Shown piece after piece: positions 1-64,000 of a DNA stretch of 64,000 bases; positions within the stretch are counted from its first letter, which is position 1; each line of letters opens with the position of its first letter. This stretch comes from Euborellia annulipes (taxonomy: Eukaryota > Arthropoda > Insecta > Dermaptera > Anisolabididae). The translations under genes were made by a program, and so were the position numbers. The stretch is from assembly GCA_023213315.1 (NCBI GenBank), contig JAKCPI010012755.1:22430-86429 (forward strand). Direction: 5' to 3'. The notes beneath the pieces were generated by a model. The model was not told where the DNA came from. It worked only from the letters and a program-made list of their open reading frames with translations, and made no database searches.

Positions 1-281
1 TGCTTGTCACACCAGATTTTTTGTGTCGACAAATATTTAGTTTTCCACAGATATATTAGAATTCAAGAGGTAAAATTTTTAAACATGGGAAAATATTTAT
101 ATTTTGTTACCATTTTTTTTTATATTTTATTTAAATTAGGCACCCCCTGGACTGTGAAAATAAGCTTTTAATCAAAATCGGCCAAAAAGTACTAGTACTT
201 TACTGATGTACTTTTTCAATTTTTTTCGATTTTCTCAAAATTCGCTCCAAGGATTTTTTTTTTATATTCCCATTTATATCA

Positions 282-396
282 ACTAATTGATAGCCAATTC
301 AATTAAAATAAATTTTTCTCGCTTGGTGCGGAAGCGAACCCAGGACCCCAGACACACGAAGTTAATGCATTCTCTCTGAGCCACGGATCACGGGCC
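282..396 (-). repeat. tRNA-derived SINE (type 5), head region
   Basis: Read on the minus strand, this has an A-box-like TGGCTCAGAGAG followed by a B-box CTGGGTTCGCTTCC, then the GATAGCCAATTCAATT body shared with copies at 8563 and 14822. The 3' part is missing; the left neighbour is family X sequence. Confidence 0.55.
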
Positions 397-599
397 TTAA
401 GGGATTAATATTCAAAATATTTTATTACAATTTATTTATTCATTTTTGCCGCTTTTTACCATGAATATTCACTCAATTAATGAAAGATTTGTAAATATAA
501 TATATAAATTAGATATTTTATTTAATTATTTATTTATATAAAATAATAATAAAAATAAAATTTTAAATACTTCTTTGAATTATAAAATCTTTCATCGAA

Positions 600-830
600 T
601 TAGATGTTGTTTTGATTAGGCGAGTGAAGGTGGGGATGAAGCAGCAGTCGCCTAGCTGTTGCTTGGCTGCCTCTCCCTGCGCATGCGCAATAGACGAGTT
701 CCTTCAGTGTTGATCTCGTTGATTGTTGTTCGTGTAATTAATTAATTCGTTTAAAGTGTTTCTATTTATTGTGTTAGTGCTAGTGAATTATCTCCTAAAA
801 CATCTTTAATTATATATGAATAAGGTAAAT
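600..830 (+). promoter_or_regulatory. Possible promoter island with NRF-1 palindrome
   Basis: A GC-richer, non-repetitive stretch sits in very AT-rich DNA. It contains the perfect palindrome TGCGCATGCGCA at 678-689, the canonical site of NRF-1 (Ewg in flies), which is usual in TATA-less housekeeping promoters. It is followed by leader-like sequence and an AATAAG/GTAAAT 5' splice-site-like junction at about 821. A plus-strand first exon is possible, but no coding sequence follows that I can recognise. Confidence 0.4.
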
Positions 831-1207
831 ATACTATTTAATAAAAATATCAAATTATAATTAGGAAATTATTGCTTAAACACTTGATTGAATGAAAGGG
901 TTAATTGATGAAACTTTCGAATGTGCTTTTCGTTTAGTTTGCTCCCGGCAGCCATGATTCCCTCCAAAATTTTATAAGGCATGCTTTTCTTTATAACTGA
1001 TTCTTGATGCTAAGTACTTGGTCAATAAAGGATTATTTTTAATGGTAGGCTATTTGTTTGTGTGATTAGTTTCTCTCACTCTCTCTTTCTATATTAATTC
1101 TCTCGTGGAATTGGGTATCATAAAATTTGTGCCATCTAAGTTTATATTTAATGAATATCCTATTTCTTATTATTTATTATATGCATGTTTTAAATCAATT
1201 TAATAAT

Positions 1208-1335
1208 CAGTTTTTTTTTTTTTATTTTTATTTTTTTTTTAACACTCACTTTTTTCTCATTCACACTCCCATTCACACACACATACATACAGTCTTTTCG
1301 GCAACTCAGGCCATTTAAGACTTTAAACGATATAC
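1208..1335 (-). repeat. SINE1 3'-end fragment
   Basis: A T-rich start, CACTCACT...CACACACA and CTTTTCGGCAACTCAGGCC match the 3' third of SINE1 (full copies at 18099 and 35402). No tRNA-like head is attached. Confidence 0.6.
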
Positions 1336-1365
1336 AACAAACTTGTTAACTTAGTCCATCAACCA

Positions 1366-1440
1366 AGGGCGGATACAAGGGGGCGGGTAAAGGGGGTAAT
1401 TACCCCCCCCCCCCCCGTGATTAAAAAAAAAAATTTATTT
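1366..1440. mobile_element. hAT-like MITE fragment (GGGCGGATACA end)
   Basis: CAAGGGCGGATACAAGGGGG followed by a G/C run matches one terminus of the elements at 2964-3233 and 51036-51288. The other end is not seen. Confidence 0.5.
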
Positions 1441-1547
1441 TTAATGTAAAATTTTAAAAATTAATACTTACAAATTTGATTTGTGTGTCTGGGTTCAATT
1501 TAAAGCATGAAGTAATTGAGCTAGGAGGTTGAAATTTTATATTTAAG

Positions 1548-1810
1548 TTTTTTTTTTTTTTTTTTTTTCTCATTCACACTCACAATCACACACACATTCA
1601 CACAGTCTTTTCGGCAACTTAGGCCATTTAAGACTTTAGACGATAACCGTTATTTATTATTATACATATTGGGGTCCAGGCATTCTTATATAAGCCATTT
1701 GGTATTCAAATGCCTTATATAAAATCATCAGACTGCCTGGGGTCCGAACCCGCGACGTTTGGTATACGAGGTTAGCACGCTAACCTCTACGCCATGCCCC
1801 GAGGGCGGCG
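1548..1810 (-). mobile_element. SINE1 copy with target-site duplication
   Basis: Minus-oriented SINE1: T-rich (A-tail) left end, CGGCAACTTAGGCC motif, an inverted TTTAAGCCATTTGG/CCAAATGGCTTAAA core, and a tRNA-like head with B-box GGTTCGGACCC and A-box TGGCGTAGAGGTTAG. It interrupts family X and is flanked by TATATTTAAG at 1538-1547 and 1811-1820. That is a clean target-site duplication from LINE-type retrotransposition. Confidence 0.85.
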
Positions 1811-1943
1811 TATATTTAAGTTAATACTTCATAGGAAGGATAGGAGAAATGGTTGCCATGGTAACAAAATATAAATATTTTCCTATATTTATAAATTTTA
1901 CATCTAACCTTGAATTCTAATATATCGGCGGGAACTAAATATA

Positions 1944-2063
1944 CGCCCTCGGGGCTTGGTGTAGGGGTTAGAGTGCTAACCCCGTATACCAAAAGTTGCG
2001 GGTTCGGACCCCAGGCAGTCCGATGATTTTATTTAAGCCATTTGGATACCAAATGGTATTGGT
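1944..2063 (+). repeat. SINE1 copy, 3'-truncated
   Basis: The head GCCCTCGGGGCTTGGTGTAG, the B-box GGTTCGGACCC and the start of the inverted core are present. It sits in the same family X copy as the preceding SINE1, so one host repeat was hit twice. Confidence 0.7.
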
Positions 2064-2906
2064 TGCAACAATAAAAAAACTCTTGAAGACAGAAAATAAA
2101 TGTAATAAAATGAAAATATCATGTTATCGCAATTAAAAGTTTTATGTTAGGAAATAACTCATCTGATTTTACCGGAAGATTGAGTTCGAAATTAGTTAGA
2201 ATGAGAAATGAATCCAAATGGATTTTGGCAAGCAATCTTGTAGAAGAAAAGGACAATAGAGGGCAATGTTCCCAGGTGTTGGCTTGAAGCTGAACCCTCT
2301 GCCTCCTCCTCCTCTTCTCACTCCATCCAAGCCATTAGCCTCTTGGGGTCTAAACTTAGCAGCCCTTTGGGGGGGCTTTGACTTCATAAATACCGCACTC
2401 GTTCCGTCTCACACATCACATTACTCATGTCTTTTGCTCAATTCAATATATAAATTTTAGCCAATTTTGTATTAATTTATTTATCTTAAACATTTGACTT
2501 TATAAATAGTCTAGTTTAAATCAGCGGTTGAATCACTAAATTTGCAATTTTAAAATTTCACGGAGCACTTAGTTAAATTAATACGATCATAGCGTATGAT
2601 TAGAGGGTTAATTACACTTTGAGGTTGATGTTTTGTAACAAATTAAAAATTTTATTAAATGAGCTCACTAAATTTAAATAATATTTTCTGAATTACTTTG
2701 CGTACCATTAAACGAACCATCGTCTCTCGACTGCTGTTTTAATTCCTGAATAATTTTCCTGAAAATTTTGTTTATTAGTATTTAAAATTCACTCAATAAA
2801 TTTAAAGAACCTTATTAAATTGATACTGGCGACCGTAGGCACTAGTTGAAACATATTAATATAGGAAATATAAATCATACGCCAGGTTAGTTGTTTTATT
2901 AACTTT

Positions 2907-2940
2907 ATATGTATTTCGACACTAGGTGTGTCTTCTTCTG
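2907..2940 (-). ncRNA. Hammerhead-like motif (degenerate)
   Basis: Minus strand: CAGAAGA (one change from CUGANGA), one extra A, helix II GACAC/GUGUC with loop ACCUA, GAA, then AUACAUAU. A perfect 5-bp helix II is kept although its sequence is unique to this copy. Confidence 0.5.
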
Positions 2941-2963
2941 AAGTTTATACATGAGTTCTATGC

Positions 2964-3233
2964 AGTGGCGGATCCAGAGGAGTTTTTCGGGGGGGGGGTT
3001 AATCTGGTGTAACTGGTCGCACAGCACACAATTTTTTTCTTAATTTCGATAATTTTAAGGTGCATTCTGTAGTTGTTTACCAGAATATATATACAAATCA
3101 AATTTTTAAGTATTAGTTTTTAAAATTTTATATTAAAAACACAATTTTTTTCCAAAAAAAAATATTTTTCTCAAATCTCAGGGGGGGTAATAGCCCCTTT
3201 ACCCCCTCCCCCTTGTATCCGCCCTTGCTTGTG
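2964..3233. mobile_element. hAT-like MITE, GGCGGATCCA termini
   Basis: CAGTGGCGGATCCAGAG at the left and TGTATCCGCCCTTG at the right are imperfect inverted ends, with long G and C runs just inside. The interior, with TCTGGTGTAACTGGTCGC near the left, is shared with 51036-51288. No clean duplication is seen. Confidence 0.65.
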
Positions 3234-3559
3234 TGAATGAATAAAGTTAATAAAACAATTTAAAACAACTACACAACCTAGCGTATAATTTATACACCCT
3301 ATATTAAAGAACCTTAGTAATTTCATACCGGTACCTTTCTGGGCTATAGGGTGTTATTCGTGGAATTAATTTTTTTTGTGGTAATACCCCTGCCTTCGAG
3401 AAAATTAGGAACAAAACTGCTCTTCAATATTACTGAGTGGCACATTTTTTTTTTTTTGTTTTGTCATGCTCTACGCATTTTGCGTGACACATTCAATTTG
3501 CGTCTTAGCTAATTCTTTTAGATAAGTTCTTGGCAATCTTTTGAACTTGGGAATAGGAA

Positions 3560-4022
3560 ACTTAATTGTAAGAGTAGATTCTTAGACCCAGTTGAATCAC
3601 TTCTGATTAACTAGCTATACCTCGGATAAGCTCTGTTGACTATGACTTCGAGAGTCTTTTCACATCTAGGTTAGCTAATCATATGATTCAAAAAGAGCCC
3701 AGATCGTAGTTAACTAGACCCAAAATTCGGTATAAATCTTAAGTAAGGAGTGAAATTAGGAACACAAACCCTGTTTATTTCAATTTTTTTTAGAAATTTT
3801 TAAATTTTTGTTCAAAAATTAATTAACTTAATTAATTATTTTAAATTTTAAAAATTATTCTTTTATTAAGTTGCTAACTTCACAAAATTTTCCTCAGATA
3901 GCTAATTATTTATTGAAAAACTAATCTTTTAACTCGAAGATTAAGCGTGTTCTTGTTTACTATATCGATTATTTGCCATCTGGCGGATAATTTTACTAGT
4001 TGACTAGAACTGAAGCAACCTT
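3560..4022 (-). mobile_element. Dispersed inverted-terminal repeat (family Y)
   Basis: The right end reads, in reverse, GGTTGCTTCAGTTCTAGTCA, and the interior CGATATAGTAAACAAGAACA matches the copy at 33660-34082. That copy has the same terminal sequence at both ends. Likely a non-autonomous DNA transposon. Confidence 0.55.
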
Positions 4023-4047
4023 AATGACAGTAACAGAAGGGAGTGGG

Positions 4048-4108
4048 CAAGGGCGTAACTAGGGGGGCCGGACCCCCCACCCAGCCAAATTTTTTAGTTA
4101 CGCCAATG
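4048..4108. mobile_element. Minimal hAT-like element (61 bp)
   Basis: CAAGGGCGTAACTAGG and TTTTAGTTACGCCAATG form inverted ends around only about 30 bp. They match the terminus of the 45288-45544 element. It looks like an extreme internal-deletion derivative. Confidence 0.45.
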
Positions 4109-4139
4109 GGGGTGGAGCTTGTTCCGTTTTAATGAAGGA

Positions 4140-6500
4140 TAAGGTTTTGGATTAAATAAAAAAAAAAACACCATTTAATAATAATAATAAGAATATATTA
4201 AGAATAGTTATGTTGTGTGATACAATAACAGTTCACAGGCACTGACGGATGGTTGAGATTATATTTTATATTTCCATATAATTTTTCTTTATTTTTATTT
4301 TATTTTTTTAATATAAAATAACTATACTATTACTATTGGATTTAAAAAACTGACTTCTTTACTGGCGACTTTGAAAATAATTTTTTTTTTAACAACATTG
4401 ACTAGTATTTTTTTTTTCCTTATCATCATATTGCACAGGCGCATTCTGATCTGAGCAGTTAGTGAGAAATTATATAAATATTTATATATATTTCTCTTTT
4501 GACTATTCATAATAATATAATAATAATAATAAATAAGGCCCATTAAGAGCCACAGATCGAGCAAAGGGCTTTCTGATAAAGGGTTCGCCGAAGTGAATCA
4601 AAGTCCTAAATTGGACGGTTTATTTATCAAAGGAACCCAATCCCAAGGCCCTTGCTAAATATCTAATAATGAATATTAAGACTTAATTAACATTGACCAG
4701 AAGAATAATTAAGTACTAAGAATATATAATATTTACAAATTTAAAAAAAAAAGAATTCCAAAATTTTAGAAATTCTTTTTTTTTTTATTATTATTTTGGT
4801 ACCCAATGAACGAAGGACATTTATTTAGGTTACCATATAACTGGTCCCTTTTTTTTAAATTATAAAAAAATGGACCATAAAGTGTGCATTTTATTAATAA
4901 TATATATAGTCTATGTTATTTCTAGACTAGGTGTGAAATTTCGTCTATCTATTCTAATTTTTCGGACGCAACGTTAACTACTGCACCGATAGATATATTT
5001 ACTAAATTCTAATAATATTTTTAATAATAATATATTAATATAATAATAATAATAATAAAATAATTATAAATTTGTTTAACGAGGTTGAGTTTTATAAATT
5101 CCATCCTCTATATCTATGAATATAATAAATAACAAAGATATTAACCATAAGTTAACAGAACGTTCTAAAAAAAAATGAAGTCCATGCTCGTGTGGCCTTC
5201 ATTTGTATTTTTAAAATACATTTTGAGCGACATTTCATCACTAAATTATATATTTATACGTACAGTATGTAATAATAATATATTAATCTTTCTTGCAAAA
5301 ATTTTAATTTCAAAATAAAATTAATTTCTCTATAAAAATATATTTATTTTTTTAAAAATATCATATCACGATGGTCTGTTTTAATTTAGATAAAAATATT
5401 TTTTACAATTTTTTTTTTATATAGGCCCATACCTTAGATCAAAATTTACTTTTTTTTTGCAAGAAAGATTAATTTTAATTTTTATTTTTTTTTATTTGGT
5501 TTTTATAAAAATTTTTTTAAAAATAATATCAATAAATTGATTTTTTTTTTTTTGGCGAATTTATAAAATAAATAAAAAAAAAATTAATTTTTTTTTACCA
5601 ACTTCATTTAAATCAGTATTCCTTTATTATATGAATGTATTATAATAGTATATAATAAATAAATATATAAAAATAAAAAAAGTTAACAAATTCATTTTGA
5701 AAGAAATAAGAAGGGAAAATTAAAAAAAAAAAAAAAAAAAAAAAAACGTCAAAGAAAATACTGATTAAAATGAACACTAAGAAGAAGCTGCTCTTAATAG
5801 GAATTATTTTTGAGCTACGCGCGCGTATTTATTTATTTTAATTTTTAAAGCCGTCTTTTTATTAATAATGAATGAAATTTTGAGAGCGCGTTGTTTATTT
5901 CCTAGGCCATTAGATTTATATATAGGCTAAGTGAATTTTCGTTATAAAGGATACGAGGGAGGGAAGGGCAATTGCCTCATTTATAAGCCAAAGAATACAT
6001 GCCTCTCGAAACATATAGATAGTGCTGATCAAGCACTTAATCTAATTCGACAGGTTTCTGAATTCTATGCGTTTTGCCTATGTTATGGAGTGGGGATGAA
6101 GTGATCGTTTACACCCCCCAAATGATTTTTCGTAGAAGAAATAATATTTTTATCCATTTCCTTAATTCAACAGTCAATTTTTTTTAAACCACTGTAATTT
6201 AGTCCTGGCCAGGGCCGGTTTTAGGCATTTTTTTTTAGCCAATTTGTCATAAGTGTAAATTTTGGAGAAAGTATATAATAACTCTTCCCAAGGTGCATAG
6301 GGACCCTATGCGTTGAAGGAAAAATAACTATAAATAAATAAAACTAATAAATTGTATAAATATTTTTTTGTTTCTTGCAATAAAAAAATATTAATTTGAA
6401 GTAAGAATTTCCACGCGGCGCCACATGCCGCTCTATGTTTCGCATGGGCCTTGAGCTCGGTTTGGTCCTAGCCAAATTATTCAACTAGAGGGTTTAAAAT
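4140..6500. other. AT-rich intergenic sequence, no gene seen
   Basis: Strongly AT-rich DNA with TAA/TTA runs and poly-A and poly-T tracts. Short open frames are compositional. Nothing recognisable as coding, RNA gene or intact transposon. Confidence 0.6.
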
Positions 6501-6545
6501 ACAACTCTTTACATACTATAATGATATTTTGATGTATGTCAGTAC

Positions 6546-6814
6546 CAGGGCGTATTTACGAAGAGACGAACTAAGCGCCCGCCTAGGGCGGCAAATTTTA
6601 GGGGCAGCAAAATTTGGTGAAAAATTGCCTATTTAGATACGTATAAATTTTTTTTAAAATAGTCGTTTAAAAACTAAAGGAAGAGTCTTTTACTTTTTTT
6701 ATTAAAAAAAAAAAATAATAAAAAATAATTTCTCATTGTTGAGGTGACTGAAGAGGGGGGAGGGCGGCAAGAATCCTCTGCCTAGAGGCGGCAAAATGTC
6801 TAAATCCGCCCCTG
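6546..6814. mobile_element. hAT-like MITE (CAGGGCGTATTT...AAATCCGCCCCTG)
   Basis: The imperfect inverted ends CAGGGCGTATTTACG and CTAAATCCGCCCCTG enclose mirrored GGGCGGCAAAATT/GGCGGCAAAATG segments. No exact 8-bp duplication is visible, so the insertion is old or rearranged. Confidence 0.5.
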
Positions 6815-7577
6815 CCAAATAGAAATATACATTACCAACAAATATAATAATTTTTAAGAAAAAAAACTGAATAATTTGGCCAGGACTGAATTCCTTCATT
6901 TGTACCCAAGACCTTCCTCAATTGGGATAAGCTACCTGTCTCAAATTTTTTCCCAAAACCTACAAATATTTAAATCTAACCTCAACATGGAATCTTTTTA
7001 CTGTTGAGTCTCTCTCCCTATTCTTATTTTTTTTTCACTTGTTCTGCCGGGTGGCATGTGACAATGGTAAAAAAAAATACAAAGAGGGTTTAATGATTCT
7101 TTTAAGGGACTCTTCTGTTTGGCATTAAACAGGATAATTATTTAAAACAATTGCAATCATTTTTTCCTTAATATGCATCTCCGATCATTTTTACTAATTT
7201 TGCCCCCCCCCCCTAAAAAATCTCCTAGTTCCGGCCCTGCTCTTACCCTATTACTTTCTCTTACCCTATATATGTTTTTATTTCTATTCGTACAAACTTT
7301 ACAAATAAATAATTAGGAAATTTATTCGTCTCACACACCCTCACGAGATCCATACTTAAAATTCTTTATTAATAAAATATTTTCTATATGTGAGGCATTA
7401 TATGAGGAATGAATTTCCCCCTCTCCTTATTTTGCTCCCTTATAATGAGAATTCACTTTATTAAGAAAATATGGAATTATTTATCCCATTTTATAAGGTA
7501 CAATAATTAAATTTGACTAAAAATTTAATAAATTAATACTATAACAAATTTGTTATTATTAACTTAGTCCTAAGGTA

Positions 7578-7592
7578 TTTATTTTATTTATT
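7578..7592 (-). promoter_or_regulatory. Candidate poly(A) signals of the RBM24/38-like gene
   Basis: Three overlapping AATAAA hexamers on the minus strand (TTTATT at 7578-7583, 7583-7588 and 7587-7592 on the plus strand) are the first exact poly(A) signals downstream of the stop codon, about 375 nt away. The region is AT-rich, so chance occurrence is likely and the real cleavage site could be further on. Confidence 0.35.
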
Positions 7593-7965
7593 TATAATAC
7601 AGTTAATAAATTTATTATTGCATTGGTTCGAAGACTTTAATTGATAAAATTAATTAATTTTTTTTTTGAATGATTACGTAATAGATTTTATCGATTCCCT
7701 CTAATGATTGTCTATTATTTTTTTTTTTTCCTCTAGATTTCATTATCCTAAAAGGAAATAATTTAATATTTATATTCAAATGATATTTCATAAGAGGGGA
7801 TTGTTTCGAATTGGTCCCGAATTAATTAAATTTGAATCGATTAGAAAAAGGAGGGCATTTTTCATCGAACCAATAGCAGCTAGTGAAGGGGAGGGGGGGG
7901 TATAATAATATTTTACATGGTCACCATTGGCAGGGCATTTGGGTGGCTGTAGCCCTTGGAAACCC

Positions 7966-8138
7966 TCATTGAAGCCTTGTATCCTGTAGCGATGCTGCCT
8001 GTGCAGCTGCAGTCTGGTACGGGTTCAGGCCGGGGAATCCCCCCGCTGCCGCTGCAGCCGCCGCAGCTGCTGGCAATCCGGCTGCAGCTTGTGGTAGGGC
8101 TGCGTAGGTATATGGTGAGGCTACGTAGCCTGTCGTTC
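7966..8138 (-). CDS. Rbm24/Rbm38: RBM24/38-like terminal coding exon with stop
   Basis: This exon starts after GGGGGACAG (acceptor AG at complement 8139-8140) and reads GTTGYVASPYTYAALPQ, then an alanine stretch, GGFPGLNPYQTAAAQAASL and a terminal QDTRLQ before TGA at complement 7966-7968. RBM24 ends in the same way: GYVTAGGYGYAVQQ, alanine run, GQYQPQQL, then QTDRMQ-stop. The phase-1 junction with the previous exon restores one glycine codon. A second AG six bases further in (complement 8133-8134) would also keep the frame and drop two residues. The 3' untranslated region follows towards lower coordinates. Confidence 0.94.
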
Positions 8139-8562
8139 CTGTCCCCCAAACAAACAAACAAATATCATCATCATTTTCGTTTTTTCTCACCTTTCCTAAA
8201 ACATTTTTTAATTATGCGACGAGTGAAATGTGACATTGTTTTTCCGAGTGTTTATTTTTACTAAAAAAATATTGATCTTTATTAGATCATAAATCTTTTT
8301 TTTTTTTTTAATTTATCTCAAATAAAACAGAATATTAAGTTCATTTTTTTTTTTATTAAGATATTTAGATTTGAGAACTTGAGTAAAACTGAATGAAAGA
8401 TTGATGAGAAACATTGATCAGATTTGTTTGAAATCACTCAATTTACAAGCTGATATTATTAAATGAATGAATAATCTGCTATAGGGTTGCATAATATGTT
8501 GGGTTACTAATCGTTAATGGATTCTTGGATTAATTAATGAAAATTAACTACTTTTGTTTAAT

Positions 8563-8735
8563 TTAAAGTCTTTTTCGGCATTGGAGGCCATTTAGAACCC
8601 ATATCTATTTCATTTGATTGATAGCCAATTCAAACGAAATAAGATGGAATGCGAACCCTTGACCGCTAGCACAAGAAGCAGACTGAGCCATGGCCAAAGG
8701 CAATTGAGCGGATTCTCCTCAAAGGAGTTTTGATA
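8563..8735 (-). repeat. tRNA-derived SINE (type 5)
   Basis: TTTTTCGGCATTGGAGGCCATT is the shared SINE 3' motif, followed by GATAGCCAATTCAA and, on the minus strand, a degenerate B-box GGTTCGCATTCC and A-box CATGGCTCAGTCTG. Confidence 0.6.
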
Positions 8736-9011
8736 CAATTAATACAAAAATAATGTTTTAATCGAGTTGAGTTGGTTTAATTTAATTAATTAATTTAATT
8801 AATTTTAAATTAATACAAAAATCCATTTTAATTGGCCCTCCCCCTCCCCTTACTTTGGACAGAGGTACAACTTAGAACACCAGAAAAACTAGAGAAAGCT
8901 GGTTAGGAAGTGAAAAATGGCACTTTAAGTCTAAGTACCGTAGAGGTTCAGAAAAATACATGTATAAGGAGGTTCGTCTTATCATCAATTGTATAAGTTA
9001 TATTATATATT

Positions 9012-9245
9012 GTCACAAGGTTAGGTTAGGTTGAAGTGGCCGTTCCCAGAGAGGGAACACACTTAGGCCAATTAGGCCCTTTGTGATACCACGGTGGAGC
9101 TTTCCCTCTTTCCTACCCTAAGAGGAGACTTCGGCAGGATGCTTTTAATTATTTGCGGCAAGCTGGATTCGAACCCGAGCCGTGTTGAGACTTCGGACTC
9201 GGTAATCCTCAGCTTAGCCGGTTTAGCCATTGCCTCCTCTTATAT
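9012..9245 (-). mobile_element. tRNA-derived SINE with telomere-like 3' end (SINE3)
   Basis: The minus strand starts with the A-box-like GGCTAAACCGGCTAAG and a perfect B-box GGTTCGAATCC, continues through a 100-bp body, and ends CGGCCACTTCAACCTAACCTAACC. The last units equal the complement of the arthropod telomere repeat TTAGG. Truncated relatives occur at 19000-19022 and 61380-61442. Confidence 0.75.
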
Positions 9246-9342
9246 TGGCACAAAAGACTGGTGTAAATATAGCTTTCCGTCACCACTTCAGGTGGATGGA
9301 TAAACCTTAGGCACAGATTGAAGATGAAAACATTATATCTGA

Positions 9343-10412
9343 CAAGGGGAGGGTACGACCTTGGAATTTCATTTTGGGATGAAACTTCGGGTGATGATTG
9401 TAGACCGTTAGGGGGTTCACCCCTTGAAATAGTAACGCGCAACGCTCAATAGTTTCGGAGAAAATGGCGTTTAAAAAATTCAAAGTCCGCTTATATACTA
9501 GTTAGGCTTTTTATATGACAATGGCGACAATAGTCTAGTAGGTAGCGTGTCTACCCACCAAACTGGCGCTTGGGGTTCGAATCTCGCCTAGACTTATTTT
9601 TTTTTTTATTAAATTATTTATTTTATTGTTTTTACAATTAAATAAATTTATTATTTAATATTATAGATTATTTATTAATAGAGAAATTTTTGTGAACGTA
9701 AATGATGTTTGTCTGTTTTCCAACTGATCTTTTAAAAAATAATTCATTGTTCTTGTAAAAATTATTCCGCTTTCATTAATTGTGCTAGATGCCGAAAAAA
9801 ATTTTGTTTTAAATGTTTTTAAGATGATTATCATTCAGGCTCATGTTTGTAGTAAAAAAGTATAATGTATAAATGCTTATAATGTAAAATCAAGAAATAA
9901 GATTGAAACTTTTTACTTATTAATAGCCTAAATTATAGTATTTTGAATAATAGTTTATTAAATAATAGTGTATTTATTTGGAAGTTATTTAAAATATTAC
10001 TATTGAATATAATTAAATTATGATTTAAAATTTAGTCTTTTTTTTGTTAGCAAATAACACTATAGTTATTTATTAATAAATAATCTTTAATAGTAAATAA
10101 TAAATTTATTTAATTGTAAAAACAATAAAATAAATAATTTAATTAAAAAAAAAAATAAGTCGAGGCGAGATTCGAACCCCAAGCGCCCATTTGGTAGGTA
10201 GACACGCTACCTACTAGACTATTGTCGCCATTGTCATATAAAAAGCCTAACTAGTATATAAGCGGACTTTGAATTTTTTAAACGCCATTTTCTCCGAAAC
10301 TATTGAGCGTTGCGCGTTACTATTTCAAGGGGTGAACCCCCTAACGGTCTACAATCATCACCCGAAGTTTCATCCCAAAATGAAATTCCAAGGTCGTGCC
10401 CTCCCCTTGTGA
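9343..10412. mobile_element. 1.07-kb foldback element with tRNA-like arms
   Basis: Two near-identical inverted arms (about 9343-9690 and 10050-10412) start with ACAAGGGGAGGGTACGACC and its inverse. They enclose an AT-rich core. Each arm carries a tRNA-like segment (about 9522-9590 plus, 10160-10230 minus) with a TAGTCTAGTAGGTAGCG A-box-like and GGTTCGAATCT B-box-like sequence and a GGCGA/TCGCC acceptor-like pair. I see no open frame. It is a foldback DNA transposon or paired SINE insertions. Confidence 0.75.
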
Positions 10413-10434
10413 GTGTTTGATTTATTATTTTCTG

Positions 10435-10674
10435 GATTGGAAGAGAGCAAGTACAGGTGCAGCAAATAAAGAGAGCCTTTGGATGCCAAATGCCGAAAAG
10501 GAGACGTTTCAGACAAAATTTTATTCGTCAATGACAACTTTGTGCCTAATTAGATTGTAAGCCTACAAGGACTGAAACGTCTCCTTTTCGGCATTTGGCA
10601 TCCAACGGCTCTTTATTTGCTGCACCCGTTGCTCTTTTCCAATCCATAACATCAACAGCATCTTTTCTTCAGCT
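10435..10674. mobile_element. Inverted-repeat element, 14-bp TSD (hammerhead class)
   Basis: Arms of about 79 bp (to 10510 and from 10570) contain GGAGACGTTTCAG and its inverse CTGAAACGTCTCC. That is the GAAACGUC part of the hammerhead-like motif, but a full core is not preserved. The element is flanked by TTTATTATTTTCTG at 10421-10434 and 10675-10688, an exact 14-bp duplication. Confidence 0.75.
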
Positions 10675-10964
10675 TTTATTATTTTCTGTCTAAATTTACC
10701 ATGTGTACGACTAACGTTGGACAGACCAATTGTTTTAGCATAAAAATCAATGTGTATCCAATGTTACTTCGTTATAGGTTTAACTTTAATTTAATCTTTT
10801 TTTTTCCTGAAATGATTCAATAATTTCTGTAAAAATATGCTGTAAATATGTTCAGTGCATTCTAAATAATATTTTGAGAATAAATGTTTTGTTATATTAT
10901 TCATTATAATGATGCTCTTTACCAGCAGATTAATCGCTCCACCTGACGTCCTTTATTTGACAAA

Positions 10965-10997
10965 TATTTCGACGCATATGACATGCATCATCCTCAG
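10965..10997 (-). ncRNA. Hammerhead-like motif
   Basis: Minus strand CUGAGGA, U, helix II GAUGC/GCGUC (one U-G wobble), GAAAUAU. The partner motif at 11144 has GACGC/GCGUC, so the C-to-U change is tolerated by pairing. Confidence 0.6.
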
Positions 10998-11143
10998 TGC
11001 CGCGAGAATGTAATAGGTGGGCTTGGTCCAAAAATGATTTAAATGCCTTAGGGGCATCATACATGTTTCTTGGGAGGTGCCTTCTTTAAGCTGATGACCG
11101 CTCTGATTCAGAATTGATATTGACCTATTACATCCTCGCGGCA

Positions 11144-11177
11144 CTGAGGATGACGCCTGTCATATGCGTCGAAATAT
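11144..11177 (+). ncRNA. Hammerhead-like motif
   Basis: CUGAGGA (11144-11150), extra U, helix II GACGC/GCGUC (11152-11156 with 11166-11170), GAA at 11171-11173, then AUAUU. All conserved core positions fit the hammerhead consensus except the extra base. Confidence 0.65.
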
Positions 11178-11405
11178 TTGCCAAATAAAGGACGTCAGGT
11201 GGAGCGATTAATCTGCTGGTTGTTATTTACCAACCCCATTACTTTACTCAACTTAGCCTACTATATAACCTGGATGCTCTTTACCTTTGACTAATAAAAT
11301 TGTCTAAAGTTTCCCCATTTTACCGTATCATTGTTTAAATATTTTTGTCTTCTTTCGGCATCTGAGACTATTTAGATCCAATGGTAACTAATAGTCTTTT
11401 TTGTA

Positions 11406-11615
11406 CAGTGAGCGCCACAATTAAGTCCCCACCTGATAGCTAGTACCTTAAGTATATGGTAAATGGTGAAATAATTTTAAATTTGAAAAGGTAAAATAAA
11501 AATCATTTGTACCAGATTTTACGTTTTACCTTTTCGGTCATTAAAATTATTTCATTATACACTATATACTTAAGGCTCTAGCTATCAGGTGGGGACTTAA
11601 TTGTGACGCTCACTG
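11406..11615. mobile_element. mariner-like palindromic MITE, TA duplication
   Basis: CAGTGAGCGCCACAATTAAG and its inverse bound a nearly fully palindromic 210-bp element. It is flanked by TA at 11404-11405 and 11616-11617. Further copies are at 29325-29528 and 63567-63781. TA targets and palindromic structure fit Tc1/mariner MITEs. Confidence 0.85.
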
Positions 11616-12002
11616 TACCTCCTATTTCTATAAAGATTAGTTTAATTAGTGCTTAAACAATGTACAAAAAATAATTGAACTTTTTTTGAATATCAATTTA
11701 ATTTGAGTAGATGCATCTGTTTGCATTCATTTTAGTAAGTGGGAATAGAAATGTTTAATGACTTCATTCCGACGAAATACGCACAGTAAGTAGGTGTGTG
11801 TGTGTGTGTGTGCCCTTGTTTACTTCGCCAACTGACGTATATTAAAAGGAAATTCCGATTCATTTCATTAAAATTTACGCACCAACAAAACTACCCTAAC
11901 TATCATTAAATAAAAAAAAGATACTTTTTCGTTCTGAGGTCATTTCTATTTATTAATTTTTCAAATGAGGATTTAGCGATTAAATAAAAAATAAATGCTC
12001 AC

Positions 12003-12295
12003 CTGTCGTAGTGTAGGGATATGTCTCAAAACCAGCCGGATATTGTCCAGGGTATGTAATGGCTGCAGCTGCGGCTGCCGCAGCAGCTGCATTCTGATAT
12101 TCATAGAACTGTGCGGCGAGTGCAGCATGACTTAGCGGAGCAGCCGCAGCGGCCGCCGCTGCTGCAGCGGATGCTGTAGTGGGCAAAGGGACCACACTTC
12201 CAGGTGCAGCGGCACCGCCACCCGACGCCGCCGCTGCAGCGGCAGCAGCAGCAGCCAAATACGGCGATGAATACACGTAGCCAGGGGGCAAACTG
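12003..12295 (-). CDS. Rbm24/Rbm38: RBM24/38-like exon: poly-alanine/Tyr-rich tail
   Basis: This 293-nt exon (97 full codons plus one base at each edge) follows a CAGCAG acceptor and ends ACTACGACAG before a GTGAGC donor. It encodes a low-complexity tail: an SLPPGYVYSSPYL start, a run of about ten alanines, a Ser/Gly patch, a PGSVVPLPTTAS linker, a second ten-alanine run, then AAQFYEYQN, a third alanine run and an end in YPGQYPAGFETYPYTTT. This parallels the RBM24 C-terminus, where IDYTGAAYAQYS is followed by an alanine run and YDQYPYA. The runs use mixed GCN codons, so they are maintained protein sequence rather than a young triplet repeat. The acceptor is a tandem NAGNAG, so splicing at 12292 would remove one serine without changing frame. 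Confidence 0.93.
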
Positions 12296-12297
12296 CT
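12292..12297 (-). promoter_or_regulatory. Tandem NAGNAG splice acceptor
   Basis: On the minus strand the intron ends TTCGGTTCCAGCAGTTTG. Both AGs keep the reading frame: the proximal one gives Gly-Ser-Leu-Pro, the distal one Gly-Leu-Pro. NAGNAG acceptors often give single-residue isoforms. Here the choice alters the first residues of the low-complexity tail. Confidence 0.6.
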
Positions 12298-12849
12298 GGA
12301 ACCGAAAATACATGGCAACATTGCGATCAGACTATTTGTAGGATTAGAGAATATCGGAATGGGTTTGGGAACTGCTTTGTTCTCTCTCTTGGAGTTTATG
12401 ACTACTTTAGATAGATGATAATCTCCTTTTCAAAACAGGAATTATTGTATTATGTTAACAAATTCTCTATAATTAAATTAGTCAGAGTTAAAATCAATGT
12501 TTGAAAAACATTTTTTCCTTGCTGTATAGCAAGTAACTAATTGATTTTCTGAACACTTGTTCCTTTAGATCCGTGTTATTAAAGTTCTCTATAAATTAAA
12601 GAGGTAATCCATTAGCGAGTTGTTGACCATTGCTAATATTCCAACTAGTAGAAACAAACTAATTTCTGTAATCCATCGTATATTGTTACCTAATAAGAAA
12701 GAAAATATGCTTAGCTTATAAATAAAAAAATATTTTTTTAAACCTCATCTCTTTACTTTTGATATAAGAATCCGAAAAACACAAATCGACTTTGGATCAA
12801 CTCAAACTGTAAAATTTATTTGATTTGCTATTTTCCATAAGTTCTAATA

Positions 12850-13800
12850 ATTATTATTTTTATTTGAAATTCCTATCGGGATCCCCGTTTATTTGCCCGA
12901 GGTGCTTTCGTGCACGAAGACACACACACCTCAAACCCATGTTTGCCATATACTGCCAAACCTGTGAAGTTACATTATTTTCAATCTCTAACTCCTCCTC
13001 CTGCGTTCATTTCTAGCTGAACTAATCCTTATTTCTAATTCCATCGCTTTCCTCTTATCTAAACTCTTCTATGCTATGAAGGATGTTCAGACGAAAATAT
13101 TTTATGGGAACGAGTCTTTATAGGATGTTTGCGAGTGGGGAGCCGGAGGATATCTTCTAGGTCTTTTTAATTTTAGAAGGACGATTCAAGTCCGTGATTT
13201 GAGGGGTCATGGCATGAACCTTCCCAGTACGCAAGATTGTTTGTCATCCAGGCTTCAAAGTTTTGAAACATGGTGCCTATAAACATAAGGGAATCTACCA
13301 TTATAAATGTTTTTAAATTAAGACTAAAATCCTTTATTTTGGAATTACAAAGGCTATCTCTGTAATGTAAATTGTATAAGTGTATGAATGTATGTATATT
13401 TAACACTCGGAGAGTTATTTTTTCTTTTCTTTTTGTAACTTTTTTTTTGTTCATAAAGAGGACAAGAGTCCTCAAGAACCTAATAAATATTTCTTATCTT
13501 ATCTATCTATGCTATGGAGGATGTTCTAATTTGAGGAGAAACTCCCTCAGCATCTACTACTTTCGAAGAATGAACGAAGAGAGAACCTTCTTCAAGACAG
13601 GATGTCAAAGCAACTCCCTTTCCTAGTTGAGTTGCTTGGGTGCTATTGTTGTGAGATCCAATATTTCAATCCAGTGCCTGCTTGAGGATTTGTTTACATT
13701 AAATAAATATTTTTATTTAATGAAAAAATCCCTCACGCCCAGGATTTAGACACGGATCTTCTTTTTAGAAGTCGATACCCTAGCGAGCCCCCAGTTCGAA
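12850..13800 (-). mobile_element. SINE2 copy split by another insertion
   Basis: Minus-oriented SINE2, a roughly 450-bp tRNA-headed family. Its 3' part is GATCCCCGTTTATTTGCCCG...CACGAAGACACACACACC, and the tRNA-like head lies at the right (complement of about 13740-13800). A 418-bp foreign segment (13089-13506) splits it. Confidence 0.7.
13089..13506. mobile_element. Retro-insertion inside SINE2
   Basis: Flanking copies of CTATGCTATGRAGGATGTTC (13069-13088 and 13507-13526, one mismatch in 20) bracket this segment. It ends in a CTAATAAATATTTC poly(A)-signal-like sequence, as in a LINE 3' fragment. I do not recognise the source family. Confidence 0.6.
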
Positions 13801-14821
13801 TAATGAAATTAATAATCTTAATCTAAAAATAATCTCCCCCGATGTGTTAAAGTAGAAAAATTGATAGGCTCCTTATTTTTCAATTTTTTTTACTAACCCT
13901 ATGATGATGTCCAATTTTATATAACCCATCTGACAGAGATATATTCCACCTCACCCTTTTCTCCGTCGCTCTAATTTATAAGCATTTACGTCAGTGTAAT
14001 TTTGGCACTCGAAATTATCTAAATTTACCTGGATAACAAATATACGGACAAAAAAATGATTAAAAAAAAAAAAATTTTTCTTTAGACATCTTGAACATTT
14101 TAATTTGTCACCAACGCCCTACATACATTTTCTATTGGCATGATTGACCATGGACTGTGAGGTTTAAGAATTGCAAAGGCATTTGACATTAAGCAATTTA
14201 AATACATCAAATATACACCAACATACCAACAATTCAAAGTGTCTCTTATATAAATAAAACTCCGAGAATGGGAGTTTCATTCCCTTGGTTCACAATCATC
14301 ATTAATTTATAAGAGAAAAAAACTTAATAAATTAACAAAAATTTCTCTTTATTTCAGTGCGGATTCGGAGCCTCAAAAGTTGCCGATAAAAAATGTCTCC
14401 TGCCAGCTGAATTATCAAGTTATTTATATTATGTAAGTTTATGAATCCATATTTTTCTTTTTATACTAGTTTTTATTCTATGTGTGGTGATAACGAATGT
14501 CACAAATTTAAATAAAAAAAAATTACTTTCCCTTTTTATAATATTTTTTACTTTTACCGGTTGGTATCAATTCACTTGAGTCGGAGCAAGTGTACAGTAC
14601 TTGAATAAGCAGTCGAAACATTGTACAGTTATTTATATTCTTAATAAATAATTAATAGAAAATGTGGTCTATAAATAAAAACTCTCATAATAACACGAAT
14701 CAAATTTTTTAAGTCGCTCGATAAGATATTTTATATTTTGTTGAACTTGGAAAGTTATTGGCTCTTTTGGACCTGTTATTGCGACAAATATTATATCTTT
14801 CAGACTCAAAGAGTATATTAT

Positions 14822-14970
14822 TTTTTTTCTTTTTTCGGCATCGAAGGCCATTTGGCTTGATTGGTAGACAATTCAATTTAAATAAATTTTTGTCGCATGT
14901 GGGACGGGATGCGAACCCGCGACCATTATACAAATGGCCAGCATACTAACCACTACACCAAGGCCTGGAG
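14822..14970 (-). mobile_element. tRNA-derived SINE (type 5)
   Basis: Minus strand: CCTTGGTGTAGTGGTTAGTA A-box region, GGGTTCGCATCCCG B-box, GACAATTCAATTTAAATAAA body, then AAATGGCCTTCGATGCCGAA and an A-rich tail. Best-preserved type 5 copy. Confidence 0.75.
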
Positions 14971-15062
14971 GCAAAATGATTCAAAAACTTGCTTGTGGAT
15001 CTACAGTATATAGTCTTTGGCTGAGGCGTAAATAAAGTAAAAAAAAAAAAAAAACTGGGTTG

Positions 15063-15518
15063 TGAATCTTATCCCCGTTTATTTATCCGAGGTGCTTCCG
15101 TGCACGAAGCACACACACCGGCCTCTGGCCGTAGCCATCTACTGGCACCCCGTGAAGTTACATTATTTCCTATCTCTAACTCCTCCTCCCGCGTTCATTT
15201 CTAGCATAGAATTAATCCTTATTTCTGGTTTCTTTTATCCAACCTAGAGAGGATGTCCTAGTTTGAGGATGAACTCCCTCAACACCGACTCCTTTAAGAA
15301 ATGCATCACTGACTCATCCTTCTTTAGGTCCCTTCCACAGGACGGGACGCCACAGCAACTTCCTCTCATAGAATTGCCTATTGTGGTTAGATCCACTATT
15401 CCAATCCAGGGCCTACTTGATGATTTGTTTACATTAAATAAATATTTTTATTTAATGAAAACATCCCGCACGCCCAGGATGCTGTATAGGAGATTGAGGC
15501 CCTAGACCAGCGAGCCTT
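15063..15518 (-). mobile_element. SINE2 copy, near full length
   Basis: The left end ATCCCCGTTTATTTATCCG, the mid part CTCCCTCAACACCGACTCC, the small palindrome ATAAATATTTTTATTTAATG and the degenerate tRNA-like right end make one uninterrupted minus-oriented copy of about 455 bp. Confidence 0.75.
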
Positions 15519-15999
15519 CTTCATCTTCATTTATTAATAAAATAAAATAAAAAAATTAAAAAAATTATCGCATTTATGGGCTTTAATTTGGACTCTCACT
15601 GTCCATATTGTTGCGTAGGCCTGCATATATTCCTTCTCTTTTTCTCTTTTTTTTTTTCTCTCTCTTAAAATTAATTTTTTTTCTACTCTCATTATTTCTA
15701 AAAGTCAAGGTTTTTTTTTTTTTTTTAAAGACATCGATTTTGAAAATTAATTGTCTCTATTCCGAAAGACAATTGGTAGAGAAGATAATTTATTCCCATT
15801 TCTTCACCCGCCCTAATGGCTTTCGTCTTTATATTAAAATATTAAAACTTGGAATTCAATTTCTATATTTTATTCAAACATATATGAATAATTGGCTTCT
15901 ATTTTATCTAAACATGTTTTTATCATTCTAAAAGGTTTCGACATAAAACCGGCAGCCATATTATTGCATAATCTCACCTAGAAAATTATAGAGAATGCC

Positions 16000-16030
<31 letters not shown>

Positions 16031-16877
16031 GTATCGGTAATTCGGCTGAATAGAAAATTATTTCGAGGTCTATATATAGCACAGGATCTAGATAAAATTA
16101 GGAAATAAGTCAATATAATAAGTATTTATGAATTAAATACAATACTGGAAATAATTTATTTACTCTTACTAGTAGGTATTTCACATTTTAAATAATAGCC
16201 ATTATTATTATTTGTTTTCCTCGGTTGATTACCTTAAATTTATAAATAACATATCTTTGTTTAATATATCAAATCTATTGATATAATAAGTAGATGCAAT
16301 TTTAGATCTAAATAGTCAATAGGGCGATTGATTTTAAAAATTTCAATTTTATGTAAATGGTTCCATTTTGATGGATTTCAATCGACAAACGATACCAGGA
16401 TTGTTTAGTTTGTTTCTGGAAGATAGGCAACTCAATCGACATACTATCTAATGAATTTTTTGATTAATAAATCCACTATTAATTTATTTCCTGGTTTTCA
16501 CGATATCAAAGAGAAATTTGAACACTTCGCCCCTCCCCCCTTCCCTCTACGTTCATAATTTTTATAATCACTTCTCAAATTTATTTTGGCTTTTAGTAGT
16601 GATACAATTTTTTTTTATTTTTAGAATTTTAAATTGTTCTCTTCATTTACTAATTTGATTATAATGAATTAATTGTGAAATAATGCGAAATTCACTCTCT
16701 AAATGAGTGGTTTCCAAACTTTTTGTTACAACGCCTCCCTTAAAAATATTTAATCATATGACGCCTCCCCTCCCTCTCCTCATTTTGTAAAATAATACAA
16801 AAACAAACATTTTTTATTAAGGTGGAGTAAAAAAAAAATTCCAAGACATATGCAGCCAAAATTATTTCTTTTATTGT

Positions 16878-16910
16878 GACGTTTCGGCCACTGGTTTAGG
16901 CCATCTTCAG
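16878..16910 (-). ncRNA. Hammerhead-like motif
   Basis: Minus strand CUGAAGA, U, helix II GGCC/GGCC around UAAACCAGU, GAA, self-complementary ACGU, then C. Every position of the proposed consensus is present. Confidence 0.7.
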
Positions 16911-16985
16911 AGCCGGAGGTGAGAATAAATGAAATTTTAACTTTCATTCAAAATTTCATTTAATTTTCATTCAAAATTTCATTCT

Positions 16986-17017
16986 ATGTTTCGGCCACTG
17001 GTTTAGGCCATCTTCAG
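16986..17017 (-). ncRNA. Hammerhead-like motif, tandem copy
   Basis: This repeats the motif at 16878-16910 in the same orientation about 107 bp away. Core and helix II are identical, but helix III ACGU has changed to ACAU, which breaks self-complementarity. Tandem copies are what rolling or dimeric ribozyme elements would leave. Confidence 0.55.
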
Positions 17018-17559
17018 AGCCAGAGGCGAGAGCCTGAGTCATCAGTCATATATGAACCCTGTTATTCAATGGTGTGTCAAAGACCAAAAAATTCAAAATT
17101 GAGTTAAGCATGGAATATTGTTTCAAATGCTTTAATTAATAGTATTTTTTATGAAATATGTCCTAAAAAAATTTATTTTTAATGTAAAAGCATAAAATTA
17201 TTTTTACAATATTTCAATGCAGGATTTTACATTTTTCAATAATGATTTATGTACTTAACATGTTGTTTCGTAATACTTAATTTGAAAAGAACAATTTTTC
17301 ATTTATGCGTCAAGTGCAAGACATCGTAAACAACTATACGCTTGAGATATATTGTTGCGTTTATGCCCTAAGTATTTTCAATTATGAACACCGGCATCGC
17401 TATTGTTTAGAGGTATTTAATATAAACTCAAGAAAATATTAATTTTATTTATTTCAAATTTATATATTCAATACACTATTACTATATTCCATTTGTTCGA
17501 AATTTAATACAAGTATTTCATAGCCTACAAAAATTATCAATAGTTATATTATAATTCAT

Positions 17560-18341
17560 TTTTACTTTCTCGTACCTCTATATATATGTTAATATATAGA
17601 GAGAGAAAGTATTGGTTTCATGTCAAAAATTCGATGTCGAGATTTTGATGGATCTTCACGTTTTGAGGTCCCCTGAATCCAAAAAAGTGGTTTTCGCGAC
17701 ATGGTCTGTCTGTCTGTGTGTCTGTCTGTGTGTGTGTGTGTCTGTGAACAAAATATCTCAAGAACGAAAAGAGCTAGGAGGTTGAAATTTTATATTTAAG
17801 TTAGACACCCCCATGGGACGTGACACGAAGCTTTTGAACAAAATCGACCAAAAAGTACTAGTACTTTACTGATGCACTTTTTCAGTTTTTTTCGATTTTC
17901 TCAAAATTTGCTCCAACGATTTTTTTTAAAATTCATATATCAACTATTTTTTAGTTGCTCTTTAAAATGTATATTCTCATTTTGTGATTGAAATCTTCTG
18001 AAGACCACTTTACTCTTGTACTCCATAGAAAAGATAGGAGAAATGGTTGCCATGGTAACAAAATATAAACATTTTGCCATACTTATAAATTTTACATCGC
18101 CCACGGGGCTTGGAGTAGTTGGTAGCGTGTCTACCTTCTATACCGAACGTCGCGGGTTCGGACCCCAGGCAGTCCGATAATTTTATTTAAGGCATTTGGA
18201 TACCAAATGACTTAAATAAGAATGCCTGGACCCCAATATGTATAATACTCATTAACGGATATCGTTTAAAGTCTTAAATGGCCTAAGTTGCCGAAAAGAC
18301 TGTGTGAATGTGAGTGTGAATGAGAAAAAAGTGTGAATGTT

Positions 18342-18378
<37 letters not shown>

Positions 18379-18522
18379 ATCTTGAAAATCGAATGTACCG
18401 TACTGTCGGAAACTAAATATATCTCGACACAAAAAATCTGGTGTGACAAGCACAGTACACAACTTTCGATTACCGAAGGTAAGAGAAAGTTGTGTGCTGT
18501 GCGCCAGTCACACCAGATTTTT
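17560..18522 (+). mobile_element. Family X copy, full length, interrupted by SINE1
   Basis: It begins with the hairpin TTTACTTTCTCGTACCTC...AGAGAGAAAGTA and ends with the roughly 90-bp hairpin whose outer arms are ATCTGGTGTGAC/GTCACACCAGAT. Internal landmarks are GAGGTCCCCTGAATCC, a TG/CTGT microsatellite, the palindrome AAAGTACTAGTACTTT and GTTGCCATGGTAAC (18046-18059). No open frame. A SINE1 (18099-18369) interrupts it. Confidence 0.8.
18099..18369 (+). mobile_element. SINE1 reference copy with 12-bp TSD
   Basis: Head GCCCACGGGGCTTGGAGTAG (A-box), GGTTCGGACCC (B-box), inverted core TTTAAGGCATTTGG/CCAAATGACTTAAA, 3' motif AAATGGCCTAAGTTGCCGAA, TGTGAATG repeats and a long A tail. Flanked by AAATTTTACATC at 18087-18098 and 18370-18381. 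Confidence 0.88.
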
Positions 18523-18568
18523 TACTTTCTTTTAGCCTAATTCTATAATGTTTTCTATCTTTTCTATG

Positions 18569-18571
<3 letters not shown>

Positions 18572-18620
<49 letters not shown>
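18572..18620. repeat. (AT)n microsatellite
   Basis: About 48 bp of uninterrupted AT dinucleotides, just left of a perfect hairpin. Confidence 0.95.
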
Positions 18621-18622
<2 letters not shown>

Positions 18623-18645
18623 TGAAAGGTTTCCGCGACTGGATG

Positions 18646-18711
18646 TATGCGAAGATAAGTTTTCTCGGGTTGAGTCGCGGGACTCAACCCGAGAAAACTT
18701 ATCTTCGCATA
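18646..18711. repeat. Perfect 31-bp inverted repeat, 4-nt loop
   Basis: Arm 18646-18676 is exactly complementary to 18681-18711, with the loop GCGG. It lies between two AT dinucleotide tracts. No such hairpin occurs elsewhere in the window. Confidence 0.95.
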
Positions 18712-18999
18712 TATATATATATAATTTTCCAATTAACAATAAATTAATATCGTTTAATTGAGTTTTAACCAGTGTGATTTTAACAACCAATAAAAAGTTA
18801 ATTACCAAATAATATTATATATATTTTTTTCCCTTAAATAAACAAAAATCATTTTTTTTTTTTTTGAAAAATGAGAAAATTTTCTCTGAATTCGTAGACG
18901 TCAAAATTTAATTTTTTGATATTATTCCTGATAATGAAAATGAAGATGAGGATGAGGATCAGTGCAATTTCGAAAAGACAACAAAATAAATAATATTAG

Positions 19000-19022
19000 G
19001 TTAGGTTAGGTTGAAGTGGCCG
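19000..19022 (-). repeat. SINE3 3'-end stub
   Basis: TTAGGTTAGGTTGAAGTGGC is the extreme 3' end of SINE3 (complement), with its telomere-like units and nothing else. Confidence 0.6.
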
Positions 19023-19859
19023 TAATATTAAGTCTATTTCATTATTATAACTTTGATTTACTGTTTCCAAGCTATTTATTCGGAAATTAATTGATGAGAA
19101 AATTTTGTTATCACTTTCTATTTAATTTTAAAATATTAATACTATTTAAAATTGATGAATGTGATTTTGATAAAAAGTTTCTATGCTACTAGTATTAAAT
19201 ATAAAGAGACTTTGAAGCATTTTTGCAAATATAATTGGACTTAGAGAATTTTTCAATCATGGGTCATGGGACTTTGAAGCATTTTTTACAAATATATATC
19301 GCACATAGAGAATTTTGTAAAAATAATTTTTTATATTTTATTTTTTTTCTCTAAATTAGTCATATTTTTAGAGATAATTTATGAATATCTGCCATAATTA
19401 CAGTATTTACTTGCACAATTGACAAAAAAAATGATATATAATCTAATAAAAACAATTTAAATCAGAAAAACTTTAATGTTGATTTTCTCAAAACTAGATA
19501 TTTGGTCTTTGACACACCATTGTATAACAGGGTTCATATATCAGTCAATATAGAAATAATTTTGACTGTATATGTCTTGGAATTTTTTTTTTTTTACTCC
19601 GCCTTAATAATAATTCCATCTACAAAGACATACGTACCTCACATTAAATTTATATAAAAATATTTTTTTATTTATTTATTCCTATTTATAAAACTAGCAA
19701 TCATATGGAAAATTGCTCGCTATGGTTAACATTCGCGCCTCCCCTTAGACTAGTCTGCGCCTCCCTAGGGAGGCGCGCCTCACAGTTTGGAAAACGCTGC
19801 TCTAAATGAATAATTTGGTTGTCGTTGTGAAATATCATTTGGTCAGAAGGCTGTTCCGT

Positions 19860-20130
19860 CTGTTCCGTTCACCTGCGCTAATCTAAGGTGCAACAGGTGG
19901 GAGGCGTCTCGGGATTGGTCCGATTCGCGGATTGGCGGATTCCGGTGGCCAATCCCGGAGATGGCTAAGGCCCGTGGATAATCCTCCAATGGGAAGTGAG
20001 GCGCCGCCCGGAGCTGAGATTATCCAATGGAAGCACCGATGGATTGAACGCAGGCGCGGATCGATCCCACCCTCACCCCCATGGGGGGGGATCACAAAGG
20101 ACCAAAAGGGACAAGTACGAGATGGCGCCA
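19860..20130. promoter_or_regulatory. GC-rich intronic island with five CCAAT boxes
   Basis: About 270 bp of GC-rich sequence lies inside the 21-kb intron, directly right of a hAT unit. Five CCAAT/ATTGG pentamers fall within about 125 bp (19914-19918, 19931-19935, 19949-19953, 19986-19990, 20034-20038), plus E-boxes CACCTG (about 19870) and CAGGTG (about 19894). Clustered CCAAT boxes suggest NF-Y binding and an intronic promoter or enhancer. Open frames on both strands are short and show no family resemblance, so I do not call a gene. Confidence 0.45.
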
Positions 20131-20499
20131 ATCGCCTCATTTTTATTTTTTATTTTTTTTTTCTAAGGGTTGAGACAAGACAATTTGTCTATTCCCCTTA
20201 TTATTGATTAATTCCTCAAATAGCACCATTATTCCCTTCCCTTCACTTTTGAATAGGAGAATTCAAAATTTTTGAATAAATATTGTTAAAATGCAAACAA
20301 ATTTTGACTTTATTCCAAAAATTAATATTTCTTGAGGTTGCATTTTACTTTTCTCCATAGAGAGAAACAAAGTCTGAACTTTTTAGGACATGGAAATATT
20401 TTGGAATGAGTCAGTCAATTATGATATAAATCTTAGAGACTAAAATACAAAAGTCCAAACATCAAAAAACAACATTCTGCAACTTGATCCACGTGCAGT

Positions 20500-20760
20500 G
20501 GCTTGGCAACCTCAAAAACCTGCTAAGAAAAAAAAAAAAAAAAAAAACACTAAAAAAGACGCACTACCAACTTTATATAGAGAAAGAGAGATTAAAACAA
20601 AACACTTCACACGGTGATTGTCATGACAAATTAAAACGAAACTCAAAAAAAAAGAAAAAGAAAAGAAAAAATTAAGTCAAAATCAAACAAATAACCAACC
20701 ACCACCAAAAAATAAAATAAAATAAAATAAAAATTAAAACAGCCTAATTGAGAAAGTATA
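20500..20760. repeat. A-rich tract with AAAAT repeats
   Basis: Purine-rich, largely poly-A sequence with (AAAAT)n near 20715-20740. Open frames here are lysine-rich artefacts. Confidence 0.7.
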
Positions 20761-21069
20761 TAAAATAAATGGAATGAAACGCGTTAAGTTGCTGCCCATT
20801 AGAACTTAGAACTTTCTTTTTTTTTTTACTAATAAAAGGCCACACTTTTGAAAAAGGGTCGCATTTGCTGTGGTCTGCAAATCCACTGTAGAAGAAAACG
20901 CAGCACCCGTGCAAACGCGGGGCCGGCCCGTCCGGCAAATTGATAACATTCCCTTGAAATTTTGATATTTTTTTTTTTAAAGATTCAATCAAGCGTTTCT
21001 TAAACTTTTAATCTCAGCTACAAAATTAATTAATAAATGTAATTCTATTATTCCTATCTTATGATTGAG

Positions 21070-21399
21070 AAAGTTGTTAATAATTAAACTTGGAGATAAT
21101 TATCACTCCCTCTATAAGTCAACGTTTCGGAGTACTAACGACACCTTCTTCAGGAACATGCGGGGTCAATAATTAAATGTGGCCTTAATATCATCATAAT
21201 ATTGCACATTGATAATAATGATTTCACAGGTGCATATATAACTGAAAGGCAATCCAGCCAGAAAAAGAAAACATTCTTTTATTATGACGAAATTTAATTA
21301 TTGACCCCGCATGGTCCTGAAGAAGGTGTCGTTAGTACTCCGAAACGTTGACTTATAGCGGGAGGATAATTATCTCCAAGTTTAATTATTAACAACCTT
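21070..21399. mobile_element. Inverted-repeat element with hammerhead-like motifs
   Basis: Arms of about 100 bp (21070-21172 and 21295-21399). The plus motif at about 21321-21358 reads CUGAAGA, extra A, a weak helix II starting GGUG and ending CUCC, GAA, ACGU, U. The inverse copy lies at about 21125-21160. Confidence 0.65.
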
Positions 21400-21402
21400 C
21401 TG

Positions 21403-21605
21403 GGGGGGGGCTGGCATCGGAGAAGAGCACAGTCACCACAATCGTTGCGGTTAAGTGATTGGGATCGGTGACTCCTAGCGATCAGCGTGTGGAACGTCCC
21501 CGGTAGCCATCGATATTATTTTATAGTATTTATAGTATTTTAAAAATATATTATTAGATAAACACCCCTAAAAGGCCTCTGTTGCCGAAAAGGGTTAAAA
21601 AAAAA
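21403..21605 (+). repeat. SINE4 copy
   Basis: GAGCACAGTCACCACAATCG...GATCAGCGTGTGGAAC...GGTAGCCATCG, then an AT-rich part and the shared 3' motif GGCCTCTGTTGCCGAAAAG. An inverse copy lies at 21845-22025. The Pol III promoter type is unclear. Confidence 0.6.
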
Positions 21606-21844
21606 TTATCCACTAAGCTGTTCCCCACCTTGATCTGATCTCCTGTTTAACTTAAAGAGATCATTTAAGTAAACGTAAGCAGTCTAGGGGAAGATGTGTT
21701 TCACATTTGTTTATTTATTTTTTTGCAAATAACGGGGTTGCTTACATAACCATTGAAAAAAGCCGTTTTTGAGGTTGATAAATTGTTTATTATTGCGGTA
21801 GAAGGAGTGGGGGCTAAAACAATAAAAAAATACTTTTTTTTAAT

Positions 21845-22025
21845 ATTCCCCTTTTCGGCTGCAGAGGCCATTAGGTTTTTAATTTATATGTTATATTTTT
21901 TAAATGGATAACTTAACCCCAACGGCTACCGGGAGTTTCACACGCTGATTCCTCTAGATCACCCAACTGCGCTTGACATCGTTTAATCGTAACGATTGTG
22001 TTGCTCTATTCATTTGCCAGGCACT
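21845..22025 (-). repeat. SINE4 copy, inverted
   Basis: The minus strand repeats AACACAATCGTTACG...ATCAGCGTGTGAAACTCC...GGTAGCCGTTGG and ends GGCCTCTGCAGCCGAAAAGG. Together with 21403-21605 it can form a long-range hairpin. Confidence 0.6.
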
Positions 22026-22355
22026 CGGGCTTATGTAATACTTGAATGACTCAAAAGAAATTCACTAGGCTTTTTTATGTAGAATTTTTTGAATAAGAAA
22101 TCATGACGATCTTTGAATAAGCTTCTCACAAAAAAAATCTTTTTAAAAAGTGAGAGTAAAATTTTTCTTCAATAACCACTAACCAGTATAAGATGAGCTG
22201 CTTAGAAGGGGAGAGGGTGTTGACAAGGGGAGAAGGATTAATAAAGTGAATTCTTCAGTATTTTAAAAGGCTAAATAGTCAAAAAATGTTCCCTAAATCA
22301 GACGATTTTTAACTAGCAATGGAAAAATTTCCCTCTCCATCTCCAAAATAAAGAT

Positions 22356-22621
22356 TGAATATTTGTTATAGCTGTAGTATTATGTTCAAGATGATAAGGA
22401 ATAAATCCCAAAGAAGAATGCAGCCAAATTTATTTCATTTAATTTTAATAAAAATTCTTAATCACTTGCTGACGTTTCAGTTCGGGTTTGAACCATCATC
22501 GGAGATGTGATGGTTCAAACCCGAACCGAAACGTCAGCAAGTGATTAAGAATTTTTATTAAAATTAAATGAAATAAATTTGGCTGCATTCTTCTTTGGGA
22601 TTTATTCCTTATCATCTTGAA
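22356..22621. mobile_element. Inverted-repeat element, 12-bp TSD, hammerhead-like
   Basis: The arms meet at about 22500; each carries GGTTC AAACCC GAACC (helix II) followed by GAAACGTCAGC. The CUGANGA box is damaged (CCGAUGA on the minus copy). The duplication CAAAATAAAGAT is at 22344-22355 and 22622-22633. Confidence 0.75.
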
Positions 22622-22802
22622 CAAAATAAAGATAATGAAATGCTTAAGTAAACAAGGCGAAGAGTTAATGATTTTCTTATTTTTTGCTGCAAAACTTGGA
22701 GCAATGGCGTAGCTACGGGAGGGGGGGGGGACTCAAGCCAAATTTGCTCTAGCAATCTTGCAATTGTATTGTATTTTAAAAAATAAAATTATTTTCTGAT
22801 GT

Positions 22803-22997
22803 AGTAGAAGGAGGATAAAAAGAGTGAGCAGCTAATTATATTTTCTTTTATGAGGATGGCCCTAAACAGGACCGAAACGTCAGCACTGAGGGTATAATAA
22901 AAGAAAATATAATTAGCTGCTCTCTCTTTTTATTCTCCTTCTACCACATCAATTAATCAGCTATATTAAAAAAAAAAAAAAAACTTCAAATACTAAG
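22803..22997. mobile_element. Inverted-repeat element, 13-bp TSD, hammerhead-like, A-rich tail
   Basis: The arms AGCAGCTAATTATATTTTCT and inverse surround UGAGGA-U-GGCCC/GGACC-GAAACGUC (22851-22881). A poly-A stretch (about 22965-22983) follows. TATTTTCTGATGT flanks it at 22790-22802 and 22998-23010. A-tail plus TSD argues for retrotransposition. Confidence 0.78.
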
Positions 22998-23010
22998 TAT
23001 TTTCTGATGT

Positions 23011-24590
23011 CTCCCCCCCCCCCCCCCCCGAGTATCACTAATTTTATCAGTAGATTATTTGAATCTTACTAATTATGTAATTTGTTGTAATAATGTATAG
23101 AAATATTTATATTTATTTCATTAGACTTCTGAGACAGCCTCATTTTTGAGGGGAGGGGGAACATCCTGTCTTGAACCCCTTATCGAAAATTTCTGGCTAC
23201 TTCTATGAGGGGGCGCTAAACACTCAAAAATTTGTTTTATTACTTAAATGACCGACTTTCTTAATTCAAGAAAATGAAAATCAATTACCCTCCAGTCTCT
23301 AGAGTTTAAGAAACGTTGAAAATATTTAGTTCTATCGTTGTTTATAGGGCAACACCATATTTCACAATTCTAACCTCTGATTTTAGATAAAATATTGTGA
23401 AATACTGTAACTATTATGATTTGCCGAGACGGTGTGCAGCCCGTTTTTTTTTTTTTTTTTTTTTTGGCCTTGCAGGGCGGGAAAAAGGGCAAAGTTTTGA
23501 TTAACCCGGCTTGGATGGGACGCACTTCTTATCTAAAAAAATCTGATCACAATTTAATTTATTGATTTTGAAGCGCATTCAATCAAGCCAGATCGCCTCA
23601 AAAATAATTGAAGCGAATTTCAAGAAACGCACCCAACCGGAATATTGAGTTCGTTTCTATATAATAAGCTCAGTGAGTGCCAACTATAGAAAAGTGCCTC
23701 TAAATTCTAACTCAGACGTGTCAATCAACTATGAATTTCGGTTTCTTACTCCGTTTCTTAAAAAAAAAAAATTTTTTATTGGACATACAAAGCAAAAAAT
23801 TGCCACTGAAAATAAAATATCTAAAAAAAAAATCAAGAAAAAAAAATGGGAAATTTTTTTAGATATTATAGTCTAGTAAAAAAAAAAAAAAAAAAAAAAA
23901 TACAACTCACAATTTTGAATGAAAATGTTATTATTGAAAAAAGATTATTGTTTTAAGAGAAGAGAAATAAAAAAAAAAAAAAGTTAAAATACTCTCTATA
24001 ATGAGAGAAGATATTAAGCTTGCAAAGCTTTAGAGAGAAAAATAATAAAGATATCGGACGATAAAATATGGAAATTTTAAATGACCCAATATGAATAAAA
24101 AACAAAAGCCAATCGCCTCTATTCTTTTTTTTTTTCTTTTTTTTCATGTTAGAAAGATAATAACTAAATTATTAATCAATAATGTCCCCTGAGAGAGAGT
24201 GAGAGAGAGAGAGAGAGAGAGAGAAAAGAGAGAAAAGGTTAGAGAGCTTTAATACCTCTCTATTTCGAAATTCGTCCGATATCAAAATGAAACATCACGT
24301 CAAAAATATATATAAATAATTAAAATAAATAATAAATTAAAAGAAAATAATATGGAAAAATTATTAATAAATAAAGATATCCATTTACTATTTCACCTTT
24401 ATTAGTCGTTATTCTAATGTAAAGGAGGAAATTAGCTTCCCCCTCCCCTCCCCAGGACCCCCTCGCCCTTATAAGTCGTAATTTTTCAAACAACTCGTTC
24501 CAAACAATTCATATAAATATACATATCGTGATCATTAAGAAATTTATAGATCACTTTAACTTAAAAAAAAATTATAAATTGTTAAAATTA
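23011..24590. other. AT-rich intron with poly-A tracts, no gene seen
   Basis: Homopolymer-rich sequence; lysine- and phenylalanine-rich frames are artefacts. The (GA)n tract is listed separately. Confidence 0.6.
24185..24230. repeat. (GA)n microsatellite
   Basis: GA dinucleotide run in a purine-rich region. Confidence 0.9.
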
Positions 24591-24650
24591 CTAAAGGAAA
24601 ATTATTATTTACCCGACGCCTTTTCATGCACGAAGACACACACCTCAAAC

Positions 24651-25074
24651 CAGGGGCGTAACTACATTGATCGGCGCCCCCCCCCCCCACAAGTACAAAA
24701 ATGCCCCCCCCCCCCAAAAAAAATATGGTGCGACTTAACGCATAGCACATAACTTTCTTTTACCTTGGTAATCGAAAGTTGTGTACTATCTTGTCATAAC
24801 TAGAATTTTTTTGTCGAGATATATTTGTGTCAAAAATATTTATTTTCTTTCAAATAGTATAAAACAAATCTACTATAAAGCTTTAAAAATTTTAAATAAA
24901 ATCACAATTTTAATAAAATTAAAATTTTAAATAATTTGTAGTGATTTTATCAAAAATTTTTTTAGGCTATATAGTAGATTTGTTTTATACTATTTGAACA
25001 TATTAAATTATTTTAATTTTCTAAAAAAAATTTTTTGCCCCCCCCCCTGATTTAAATTCGTTCCGGCGCCCCTG
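24651..25074. mobile_element. hAT-like MITE holding family X and inverted AT core
   Basis: CAGGGGCGTAACTAC at the left and GTTCCGGCGCCCCTG at the right, with C runs just inside. The interior has inverted TTCAAATAGTATAAAACAAA segments and part of a family X right-end hairpin. No 8-bp duplication is seen. Confidence 0.55.
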
Positions 25075-25079
25075 GATAT

Positions 25080-25480
25080 TTAATACACAATAAAGAATCC
25101 TTAATAAATACAAAATTTCATAAGAATTGGAAAAAAATTTTTAATTGTGTAAAAAGTTTCAAAGTGGACCCCCTTTTGAATCGAAATTAACATGCAAATC
25201 CCCATATGGGGATTTAACATTTGCTCTATGGAAGGAAAAGCCGGAAAGTGAATTTGAAAAATCTGAAATACATCAGTAAAGTGTACTTCAAACAATTTTC
25301 AAGAAAATTTTTACTGATTTACTTTTTAAAGATCATCTAAAAAATAGTTGATTTATGAATTTTAATTATAATCGTTAGAGCTAATTTTGAGAAAATCGAA
25401 AAAAAAACTGAATAAGTACTTCGGGAAAGTACTAGTACTTTTTGGCCGATTTTGATCAAAAGATTATTTTCACGCCTAAC
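25080..25480 (-). repeat. Degenerate family X segment
   Basis: CATCTAAAAAATAGTTGAT, GAGAAAATCGAAAAAAAAAC and AAAGTACTAGTACTTTTTGG identify the middle of family X in minus orientation. Terminal hairpins are missing. Confidence 0.65.
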
Positions 25481-26392
25481 TTTATTATCAAGTTAAAGAT
25501 AGGAACCTCCGTTATTAAAAATACTTTCTTGATTTTTTGTGTTTTTGATTTTAAAAATAACACTGAATAATTTGTAGTTGAATGAAAAGTTTGAAGCGGT
25601 CGAAACGATAAATTTTAAACCTTATAAAAAATTTTATTTTCATATTATCCTATATTTTATTTCAGAATTCCCCCTCCCTTTAAATGCCCGCTTATTCATT
25701 TTTTATAAAAATTATATTCTTTAAATAAAATAAAAGAGAAAGAATTTCTTTGATAAATCCATTATTAATTGCTACACCATTATATTCAAATAACCCGAAG
25801 AGTGACAGGAATATTTTTAGATCCTTCATGCAGTCATCTTCAAACGAAACTATTTTTTAATCTAGTTCAAAGATGGTTGCAAGTTGCGTTCAAAATAATC
25901 CTGCCAATCTTTAGATTATATGATAATATTTATCTAACAAAATTTTAAAAAATACAATGGACAAATTTCTATTAATAGTCCATGAACTTCCATTCTATCA
26001 ATTAGAAGTTTGAGTCTGTAAACTTCTTATGGTTCATGACATTAACGCAGTGCCAATAGACTAATTCTAATCCGGGTAATGGAGTATTTAGGTCGTTAAT
26101 GCAAAAAATACCTCGCCTTGGCGATAATTAATAAAACGTCTTTGAAATTCTATAAAAATAGATTGTCTTTTAATGAAAACAAAATTTGAAAATAACAATG
26201 CTTATAACGACAAAGGTAAACAAATATTTTGATTCAAAGTATATAAATAAAAGATAAGACCTAGACCTAAATTTAATTGAACGAGATGAGAATATCTCGT
26301 TCCCCTATAACCCCGGGGGTTCTCACTGTTATCGTGTTAATATCTATATTATAGACAAAAATAGAGTTACAAATAACTTTTGCTCTACTTAT

Positions 26393-26738
26393 TTATTTAT
26401 TTATTTGAAATTCTACCTGGATCTCAGTTTATTTATCCAAGGTGCTTATATGCACGAATACTCTGACCGTAGACACCTACCGGCACCCCGTGAAGTTACA
26501 TTATTTCCTATCTCTAACTCCTCCTCCTGCTTTGATTTTTAGCTAACAAGCTTTTTAGCTTATTTCTGTTTTCATCCGGTTCCTTTTATAACCTCTTCTA
26601 TGCTAGAGAGGATGTCCTAGTTTGAGGAGGGACTCCCTCAGCGCCTACTCCTTTCGAAGAAAGCATAACTGAGAGGGAACCTTTTTTACGCTCCTTCCAC
26701 AGGACGGGATGTCACAGCAACTCCCTCGTATAGTTGCT
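26393..26738 (-). repeat. SINE2 3' part
   Basis: GATCTCAGTTTATTTATCC through GAGTTAGAG-type sequence to CTCGTATAGTTGCTTGGG, minus orientation, without the tRNA-like head. Confidence 0.65.
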
Positions 26739-26752
26739 TGGGAATTTTGAAG

Positions 26753-27580
26753 AATGAAGGGGGCTCGCTGGTGTAGCGGGCTAGGATGTCCACTTTCTAC
26801 AAAGAGGATCCCTGTTCTCATCCTGGGCGTGAGGGATTTTTTCATTAAATAAAAGATATTTTATTTAATGTAAACAAATCCTCAAGCAAGCCCTGGAATG
26901 GAATATAAGATCTCACCACAATAGCCCCCAGGCGACTCTACGAGGAGAGGGAGTTGCTGTGACTTCCCGTCCTGTGGAAGGGACGTAAAGAAGATTCCCT
27001 CTCAGTGATGCATTTCTTCGAAAGGAGGTCAGTCGGTGCTGAGGGAGTCCCTCCTCAAACTAGGACATCCTCCCTAGCATAGGGGGTTTTTTTTTTTTTT
27101 TAAACATTCACACTTTTTCTCATTCTTCTCACACTCCACACACATTCACCTGTCTTTTCGGCAACTCAGACCATATAAGACATTTACGATAACCGTTATT
27201 GAATAAATATACATATATGGGGTCCAGGCATTCTTATTTAAGCCATCTGGTATCCAATTGACTTAAATAAAATCATCGGACTGCCTGGGGTCCGAACCCG
27301 CGACGTTTGGTATACGAGGTTAGCACCTAACCTCTACACCACGCCCCGAGGGCATAGAGGAGGTTGGATAAAAAGAACCAGAAATAAGGATTAGTTCACT
27401 AGCTAGAAACCGAAAACGAAAGGAGGAGGAGTTAGAGATAGGAAATGATGTAACTTCACGGGGTGCCGGTAGATGGCTACGGACAGAGGCAGGTTGGGTT
27501 TGAGGTGTGTGTTTTCGTAAACGAAAGCACCTCGGGCAAATAAACGTGGATCCCGATAGGAATTTCAAATAATAATAATT
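26753..27580 (+). mobile_element. SINE2 copy split by SINE1
   Basis: The head GGGGGCTCGCTGGTGTAGCG (A-box) and a degenerate B-box are followed by GTGAGGGATTTTTTCATT, the ATAAAAGATATTTTATTTAATG palindrome and the body. The body resumes after 27352 and ends GGATCCCGATAGGAATTTC. SINE1 occupies 27083-27351. Confidence 0.75.
27083..27351 (-). mobile_element. SINE1 nested in SINE2
   Basis: A complete minus SINE1 with its T-rich end at the left. GCATAG occurs at 27077-27082 and 27352-27357, and SINE2 continues correctly on both sides. SINE1 was therefore active after SINE2. Confidence 0.8.
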
Positions 27581-27582
27581 AT

Positions 27583-27737
27583 TTGTGGTGAGATCCAATA
27601 TTCCAATCCAGTGCCTGCTTTTTTTACATTAAATAAATATTTTTATTTAATGAAAAAATCCCGCACGATCAGGATTTGAACACGGGTCTTCTTTGTAGAA
27701 GCCGACTCCCTAGCCCTCTACACCAGCAATCCCCCTA
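27583..27737 (-). repeat. SINE2 head half
   Basis: ACATTAAATAAATATTTTTA palindrome, CAGGATTTGAACACGGGTC (B-box on minus) and CCCTCTACACCAGCAATCC (A-box on minus). It abuts the previous SINE2 tail to tail. Confidence 0.65.
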
Positions 27738-28555
27738 ATTTTTGTTCTATATTTGCATTAAATTAAACGAATCGAAATCGACTTCTTTCTTAATAAATAA
27801 ATTGCCCGAATTTTTCACCCAAAGGAGATCTCTCTTTCCAGTTCACTTTAAATTCACAAGTTTGAAAGGCGGTGTTGGAAAATTTCAATCAAGAAAGGAG
27901 GATTGAGATGTATTAATTAATACAATTTGAGCATTACGCTACTTATTTTTATTGTTTCCCATAAAGACTAAAAAAAAGTGAAATTCATTTGGATATCGAT
28001 ATTCTTTGTTACAACCAAAAAAATAGACTTTTTTTTCCTTTTTCTAAACAAACCATCGAAAATCATTTTGATTACTCTTAAGATATAGTAGAAGGATAGG
28101 AGAAATATGAAAGCGTGAATTAATAAATACACCTGTTTTACACGGTTTTGATTTTCAAAAAAAAAAAAATTAAATCACGATTACATTCACGGTAAAAAAA
28201 AGATTGGTATTCGAGGGCATCGATTTCCCCCTTTATTTAATCATTAATTCAATCAACTAATTATGACAAAGACGTATAATTTTTCATGACGCAAAACCTG
28301 ATGATATTTAAAGCGAAATCGATTCTATCAAAGATTTTTTTTTATTGCTTATAGACGTCACTATAATTAATTAATTATATATTTTTAGAAAAATTTGCGA
28401 TTGATTATTACAAAAACAGTCATCTATCCACCGATTATGATTTCATATAGTTTGTGAAAAAGAAAATTTCACTAAAATGCATAGAGTACAAAAAAAGCCT
28501 GAGTGGATATTCAAGAATAAGAATTCAAGTGCAATTTCATTTATTAACAGCTCTT

Positions 28556-28629
28556 TTAATTTAAGCCATTTGATATCCAAATGGCTTAAATAAAATCATC
28601 GCGCTACCAACTACGCCAAGCCCGAGGGC
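28556..28629 (-). repeat. SINE1 fragment
   Basis: The inverted core AAGCCATTTGATATCCAAATGGCTT plus part of the head TACGCCAAGCCCGAGGG are present; the B-box is lost. The core is cited by its landmarks only. Confidence 0.55.
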
Positions 28630-28904
28630 TATTTGTTTATTTTAAGCTATATGAGAAAGAGTACAAATACACACTTTGCCACTATTCCTAGTGTCTAAAT
28701 CATGTAAAAAATATATATATATATACTGTATATGTAAAAAAAAAATTTTTTTTATTTTAACAATTTTTCTTCGCGACCCAGAATTTGGGAATCGTTGAGC
28801 TAGAGTGTAGTCATCCAATTCCTCAAGGTTTACTATGAAATTTGCTGTTTTTATAATAATTTGAACCAATTATTTTTCAGAAATTTTATTTGCCGACGAC
28901 TGAT

Positions 28905-28937
28905 AAAGTTTCAGTCATTCAATGTGACCATCATCAG
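28905..28937 (-). ncRNA. Hammerhead-like motif with canonical CUGAUGA
   Basis: Minus strand CUGAUGA, extra U, helix II GGUCA/UGACU (one G-U), loop CAUUGAA, GAA, then ACUUUAUC. Helix III is not the usual ACGU. Confidence 0.55.
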
Positions 28938-29029
28938 GCTTGGAATATATCAAAATTTTTTAAAAAGATGGATAAATATGGGCAGGAGCAGCCAATAAAT
29001 AGACTCTGTATGCAGGTTCAATCTCCGGA

Positions 29030-29066
29030 GACGTTTCAGTTCCTTTTATTTAAGAACCATCTTCAG
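29030..29066 (-). ncRNA. Hammerhead-like motif
   Basis: Minus strand CUGAAGA, U, helix II GGUUCU/GGAACU, GAA, ACGU, C. Confidence 0.65.
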
Positions 29067-29122
29067 TCCTTACGATTGAAATACAATTGCACAGAGTTAG
29101 TCAGTAACTAGTCTAGTAAGGA

Positions 29123-29159
29123 CTGAAGATGGTTCTTAGATAAAAGGAACCGAAACGTC
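29123..29159 (+). ncRNA. Hammerhead-like motif, best plus-strand copy
   Basis: CUGAAGA (29123-29129), U, helix II GGUUCU/GGAACC (29131-29136 with 29146-29151), GAA (29152-29154), palindromic ACGU (29155-29158), C at 29159, the predicted cleavage base. All proposed consensus positions are present. Confidence 0.7.
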
Positions 29160-29324
29160 TCCGGTGATTGAGTCTGCATACAGAGTCTATTTATTGGCTG
29201 CTCCTGCCCATAATTATCCATCTATACATCTCACAGCCACTACTTCGAACATATTTTTTAAAAAGAATGAAATTATAATTGTTCTATGTTAAAAATTTTG
29301 ATATATTCCAAGCCTGATGATGTA

Positions 29325-29528
29325 CAGTGAGCGCCACAATTAAGTCCCCACCTCATAGCTTTAGCCTTAAGTATATGGTGTATAATGAAATAATTTTAAT
29401 GATCGAAAAGGTAAAACGTAAAATCTGGTTTATTTTACCTTTTCAAATTTAAAAATATTTCACCATAATCCATATACTATACCATAGCTAAAGCTATCAG
29501 GTGGGGGCTTAATTGTGGCAGCTCACTG
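29325..29528. mobile_element. mariner-like palindromic MITE
   Basis: CAGTGAGCGCCACAATTAAG and its near-inverse, flanked by TA at 29323-29324 and 29529-29530. Inserted into the helix II region of a hammerhead-like motif. Confidence 0.83.
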
Positions 29529-29665
29529 TACACATTGAATGACCGAATCTGTGAATTGCAATCCGTCGTCGACAAATAAAATAATTGGTTCAAATTATAA
29601 TAAAAACTGCAAATTTCATAGTAAATCTTTAAGAATTCTACTTGAGCTGTTTCTTGGGTATAAAG

Positions 29666-29795
29666 TATAGTCAGTGCCACTATTAAACGGCATATTATTT
29701 GAGTTTAGAGTACCGAAACGCTTAGCTGATCCAAAAAAAGACAAAACACAAATCATTAGGGTGGTGATTAATAGTGCCGCCTACTGTACACGAAA
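29666..29795. mobile_element. Second mariner-like MITE family
   Basis: AGTCAGTGCCACTATTAA at the left and TTAATAGTGCCGCCTACTG at the right, with TA next to both ends. About 130 bp, non-coding. Confidence 0.6.
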
Positions 29796-30159
29796 ATGGA
29801 CTCTTCTTTTATTCATAAATTCATCAAAATAGATTAAAATAAAAAATGATCGCAATACTTTCTCTCTCAAGTAATAAACGTTTCCAAGTTTCTTTAGACT
29901 GATATTTATTATTCACTAAAAAAAAAAAAAAAAAATTGGACACACTTCAATTCTTGTTTAGTTCTAAAAAAAAAAAAAAATTAAATTTGCTAAAGGATGG
30001 ATGATTTTCTACAGTTTGTTTTAAGAAAAAAAAAAAACAAAAGTTGTCTAAATTATTTTCTGGTTGTCTCTTTTAATATATATAATGAGGGAAAAAAAAA
30101 GAAAATTAAAGAAACGTAAAGAAAAAAGAAAAAAAAAAAAAAAATAAAAAAAAGAAAAG

Positions 30160-30340
30160 AAAGAAAACATGTGACAGGCGCACACACACCAACGGCTCAC
30201 AACAGCGCGTACATTGGTTGGGGTTAAGTGAACCCCCAGGTACGATGCGACTTCTGCCCTTCTGCGAAGCCAGGGCTGTAAAGAAACCAGGCGACACTTT
30301 AACAACACGTGGGCCCTTAAGATTCGATTGTCTCTCCTCC
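30160..30340. other. Unassigned non-repetitive block
   Basis: About 180 bp of GC-richer sequence with an AACACGTGGGCCC motif (E-box CACGTG near 30306) is flanked by A-rich tracts. Open frames here are short and unrecognised. Confidence 0.2.
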
Positions 30341-30779
30341 TTCCAAATTTGTCAAATCAATAACAATCATCTATTGATTTTTTATTTATTTATTTATTTA
30401 TTTCTAAAAAAATTAAAAAAATTAAAAAATGATATATAATCTTTCTTTCTTTTCCTATCAAATTATATTAATATGTGAATTATACCGTCATTGATTCAGG
30501 CCTGGGCAGAACTTTAAAATAAACTGGAAAATAATCCTTAAAACTTTTCATTTCATTGTTGATGACAGGCACAATTGCTCTAGGGTGATTTAAATATGCA
30601 ATTAGAGAATTATCCATTAACTCTAACTTCCACCAACTAAATTGTTATAAATTTAATACGAAAATTAGAGCAGGGGAAATGTAGCCCTTTGCAAAATCTC
30701 AAAAAAAAAAGAACAAAAATATTTTATAGCTTTGATTTGAACTGGAATACAATTTAACATGTTTCTCCATTTTTATTAA

Positions 30780-31135
30780 CTTTGCCCATCAACCGTAGGT
30801 TGGACAGGTAAAGTTAATGTAATAGTAAAAAAATCGAAATTTTTCTGAAGCTGCCTAAAATGCGTTTTGAGGTCCCCTGAATCCATTTAAGAAGTTTTTG
30901 GAATGATGTCTATGTGTGTGTATGTCTGCGGTAATTTTTGTTTCGTCAACGAAAACTCCAAAAACTATTTGTTCAATTGTTTTAGAAATTTTACACACAT
31001 GAAACTAGGGGTAGAGGCCAAGAACTGAAAAAGACTTTTGGGTAAACATCGGACCATTAGGGGGGCTCTAGGGGAAGGGGAATTTTTGTCAGGTTGAATA
31101 GTGGGTGGGCAAAGTTGTGCCCTCGGCTTAGTCCG
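30780..31135. repeat. Repeat with GAGGTCCCCTGAATCC module
   Basis: It shares TTTTGAGGTCCCCTGAATCC, a TGTGTGTATGTCTG run and an ACTCCAAAAACTATTTG module with family X, but the rest differs. A related but distinct family. Confidence 0.45.
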
Positions 31136-31139
31136 ACCA

Positions 31140-33235
31140 GGGCCGGAACATTCAACAATGTTATAAAAACTAGTAACCTAAAGAAATTATTATTTCCGGG
31201 CTTTAATTTCAATTGAATTTGTTACCAATCAATTTAAATAAATAGGAAAGGGGTCTAAATGGCCATAGATACCGACAAAGTCCTTAAATAAAAAAAAAAT
31301 AAAAAAAAACCGCCCCTTCCCCGACAAAATTGCATTAATCCGCCACTGTAATGTGTAAAATAAAATGTTTTTTTTATTTTTTTTTAATAAAATCCCCCGC
31401 TTAGTAGTCAACCCGCTAATCAGAGAAGCATATATGGTAGTCAAGCTCTCAGCAAAGCTAATCAATGGCAACACATGCAAACCACCTCCTTTCTCCAAAT
31501 AGAGACAAAAAATATTTTTTTTTTTTTACTATTTATAACATGGAATCTTAAAATTTCTAATTTATTGACAGGATGCTCCTTTGAGCCTGATTCTCATATG
31601 ATACCATCGCAACACCTTTCTCCCCTTTGCTAAAAACTTTTTTCTGCCTTTGCTTACATATTTAGCAATTTTTTTTGTTATAAAATTACACTATCTATGC
31701 AACCCGACTTTCTGATCAAACTTTTACACTTATACACTTGTATATTTGTAGGCTATATGCTTTGGCCAATTTTTTAATTCTCTAATTTTCTAAATTTTTA
31801 TTTCGGGGCTTTAAATGAGGACAGACTGACAGCGACTTCTTTATTTATATTAATATTATTTAATAAACTCTCACTTTTAGGGAATATTTCATTTTATTAT
31901 TTTCAGTGTTGATCAAAATTTTTTTTTCCAAATCTGCCCAGGTCTAATTTTTTTTTCAAATATTTTTTTTTTTATAAATCTTGCCAATAATATATAATCG
32001 AGTTACGCAATTTGTTTCAAGATTTTGTTTTTCAACTCTGAGTATAATTCACATATCATTATTGAATTCGTGCCCCCTTCAAGGGCTTTAAAATATATAA
32101 CTTCCTAATTAAAAAAAAAAAAACATATTTATTATAAAAAATATGAAATTACTTTGCAAAAGAAATAAAATGATCTGAATTCAATTCTTAAGTTATACTC
32201 AAATTATTTTTAAACAAATATCAACAAAAAAAATACCAAAAACAAATTTCGTTTCTTTTGCAAAGTTCATTTCACTAGATAAAAATAAATTTCTATTTAT
32301 AAAATAAAATTAATTGAGCTTGAATTTAATTCGTACTTTGAAAAATTATTTTTACGTTTATTTTGTTAGATATTTTTGGTCTAAATTACTTTTTCGGTCA
32401 TTAAATGAAAACAAATTTCATAGGGGTGTATAAAATAAAAACAAATTCAAATACCTAGGTAGAGAAATTCTTGTATGTCTATTTGTAAAATAACACATTT
32501 TCTTTCTGCGGCATAAGCTTATTAATTCAATTTGGATAGATACCAAAGGAAATCCCGTACAAAACGTTATTCTTAACTCTTATTGATATGTTTTTGTAAT
32601 TAATTTTCTTATTCTTTGTATCTGTTATATCTTTGATAATGAATGCACGTTTTAGTATAATATAAAATATATTTATTATAAAAAGTTGTTGAATAAATAA
32701 TACATTGAATGTTGAATGTTTTTCTAATTGTCTGAAATTGATATTCTAATAATTAATTAATTATTTTTCTCTAATTGTTTTAAATTTATATTGAGACTAA
32801 TTTCATGTCTATTGCCAATTTATGAACGTTATATTAGTATCGTTTATTTTGTTTAAAATCATTTGATAATTTCAAAATAAACGTTTTAAAAAATATTCCC
32901 CTCCTATGATTGAATTTCTAGTAAAAGATTGTTATCTCAAAAAGTAGAGTCAATTCAACAAAAATATTATTATTTTCGTATTCAGCGGACCAAAATTGTT
33001 TAATAAATCCCATGCCGCAGAATCAGTGTTGCCATGTGTAATTTTTTAAATCTAAATAACAGGAAAAATATGATTATTTAGGATCAGGGATGGCCAATAA
33101 TAATAATACCTGATGACGGCCAGCCCTATTTTTTTTTATATATTTGTGCTCTAATTGAAATTAAAATTTGTGATTTTTGCAAAAATATAAAAGAAAAATA
33201 ATATAGCCATCCCTGTCTATGCGAAATGAGATATG
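31140..33235. other. AT-rich intron, no gene seen
   Basis: Long A/T tracts and scattered AT-rich sequence with no recognisable coding or intact mobile element. Confidence 0.6.
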
Positions 33236-33239
33236 TTAA

Positions 33240-33480
33240 AATATTGAAGTATAAAATTTGTGACGCTAGCTGATCGACCCCCGTGCAGGTCGCGTGTCAC
33301 CCCGAATGGCCGTCGTTCTCGTTATTTCTCTATTGCCATGAATAATAGAGGCCAGGGGCTGGCTGCCCTGCCTATTCGCGTGATATGCCTGCCTGCAACT
33401 AAAAGCCTAAGCCTGTTGTCCGATATTAATTCTAGGCGCATTTCTATTCTTACGCCTCTCTCTCAGACCGCTAACTTGAC
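33240..33480. promoter_or_regulatory. Non-repetitive GC-rich block downstream of the 55-nt exon
   Basis: This block lies 70-310 bp into the intron downstream (gene sense) of the small exon. It is rich in CpG and CAGGCAGG/CCTGCC motifs and does not resemble the window's repeats. The plus-strand open frame here overlaps the exon antisense and has no recognisable domain. An intronic splicing-control or enhancer element is a plausible inference only. Confidence 0.3.
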
Positions 33481-33549
33481 AAATGTACGGTATATATTAC
33501 TTTCTATTATATATCAGGAGAGAGAAATTAAAGATAGAAGACAACTTAC

Positions 33550-33604
33550 CCATATTGGCTCGGGAGAACTGGATAGCCAGTTCGTATACTGCCGAAAGGG
33601 AAGC
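33550..33604 (-). CDS. Rbm24/Rbm38: RBM24/38-like small linker exon (55 nt)
   Basis: A 55-nt exon follows a TTTGCAG acceptor (complement of 33605-33611) and precedes a GTAAGT donor (complement of 33544-33549). The first two bases complete a glycine codon begun in the previous exon. The frame then reads FPFGSIRTGYPVLPSQY and leaves two bases (GG) for the next exon. The GFPFG start corresponds to GFAFG just after the RRM in RBM24, at the head of the Pro/Tyr/Ala-rich tail. Its small size and its place between two introns of more than 21 kb make it a candidate for regulated or inefficient splicing. The identification rests on phase matching on both sides plus the family-like motif. Confidence 0.9.
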
Positions 33605-33659
33605 CTGCAAATCAAACAAAAAATATTATTAAGACAAAGGAAAATTTCATGCTCTTAGA

Positions 33660-34082
33660 GCCGGTTGCTTCAGTTCTAATCAACTAACAAAATTATCCGA
33701 CTGATAGCAAATCATCGATATAGTAAACAAGAACACGCTTGATCTTTCAGTTAAAACCACTTAATAAAGGCATCGTTTATACAAATTATTATAAATCTAA
33801 CCTTAACTCGCACATTCCTTATTAAATGGCAATAAATATTTTACACAATTGCGCCTTTCGACTTTTTGAGGAGTTTTATTGACAAACTTCACCTTTGAGG
33901 ATGGTCGCAAATTTGACCGAAACGGCGGAAGCCTTATACCGAAGTTTGAGTTTTTGCTAGTTAACTACGATCTGGGCTCTTATTTAATCATATGAGCTTA
34001 ACTAGAACTGAAAAATCTCGAAAGGTATAGTCAACTAGCTTATCCGAGGGATAGCTAGTTAATTAGAGCTGAAGCAACTGGC
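33660..34082. mobile_element. Family Y element with inverted ends
   Basis: GGTTGCTTCAGTTCTAATCA at the left and its inverse AATTAGAGCTGAAGCAACTG at the right. The interior matches 3560-4022. A hammerhead-like segment (33894-33925) lies inside. Confidence 0.6.
33894..33925 (+). ncRNA. Hammerhead-like motif (degenerate)
   Basis: UUGAGGA (first base changed), U, helix II GGUC/GACC, GAA, ACGG in place of ACGU, C. Probably dead. Confidence 0.4.
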
Positions 34083-35283
34083 CTTTACTCTATTCATACA
34101 TGTATTATACTAAGGGGTTGCAAGAAAACAGTTCTGTAACATTTAAAGTCTGTTAGTAAACATCTTGGGCTTTAAAATTATAGGCTGTGCTAAAGCAACT
34201 TTTAAATGAACGGTTAACTATTTCTGTTAAGATATATAGATAGATGCAAAACGATTGGGCCACCGAAAATGACAGCTCTCTATGTGTTGGCCAAGTTGAC
34301 CGCAAGGGCGCATTGTCAAATTGCATAATTTATAATAGTACCAAAATTATAAAAGAAATAAAAATAGTAATTATATTTATATTCTTTAATTTAATTGTTA
34401 ATATTAGGTTACAAAACAAAAAAATGTTTAAATATTTAAATATCGTAAAATAAAAATAATAAATACATTGGTAGATCTGGCTGTCAGATGTTAAATTATA
34501 AAGAAACTGAAATATACTATAACCTCACTTTTTCTCTCGTCAGATGAATATCTAATAATAATGAATAATATCAGCTTAATACGTTTTCAGAAACTAAAGA
34601 AAACTCCAATTAAATTAATGTATTCTATCTTACCTCTCTCGCGTGATAATATAGTCACTAAATTCTTATTTATTTCAATGAAACAAATCAGGTTAGTGGG
34701 TACTTTATAGTTTAAAGCTCCGAATTTCAACCTTTTGTTTAAATACTAGCTTTTACGAACCAATAATCTTTAAATACGTTCTTGCAACCCAAAATTATTT
34801 AGCGAAAGGTTTAAACCAACAAAAGCGTTTAACGAACCGTTAAATACGTTCTTGCAACCCGGCATAAAACAACAAAACAGGGACATACCGGGAGAAATAT
34901 CACGGGACAAGAGTACAACAGAAATCGCAATTTGCATGATGTCATGACCAGTGAATATTACACTTACTTGTTAGTACGGTTATTGGAAAATGGCTGATAC
35001 CGAAATAACATTTCATAATTTGAATTTTAAGGTGAATTATTAATAGAAAATCTAAATATTTATTCAAGATAGCAAGTTTGTGAGATATGTTTGTGCTTAA
35101 GATTGGGCAAAATTGCACCCCCTGGAGTCGAACCACATACTAATGAAATTTAAATTTCATTGCCTAGAGAAAGATCTTAAAATACTACTAAATATTTTTG
35201 TTTAGAAACTTAGATACAATTTTAGTATAGAAAGATTTTGGAGCAAGCCAGTCCAAATATTTTGTCATAAATTATGACATTAC

Positions 35284-35815
35284 AGTTAGACTGGTCGCAT
35301 AGAACACAACTTTCTTGCCAAAGGTAAGAGAAGGTTGTGTTCTGTGCTTGTCACACCAGATTGAGTCGAGATATATTTAGTTTCCGCCGATATATTAGAA
35401 TGTTTTTTTTTTTTTTTTTAAATAAAAAAAACACTCACACTTTTTTCTCAATCACACTTACACTCACACACACATTCACACAGTCTTTTCGGCAACTCAG
35501 GCCATATAAGACTTTTACGATATCCGTTATTGATTAATATGCATATTGGGGGTCCAGGCATTCTTATTTAAACCATTTGATATCCAAATGGCTTAAATAA
35601 AATCATCGGACTGCCTGGGATCCGAACCCGCGACTTTTAGTATACGAGGTTAGCACGCTAACCCCTACACCAAGCCCCGAGGGTCGATATATTAGAATTC
35701 AAGGTGTAAAATTTAAAAGAATCGGAAAATATTTATATTTTGTTACCAAGGCAACCATTTCTCCTATCTTTCCTATGAAGTACAAGAGTAAAGTGGCGTC
35801 CTAACCAAAAGTCGT
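35284..35815 (-). mobile_element. Family X copy interrupted by SINE1
   Basis: Right-end hairpin with GTCACACCAGATTGAGTCG, then body resuming after 35685 with GTTACCAAGGCAAC and CCTATGAAGTACAAGAG. It stops at a partial SINE1 fragment (35815-35905). Confidence 0.65.
35402..35684 (-). mobile_element. SINE1 copy with 14-bp TSD
   Basis: Complete minus copy. CGATATATTAGAAT is found at 35388-35401 and 35685-35698 and lies within family X. Confidence 0.87.
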
Positions 35816-35923
35816 ATACCAAAAGTCGCGGATTCGGACCCCAGGCAGTCCGATGATTTTATTTAAGCCATTTGAATACCAAATGGCTTAAATAAGAAGG
35901 CCTGGCTTAAATATAAAATAACA

Positions 35924-36145
35924 AAATCTGGTGTGACTGGCGCACAGCACACTACTTTCACTGACCTTCGGTAATCGAAAGTTGTGTTCTGTGCTTGTCA
36001 CACCAGATTTTTTGTGTCGACATATATTTAGTTTCCGATAGTAGCGGTGCATTCGAATTTCAAGATGTAAAATTTATAAGTATGGGAAAATATTTATATT
36101 TTGTTACCATGGAAACCATTTCTCCTATCTTTTACTTTCTCTTAC
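35924..36145 (-). mobile_element. Family X right-end copy
   Basis: AATCTGGTGTGACTGGCGC hairpin, GTGTCGACATATATTTAG and GTTACCATGGAAAC, then TTTTACTTTCTCTTACC. An internally deleted copy. Confidence 0.65.
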
Positions 36146-36149
36146 CTCT

Positions 36150-36400
36150 ATTATTATTATTTATTTTATTTTTGAAACTCCTCGCGGGGCCCCTGTTTTT
36201 TTTCCTGGGGGGTGTTTGGGGGGGGGGACACACCCCAAACCCCACCGCCCCTGGGGCCGGCCCCTTCCCGCCCCCCCCGGAGGTTTATCTATTTCTTCCT
36301 CTTACTCCTCCCCCCTCCTTCTTTTCTTTCTGGGGGGCTAACTCTTTCTTCTTTCTGCTCCCCCCCCCCTCCTTACATCCCCTCCCTTCTATGGAGTACA
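36150..36400. repeat. C/G-run-rich segment
   Basis: Many long C and G runs with TTCTTTCTCC-type pyrimidine tracts. The proline-rich open frames here are products of these runs. Assembly accuracy may be low. Confidence 0.5.
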
Positions 36401-36624
36401 AGATGTAAAGTGGTCTTCAGGAAGAGAAGATTGAAGTCTTCAGTGAGAGAGAAAAAGGAAGCTGGTTTTTTTCTCCCCATCGTCCTACAAACAGCCACTT
36501 CTCAAATTGTCAGTAAAAATCAAAACTCTTTTGTTCGTTCTTGGGATATTTTGTTCACAGACAGACAGGCCAATTTGCGGGGTCCACTTTTTTGGACTCA
36601 GGGGACCTCAAAACCATCAAAATA

Positions 36625-36690
36625 GTCGACCGAAACGTCGCTGTGGGTTCTTTAATATAGAAATAAACATAGCTACTTGGTCTTTTATTT
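36625..36690 (+). repeat. Hammerhead-type element fragment
   Basis: AGTCGACCGAAACGTCGCTG followed by GGGTTCTTTAATATAGAAAT equals the 3' half of the 62394-62460 arm. Only the GAAACGUC side of the motif remains. Confidence 0.55.
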
Positions 36691-36859
36691 TTTCTACTTT
36701 AATATTTTTTTGTATTTGTTAATTCAGCTTGAGGCATTGACTTGTCGTTATGATTAGATATTAACATAATATACTATTTGTTATATTAGTTATTACAAAA
36801 ATTTTGAAAATAATATAGCCTCGTCCGAATATTATTTAAAATGATTTATAATGGACCAT

Positions 36860-37320
36860 TTAAATTGTTTTGTTTACGGGAAAGGTGGTCATTTGTAGGC
36901 AGGCAGGTAGGTGTGTGGGTGGCACAAAATAGAGCAAGTGTGTCGAGAAATGGCCATCATTAATGGCCAGTGGGTGTTGGTCGATATATCCGGTCGATTT
37001 CTGTCCAAGCGGGGCAATTAGCCCCCAGGGTGGATGGATGTGTTCACCCTCACCTACTACCCACCATGTGGGTGTAAAAAAAAAAAAAAAAAAGGGGCAA
37101 CAAATCGACTTGCGCAAAGTTGTTGGGACTTCCCCCATCCACAACGCCAACACCAGCACACCAAACAGCCAACATCTTGAATATTTCATTGCTTAGCCAG
37201 AATTATCATTTGCCCAGGCAGGTGCTTAGGGAAATTGGACGACGGCGCCAATCAATCAATTTACTTGCTTTAAGGGCTGGTTAGCCTGCCTGCTGCAATG
37301 GCCGCTTTGCTTATTCTCAA
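36860..37320. promoter_or_regulatory. Non-repetitive intronic island with ATTA palindrome
   Basis: About 450 bp of mixed-composition sequence is unlike the surrounding repeats. It contains the inverted repeat TGGCCAT-CATTA-ATGGCCA (36951-36969), CAATCAATCAATTTA (about 37250) and several GCCTGCCTG/CAGGCAGG motifs. This resembles arthropod conserved non-coding sequence with homeodomain-type sites. The 109-residue minus-strand open frame across it has a hydrophobic start but also a poly-Phe run made by a homopolymer and no homologue I know. Confidence 0.35.
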
Positions 37321-37609
37321 ATTATTACGAGAATTTTACTTTCTTTCTATTATTATATCGCTTCAATTCATTTCATTCACTTTTAAGTGAAATTTAACAC
37401 TAGACTAATGTTATTAGCAAAAATAAGCGTCAAGTTATTTTTATTTGTCCCAATACTTAGGCCTTATACGCGTCAAATACCGCTGTTCCAGTTTGTTGAT
37501 TCCTTACTTTGTCAATCTCCTTTTCCAAATTTATTTAAGGTCTTTTTCCGCCATCTGAGGCAATTTAGATCCCGTCACGACAAAGTCTTGAGATTAAATG
37601 AATGATAAA

Positions 37610-37650
37610 ACAAAACACCGTTTCGGAGTCGAAATGAATCCTTCCTCAGG
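37610..37650 (-). ncRNA. Hammerhead-like motif (older, interrupted)
   Basis: Minus strand CUGAGGA, extra A, helix II GGAUUC/GACUCC with one mismatch, GAA, ACGG. The next hammerhead-type element was inserted a few bases away. Confidence 0.45.
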
Positions 37651-37665
37651 ACCTAATATAGAAAG

Positions 37666-37971
37666 TAAGATTTAAACTTTCGACCGTTGGTTCTCGTTGG
37701 AACATTTTGTAAATTAAAATTAAATATACAAATTAAACACTAGGTTATTTGTTTCAAAGGTTTTATTAATTAAAAATTAACACTTGATACGTATTTCGAC
37801 AATTCCTTGTCATCATCAGAAGTGATTATTAGAATGAAATCACTGTCATTGATGTCACTGTCCGATGATGACAAGGAATTGTCGAAATACGTATCAAGTG
37901 TTAATTTTTAATTAATAAAACCTTTGAAACAAATAACCTAGTATTTAATTTGTATATTTAATTTTAATTTT
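37666..37971. mobile_element. Inverted-repeat element, 12-bp TSD, canonical hammerhead core
   Basis: Arms of about 115 bp with ACACTAGGTTATTTGTTTC and inverse. TAATATAGAAAG occurs at 37654-37665 and 37972-37983. A half copy lies at 52824-52935. The minus-strand arm carries an intact CUGAUGA core. Confidence 0.82.
37786..37819 (-). ncRNA. Hammerhead-like ribozyme motif, most canonical copy
   Basis: On the minus strand: CUGAUGA (complement 37813-37819), extra U, helix II GACA/UGUC (37808-37811 with 37798-37801) around AGGAAU, GAA (37795-37797), an 8-nt perfectly self-complementary AUACGUAU (37787-37794), and C at 37786 as predicted cleavage base. The plus-strand arm copy has CCGAUGA instead and is probably inactive. 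Confidence 0.72.
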
Positions 37972-38261
37972 TAATATAGAAAGCCTTACCCCGAATTATT
38001 CACTAGGCTGCCCTACACATTCATCTATTTTATCTCGAGAAATTAAGTACCGGTACCTTTTATTTTACAAAACTTTTCAACTAGCACCATTATTAAGTTG
38101 ACCCCCATGAGTTTATTCATTGTTTACGTGTGAAAAAGTTGGTAGTAGTATTCCAATATGGATGAAAATTCTTCCACTTAATAGTGGTGCCAATTGTACC
38201 AAGAGAGATGGTCCAAAAAAACCTTTAGAAGGAGTTATTATAATTCTAAAATTCTCTAAAG

Positions 38262-38768
38262 CAGCGGTTCTCAACCCGTGGCCCGCGGGCTGATTGGAAC
38301 TGGGCCGCGGACTTCTAAGAAAAGATAAAATTTATATATATTTATATAAAATTATATATATAACTTATATACTGGCAGGGGCGTATATAGAAATTTTTTT
38401 CCGGGGGGGCCTGAACTCAAAAATTTTTTCTGCGGAAAATTTTTTTTTAAGAAACTAAATTTTTTTTTCACACGAAATTTTTTGCGGAACATTTTGTCTT
38501 TTGCGGAACCTAAGTTTTCCACCCTGCGGGGAAAAAATTTTTGCGGAACTATATTTTTTCGCGCTCCGTGGCCAATCAGACATTTCGGGGGGGGGGGGCG
38601 AGGTCTCGCTGATGTCTGTATATCCCTAATTATGTATATCTGTTTGGGTAATTTCGGGGTGGGGCGGCCCCCCCCCCCCCCTCCTTATATACGCTTCTGT
38701 ACACTGGGCCTCAGAGTTTTTTTCACGGGAAAAGTGGGCCGCACATCAAAAAAGATTGGAATCCACTG
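38262..38768. mobile_element. hAT-like element, 8-bp TSD, with nested hAT
   Basis: CAGCGGTTCTCAACCCGTGG at the left and GATTGGAATCCACTG at the right are typical hAT ends. CTCTAAAG flanks it at 38254-38261 and 38769-38776. Interrupted by 38376-38699. Confidence 0.85.
38376..38699. mobile_element. Nested hAT-like MITE
   Basis: Inverted ends CAGGGGCGTATATAGAA and CCTTATATACGCTTCTG with long G and C runs just inside. Flanks TATACTGG (38368-38375) and TACACTGG (38700-38707) are an 8-bp duplication with one change. Confidence 0.8.
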
Positions 38769-38779
38769 CTCTAAAGTAT

Positions 38780-40180
38780 TATTAAAATTAATCCTATTAT
38801 TATCTAACAATTCTAAGAGATTTTCTTCCAATGCGGGGAATTTTTGGGCTTTAATTAGATACGCCATCATAGGGAAATTGGATTTATATTCTGAGTGATC
38901 TAATTCTCTCTCTTCAGTCCTTAGTGTTAGACCTGACACTTGTGCTTATAAGGGTTATTTCATGGGAATAATACTGAGTGGTCTCTGTTTACTTCCTCAG
39001 GAGGATGCCTCATCTCAAATAAAAACCAAACCCAAAAAATTCTTTAAAAAAAAATTTTTTTTTAAAAAAAAACTCCCCTCCCCCCCCCCCCCCCCCCCCA
39101 AAAAAAACAAAAAAAAACAACTTTCAACTTAAAAAAAAAATCTCAAATAGAGTTGGATAATTTATTGCCATGAGGTGGATTTGAACTCGAGTTGTCTTCA
39201 ATTCAGGATTATAAGCTTAACTGCTTTATTTCTTCAGCTAATCGCCTCCTCAATCTAATTAAAGTTGAAATATTTCAAGAATTCCCTACTGGCTGATTTC
39301 CTCTCATTTCACAAAATATAAATGAACAAAAATATTCGGACTAAAAAAAAGTTTTTACTTTAAAAAAAAATTTCATTTAGTAATTCTGACTCCAATTTAT
39401 TTCCTCTCTAATCGATTATAAATGACGTTGCTGCTGTCAGGAAAATGTTTTGTTTTCCATAGAAAATTATTGAGGCAGAGTAAAAATAAATTCCCTCATC
39501 TGAATTTTTAATAATTAAAAAAAAAAAAAAAAAAAATAAGGCCAGCACGAATTTAGAAATTCTAAAGAGATCAATTAAATTTAAGTGATTATACTCGTAT
39601 TTTTTTTAATTTAAAAAGTGAACTATTGACATGAAGGAAGTTTGTTATGTCACACATGAGTTAGCAGAGATTCTCTTTTTATTTGGAGGTATTCAACTCA
39701 TTCTAGTGGGATGGCGATTTCCTCTTATTTTGCCGATAAATATATAATATCTTTATTCTCAATGAGGAAAAGTTCAAATTCCTCAATAAATACTCAACTT
39801 GTAGACGTTTTGATTGACTGTTTCTAATATAACATTTATGAAATTAAAATTTACCATTATTAGTAAATGAACGTTTTTCGTGGCAAAGAATACAATAAAT
39901 AAATAAATAATTATAGTTATTTTAAAGAAGGTGTCCAAAATGACATAGTTAAATAAGAATAGATAAGATTATTTGTTATCTATTGTTTACAGAATACTAA
40001 ACTTATTTTTTATATTCAACTTTTTTTTCAACCTTTTTAGTTTTTAATCAGGTTGTTTTGCGCCCTTGGGTCTAATAAAACAGGGGCTAGGATGTTATTG
40101 TCGGCAAATTTACTTTGCCAGTAAAATATAGAATTTTAACTACAAAAATTAAAAAAATCCTTTTTAATTTTCTCTGTATC
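38780..40180. other. Intron, no gene seen
   Basis: AT-rich sequence with C and A runs near 39050-39110 and a degenerate tRNA-like SINE head. No coding signal. Confidence 0.6.
39140..39255 (-). repeat. Degenerate tRNA-like SINE head
   Basis: Minus strand GAGGAGGCGATTAGCTGAAG (A-box-like) and GAGTTCAAATCC (B-box-like). Resembles the SINE3 head. Confidence 0.45.
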
Positions 40181-40184
40181 GGTG

Positions 40185-41090
40185 TCGCCATATTTTTCTG
40201 TAAATAAAAAAAAAATATTCTTTTTTTTGTTACGACGTTTCGTACTTCCTCATGTCTCTTAGAATATTTGATTCACAAACTTATCGTACAATAAACAACA
40301 ATCTATGAATTTAGAAAAAATAATTAAAATTTTTTTATGTCGAAGGCGGGTTTCACTACTTGCCAGGGGGGGGCTACGCCCCTAGACCACCTTGCTCGCC
40401 TTCGGCGAGCTAACGCATCATATTTATTCATGCTCACTTTTTGAAAAATTTGCAATTGCTCGCCGAAGGCCTCTCTGAAGTAATGTTTTAAATTTCTCTC
40501 TTCCCTGACAGGCACATACACACTACACACAGGAAGTCAGTGGCTAGCGCTTTATATTTAGTAATGATGATAATGATTGTTATTGGCCTATTTACAGAAC
40601 TTTAAAGAAATTTAATTTTTCTGTCCATTCTGAGAAAGGCATATGAAACTATCGGTTTTCTATATAAAATTTATAATATAAAACAATTTATTATTTTTAC
40701 TAAATCGGTTTCGCTCAGGGGCCCACTTCTTGTAGGCTACGTGGATGGCGATCACGATCTACCCGAGCTGGGACTGACAGTCTACTGATCTCTACATGTC
40801 TGTCCCTTCCTTTTCAACAGGGTAGACCGTGCGACGGGCCGGCCTGTTCTATTTCTTCCGGTCGTAAATAGGTAACCCATTCCGCAGACCCCTTTCCCGC
40901 CGACCCCGCACCGCGGGATTAAGGTGAAGATAGAAGAAGACTAAATTAATCGGTTGTTTATTGCAAGTTTATGAATCATGTGTTCTGTCAGGCCTGAGGA
41001 CGTACGAAACGTCAAGTCAAAAAATATAATTGTTTTTTTTTTTTTAATTTATATCTGGCTACCACCTTCTTTTCATCATATATTAATAAA
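40185..41090. mobile_element. Inverted arms with minimal hammerhead-like core, interrupted
   Basis: The left arm has GAGGAAGUACGAAACGUC (minus, about 40232-40257), the right arm CUGAGGACGUACGAAACGUC (plus, about 40989-41010). Helix II is reduced to GUAC. Foreign sequence with GCTCGCCTTCGGCGAGC (about 40392) and a 250-bp GC-rich repeat (40690-40950) lies between the arms. Confidence 0.5.
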
Positions 41091-41584
41091 TAATTCAATA
41101 TCTAAGAAATAAATCAATCATTTATCAAAATAAATTTGTTTGGAAAAAATTTGGACTTGCGCTTTGGTAACAAAAAAAAAAAATACTATTCAAAAAAATG
41201 ACTTCTTTTAGGCTAAACTGTGGTTTATTTTTTACATCTAGCGATCTAAATTCTAGTGATTGTATCTGTACAAGGCCTCAGAATGAGTGACCGAAACGTT
41301 GTATCTTAGACAAATAAAAACGACACCTTACCCAATTACAAGTATTTTTATTTAATCACCAAATTACAAACTATACCTTAAAATGTACACCATTTTAGCG
41401 TATAAAATAAAGTAATATTGAGCAATGCGATATTAATTCGTTAATAAATTATTTATGCGCTCAATAAATTGATTTATTTTAAATTTAATAAAATTAAATT
41501 TTCTTAATTTCTAAGAGTAAAAACAATTCATTAGTTGTTCCTATAAAAAATTCAAGGTAGTTATAAGGGGGTGTTAAGAGTTTT

Positions 41585-41655
41585 CCGTGAGCCGGAAGTG
41601 TTTCCGCTTGCCGGAAACGTCGCATTACCGGACCGCCACGTGCCGGTCAGCAAAC
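41585..41655. promoter_or_regulatory. CCGGAA/TTCCG cluster (ETS-like)
   Basis: About 70 bp holds repeated CCGG units (GCCGGAAGTG, TTCCGCTTGCCGGAAACG, TACCGGACCG, CCACGTGCCGG) in otherwise AT-rich sequence. CCGGAAGTG is the classical ETS/GABP motif. It could be regulatory or the GC-rich end of an unrecognised MITE. Confidence 0.25.
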
Positions 41656-42275
41656 TTAACTAAATCACATCGATCATGAAATTCTCTGGGAATTACTCAT
41701 TTGATAATATATAAATAATGTGATGTATTGTCACACCAGGGTTATTTTTTTATTTTTAGAAAAAAACACAGCTTTTACCGTAAGAATCTATTTTAAGGGG
41801 TTTCTTCCCGCAATTTCTCACGGTTAGTTTGTAAGAAGGGGGTGTAGTGTGTGTATGGGAGGAGCTGAACAAATCGCGTGAGGATTTCGCCCACCCCTAA
41901 AAAGGGAGGTCTTTAAAAAGAAGGGAGACAAAAACCACTTTGGTTGACACGCAATCCCCTCGTCACTCCCCTAAAGGAAAAGCTGAGGAGTTGGGGCCAA
42001 CAGGTGCACTCAGGTGTTCAAATCCTATGATAGAGACCTCACCTTACCCTAATTAAACCTAATACATTACCTATTGATGAGCGAAATATTTTCAAACAAA
42101 ATTGGTTGTTATTATTATTCATTAATAACAAAAATCTTGTGTCGTAAATGAATTTTTTTTTTTTATAAATTAGGCTCGGGACGGGAAGCGACACCATGTT
42201 AGGTGTAACACAAGTGGCGAGATCTCTACTTGGGCCTGAAATGTATTAGTTCAATGAGTTTCAGACAATTTAGAG

Positions 42276-43104
42276 GTGAATGTGAGTCTTTTTCAAACTG
42301 AATTCTTAAAACCTGTTCTTCCTAATTTCTACATCTTCAACATCTACATTTCTAACATCACCAGCAACTTCTCTCCGAATTATAAAGTTCTCGAAAAGAT
42401 CCCGTTTCCACATATCTTCCACATTTGGAAGATGGAAGCAAGACTGTTAAGCGTGAAGACGAGAATCTTCTGCAGGATCGTGAAGATGGACATGAGGATT
42501 ATGAATTTGGAAGAAACGAGGTGGCCCAAAGTTTGTCTCCGAAGGATAGGAGAGGGAACAACGATCCTTCGGCCTGGGGAAAAAACATGGAGAAAGCCTT
42601 GAAGATAGTAGTATGCCGGAACGCCCTTATTCTGATGCAGCAAGACAGAAGAGAAGAATCGAGGGCCTGCCTGGAAGACGCTGTAAGGATAAAAATTGAC
42701 CAGGAGCTCCAGCTGAATTGGGGAAAAATAGATGCCTCAGGCTATTGTCCATTTTATAAGGAAATAAAGAAATAAGTGGGACGAGAAGAAGAACTCATCA
42801 ATGTGAAGAACCAGGTGATATGCTGTAGGTTGAGGATGGGCAACGACCTCGCGGACAGCGTAAGCTGGAAGGAAGATAAAGAATGTGGCATTTGCCAGCG
42901 GGGGGCCATGTCGTTGGACCACGTCTTCGAGTGCCAGGAAGTAAAAAAAAGAATCTGGACAATACCACAAGAAAGAAGATAGAAGAATTGAGAACAGCAG
43001 TGGTGAGAAGAGAGGGTTGGCATCAGCAGCTGCTGGGAGAGGTCAAAGAAGATTTATTAGGTTTGGGAGACATGGGAGAATATGAAAAAAAACTGAATCA
43101 GTAA
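42276..43104 (+). pseudogene. Non-LTR retrotransposon ORF2 3' remnant
   Basis: One frame runs 42425-42982 with a single in-frame TAA at 42773-42775. After the stop the translation has the pattern RMGNDLAD...CGICQRGAMSLDHVFEC, that is CX2CX8HX3C. This resembles the C-terminal zinc-knuckle-like region after reverse transcriptase in LINE ORF2 proteins. Upstream sequence is Lys/Glu/Arg-rich. Reverse-transcriptase motifs are absent, so this is a 5'-truncated, decayed copy. The match is by pattern only; the clade is not assigned. Confidence 0.5.
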
Positions 43105-43160
43105 AGTACTAGTACTTTTTGCCCGATTTTGTTCAAAAGCTTCGTGTCACGTCCCAGGAG
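43103..43160 (-). repeat. Family X fragment
   Basis: CAGTAAAGTACTAGTACTTT and GAAGCGTCGTGTCACGTCC-like sequence mark the family X middle, joined to the transposase remnant on the right. Confidence 0.5.
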
Positions 43161-43162
43161 GA

Positions 43163-43465
43163 TACAACACTTCGAATAACGAGAAAAACATTATTTATGA
43201 ACATAGAGTGAAATGGAATAGCCTCGAATACAGAAGACAAATGTTCCAATTGATGACCATTATTGTCCAGACAACGCTGATAACGCGCACCAAGGAATTC
43301 ACAAACGTCACGAAACAGGAATATCGCGACGTTGTCTTTCAATTTCCAATTTCAATGCATCAATTGTTCTTGGTTTTGGTGCGATAAACTTGGTCTTTGA
43401 GATATCCCCACAAAAAGAAGTCCATAGGCGTGAGGTCTGGGGAACGCGCAGGGAATCTCTTTCAG
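43163..43465 (-). pseudogene. Tc1/mariner (IS630-type) transposase C-terminal remnant
   Basis: The minus strand encodes, over two or three frames, PDLTPMDFFLWGYLKDQVY (third catalytic Asp region), then IDALKLEIERQRRDIP, then RYQRCLDNNGHQLEHL. This is the order in insect mariner-like transposases that end in CxxNNGxHxEHL. Frameshifts and stops between the parts show it is dead. A further related fragment follows near 43880-44010. Confidence 0.65.
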
Positions 43466-43469
43466 CATT

Positions 43470-45279
43470 GTCTGGACAATAACCCTGGATAGAAAACTGG
43501 AACCGAAAACGCCTGGAAACCAACCAGAAATTCCGGCTTATTTTTGACAATATTTTCTTACACGTCATTTAAAAAATTTTTCTGCTTAGGTTCTGGCAAG
43601 TTTTTCTTGTTAAGATTCTGTTTACCAGAATCTGGCCATTATTTTCATCCAATATTTTTGTTTGGCTATCTTTCCTGCCCAGTATTTCTGCCAAGATTCT
43701 GTCCAACGACTTTTGGCCAGAAAAATATAATTTCTGCCCGTGATTTGGCTAGAGTGCCGCCATTTTTTGGCCAGAATCTGTTTTGGTGTTTCTCGGCAGA
43801 AAATATGGCCAGAATCCTAGCCAGACCCAGAAAACGAGCTACTATTTTCTACCAGGGAATGAATGATCATCAATTTGAACATTTGCGAACATGATTGATT
43901 CTTCAATTGCATTTGTCTTCTGAATTGAAAGCTATTCCATTTCACTCTATGCTCATAAATAATGTTTTTTTCGGTATTCGAAGTGTCAATACATTTATTT
44001 GAGATACCCTATATTATTGTTAACGTTATTTGTGAATAACCTCGGGCTAAATTCTAAAAAAAAAAATTAGGTGTTGGCTGTGTCTTCTACACAGCCGGTG
44101 GCTTTTTAACGTGACAACGTCTTTTACTTGAATTCAAAAAAAATTTTTCTCTTACCTAAGTTATATTGAAATATAAAGAGAGAAAGTATTTTTTTTTTTT
44201 TACTAGTACTTTGTTCCCATTAATAAACATGTTCAAACATTTTCATTGTAACAATATATGACAGGTGTGGCCAAACTTTTATCCATTAAGGGCGAATTAT
44301 GCTAAAAAAAATGAGGTTTTTTTCGAGAAAAAAACTAATTTTCGAGTTAATTACTCGGGATTTTTTTATTTATTCTATTAGAGGATTTGTTTCTGCACCA
44401 AATGACATTTCATTTAGTCTGATCTGATTAGCCGTTCGGAATCTACAGGGGTTTAAAATTTCAAATTAGAATTTACCGTAGCGCGGTAAAATAAAATGAT
44501 AGGAAAAAAATAAATGGTGAAATCTTTAGCTGAAAACTCATTCTTTCTAACCGTATATTCCTCATAAATATACCTCTTAAGACAGAGGAGTTATTCAAGC
44601 CGATAAACTTTTTCGTGCATGCCTCCCTAACCTGCCACTATAGACACATGATTTGTAAGACGTTGTCACGTCAAAAACTCCACCGACATAAATGATTATA
44701 TCTACAATCCCTAGTTTTTGATTACAGAGGATATGTTGGTTTTCGGGTGGCCACACCAGCTTATTTTAATTCGAATAGTTTTGATTTTATTTTTTTTTGT
44801 CTCCATTTATAGTTGGTCACGTAGATATATTATTTGATGAAATTAATTTCGAGCATGTGTGCGGATATCCTGATGCTCTCGTGAGATATGCAGCCAGCTG
44901 ATGAATGGTCGGTAGATACAGAAAGATAGACCAAGAGGGGGGGAGAGAGAGAGAGAGAATGAATGTGCCGTGTGCATTTATTCACCCCCACCCCTCTACA
45001 ACCCTCTTAGTTTACTGAACCCTCGTTACAATTCAACTCACCCCGTCAATTCCATAAAGCGTCGTCGTCTCTTTGCATTAGTTTTTTTTTTTTTTTTTTT
45101 TTTTTCTAGATTGCCATCAAAATATTTTATTATTGACGCAACCCAAATGGGCTATATTTTAACAGGTAATATAATTTTACCTTACGCCAAAAGTATTCAA
45201 TTCAGAGATAAAATATTTATTTTGAATAATATTGGAGGCTGGAGGGTCTGGTTGTGGGGGCTCGAGCCCGCCTGAGCGG
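43470..45279. other. Intron, decayed repeats only
   Basis: Repeated CCAG/TCTGGCCAG-like segments (43600-43850), a second transposase-like fragment (about 43880-44010) and a (GA)n stretch near 44945. No intact gene. Confidence 0.5.
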
Positions 45280-45287
45280 GACCCACG

Positions 45288-45544
45288 CAGTAGCGTAACT
45301 AGGTGGGGGCGAAGGGGGCGCTTGCCCCCTTCGCCCCAGGCGCTTCAAGCCTTTGGCGCCCCTCGAACCGACATAGGCGCCCTAGGGTATCTAAAATATA
45401 GCCCATGGACGTTGATTTTATCATATTCTTTTAATAGATTGTCCAAAAAATTGATAGATTTCTTTAAAATTTTATTACAACTTAAAAAATGGCGCCCTAG
45501 TTGAGCTTCGCCCCCTCCGCCCTCAAAGGCTAGTTACGCCGCTG
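45288..45544. mobile_element. hAT-like MITE with exact 8-bp TSD
   Basis: CAGTAGCGTAACTAG and CTAGTTACGCCGCTG are inverted ends, with GCGAAGGGGGCGCTTG/GCTTCGCCCCC subterminal parts. GACCCACG is at 45280-45287 and 45545-45552. Non-coding. Confidence 0.87.
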
Positions 45545-46824
45545 GACCCACGCCTTATTGATGTATTTAACACCCAATTTATGATGTTAAATTATAACGA
45601 CTGTTTTTAGAGAATAGACCTGATTAGAGGATAAGTTTTATATTGTCCCTGGGCTGTTGAACAGAGGTTTAAGTCTCGCTTCTTATGCTAAGGGTTCACT
45701 TCAATTTCCAAGCAATGAAAACTTTTCTAAATTATATTAACTACCAATTAATTAAGAAAAAAAGAGATGACGTTTAAATGGCCTCTGAGGAAGACGATGA
45801 TTGTCAGGGTGGGGGGTGGAGTTGCTGGATTTCCCTGCCGGCTATGTTTTTTTTTGTTTTATGATTATCTAAATGTTATTTAAGTTTGTTATAAAAAAAA
45901 ATTCTCCCCTTCTCCTTACAGGGCTTAAATATGTAAATTTCATCATTCTATTTTTTCAGCTGATTTGATTTAAATCAAACTTTGTTAAATGAAATACATA
46001 TTTATTTTAATTTAAATGCAAACTAAATTCATCCAAGGGATAAATCTCCCCCTTCTCGTGTGTGAGGGGGGGGGGGGATATGAACGGGATCTCCTGTTTT
46101 CAACATCATTCTATCTATAAAATGGTAAAACGATTTTAGATTTTGAAATTAATTAAAAGAAATTATTTAAAAGCCAGGAGTTCAACGTGCAATGAATGCG
46201 AAAGGTTTTTGAATAATTTATTATATTGTCCCAATCAATAAATAAATATAGAACTCTAAAATGAAATGAGTAAAAATTAGAGCAAATAAAATATATACTG
46301 AAATGCAAATAAACTTTTTCTTTATTTCCATGATCCGAGGATTATGTTTAAAATACAAACTGTGTATAAGGACAATACTAACAACTTTTATTTAAAAAAA
46401 TCTGATGTGACTGGCACACAGCAGATTTTTTTTTGTCGACATGTATTTAGTTTCTGACAGTACGGTACATTTGATTTTCAAGATGTAAAATTTATATGTG
46501 AAAATATTTATATTTTGTTACCATGGCAACCATTTCTCCTATCTTTTCTATGGAGTACAAGAGTAAAGGGGTCTTCTGAAGATTTCAATCACAAAATAAG
46601 AATATACATTTTAAAGAGAATCTAAAAAAATAATTGATTTTTGAATTTAAAAAAAAAAATCGGAGCGAATTTTGCGAAAATCGAAAAAACTGAAAAAGTG
46701 CATCAGTAAAGTACTAGTACTCTTTGGCCGATTTTGATTAAAAGCTTCGTGTCACGTCCCAGGGAGGTGCCTAACTTAAATATAAAATTTCAACTTCCTA
46801 GCTCTTTTCGTTCTTGAGATATTT

Positions 46825-46895
46825 TGTTCACAGACACACACACACCACACACACACACACCCCCCCCCCCCCCCACACACACACACACACACACA
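46825..46895. repeat. CA/C compound microsatellite
   Basis: (CA)n, a run of about 16 C, then (CA)n, at the site where family X normally holds its TG/CA microsatellite. Confidence 0.85.
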
Positions 46896-47009
46896 GACAG
46901 ACCATGTCGCGAAAACTACTTTTTTGGATTCAGAGGACCTCAAAACGTGAAGATCCATCAAAATCTCGACATCGAATTTTTGACATGAATCCAATACTTT
47001 CTCTCTATA

Positions 47010-48577
47010 CCGGGTGGGCCAATAGTGCGTGGACGGAAGATTGTGGGCTTATTAACGGACATTTTTAAAATTTGTTGATCGCACATAATGTGGGGCCTTT
47101 AGGGCTACAAATTAAAAATATTTTTGTTCCAATTGCACCTCATATACAGGGTGGTCCATATCAAAGTTATGTTTTTTTAAATGGAACGCCCTGTATATTA
47201 TTGCATATTTGGATTCTACGGCCAATTTTAGTATGAGTTTATGTCATGCAATGTATTCCAAACCAAACCGTTTAGCCGCAAATCGAGCTTTAGTGAAAAA
47301 ACTGCTGTCTGGAAAAAATTGAATATCTCGCGAACCATAAATCTTAGGGGACTGTTCTTTTGTGAGGTTACTATCCATGAAATGTACTAATGTAGGCCAG
47401 ATGGGGAACCCGGAATTATTCTTATGTTGGGAGAAATGGCCATGCCAATTTGCAAAATTTCAATCATGGATAACTTCATTTTTTCAAATGGAACATGCTA
47501 CTTTTTTTTATGCCATGGGACGTGAAATTTAATTATCTTTCAGCTGATATAAGGTTGTCTATATCTATCTTTGGTAGTTTTCCTTTTATTCCAAAATATC
47601 TGATAACGAAAAAAAACATTTTTTATTATAGACAAAATAATTGAAAAAAAAATCCAAACGCAAAACAAATTTGTAATAAATGGACAAATTATGCTAAATA
47701 TTCGAAAATGTCTTTAAATTTCCCTTAAAATCATTTATTAGAACTTCTCAAAGAAGTCCCGCTTGCTCAAATACGGGTTATGATTTGTCAACAAGATGGC
47801 GCACCTCCTAACCTGAACATAACCCTAATTTCTTTTTCGAGAAGTTCAAATAAATGATTTTAAGGGAAATTTAAAGACATTTTCGAATATTTAGCATAAT
47901 TTGTCCATTTATTACAAATTTGTTTTTGCGTTTGGGTTTTTTTTCAATTATTTTGTCTATAATAAAAAATGTTTTTTTTCGTTATCAGATATTTTGGAAT
48001 AAAAGGAAAACTACCAAAGATAGATATAGACAACCTTATATCAGCTGAAAGATAATTAAATTTCACGTCCCATGGCATAAAAAAAGTAGCATGTTCCATT
48101 TGAAAAAATGAAGTTATCCATGATTGAAATTTTCCAAATTGGCATGGCCATTTCTCCCAACATAAGAATAATTCCGGGTTCCCCATCTAGCCTACATTAG
48201 TACATTTCATGGATAGTAACCTCACAAAAGAACAGTCCCCTAAGATTTATGGTTCGCGAGATATTCAATTTTTTCCAGACAGCAGTTTTTTCACTAAAGC
48301 TCGATTTGCGGCTAAACGGTTTGGTTTGGAATACATTGCATGACATAAACTCATACTAAAATTGGCCGTAGAATTCAAATATGCAATAATATACAGGGTG
48401 TTCCATTTAAAAAAACATAACTTTGATATGGACCACCCTGTATATGAGGTGCAATTGGAACAAAAATATTTTTAATTTGTAGCCCTAAAGGCCCCACATT
48501 ATGTGCGATCAACAAATTTTAAAAATGTCCGTTAATAAGCCCACAATCTTCCGTCCACGCACTATTGGCCCACCCGG
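47010..48577. mobile_element. 1.57-kb near-perfect palindrome (foldback transposon)
   Basis: The left arm 47010-47749 and right arm 47839-48577 are inverted copies of about 740 bp with an 89-bp spacer. Ends CCGGGTGGGCCAATAGTG and inverse are flanked by TA. Sub-terminal TACAGGGTGGTCC/GGACCACCCTGTA repeats are present. The spacer encodes a transposase fragment. Confidence 0.88.
47750..47838 (+). pseudogene. Transposase fragment in palindrome loop
   Basis: One frame reads VMICQQDGAPPNLN. QQDGAPPH is the conserved block around the second catalytic Asp of Tc1/mariner-type transposases (Asp codon at 47795-47797). About 30 residues only. Confidence 0.65.
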
Positions 48578-48729
48578 TATATATTTACATTTATATAGAG
48601 GTAAGAGAAAGTAAAAAAGTGTGAGTGTTAAAAAAAATAAAGAATTTCTTAGAGACATTGGAATAGATCTAGATTCAATAATGCCTCAAGTTAAGTGATT
48701 GTTTCACCCAGAGTTTCATTTTTCTCTAT

Positions 48730-48770
48730 ACTATACTATTAACATATATAAAGGTAAGAGAAAGTAAAAA
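48730..48770 (-). repeat. Family X left-end hairpin fragment
   Basis: ACTATTAACATATATAAAGG followed by TAAGAGAAAGTAAAAACC. Confidence 0.55.
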
Positions 48771-49412
48771 CCAAATTGCCATTAATTTGACACACTAACG
48801 AGTTGATGATTAAATAGAAAAACAGCAGAAAACAATTTAATGACGTTGTTTGATTACGATCCAAAATATATATTTGTAAGATTATTTAAACAGAATGGGT
48901 TTTAATTACTAACGCAATGAACTTTAGGTAAATCAGAAATAGAGATCATTTCATTCATATTGAACCTCGGCAGAAATCCATAAATCCGGGGTTATTGGGG
49001 CACAACAGGGGGACTCAAAAATAGGCTACCCCACGTCTAGATAGAATGAACTTAAATGCAAACTAAATTTAAAATCGGGAAAAAAAAAACAAATTCATTT
49101 ATCATTTAAATTTAAAAAAATAAAAGAAGGTAGTTAGTTAAAAATAATTAGAAGGTTAAATAAAATTTAGTACTTGTTTACAATTTGAAATATTTTTGCT
49201 TTTATTTTCAAACTGGTGTGACAGGCACAACTTGCAATGACCCTAATATTCAATCTATCTTATTATTTTATTTTATACTCTTTTGGCTTTATAAATAACT
49301 TATTATTATTTATAATTCGTTAGTTACCCGGGAACTTTTATTGCATTGTTCGACTCTTGCTCTCTAAACCTGAACGATTATCTGTAACAGGTTAAAATTT
49401 TTTCTTTCCATA

Positions 49413-50022
49413 TTTTACTTTCTCTTACCTCTATATATGTTAATATATGGAGAGATAAAGTATTAGATTCATGTCAGAAATTTGATGTTGAGATTTTGAT
49501 GGTTTTCGCAACATGGTCTGTGTGTCTGTCTGTCTGTGAAAAAAATATCTCAATAACGGAAAGAGTTAGGAGGTTGAAATTTTATATTTAAGTTAGGCAC
49601 CCCCATGGGACGTAACACGAAGCTTTTGAATCAAAATCGACCAAAGAGTACTAGTACTTTACTGATGCACTTTTTCAGGTTTTTTCGATTTTCTCAAAAT
49701 TCGCTCCAACAATTTTTTTTTAAATTCAAAAATCAATTAATTTTTAGATTCTCTTTAAAATGTATATTCTCATTTTGTCATTGTAATCTTCTGAAGACCA
49801 CTTTACTCTTGTACTCCAAAGAAAAGATAGGAGAAATGGTTGCTATAGTAACAAAATATAAATATTTTCACATATAAATTTTACATCTCTAGAATGTACC
49901 GTCGTACTGTCGGAAACTAAATATATGTCGACACAAAAAATCTGGGGTGACTAGCACAGATCACATCTTTTCATTACCGAAGGTAATAGAAAGTTCTATG
50001 CTGTGCGTCCAGTCACACCAGA
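49413..50022 (+). mobile_element. Family X copy, uninterrupted
   Basis: Both terminal hairpins are present with only about 610 bp between the outer limits. The internal microsatellite is short (TGTCTGTCTGTCTG). The X-box is mutated to GTTGCTATAGTAAC. Confidence 0.8.
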
Positions 50023-50039
50023 TTTTTTTTTTTCAATTA

Positions 50040-50335
50040 ATGCCTTGGATTATTTGACCAATAGCATAGTAGCATTGATGTCACGTGACACTATTGTTTC
50101 GTTTGTTCCCCACTAGTTGCTGGCGTCGCCACCTTCAGTATGATCTCCACGGTCAGTGAAGAAGCTTCCAAAAGAAATCCTCTCCGCTCCCGCCTGATTA
50201 ACAAGCACCCGAGGATGCAATCTCGACAACTAATCCACGATGTCTTTTCTCCACGATTATTTCCATTTTAAAAACGCCGACCTCCAACCTTCTCTTCACT
50301 TTCCTAGGTATTTATTTTCCTTTTTAATCCTTTTC
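50040..50335. promoter_or_regulatory. Non-repetitive island with CCAAT and GTCACGTGAC box
   Basis: A CCAAT box (50058-50062) is followed 17 bp later by the perfect 12-bp palindrome TGTCACGTGACA (50079-50090), which contains the bHLH-ZIP (TFEB/MITF, USF) core. Balanced-composition DNA follows to about 50335. An open frame of 43 codons (50140-50271, plus strand) is present; I do not recognise it. A cryptic or alternative promoter is possible in either direction. Confidence 0.4.
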
Positions 50336-50924
50336 ATTTTTATTACATAATCGTAAAAAGACGGACTCGTATGAATTAAATATAGAATGAAAATTATTTA
50401 ATTATTAATTATTTAGAATATGCTTTTTCGTTTTACAAGTCTTCTCATCAAATTAAAAAGATAATTTGACATGAGTGTGAGTAAATAGATAATTTTTTTT
50501 CATCAAAATTGATGGAGATGATTCTAGAATCCTCTGCATATGAGAGTGTGGGGATAAGAGTAACTATGGTATTTTCGTTCTCTTTGTCTGTGCAAAAGTA
50601 GCGTTCTACTTTATCTCTTTCCCGGCCATTCATGTGTTGTTGGTTGAGTGTCGTTCGATTTGTTCATCTTCAGAGATTTATATTTGTTTTCTATTATTAG
50701 ATTTATTTTTATTCGTTTTTACAAGTCTATTTAATTTTTTATTTTAAACAATATTAGGAGAGATTTTTTAATTTATTATTCTTATTTTATTTTTAATGCC
50801 TAATTACATCTAAAAAAATTTCTATATTTTCTCCTAAATTTTTATGGATTCAAATAGGCTTGAATTATATAAATTAAAAACCTATATTTATGATCCCATA
50901 AGTATATTATAAAATCTGGTGTGT

Positions 50925-51462
50925 TTTTTTTTTTTTTTAACTAAAAAACATCCACACTTTTTCTCATTCACACTCACATGCACACACACATTCACTCAGT
51001 CTTTTCGGCAACTCAGGCCATTTAAGACTTTGACGCAAGGGCGGATCCAGAGGTGTTTCTCAGGGGGGAGGGAATCTGGTGTGACTGGTCACACAGCCCT
51101 CTTTTCTTAATTTCGGTAATTTAAAGGGGCATTCTGTACTTGTTTGCCAGAATATAAATACAAATCAAATTTTTAAGTATTAATATTTAAAAATTGAATA
51201 AATTTTTTGCGAAAAAAAGTTGTTTTTTTTCAAATCTCGGGGGGGGGGGTAATTACCCTTTTACCCCCCCCCCCTGTATCCGCCCTTGCTTTGACGATAA
51301 CCGTTGTAATGAATATATCTATTGGGGGTCCAGGCATTTCTATTTAAGCCATTTGGTATTCAAAATGCCTTAAATAAAATCATCGGACTGCCTGGGGTCC
51401 GAACCCGTCGCGGTTCGGTATAGAAGGTAGGCACGCTACCAACTTCTCCAAGCCCCGAGGGC
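50925..51462 (-). mobile_element. SINE1 copy split by a hAT-like MITE
   Basis: T-rich left end, CGGCAACTCAGGCC, then interruption at 51036-51288. It resumes with ACGATAACCGTTG, the inverted core and the tRNA-like head ending at GCCCCGAGGGCG. Confidence 0.8.
51036..51288. mobile_element. hAT-like MITE in SINE1, exact 8-bp TSD
   Basis: CAAGGGCGGATCCAGAGG and TGTATCCGCCCTTG ends; CTTTGACG at 51028-51035 and 51289-51296. Interior as in 2964-3233. Confidence 0.87.
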
Positions 51463-52823
51463 GTGTTTTCCACTTGTGATTATTTCATTTTTTTTTTAAT
51501 TTTTTTTTTAATAGAAACTTTCATGGTTCAAACCTAGAAAATTTCCAATAAAGATTTTCATTTTCTTTTATAAAAACAATGAAATAATCACAATTAGAAA
51601 ACGCATGGGTGGGACTTAATATTGACCCTCACTGTACCTTACTATCGGAAACTAAATATCGCCTGCTGAGAGTCCTAGCGGCCAAAGTTCGAAAATTCAA
51701 TTTTTGAGTTAAGCCTAGCAATCGTAGGTTAAAACGTTTTTTCTTTTTTTGAGATCCCAAGTGGCGAAAAGATATTTCCATTCTTTGCTATGGTTCTTGC
51801 CTATTCATTTGTTGCCTGCACAGCCCCCCTGTTGGTAAATTTGCCCCCCCCCCCCCCCCGCTGAGAATAAACTAGCGCCGTCACTGTTCTAGAGCCAATT
51901 TTCTTAGCAAAATATATTGCCGAAGGACCTTTTAGTCTTTCCTCAAATGTATCTACAGGGGTGTGTAATGTAATTTTTACATTACCGATCCATTGGACAA
52001 TATTAGGGGGGTCGATCTCACACCATCGCTTCGTTAAAAAATATTTAAATTTGTAAACTCATTTAAGGGGCGATGATCCCTCCCAGTAAATCCGCGAACA
52101 AAAAAAGGAATACGCATCAAAGAGTAACTAACATTTAGGCAAGTTTTTAAAAATAAACTTTGACTTCCTGATCTATAAAAAAAATAAATTCTAATTAGCA
52201 AAAACTCAAACATGTTTCTTTAATTTAAGGTCTGTTTCTTGATTTTATTCATAGAAAAATTGTCATAATCCATTTGAATGGAACAACAACAGCCGCCGTG
52301 TTCGTCTGAATTGAAAATAAACCAAGGAAGCGAAGCATAGATGAGCAAACATTTAAATTTTGGCAGCCAGAGCTGGCTGCCTGTGTCTAAAATAATCCTC
52401 ACCAATTTAATTTCATTTTAGGGTCATTTTGTCTGGAATTCACTTCTTAATGAACATATTAATTAGCAATATCCTAAGGGTAATGAAATTGTGTCAGATT
52501 TTCAACGAAGATTGATGAGTCAGGAGGGGAATTTTCAAAAAGTCAAAATATCTAGCATCTTTCTCTTTATTAGCATCCATCACAACATAACATTGTAAAT
52601 GTTGTATAAATATCTGCAGAAGGATTGCTTTTAGATTTTCTTGGCAAATAACCACCGGGAAGGGAGCTATATTTAAAAGAAAATAAAAAAAATTGATGTT
52701 TTTTAAGATATTAAATTTCTTACATCTTCTCACTTTATAAATTTAAATAAATTGCTTCATTTTAATTTCATCCCCCTATAGGTGAAAATTTAAGTTAAAA
52801 TTGCAAAGAGTAGTGTGGCTTCT

Positions 52824-52935
52824 GACGATGACAAGGAATTGTCGAAATACGTTAATTTTTAATTAATAAAACCTTTGAAACAAATAACCTAGTGTTTAAT
52901 TTGTATATTTAATTTTAATTTTAATTAATTTAATC
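52824..52935 (+). repeat. Half copy of hammerhead-type element
   Basis: CTGACGATGACAAGGAATTG, TCGAAATACGT, then AATAAAACCTTTGAAACAAA as in the right arm at 37866-37970. The core is CUGACGA (variable position 7 = C), helix II GACA/UGUC, GAA, AUACGU. Single arm only. Confidence 0.65.
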
Positions 52936-53026
52936 TTTCTAGCTCAATTCCTTCATGCTTTAAAGACAGACATCGAATTTTTGACATGAATCCAATACTT
53001 TCTCTCTCTATATATTAACATATATA

Positions 53027-53448
53027 ATAAAACAAGACTTCTTGTCGGCCCAAATTATTTAATTTTCCTCTGTCGACGTTTCGGGGACTAAACGTCACCC
53101 ATCTTCAGGACCTAAATTACAAGCAATACATATAATGTATTATTTTTTTTCTATATAATACACATCAATCACACTCAACAGAGAAAAAGCCATAGAGCTA
53201 GGAATTTTTTAACACCTTTTTAAGTAAATTTATAATGCCTTTCTGTCTGTTGAGTGTGTATTATATAGAAAAAAAAATAAAAATAATTCTGGTTATATGT
53301 ATTGCTTGTAATATAGGTCCTGAAGATGGGTGACGTTTAGTCTCCAAAACGTCGACAGAGGAAAATTAAATATTAATTCGGGCCGAAAAGAAGTTTTGTT
53401 TTATTTCGTCTTCAATCTGTATTACGGCCTTCCTCCACATTGTCTTTG
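53027..53448. mobile_element. Inverted-repeat element, 10-bp TSD, two hammerhead-like motifs
   Basis: The arms run from ACTTCTTGTCGGCCC to ACAGAGAAAAAG and inverse. AACATATATA is at 53017-53026 and 53449-53458. The minus motif 53075-53108 is intact (CUGAAGA, U, GGG/CCC-based helix II, GAA, ACGU, C). The plus motif near 53322-53355 has AAAACGUC, losing the essential G12. Confidence 0.75.
53075..53108 (-). ncRNA. Hammerhead-like motif
   Basis: Minus strand CUGAAGA, U, GGG-U-GAC pairing GUC-CCC with one bulged U, GAA, ACGU, C. Confidence 0.6.
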
Positions 53449-54094
53449 AACATATATATAGGTAAGAGAAAGTAAAAACCCCATTGAATTATTATAGTCT
53501 AGTTTTTTTTTTTAAAGTACGTTTAGACGTCGCTCCTACGGACCTCCCTTAACCTTCGAATGTGAAATTGTTTATATTTGATTTGACTTTTTAGAAATTA
53601 TCATTTGTATTTTTTTTTTTTTTTTTTGTTTTTTCAACTCGACTTTCCGATAGATAGAAAGAATTTATTTTTGTTCTGATAAGAAACGTAGCTATTATTC
53701 TTCGCGACACCTAAAATATATTGCATTCTCCAAACGAATGAAACATCTAGAAACGCAGGTGAAAAAATAAAGCTATAATATATTATACAATATTTTATCA
53801 AAAAATTATTTATAAACATGTATACGGATCTTTAGAAATCAATAATAATATTTATTAAGCATAAGTCATTCTAAAGAAAACTTTATTTTTTATATTGAAA
53901 ATTGTCGACAAATGTATGAGATATTGTAAACAAAGAGAGATAAATTAATATTTCTATCAAAGTTTTCCTCTGAGGGCGAGTTCTTTTTTATGAACCCATT
54001 TGTATGTATTTCAAAGGGTGGGAACATACAGAGGAAAAATTTAACGAAAATATAGTCGTTAATATAAATTTATGGTTGAAACTTTAAGATCCCA

Positions 54095-54285
54095 CTATGT
54101 GGGCGGTCATGAGTGGACCAAATGCCCGCAGGCCTCCGGGAATCGAACCTGGGATCTCCAGCCTATCTGAGTTGAGGCTCCGATGGCTTGGTGCAAGTGA
54201 AAAGCACACTGATGCCCCAGATTGGCTGGAGATCTCGAGTTCGATTCCTGGGGTCTAAAGGATTTTTGGTCCATCATTAATATAA
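54095..54285. repeat. Pair of tRNA-like SINE heads in inverted orientation
   Basis: Minus strand CCCAGGTTCGATTCCCGG (B-box) near 54132-54150; plus strand CGAGTTCGATTCCTGGGG near 54236-54255. GGAGATCTCCAGCC-type sequences flank both. Resembles a folded tRNA-derived SINE. Confidence 0.5.
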
Positions 54286-55060
54286 ATCTCACTTTTAGTT
54301 AAATTGTTAACTTTTATATTATAAAAACCCGGCTACATTTTTATTGGAATCGTACAATTTAATTGAACATGGGCGAACGTTTTGATCCTAGGTTTGACCA
54401 ACTTCGGCTTCTTAACTTAATCCATTTTTTGAAAAATTTAGGAATTGTAGTTTTATGTTGCTAATCTGTTCCCATTATTTCTTTCTTTAATGTGCGCGTC
54501 TCGAAAAACCGTTAGAAGACGATTCAGTACCGAGTTTCTCTAGGCGGCAAGAGATGGCGTTAGTTATTCCCATAGGCATACAAGGGATTTATTTCATTTC
54601 ATTTTGAAGATTTCCAGCTAATTAATTAAGGGTAGAAAATTAATTATTTTTTAACACAATAATTACTAATTTAATTATCTATAAGATATAGAGCGATTTT
54701 TTTAAAAATATCTTTTATTTAATGCGATTAATCTAAAAAAAAAATTTATTTTTTCGAAAATCAAAAAAAGGACTTCCATAAGTTGTAGATATTTTAAATA
54801 GCTTTAATTCAAAAAAAAATTTGAGGTCGATAGCTTCAAAATTGTGGCCGCTGGAATCTCCCAAAATTAGCACCCCGAGACGTACACCTTAAAATTCTAT
54901 TAAACATCTCCTTTGATTTTCAAAAGTTGAATTAAAATTTGTTTGAATTCGGATCAATAATTGAAATTTCTAACAAGGGCGTCTAGGAAATATCAATTTC
55001 AAGCGTGTATATAGACCTACATAAAATAAAATAGATGTTGAAATTTTAATGCAAACTTAC

Positions 55061-55187
55061 CAGGTTGTACATTCCCTCGGGGCTTAGCTCCGAGGATTGC
55101 GAGGTTAACGTTAGCTTTTCTGCCGTCGATTATAGGGTTGGGGTCTTTGCAGGCTCTTTCTGCTGCCGGTCGGTCTCCCATGATCAC
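55061..55187 (-). CDS. Rbm24/Rbm38: RBM24/38-like exon: C-terminal half of the RRM
   Basis: This 127-nt exon follows an AG acceptor (complement of 55188-55189) and ends CTG before the donor GTAAGT (complement of 55055-55060). It encodes 42 residues beginning [18 protein letters not shown] and continuing [19 protein letters not shown]. That matches the alpha2-beta4 end of the RBM24/RBM38 RRM almost residue for residue (family: [18 protein letters not shown]). It ends in phase 1, so a split glycine codon is completed in the 33550-33604 exon, as in the family's QPGF stretch. RNP-1 and RNP-2 lie in upstream exon(s) outside the window. This is the most conserved coding sequence here and stands out from flanking AT-rich repeats by its balanced codons. 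Confidence 0.96.
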
Positions 55188-55251
55188 CTACAAACATAAT
55201 GACAGACGTATATTAGAAAACGCCAACGTGATGAAACAAACATTTTATATT

Positions 55252-56545
55252 TGTTTTTACTTTCTCTTACCTCTATATATGTTAATATATGTATATAGAG
55301 AGAAAGTATTGGATTCATGTCAAGAATTCGATGTCGAGATTTTGACGGATATACACGTTTTGAGGTCCCCTGAATCCAAAAAATCTGGTGTGACTGGCGC
55401 ACAGCACACAACTTTCTCTTACCTTCGGTAATCGAAAGTTGTGTACTGTGCTTGTCACACCAGATTTTTTGTGTCGACATGTATTTAGTTCCCGGCAGTA
55501 GGGAATATTTGAATTCAGATGTAAAATTTATAAGTATGGGGAAAATATTTATATTTTGTTACCATGGCAACCATTTCTCCTATCTTTCCTATGAAGCACA
55601 AGAGTAAAGTGTGCTTCAAACAATTTTGAGAGCAAAACGAGAATATACATTTGAAAGAGCATCTAAAAAATAATTGATTTTTGAATTTTAATTAAAATTG
55701 TTAGAGCAAATTTTGAGAAAATCGAAAAAAACTGAAAAAGTACATCAGTAAAGTACTAGTACTCTTTGGCCGATTTTGATTAAAAGCTTATTTTTCCGGT
55801 CCCGGGGGGTGTTTAACTTAAATATAAAATTTCAGCCTCATAGCTCAATTCCTTCATGCTTAAAATTTGACACACACCCACCACCACACACAGACGACCA
55901 TGTCGCGAAAACCACTTTTTTGGATTCAGGGGCCTCAAAACGTGAAGATCCATCAAAATCTCGACATCGAATTTTTGACATGAACAATACTTTTCTCTAT
56001 ATATATATTACATATATACATAGGTAGAGAAGTAAAAAGTGGTTAAGCGACATGGTCTGTCTGTGGGTGTCTGTGAACAAAATATCTCAAGAACGAAAAG
56101 AGCTAGGAGGTTGAAATTTTATATATAAGTTAGACACCCCTCTGGGATGTAACAAGAAGCTTTTGAACAAAATCCGCCAAAGAGAGGGGGGCTACTAATA
56201 CTTTTCTGATGTACTTTTTCAGTTTTTTTTTATTTTCTCAAAATTTCCTCTAACAATTTTGATTAAAATTCAAAAATCAATTAATTTTTAGATGCTCTTT
56301 AAAATGTATATACTCATTTTGTCCTTTAAATCTTCTAAAGACCACTTTCCTCTTGTACTTCATAGGAAAAATAGGATAAATGGTTGCCATGGTAGCAAAA
56401 TATAAATATTTTCCCATACTAATAAATTTTGAATTCTATTATATCGGCGGAAACTAAATACATCACGACACAAAAAATCTGGTGGGACAAGCACAGAACA
56501 CAACTTTCGAATACCGAAGGTAAGAGAAAGTTGTGTGCTGTGTAG
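55252..56545 (+). mobile_element. Family X copy with a second family X nested inside
   Basis: The plus copy starts with the TTTACTTTCTCTTACC hairpin (55252), is broken at GAATCCAAAAAA (about 55380), resumes at AGTGGTTAAGCGACATGG (about 56035) and ends at 56545. The insert is a minus copy (55380-56034). Confidence 0.7.
55380..56034 (-). mobile_element. Family X copy nested in family X
   Basis: It starts with the AAATCTGGTGTGACTGGCGC hairpin, contains GTTACCATGGCAAC (55558-55571) and AAAGTACTAGTACTCT, and ends at ACATAGGTAGAGAAGTAAAA. Inserted in the A run of its host copy. Confidence 0.7.
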
Positions 56546-56737
56546 TCATAAATATTCAACAATTTGAACAACAAAAACGAAACTATTTCTCTCTTTCGAG
56601 TTCAATAGTTTTACTTTTTTTTTATTATAGGTCTATTTTTTATTATAATAAAACCTCTTGTCCATGTGAAAAATGTTTAAAATTTCTTTATAGATCTTTT
56701 TTTTCTACCTAAGATGGCTTTAAGCTTAAAAGTATAT

Positions 56738-56878
56738 TCGGCATCTTAGGCCATATAGGCTTTTAACAATACATATTATTTAGAAACGACACCGTATATT
56801 AGGTAGGCCAAGCACATAGGCCTACCATTTGGTATCCAAATAATTTAAATAAATTAATCGGACTGCCTGAGATTTGAG
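56738..56878 (-). repeat. Degenerate SINE1
   Basis: CGGCATCTTAGGCCATATAGG, CCATTTGGTATCCAAATAATTT and TCGGACTGCCTGAGATT in SINE1 order. The B-box is lost. Confidence 0.5.
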
Positions 56879-56995
56879 AATATTAATATTGACATTTCTC
56901 AACACCTCCAACCTTCGGCCATAGGGGGGGGGGGGAATAAAATTATATAAGAGAGTGGCCCTAAAAGTTGGTAGCCTAATTTTTCTTCTAATTAG

Positions 56996-57562
56996 TTTTT
57001 ACTTTCTCTTACACATATATGTTAATATATGGTATATACAGAGAGAAAGTAAAATTGGAATCATGTCAAAAATTCGAAGTCGAGATTTTGGTGGATATAT
57101 ACGTTTCGAGGTCCCCTGAATCCAAAAAAGTTGTTTTGCGCGACATGGTCTGTGTGTATGTGTGTGTGTATTTAATTTAAATCGTGAAGGAATTGAGCTA
57201 GGAGGTTGAAATTTTATATTTAGGTTAGGCACCCCTTGGGACGTGACACGAAACTTTTGAATGAAATCGGCCAAAAAGTACTAGTTATTTTTTAGTTTTT
57301 TTAAAATGTATATTCTCATTTTGCCGTTGAAATTTTTTGAAGCCCACTTTACTCTTATACTTCATAGAAAAGATAAGATTGTAACAAACTATAAATATTT
57401 TCACATGTTTATAAATTTTATACCTTTAATTCGAATATATCGGCGAAAACTAAATATATCTCGACACAAAAAAATCTGGTGTGTCAAGCACAGAACACAC
57501 CTTTCGATACCGAAGGTAAGAGAAAGTTGTGTGCTGTGCGACCATCACATCAGATTTTTTTT
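56996..57562 (+). mobile_element. Family X copy
   Basis: Left hairpin ACTTTCTCTTACACATATAT and right hairpin ending CATCAGATTTTTTT. Internal deletions in the ACTAGT and X-box regions. Confidence 0.7.
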
Positions 57563-57739
57563 TTTAATTTAGTCTCAAAATTTGGGTTCTCTTATAGCTG
57601 CATTTTAATTAATAATCATTTACATATATTGCTAAGCGTGAATATCCATGGCGCTGTTGCCTCTATGTTCCTTTTCGAAGAAGCCTCCCCTTTGAAAGAT
57701 GGCCAAAAACTTTGTCACATATTCAGATAATTAAATAAA

Positions 57740-58700
57740 ATAAATATTAAACTGTCAAATCCTTTTAAATTATTCTCTCACCACCTTATTGTGTTTTGTA
57801 AGTCATGTTTTTACTTAGCTCAGTCAATACGAAGCCAAACTTTTTGTTTGTCTTTCGACGTATCGAAGGAACATATTGTAGTATCTCCTATCCGATATTA
57901 TTTACGATAATTGTTTTTAGTTAATATTATTTAAATTAATATAATTAAACAACTCTTAGTTAATGGAGCAAGAGTTTTATTTATGTTTAACCTTTGAGTT
58001 ATACTGGTATATTTATACTAAAGTAGAGCTATTTGTTTTTAAAAGCATAACATACAAAATATATCATTTTGTTTAATTTATTTCATTTTAAACGATTATA
58101 AATACAGGACGTCTAAGGAATTTTGAAGACTAATTAATGACTCGACATGTTTTCCATCGTTCATTAGAAAGGTTCTTTTGAAATTCAAACGATGGTGATT
58201 TGATTAGAAAATTTCTATAATTGACTAAATAATTCGTAAGCCTATTATTTTTTATAGGGTGCTCTCGAAGTAATTTGATATATTAGAATATAACGAGAAG
58301 TTCGAAAATACCATAAATGGTTCCCTTAATATATCAGAATTGTTTCCTGGCTTCCTAAAGCCAAAACATTGTTATCTGTCAAATTAACTCCGTCAACTAC
58401 TGTAAATATAATACAGTCGATAATAGTAGCCTGATTATTCTTCGTATAAACTTGCCGGTTCCCTGAGAAAATCCCGATAAATGATATAAAAACATGCATT
58501 TCAGTCCTTCGGTAATTCGTATTATTTTTATGCTCGAGGTCACTTAAAACGTCTTATAATTCGTATTTTCCAGCTCGTTAATTCATAGGGGGAAGGAGAG
58601 ACAAGTTCTTCTCTTTCGTTCGTAATCTTTTTATTGATAGAAAATGAGGAGATGAGAGACGGAAATTGCGCTTTGTGCTATTTAAGTTATATTCTTAAAT
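57740..58700. other. AT-rich intron, nothing recognised
   Basis: No repeats of the window's families, no coding frame, no RNA gene seen. Unique intron sequence by default. Confidence 0.5.
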
Positions 58701-58707
58701 CATACTA

Positions 58708-59253
58708 TATAAAAATCTGGTGTGACTGGCGCACAGCACACAACTTTCTCTTACCTTCGGTAATCGAAAGTTGTGTTCTGTGCTTGTCACACCAGATTTT
58801 TCGTGTCGACATATATTTAGTTTCCGACAGTACTGAACAATTGTATTCACTATGTAAAATTTATGTATGGGAAAATATTTATATTTTGTTACCATGGGAA
58901 CCATTTCTCCTATATTTTCTATGAAATACCAGAGTAAAGTGGTCTTCAGAAGATTTCAATCGCAAAATGAGAATATACATTTTAAAGAGAATCTAAAAAA
59001 TAATTGATTTTTGAATTTAAAAAAAAATCGTTGGAGCAAATTTTGAGAAAATCGAAAAAAACTGAAAAAGTACATCGGTAAAGTACTAGTACTCTTTGGC
59101 CGATTTTGTTCAAAAGCTTCGTGTCACGTCCCATGGGGGGTGCCTAACTTAAATATAAAATTTCAACCTTCTAGCTCTTTTCGTTATTGAGATATTTTGT
59201 TCACAGACAGACACACACACAGACACACAGACAGACCATGTCGCGAAAACCAC
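58708..59253 (-). mobile_element. Family X copy
   Basis: Right-end hairpin at 58710-58802 and body to CCATGTCGCGAAAACCACTT, where it abuts a plus copy. The X-box is GTTACCATGGGAAC. Confidence 0.72.
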
Positions 59254-59948
59254 TTTTACTTTCTCTTACCTATGTATATATGTAATATATATATATATAT
59301 AGAGAAAGTATTGGATTCATGTCAAAAATTCGATGTCGAGATTTTGATGGATCTTCACGTTTTGAGGTCCCCTGAATCCAAAAAAGTGGTTTTCGCGACA
59401 TGGTCTGTCTGTGTGTGTGTGGGTGTGTGGGTGTGTGTGTGTGTGGTGTGTCTGTGTTCAATTTTAAGCATGAAGGAATTGAGCTATGAGGCTGAAATTT
59501 TATATTTAAGTTAAACATCCTCCTGGACCGGAAAAATAAGCTTTTAATCAAAATCGGCCAAAGAGTACTAGTACTTTACTGATGTACTTTTTCAGTTTTT
59601 TTCGATTTTCTCAAAATTTGCTCCAACGATTTTTTTTTAAATTCAAAAATCAATCATTTTTTTAGATGCTCTTTTAAAATGTATATTCTCATTTTGCGAT
59701 TGAAATCTTCTGAAGACCACTTTACTCTTGTATTTCATAGGGAAGATAGGAGAAATGGTTGTCATGGTAACAAAATATAAATATTTTCCCATACTTATAA
59801 ATTTTACATCTGAATTCATATGTTCCGTACTGTCGGGAACTAAATACATGTCGACACGAAAAATCTGGTGTGACAAGCACAGTACAGAACTTTCGATTAC
59901 CGAAGGTAAGAGAAAGTTGTGTGCTGTGCGCCAGTCACACCAGATTTT
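59250..59948 (+). mobile_element. Family X copy, both ends present
   Basis: Starts TTTACTTTCTCTTACC, (AT)n hairpin, GAGGTCCCCTGAATCC, GT microsatellite (59410-59452), GTTGTCATGGTAAC, right hairpin ending GTCACACCAGATTTT. Confidence 0.78.
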
Positions 59949-60437
59949 ACTTTCTCATACCCTATATATGAAATATATAGAGAGAGAAAGTATTGCGATC
60001 ATGTCAAAAATTCGATGTCCAGATTTTGATGGATATACATGTTTTGAGGTCCCCTGAGTCCAAAAAAAGTGGGTCCCGCAAATTGGTCGTGTGTGTGTGT
60101 GTGTGTATGTATGTCTGTGTGTGTGGACAGATTTTTAGCATGAAGGAGTTGAGCTAGCGGATTGAAATTTTATATTTAACTTAGGTACCTTTGAAGAATC
60201 TCAAAATAAGCTTTTGAACAAAATCGGCCAAAAAGTACTAGTACTTTACTGATGTACTTTTTCAGTTTTTTTCGATTTTCTCAAAATTCCCTCCAAGGAT
60301 TTTTTTTAAAATTCATAAATGAACTATTTTTTAGATGCTCTTTAAAATGTATATTCTCATTTTGCCGTTGAAATCTTCTGAAGACCACTTTACTCTTGTT
60401 CTTCATAAGAAAGATAGAAATGGTTGCCATGGTAACG
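59944..60437 (+). mobile_element. Family X copy, 3'-truncated
   Basis: Begins TTTACTTTCTCATACCC immediately at the end of the previous copy. It carries an intact GTTGCCATGGTAAC (60423-60436), then leaves the family. Confidence 0.72.
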
Positions 60438-60849
60438 GAATTTAAATCTTTTTCTTTTTATTAGATTAAAAATCAATTATTATTTAAATTCCCATTTTTT
60501 TTAATTTATTTGTGCCTTTAATTGTTTCAAAGAAAACATATATGTCTCTCTCTCACTTGCAAACATTATCGTCTCTCTCTACTCTTTTTAAATTCCCTTT
60601 CCACCTTATCTTCGCATAGGAACAATGTTAATTTCCTATAGGGATTTGTATGTTAATTTAGATTCAAAAGGGGGTCCCCTTTAGAACTTTTTAGGCATTT
60701 AAAATTTTTTTTCCAATTCTTATGAAATTTTGTATTTATTTACGAATCTATATTGTGTATAAAATGTCCAAATATGAGATTAAAATTTTGAAAAATAACC
60801 ATAGTTTATTTGAAGCAGTCAACATTTAAAATGCAAGTTTGAAACTAAG

Positions 60850-61088
60850 GTGCTATCGGAAACTAAATATATCTCGACACAAAAAATCTGGTGTGACCAG
60901 CACGGTGCGCAACTTTCTCTTACCGAAGGGTAAGAGAAAGTTGTGTGCTGTGCGCCAGTCACACCAGATTTTTGGATTCAGGGGACCTCAAAATTTGAAG
61001 ATCTATCAAAATCTCGACATCGAATTTTTGACATGAATCCAATACTTTCTCTCTATATATTTCATATATAGGGTAAGAGAAAGTAAAA
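60850..61088. mobile_element. Two family X ends joined
   Basis: A plus right-end hairpin (60855-60975) is followed directly by a minus left end (GGATTCAGGGGACCTC...GGTAAGAGAAAGTAAAAA). It looks like an internal deletion or a second nested copy. Confidence 0.6.
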
Positions 61089-61379
61089 ATTATTTTAAAT
61101 ATTATTTTTAATAATGATGGCCTTTGCATTGTTTAAAATTTCAAACAAAACGCTTCATTTGTTTATTCTTTTCTTTTCTTCTTTCTATATTCTTTGCTGT
61201 CAAATTCGTAGTCTCTTGCTCTCTTGCAATTCTGACGTTTATTTTTCGTGTTCCGTCTCCTCACTTCAAAATCAATTTGAAAATTCACTTCTCGAATGGT
61301 GAGTTGTCGAATTTATAATTTATAAATATCCAAATAATAAATATTTCGATAAGAAATAGAAATATATTATAATTTATTA

Positions 61380-61442
61380 GGTTGAAGTGGCCGTTCCCAG
61401 AGAGGGAACACACTTAGGCCAATCTGAGGGCCCTTTGTGATA
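61380..61442 (-). mobile_element. 5'-truncated SINE3 with 14-bp TSD
   Basis: GTTGAAGTGGCCGTTCCC...CCCTTTGTGAT is the 3' end of SINE3. ATTATAATTTATTA is at 61366-61379 and 61443-61456. Only 63 bp was inserted, with one TTAGG unit at most. Confidence 0.78.
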
Positions 61443-62149
61443 ATTATAATTTATTAAATTTAATCTTATTATACATGTAGGCCTATATTTATTTTCAAAA
61501 TTTTCAAACACAAAATTCTTATTAATATCTAATTATTTTAATATTAAGCCTCTTTGTATTTCTTTGGAAAGGAATTTGCTATAAACAATTGTTTAAAAAA
61601 TCGTTTAATTTTATATACTTTTATGTATGTTATGTATAACCTATATACAGGTTACCTTCTAGTTTGAATTGCATTAGGAGTGAATAAATATTTAAAAAAT
61701 ATTCATTCATACAGGAAGGTATTTACACTTTATTCAATTTAGAGGTTATGTAATTGACAGATATGCAATATGAAGATAGCCTTGAATTATTGTCAATATT
61801 AATAATAATTGTGATCTGAATAATAATAATTTTTTATTATATCATAACAATTAGTTTTTTTTTTTACACTAAAATTATTTAAATATCAAATAAAAAATTT
61901 GAATTCAACTTTATGTTAATTATACATTTATAGATTATTTTTTTTTAATAACATTTAGAAAACCTAAGAATGCTGAGAATATTTACTTTCCCTTCTCATT
62001 TTCATACCCTGATTTTTTTCATTCCCTTTAATTAATTATAACATCTCTTTGGCTTTTGCCTCAGGGCCCGGGCCCTTTGCGCTTCAGCCTTAAAATTCTA
62101 ATAAAAAATAATTTAGCGAGGCGAATAGCTGAATCAGTATGTAGTAGAA

Positions 62150-62475
62150 AATAAAAGGCCCAGCAGCTATGTTAATTTCTTTATTTAAGAACCCACAGCG
62201 ACGTTTCGGTCGACTATGCGACCATCTTCATGGCTAGAGTTCAGTCAACAGAATAAACCTCTTAAGTTCTTTGACAGACATTTCATAAAATACATTACGA
62301 TCTATCATATAATATATATTTAATAATGCATTCAGCGCCAGTCAACTTAAGAGGCTTTTCTGTTGACTGAACTCTAGCCATGAAGATGGTCGCATAGTCG
62401 ACCGAAACGTCGCTGTGGGTTCTTAAATAAAGAAATTAACATAGCTGCTGGGCCTTTATTTTCTACTACATTAAA
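62150..62475. mobile_element. Inverted-repeat element with two hammerhead-like motifs
   Basis: Ends TGTAGTAGAAAATAAAAGGC and inverse CCTTTATTTTCTACTACA. Motifs at 62200-62230 (minus) and 62380-62411 (plus) share helix II GGUCG/CGACC. In both, the first core base C is A (AUGAAGA). A poly-A stretch follows on the right. Confidence 0.72.
62380..62411 (+). ncRNA. Hammerhead-like motif, C3 changed
   Basis: AUGAAGA, U, GGUCG/CGACC with loop CAUAGU, GAA, ACGU, C. C3 is essential in known hammerheads, so it is probably inactive. Confidence 0.55.
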
Positions 62476-62732
62476 ATTTCAATTAAAAAAAAAAAAATAA
62501 ATAAGAGAAAGTAAAAATAATTTTCTTGAAATTTTTTCCTGATGAGGCCCCCCTTTAAGCTCAAATCGTAAAATTATAATTAAAAAAGATATAATTTTCT
62601 TGAACTTCTATGTGTCAGAACAGTTTATCAAAGATGTTCTAAACAGGGGAAACAGAATTAACGAAGTATTCTGATTTGGAATCTATAATTGACATTTCTG
62701 CATATCTCAAGGCGAGGAGAGTAATTTTATAA

Positions 62733-63270
62733 AAATCTGGCGTGACTGGTAGCACAGCACACAACTTTCTCTTACCTTCGGTTATCGAAAGTTGTGTTCT
62801 GTGCTTTCACACCAGATTTTTTTTGTGTCGAGATATATTTATTTTCCGACAGTACAGTACATTTGAATTCAATATATAAAATTTATAAACATGGGAGAAT
62901 ATTTATATTTTGTTAACTTGGCAATCATTTCTCCTATCTTTATTATGAAATACAAGAGTAAAGTGGTCTTCAAAAGATTTCAATGGCACAATGGGAATAT
63001 ACATTTTAAACAGCATCTAAAACCAATAATTGATTTTTGAATTTTTATCAAAATCGTTGGAGCTAATTTTGAGAAAATTGAAAAAAACTTAAAAAGTACA
63101 TCAGTAAAGTACTAGCACTCTTTGGCCTTTTTTGATTAAAATCTTATTTTCACGCCTCCTAACTCCTTCATGCTTTAAATTGAACCCAGACAGACCATTT
63201 TGCGAAAACAACTTTTTTGTATTCAGGAGACCTCAAAACGTGTATATCCGTCAAAATCTCGACAACCCTT
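62733..63270 (-). mobile_element. Family X copy
   Basis: Right-end hairpin at 62736-62825, AGTAAAGTACTAGCACTC, GGAGACCTCAAAACG. The left hairpin is missing. Confidence 0.7.
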
Positions 63271-63432
63271 CCCCAGATTAGATTATCTTTCCAATTATAA
63301 TGTCTATTTAAAAATTTTATTCTTGTTAAGAGATTATCTTCTTTTTCCAAAATTAAATACATACATTTCAGGCGTTGTTCAATCTGAGGTTTATTTTGCT
63401 TATTTATTAATAATATTTACGTAATTACAGAC

Positions 63433-63459
63433 CTGAAGATGGTTTTGTAAACTGAAACC
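63433..63459 (+). ncRNA. Hammerhead-like motif, partial
   Basis: CUGAAGA, U, helix II GGUUU/AAACU around UGU, GAAAC. The ACGU helix III is absent. Confidence 0.4.
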
Positions 63460-63566
63460 AATTTACTGCACTTGTCCCAAATAAATCTTGATAAATAGAT
63501 TTTATTTTATTTCATTATCCTGCATCTCCCTCTGCAACTTTTAAGCAAAGTAAACCTCCGATTGTA

Positions 63567-63781
63567 CAGTGAGCGCCACAATTAAGTCCCCACTTGATTG
63601 CTTTAGCCTTAAGTATATGATGTAAAGTGAAATAATGACCTAAAAGGTAAAACGTAAAATCTGGTACAGATGATTTTATTTTGCTTTTTCAAATTTAAAA
63701 TTATTTTACCATTTACCATATATTATACCATATTCTTAGGGGTAAAGCTATCAGGTGGGGACTTAATTATGACGCTCACTA
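63567..63781. mobile_element. mariner-like palindromic MITE
   Basis: Third copy of the CAGTGAGCGCCACAATTAAG family; TA flanks at 63565-63566 and about 63782-63783, right end slightly decayed. Confidence 0.8.
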
Positions 63782-64000
63782 TACATATATTTTTGTTTTA
63801 ACCAGAAGCTCTTGCTTACATAATCCAGATGACAGGGTTTGAAATCCAAAGCTGCATTTTCCGCTAACATTTCGGAAACATTTTCTTTCAATATTGTAAT
63901 ATTCGGATGTTGATAACATCAACTTTGATTTATAATAGATTTGTTTTATTTTTTTATAAAAATAGATTATGTTTATTTGTAATTGTAATAAAAATTTCAA

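Follow-up and report, generated by a model that had tools for sequence, protein, structure and literature searches.

The window analysed here, a 64,000-nt stretch of contig JAKCPI010012755.1 from Euborellia annulipes, raises the question of why motifs resembling hammerhead ribozymes should recur at so many scattered sites. An earlier note had listed 12 coordinates, and the motif is present at all of them. Reading from the sequence, we conclude that the motifs very probably represent hammerhead ribozymes of the minimal kind, located at the termini of Penelope-like retroelements (PLEs). A scan of the window for CTGANGA followed by x bases, a stem of at least 4 bp and GAA, where x is the number of bases between A9 and helix II, returned 10 sites at x = 1, none at x = 0 and one each at x = 2 to 5. 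With so short a core and so permissive a scan, chance matches in AT-rich DNA might be suspected, but 100 dinucleotide shuffles of the window gave means of 0.18–0.28 sites for x = 0–2 (maximum 2), the value of 0.18 standing against the 10 real sites at x = 1, and seven scrambled cores gave 0–1 sites at each x from 0 to 3. The window contains 44 occurrences of CTGANGA, with 17.1 expected. The strict scan of a 304-kb sample, consisting of the window and 24 stretches of 10 kb from the same assembly, found 30 sites at x = 1, none at x = 0 and one at x = 2, versus none at all when the same DNA was read in reverse; with one mismatch allowed the result was noisier (54 sites at x = 1, 4–7 at every other x, 0–4 in reverse). 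When sites were retrieved with no stem condition, 33 distinct ones were obtained; 11 of these showed a helix II of 4 bp or more at x = 1, and none did at x = 0, 2, 3 or 4. The shuffled and reversed counts refute chance as the explanation for the whole set, and we regard it as vanishingly improbable; a few relaxed or weak sites (e.g. 63433, 26702 and L014) may be accidental. Absent from the earlier list are 21153(-)/21317(+), 22502(-), 22850(+), 33895(+), 37862(+), 52822(+) and 53320(+), some of which may be among the "weaker ones" that it left without coordinates. Matches to a covariance model occur about once per 9 kb (20 in 180 kb, including 7 training copies) in 18 stretches chosen by contig number.

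The hammerhead reading is well supported by features that played no part in finding the sites, since retrieval made no use of the palindrome after GAA (except its first A), of nucleotide 17 or of helix I. A palindrome lies directly 3' of GAA in 17 of 32 families, compared with 3.7 in shuffles (4.0 with the first base kept) and with 1–5 families at other offsets; it is absent in the other 15 families, some of which are chance matches. At the register set by the palindrome, helix I sums to 56 bp over the 17 families versus 8–13 bp at six shifted registers (partner swap, p = 0.0002), and position 17 in these families is C in 12, A in 4, U in 1 and G in none. In an alignment of 16 copies of our own choosing the covariation score was 0.492, with slid controls at or below 0.182 and none of 500 shuffles reaching it, and two of five measures failed to beat shuffles. 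Helix I pair 2.1/1.1 in this alignment is CG in seven copies, UA in four, AU in three, UG in one and unpaired in one, and the two outer pairs are unpaired in 13 and 9 of the 16; helix I is short in many copies, though its pairing spans the cleavage site and keeps register with H17. The set therefore displays the CUGANGA...GAA core, a covarying helix II, helix I, and an A15.1–U16.1 helix III with a non-G H17, in keeping with the architecture and the covarying helix II originally proposed. The proposal that helix III is of the palindromic, dimer-dependent type also stands, but not that it always spans 2 bp, for the family of the copy with C3 at 37819 has an 8-nt palindrome, AUACGUAU. Unconstrained cofolding of two molecules of that copy gives helices I, II and III exactly, as a double hammerhead; when four other dimers (29123, L005, L015 and L006) and the isolated 29115–29240 unit were folded, the minimum-energy structures were not hammerheads.

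One hammerhead feature is lacking: nearly all copies carry one extra U or A where pair 10.1–11.1 should directly follow A9. We do not take this as excluding, because the class is taken to include natural hammerheads that have an insertion of this kind (parts of PMC3705267 and PMC10085705). Among families retrieved irrespective of the extra base, the 17 strict ones all have U or A at this position; so do 14 of the 15 one-mismatch families, the remaining one having G. The plus-strand hammerhead of Chrysanthemum chlorotic mottle viroid (CChMVd) likewise has one extra A, between A9 and G10.1, and according to part of PMC3705267 its change to U makes trans-cleavage three- to fourfold faster while C or G is strongly harmful; that hammerhead, unlike those described here, belongs to a viroid RNA with loop–loop contacts and to no retroelement. 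An extra U also separates CUGAUGA from a GG..CC helix II in hammerhead-like motifs from IMG/VR (L032, L036, L044, L049 and L050), and the extra base is U in 14, C in one and G in one of 16 IMG/VR motifs with stems of at least 4 bp. These differ in a helix III that, read by eye, looks intramolecular, and helix I in the palindromic register was found in none of the 16. The extra base had been thought unusual enough to define a possible new class; given the same insertion in CChMVd(+) and the viral motifs, it probably does not. No Rfam hammerhead family matched at threshold, either in the window or in any of 14 loci, and none reached E = 10 in the window. This check, which the earlier note had proposed, is uninformative because viral hammerhead-like contigs fail likewise: no family reached the gathering threshold in 15 viral contigs chosen for hammerhead-like matches, and a lenient search of 8 viral loci (6 of the 15) yielded three sub-threshold hammerhead-family matches, only one of which, in L063, lay at the motif. 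Annotators should be aware that the Rfam hammerhead models gave no report of these motifs.

Pairing of the copies in inverted orientation had been missed in the earlier note. An inverted partner accompanies 25 of the 30 strict copies in the 304 kb, and two of the 30 are in tandem. The paired insertions in the window are coding-free and 226–380 bp long. We compared 16 pairs, identified by similarity (mixed-family pairs would escape) and including one duplicate (L009 657/680 = L006 4458/4485). Direct repeats of 10–15 bp flank nine of them, as against 1.9% of random windows; six have none, and one has a repeat of only 8 bp, a length seen in 9% of random windows. In 10 of the 16 the shared arm stops 89–109 nt after A9, and in 14 the C3-to-C3 distance is 14–234 nt. 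One arm often continues through a 3' hairpin while the other stops earlier, and the conserved 3' half of the hairpin is on one arm only in nine pairs; in four pairs the other arm has a higher-scoring but unconserved helix. The stems TGGCTG/CAGCCA, TAGCTG/CAGCTA, GGGCCG/CGGCCT and TTGAAACA/TGTTTCAA recur with loops of ~30–45 nt, although single hairpins, taken alone, are not significant. The inverted junction differs among copies of the same family in both families compared. Inverted pseudo-LTR ends, a tail on one of them and a target-site duplication (TSD) of variable length are the marks of a PLE insertion, and all are found here.

One of these insertions is the head-to-head pair at 28966..29223 (arms 94% identical), with a 14-bp direct repeat, ATTTTTTAAAAAGA, at 28955 and 29253 that we read as a TSD. 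It holds two hammerhead motifs, both with an extra U and the helix I GGA/UCC: one at 29025..29071 (minus strand, C3 29066; helix III ACGU, C17) and one at 29118..29164 (plus, C3 29123; 7-bp helix II). A plus-strand 3' hairpin at 29195..29239 (TGGCTG/CAGCCA, 33-nt loop; p = 0.155 alone) supplies the PLE-like tail as its 3' half, and the other arm stops within its loop. The whole element lies inside an older inverted pair that includes the copy at 28905..28942 (minus, C3 28937), in which ACUUU replaces the palindrome. The pair at 37711..37970, with the 12-bp direct repeat TAATATAGAAAG at 37654 and 37972, contains the best intact dimer candidate in the window at 37781..37824 (minus, C3 37819; helix I CACUU/AAGUG, helix II GACAA/UUGUC, the helix III palindrome given above, C17, extra U); its partner at 37857..37900 (plus, site 37862) has the core CCGATGA, with U4 changed, and a single copy of the same family lies at 52817..52860 (plus, C3 52822). 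At 10921..11220 (arms 96%) the direct repeat is only 8 bp, at chance level, and the motifs are at 10959..11002 (minus, C3 10997; AUAU helix III, U17, helix I of 4 bp including one G-U) and 11139..11182 (plus, C3 11144; helix I GGCA/UGCC). A near-perfect palindromic pair at 22378..22628 (arms 98%, 9-nt centre) has the 12-bp direct repeat CAAAATAAAGAT at 22344 and 22622, a motif at 22466–22507 (minus, C3 position 22502; core CCGATGA) and a partner truncated inside the hammerhead. The pair at 53026..53405 (motifs 53070–53113 on the minus and 53315–53358 on the plus strand; helix I GUC/GAC, 3-bp helix II GGG/CCC) is flanked by the 10-bp direct repeat AACATATATA at 53017 and 53449 and has the 3' hairpin GGGCCG/CGGCCT on its plus arm. 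Flanking direct repeats were sought and not found for the pairs at 21068..21401 (motifs 21116–21158 minus and 21312–21354 plus; extra A) and 62139..62471 (motifs 62195–62236 minus and 62375–62416 plus, both with C3 changed to A, ATGANGA; 3' hairpin ATAGCTG/CAGCTAT on the minus arm). The only two direct copies are those at 16873..16915 (minus, C3 16910; GGCC/GGCC helix II, weak helix I of 1 bp) and 16981..17022 (minus, C3 17017; helix III decayed to ACAU), spaced 107 nt apart. In a hammerhead-like motif at 2895..2945 (minus, C3 2940; extra A, GACAC/GUGUC helix II, core CAGAAGA) an imperfect 8-nt palindrome is followed by helix I, AACUU/AAGUU. C3 is changed in the copy at 33890..33931 (plus, site 33895; TTGAGGA) and the partial copy at 22849..22882 (plus, site 22850; ATGAGGA). 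An inverted-repeat element of similar build at 10427..10652, whose arms carry GAAACGTCTCC, has the 14-bp direct repeat TTTATTATTTTCTG at 10421 and 10675, and no intact motif was found in its arms.

This insertion anatomy bears out, at the level of sequence, the suggested connection with PLEs. In sequence, a unit consists of helix I, CUGANGA, the extra U or A, helix II, GAA, the palindrome, H17 and the other strand of helix I, with a hairpin beginning ~50–85 nt after A9. An insertion is two such ends head-to-head, often within direct repeats of 10–15 bp, one arm commonly ending ~95 nt after A9 and the other continuing through the 3' half of the hairpin, which forms the tail. The PLE protein presumably starts reverse transcription inside the hairpin, once per target strand, and a head-to-head join of the two short cDNAs would follow. 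Where the core of a source element is intact, its palindromic helix III may allow two RNAs, or two tandem copies within a single RNA, to pair as an active dimer, predicted to cleave after nucleotide 17, the extra base being tolerated or helpful by analogy with CChMVd. Published accounts, as covered in parts of PMC3846280 and PMC11167929, describe PLEs with inverted pseudo-LTRs (pLTRs), an 8–10 bp TSD and a tail on one inverted pLTR, and an Anolis PLE whose ORF starts at hammerhead stem II and whose reverse transcription begins in a stem-loop 111–118 bp into the ORF, with no strand difference. A PLE gene next to a motif was not found in the 304 kb, nor did our own motif scan of that sample give a GIY-YIG-like match. 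The only PLE-like reverse transcriptase noticed, a decayed fragment at L018:150-716 without a Pfam match, is one that we take to be such from its motifs.

The same anatomy bears on whether every scattered copy could be a working regulatory ribozyme, selected in place, much as the earlier note implied when it took the complementary stems to argue for a selected RNA fold. Several cores are indeed intact and the helices stay complementary, yet most strict copies (25 of 30) are accompanied by an inverted partner, and the 28966–29223 transcript, the one element folded, forms a single long hairpin at -190 kcal/mol, compared with -28.7 for the isolated 126-nt unit. Because of this inverted pairing and this hairpin, the covariation most likely dates from the source elements. 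Moreover, C3 or U4 is changed in many copies: one family has A for C3 in every one of the four copies observed (window 62231 and 62380, L024 7610, L008 4407), and C replaces U4 in seven matches (three in L009, two in L007, window 22502 and L027 8356). Since these changes run through whole lineages, the source elements of such lineages were probably not self-cleaving. We therefore consider selection of every copy in place very improbable, and suggest that selection worked on the source elements, most dispersed copies probably being inert by-products, since read-through RNA of an inverted pair would hide the ribozyme inside a long hairpin.

It is about equally hard to credit that the pairs are MITEs of a DNA transposon, with the motif a terminal binding site that happens to resemble a hammerhead. 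MITEs have a short fixed TSD and identical inverted ends. The inverted-repeat shape, the small size of the noncoding insertions and the lack of a direct repeat of 10 bp or more in 7 of the 16 pairs fit such an origin, but the repeats vary from 10 to 15 bp in the other nine, the arm ends are unequal with the hairpin half on one arm only, the inner junction differs among copies of one family, and a binding site leaves unexplained why helix I covaries in the register set by the palindrome. The coexistence of hammerheads with retro-type direct repeats, and the direct copies at 16910 and 17017, might instead recall retrozymes, non-autonomous circular-RNA retroelements with tandem type I hammerheads. 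Metazoan retrozymes are described, in part of PMC7229834, as tandem repeats of ~150–450 bp with canonical type I hammerheads; here inverted partners predominate and just two of the 30 strict copies are tandem, 107 nt apart, and this too is a highly unlikely account. A closer contest exists within the PLE reading itself, where the inverted pairs could arise by self-priming (snap-back) of one cDNA in place of two initiations, one per target strand. Palindromic junctions of rotifer Penelope elements have been interpreted as self-priming (part of PMC3846280). Snap-back would, however, be expected to copy the same end on both arms, and the arms end at two sites, one with a tail and one without; the flanking repeats are direct, not inverted; and the Anolis PLE protein starts alike on top and bottom strands (part of PMC11167929). 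We thus think snap-back rather unlikely, though a good deal less so than the readings that dispense with PLEs.

Reading the motifs as PLE ends places them beside several known systems. The hammerheads of Lunse et al. 2017, compared through the summaries in parts of PMC7761336 and PMC6155905, have the same core, a helix III that is short or missing, a dimer-type mode of action, an association with PLEs and copies dispersed by the thousand in animal genomes. They differ from the present set, in which one class has a helix III of up to 4 bp per half (AUACGUAU) and the copies are mostly inverted, not tandem. Adineta vaga Penelope, as portrayed in part of PMC3846280, has direct and inverted pLTRs, an 8–10 bp TSD, an optional 31-bp tail on one inverted pLTR and palindromic junctions; most of its copies frame an ORF or host DNA, whereas no long ORF was seen in our pairs. 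Poseidon of Anolis carolinensis (PAc) has, in the relevant portion of PMC11167929, a hammerhead at the ORF start, reverse transcription from a downstream stem-loop and a tail attributed to two start sites; its loop is AC-rich where ours are CT-rich or AT-rich, and its hammerhead cuts only with the protein added, while no long ORF was seen here.

What hammerheads do for PLEs has been called a mystery (part of PMC7761336), and Anolis hammerhead mutants still inserted in vitro (part of PMC11167929). One speculative idea, to which we give only a small chance, is that the helix III palindrome serves less for self-cleavage than to hold two template RNAs together as a head-to-head dimer, so that, at the cut target, each 3' hairpin (~95–125 nt away) is used by a single reverse transcriptase working on a single strand, with the cDNAs meeting near the dimer. 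If true, this single step would explain the inverted pairs, the junction near the hammerhead and the two different arm ends, and also why a palindrome is kept instead of a looped helix III and why lineages with C3 or U4 changed have spread; it would allow mixed-family pairs. More generally, this genome supplies many families in which the core and extra base can be compared side by side with the palindrome, the hairpin and the insertion ends, and it ties the extra U or A to measured viroid biochemistry, with the same variant found in viral contigs. It also connects, in a way open to testing, the palindrome that forms dimers with the inverted layout of PLE insertions.

The window (contig C9262, bases 22430-86429; the assembly spans 903 Mb in 25,949 contigs) was taken to be eukaryotic on the basis of size and composition. 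It is AT-rich, with a GC content of 24-40% per 2-kb step and only one stop-to-stop frame of at least 150 residues. The core CTGANGA occurs in it 44 times, versus 17.1 expected. When this core must be followed by x bases, then a stem no shorter than 4 bp, then GAA (strict sites), ten sites have x=1, none has x=0 and one has x=2, where x is the number of bases between A9 and helix II; 100 dinucleotide shuffles of the window give a mean of 0.18-0.28 sites and a maximum of 2. Our full sample of 304 kb comprises the window and 24 further 10-kb stretches of its assembly, of which five (L005-L009) were picked for contigs with the motif, one (L004) adjoins the window and the other 18 were picked by contig number alone; L001-L003 are covered by L006, L007 and L009 and were excluded from the counts. 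This sample contains 30 strict sites at x=1, none at x=0 and one at x=2, and its reversed sequence contains none. The 18 number-picked stretches hold six strict sites, every one with x=1, and a whole-assembly pattern search gave three matches. All twelve positions at which the earlier note had placed the motif do carry it, though certain copies have core bases altered; the core is ATGAAGA in the 62-kb pair and CAGAAGA at 2940 (copies are named by the position of C3). Several relaxed sites look like chance matches and were rejected (window 26702, 44885 and 9137; L014 1094 and 2103; L007 142 and 3309; L017 8827). A 43-position covariance model built from the copies finds 55 matches at E ≤0.01 in the 304 kb, including its 16 training copies. 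Because 20 of these matches, seven of them training copies, lie in the 18 stretches picked by number, a rough extrapolation suggests a genome total of the order of 100,000.

The family sites were retrieved by their core, helix II and GAAA, one mismatch being tolerated. The tests that count are therefore the palindrome (beyond its first base), position 17 and helix I, which were outside the search criteria. A palindrome stands immediately 3' of GAA in 17 of 32 families (ACGU, AUACGUAU, AUAU and similar), versus 3.7 expected from shuffles, or 4.0 with the first base retained. With the palindrome's end set as U16.1, the following base in these 17 families is C in 12, A in four, U in one and G in none. 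Helix I in the register so set totals 56 bp over the 17 families, versus 8-13 bp in six neighboring registers, and partner swapping gives p=0.0002; examples are TAATCGTC/GACGATTA in L005, AGCC/GGCT in L015, GGCT/AGCC in L018, CACTT/AAGTG at 37819 and AACTT/AAGTT at 2940. The covariation of helix II proposed in the earlier note is borne out as well. Of 33 distinct sites retrieved without a stem requirement, 11 form a helix II of at least 4 bp at x=1 and none does so at x=0, 2, 3 or 4, and an alignment of 16 copies that we chose from the ACGT class has a covariation score of 0.492, versus at most 0.182 for slid partners, with 0 of 500 shuffles reaching 0.492. Two cruder measures on the same alignment (pairs changed on both sides and the count of pair types) did not beat the shuffles, and its outer two helix I pairs are unpaired in most copies. 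If the extra base is instead treated as part of helix II, the score drops to 0.370, and no copy forms the added pair. An unconstrained cofold of two 37819 copies yields exactly two hammerheads, in which helix I (5 bp) and helix III (8 bp) form in trans and helix II (5 bp) in cis; for the four other copies tried, the full dimer hammerhead is not the minimum-energy fold, and the isolated 29115-29240 unit is likewise predicted to adopt some other fold. The Rfam search suggested in the earlier note returned no hammerhead match in the window or in 14 loci, but it is uninformative as a classifier, as viral hammerhead-like loci fail likewise.

In the 17 strict families the base inserted between A9 and helix II is always U (12 families) or A (five); in 15 one-mismatch families it is U in seven, A in seven and G in one. 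Of the 55 model matches at E ≤0.01, all but two partial ones (53 in total) were typed for this base. It is U in 37 and A in 11 of the 48 matches that have no more than one core mismatch, although the model was itself built from such copies; the five with at least two mismatches, kept apart, have U in two, A in two and G in one. The plus-strand hammerhead of the viroid CChMVd is described as having an A inserted between A9 and G10.1, whose change to U raised trans-cleavage 3-4 fold and whose change to C or G was very harmful (PMC3705267). In the viral contigs of IMG/VR, patterns with GG..CC stems retrieved 50 contigs at x=0, 24 at x=1 and 16 at x=2; a stem of 4 bp or longer is present in 21, 16 and 0 of them, respectively. 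Among the 16 such contigs at x=1, several of which are near-duplicates, the extra base is U in 14, C in one and G in one, and helix I is never in the register set by a palindrome. By eye, several IMG/VR sites resemble complete hammerheads whose helix III is intramolecular; L032 has a helix I of CCCGT/ACGGG and an extra U, which is also seen in L036, L044, L049 and L050, and L039 has an extra C. The extra-U motifs of these five contigs fall below Rfam gathering thresholds. Given the precedents in CChMVd and IMG/VR, the extra base is therefore a recurrent hammerhead variant, and probably not the unusual feature, possibly defining a class of its own, for which the earlier note had taken it.

Each of the four copies seen from the 62-kb family (window 62231 and 62380, L024 7610, L008 4407) has A at position 3, and position 4 is C in seven matches (L009, L007, L027 and window 22502). 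Lineages with A3 or C4 mostly retain helix II and the ACGU palindrome. These lineage-wide core changes count against an active ribozyme, as does the non-hammerhead fold predicted for the isolated 29115-29240 unit.

Most copies lie in inverted, head-to-head pairs. With a BLAST match of at least 30 nt defining a partner, 25 of the 30 strict copies have an inverted partner within about 800 nt, two are in direct tandem (16910/17017) and three are single; in the window plus the 18 number-picked stretches, 10 of 15 are inverted. Sixteen pairs were compared, one of which (L009 657/680) duplicates another (L006 4458/4485). Arm likeness ends 89-109 nt after A9 in ten of them, from unrelated families, and at 24-86 nt in the rest. 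Direct repeats of 10-15 bp lie at the outer edges of nine of the 16 pairs (ATTTTTTAAAAAGA flanks 28966-29223); random same-size windows reach at least 10 bp in 1.9% of cases. Since the inner junctions differ within a family in both cases compared (the 37819 family, window versus L004, and the 22378 family, window versus L007), the inverted pair seems to be made anew at insertion. The 28966-29223 pair is nested in an older inverted pair (28817-29637) that is also interrupted by a third, unrelated inverted-repeat element (29321-29532). Its transcript is predicted to form a single hairpin of -190 kcal/mol, versus -28.7 kcal/mol for the isolated unit, so in these models the inverted pairs could not easily act as ribozymes.

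On the 3' side of the hammerhead, TTGGCTGCA or a close variant recurs in many families along with a CT-rich stretch, and ACAGCCA, where seen, is on one arm only. The hairpin there is TGGCTG/CAGCCA, or in other families TAGCTG/CAGCTA, GGGCCG/CGGCCT or TTGAAACA/TGTTTCAA. The case for it is its recurrence with compensating changes rather than single-hairpin significance, which most pairs do not reach; in four pairs the other arm has a higher-scoring but unconserved helix. By script, the conserved 3' half was found on one arm and not on the other in nine of the 16 pairs, or eight without the duplicate (window 29066/29123, 53108/53320 and 62231/62380; L005, L006 1110/1331 and 4458/4485, L009 6172/6407 and L015), and by eye we added L004 9368/9524 and window 37819/37862. 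The one-sided tail in the comparison with published elements below is based on these pairs.

The window holds other repeats. Three copies of an unrelated, MITE-like palindromic element with ends like TGTACAGTGAGCGCCACAATTAAGTCCCCACC lie at 11403-11618, 29321-29532 and 63563-63785, the second of which breaks the plus-strand hammerhead of the older inverted pair. A near-perfect 1.58-kb inverted repeat of about 95.5% identity occupies 47006-48581, and a relaxed scan finds no hammerhead motif in it. Dense palindromic and inverted repeats with common units at 55254-61088 are apparently a separate family, and an inverted pair at 1695-2056, 75% alike and with tRNA-like GGTTCGGACCCC stretches, is possibly two head-to-head SINEs. 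The Rfam miRNA model MIR7533 matches 22408-22598, on a palindromic hammerhead pair (E=7e-21, under the gathering score), probably as a long-hairpin artefact.

Penelope-like elements (PLEs) are described as having inverted pseudo-LTRs, TSDs of 8-10 bp and an optional tail on one (PMC3846280), an anatomy that the pairs match, and minimal dimer-type hammerheads are already reported from PLEs (PMC7761336, PMC6155905, PMC7229834). The earlier note's assignment to this kind of hammerhead fits the insertion anatomy; no PLE gene was found beside a motif in the 304 kb. The sample has one PLE-like reverse transcriptase, a decayed one at the start of contig C2500 (L018:150-716), recognized by motifs (FSLDVINLFPSIP ... 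YYIQIDGSPMGG) and without a match in Pfam. We consider it very probable that the motifs are hammerheads of PLE ends, a confidence that the lineage-wide core changes reduced by very little.

In an Anolis PLE, the ORF is reported to start at hammerhead stem II and reverse transcription to begin in a stem-loop 111-118 bp further into that ORF; the tail is explained as the sequence separating two such start sites, and the hammerhead is reported to be inactive without protein (PMC11167929). If the copies here are PLE ends, source elements with an intact core may use the hammerhead as a dimer, perhaps aided by protein, to process their own RNA, and most inserted copies would be inert. Insertion would begin within the 3' hairpin, probably once on each of the two target strands, and so produce short head-to-head pairs; we favor two such initiations over self-priming as the origin of the inverted pairs. 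A rather unlikely alternative is that two template RNAs are held together by the palindrome, and that this is what makes the insertions inverted. Nothing in our results yet demands such a tether; if true, it would also fit the lineages with altered cores.
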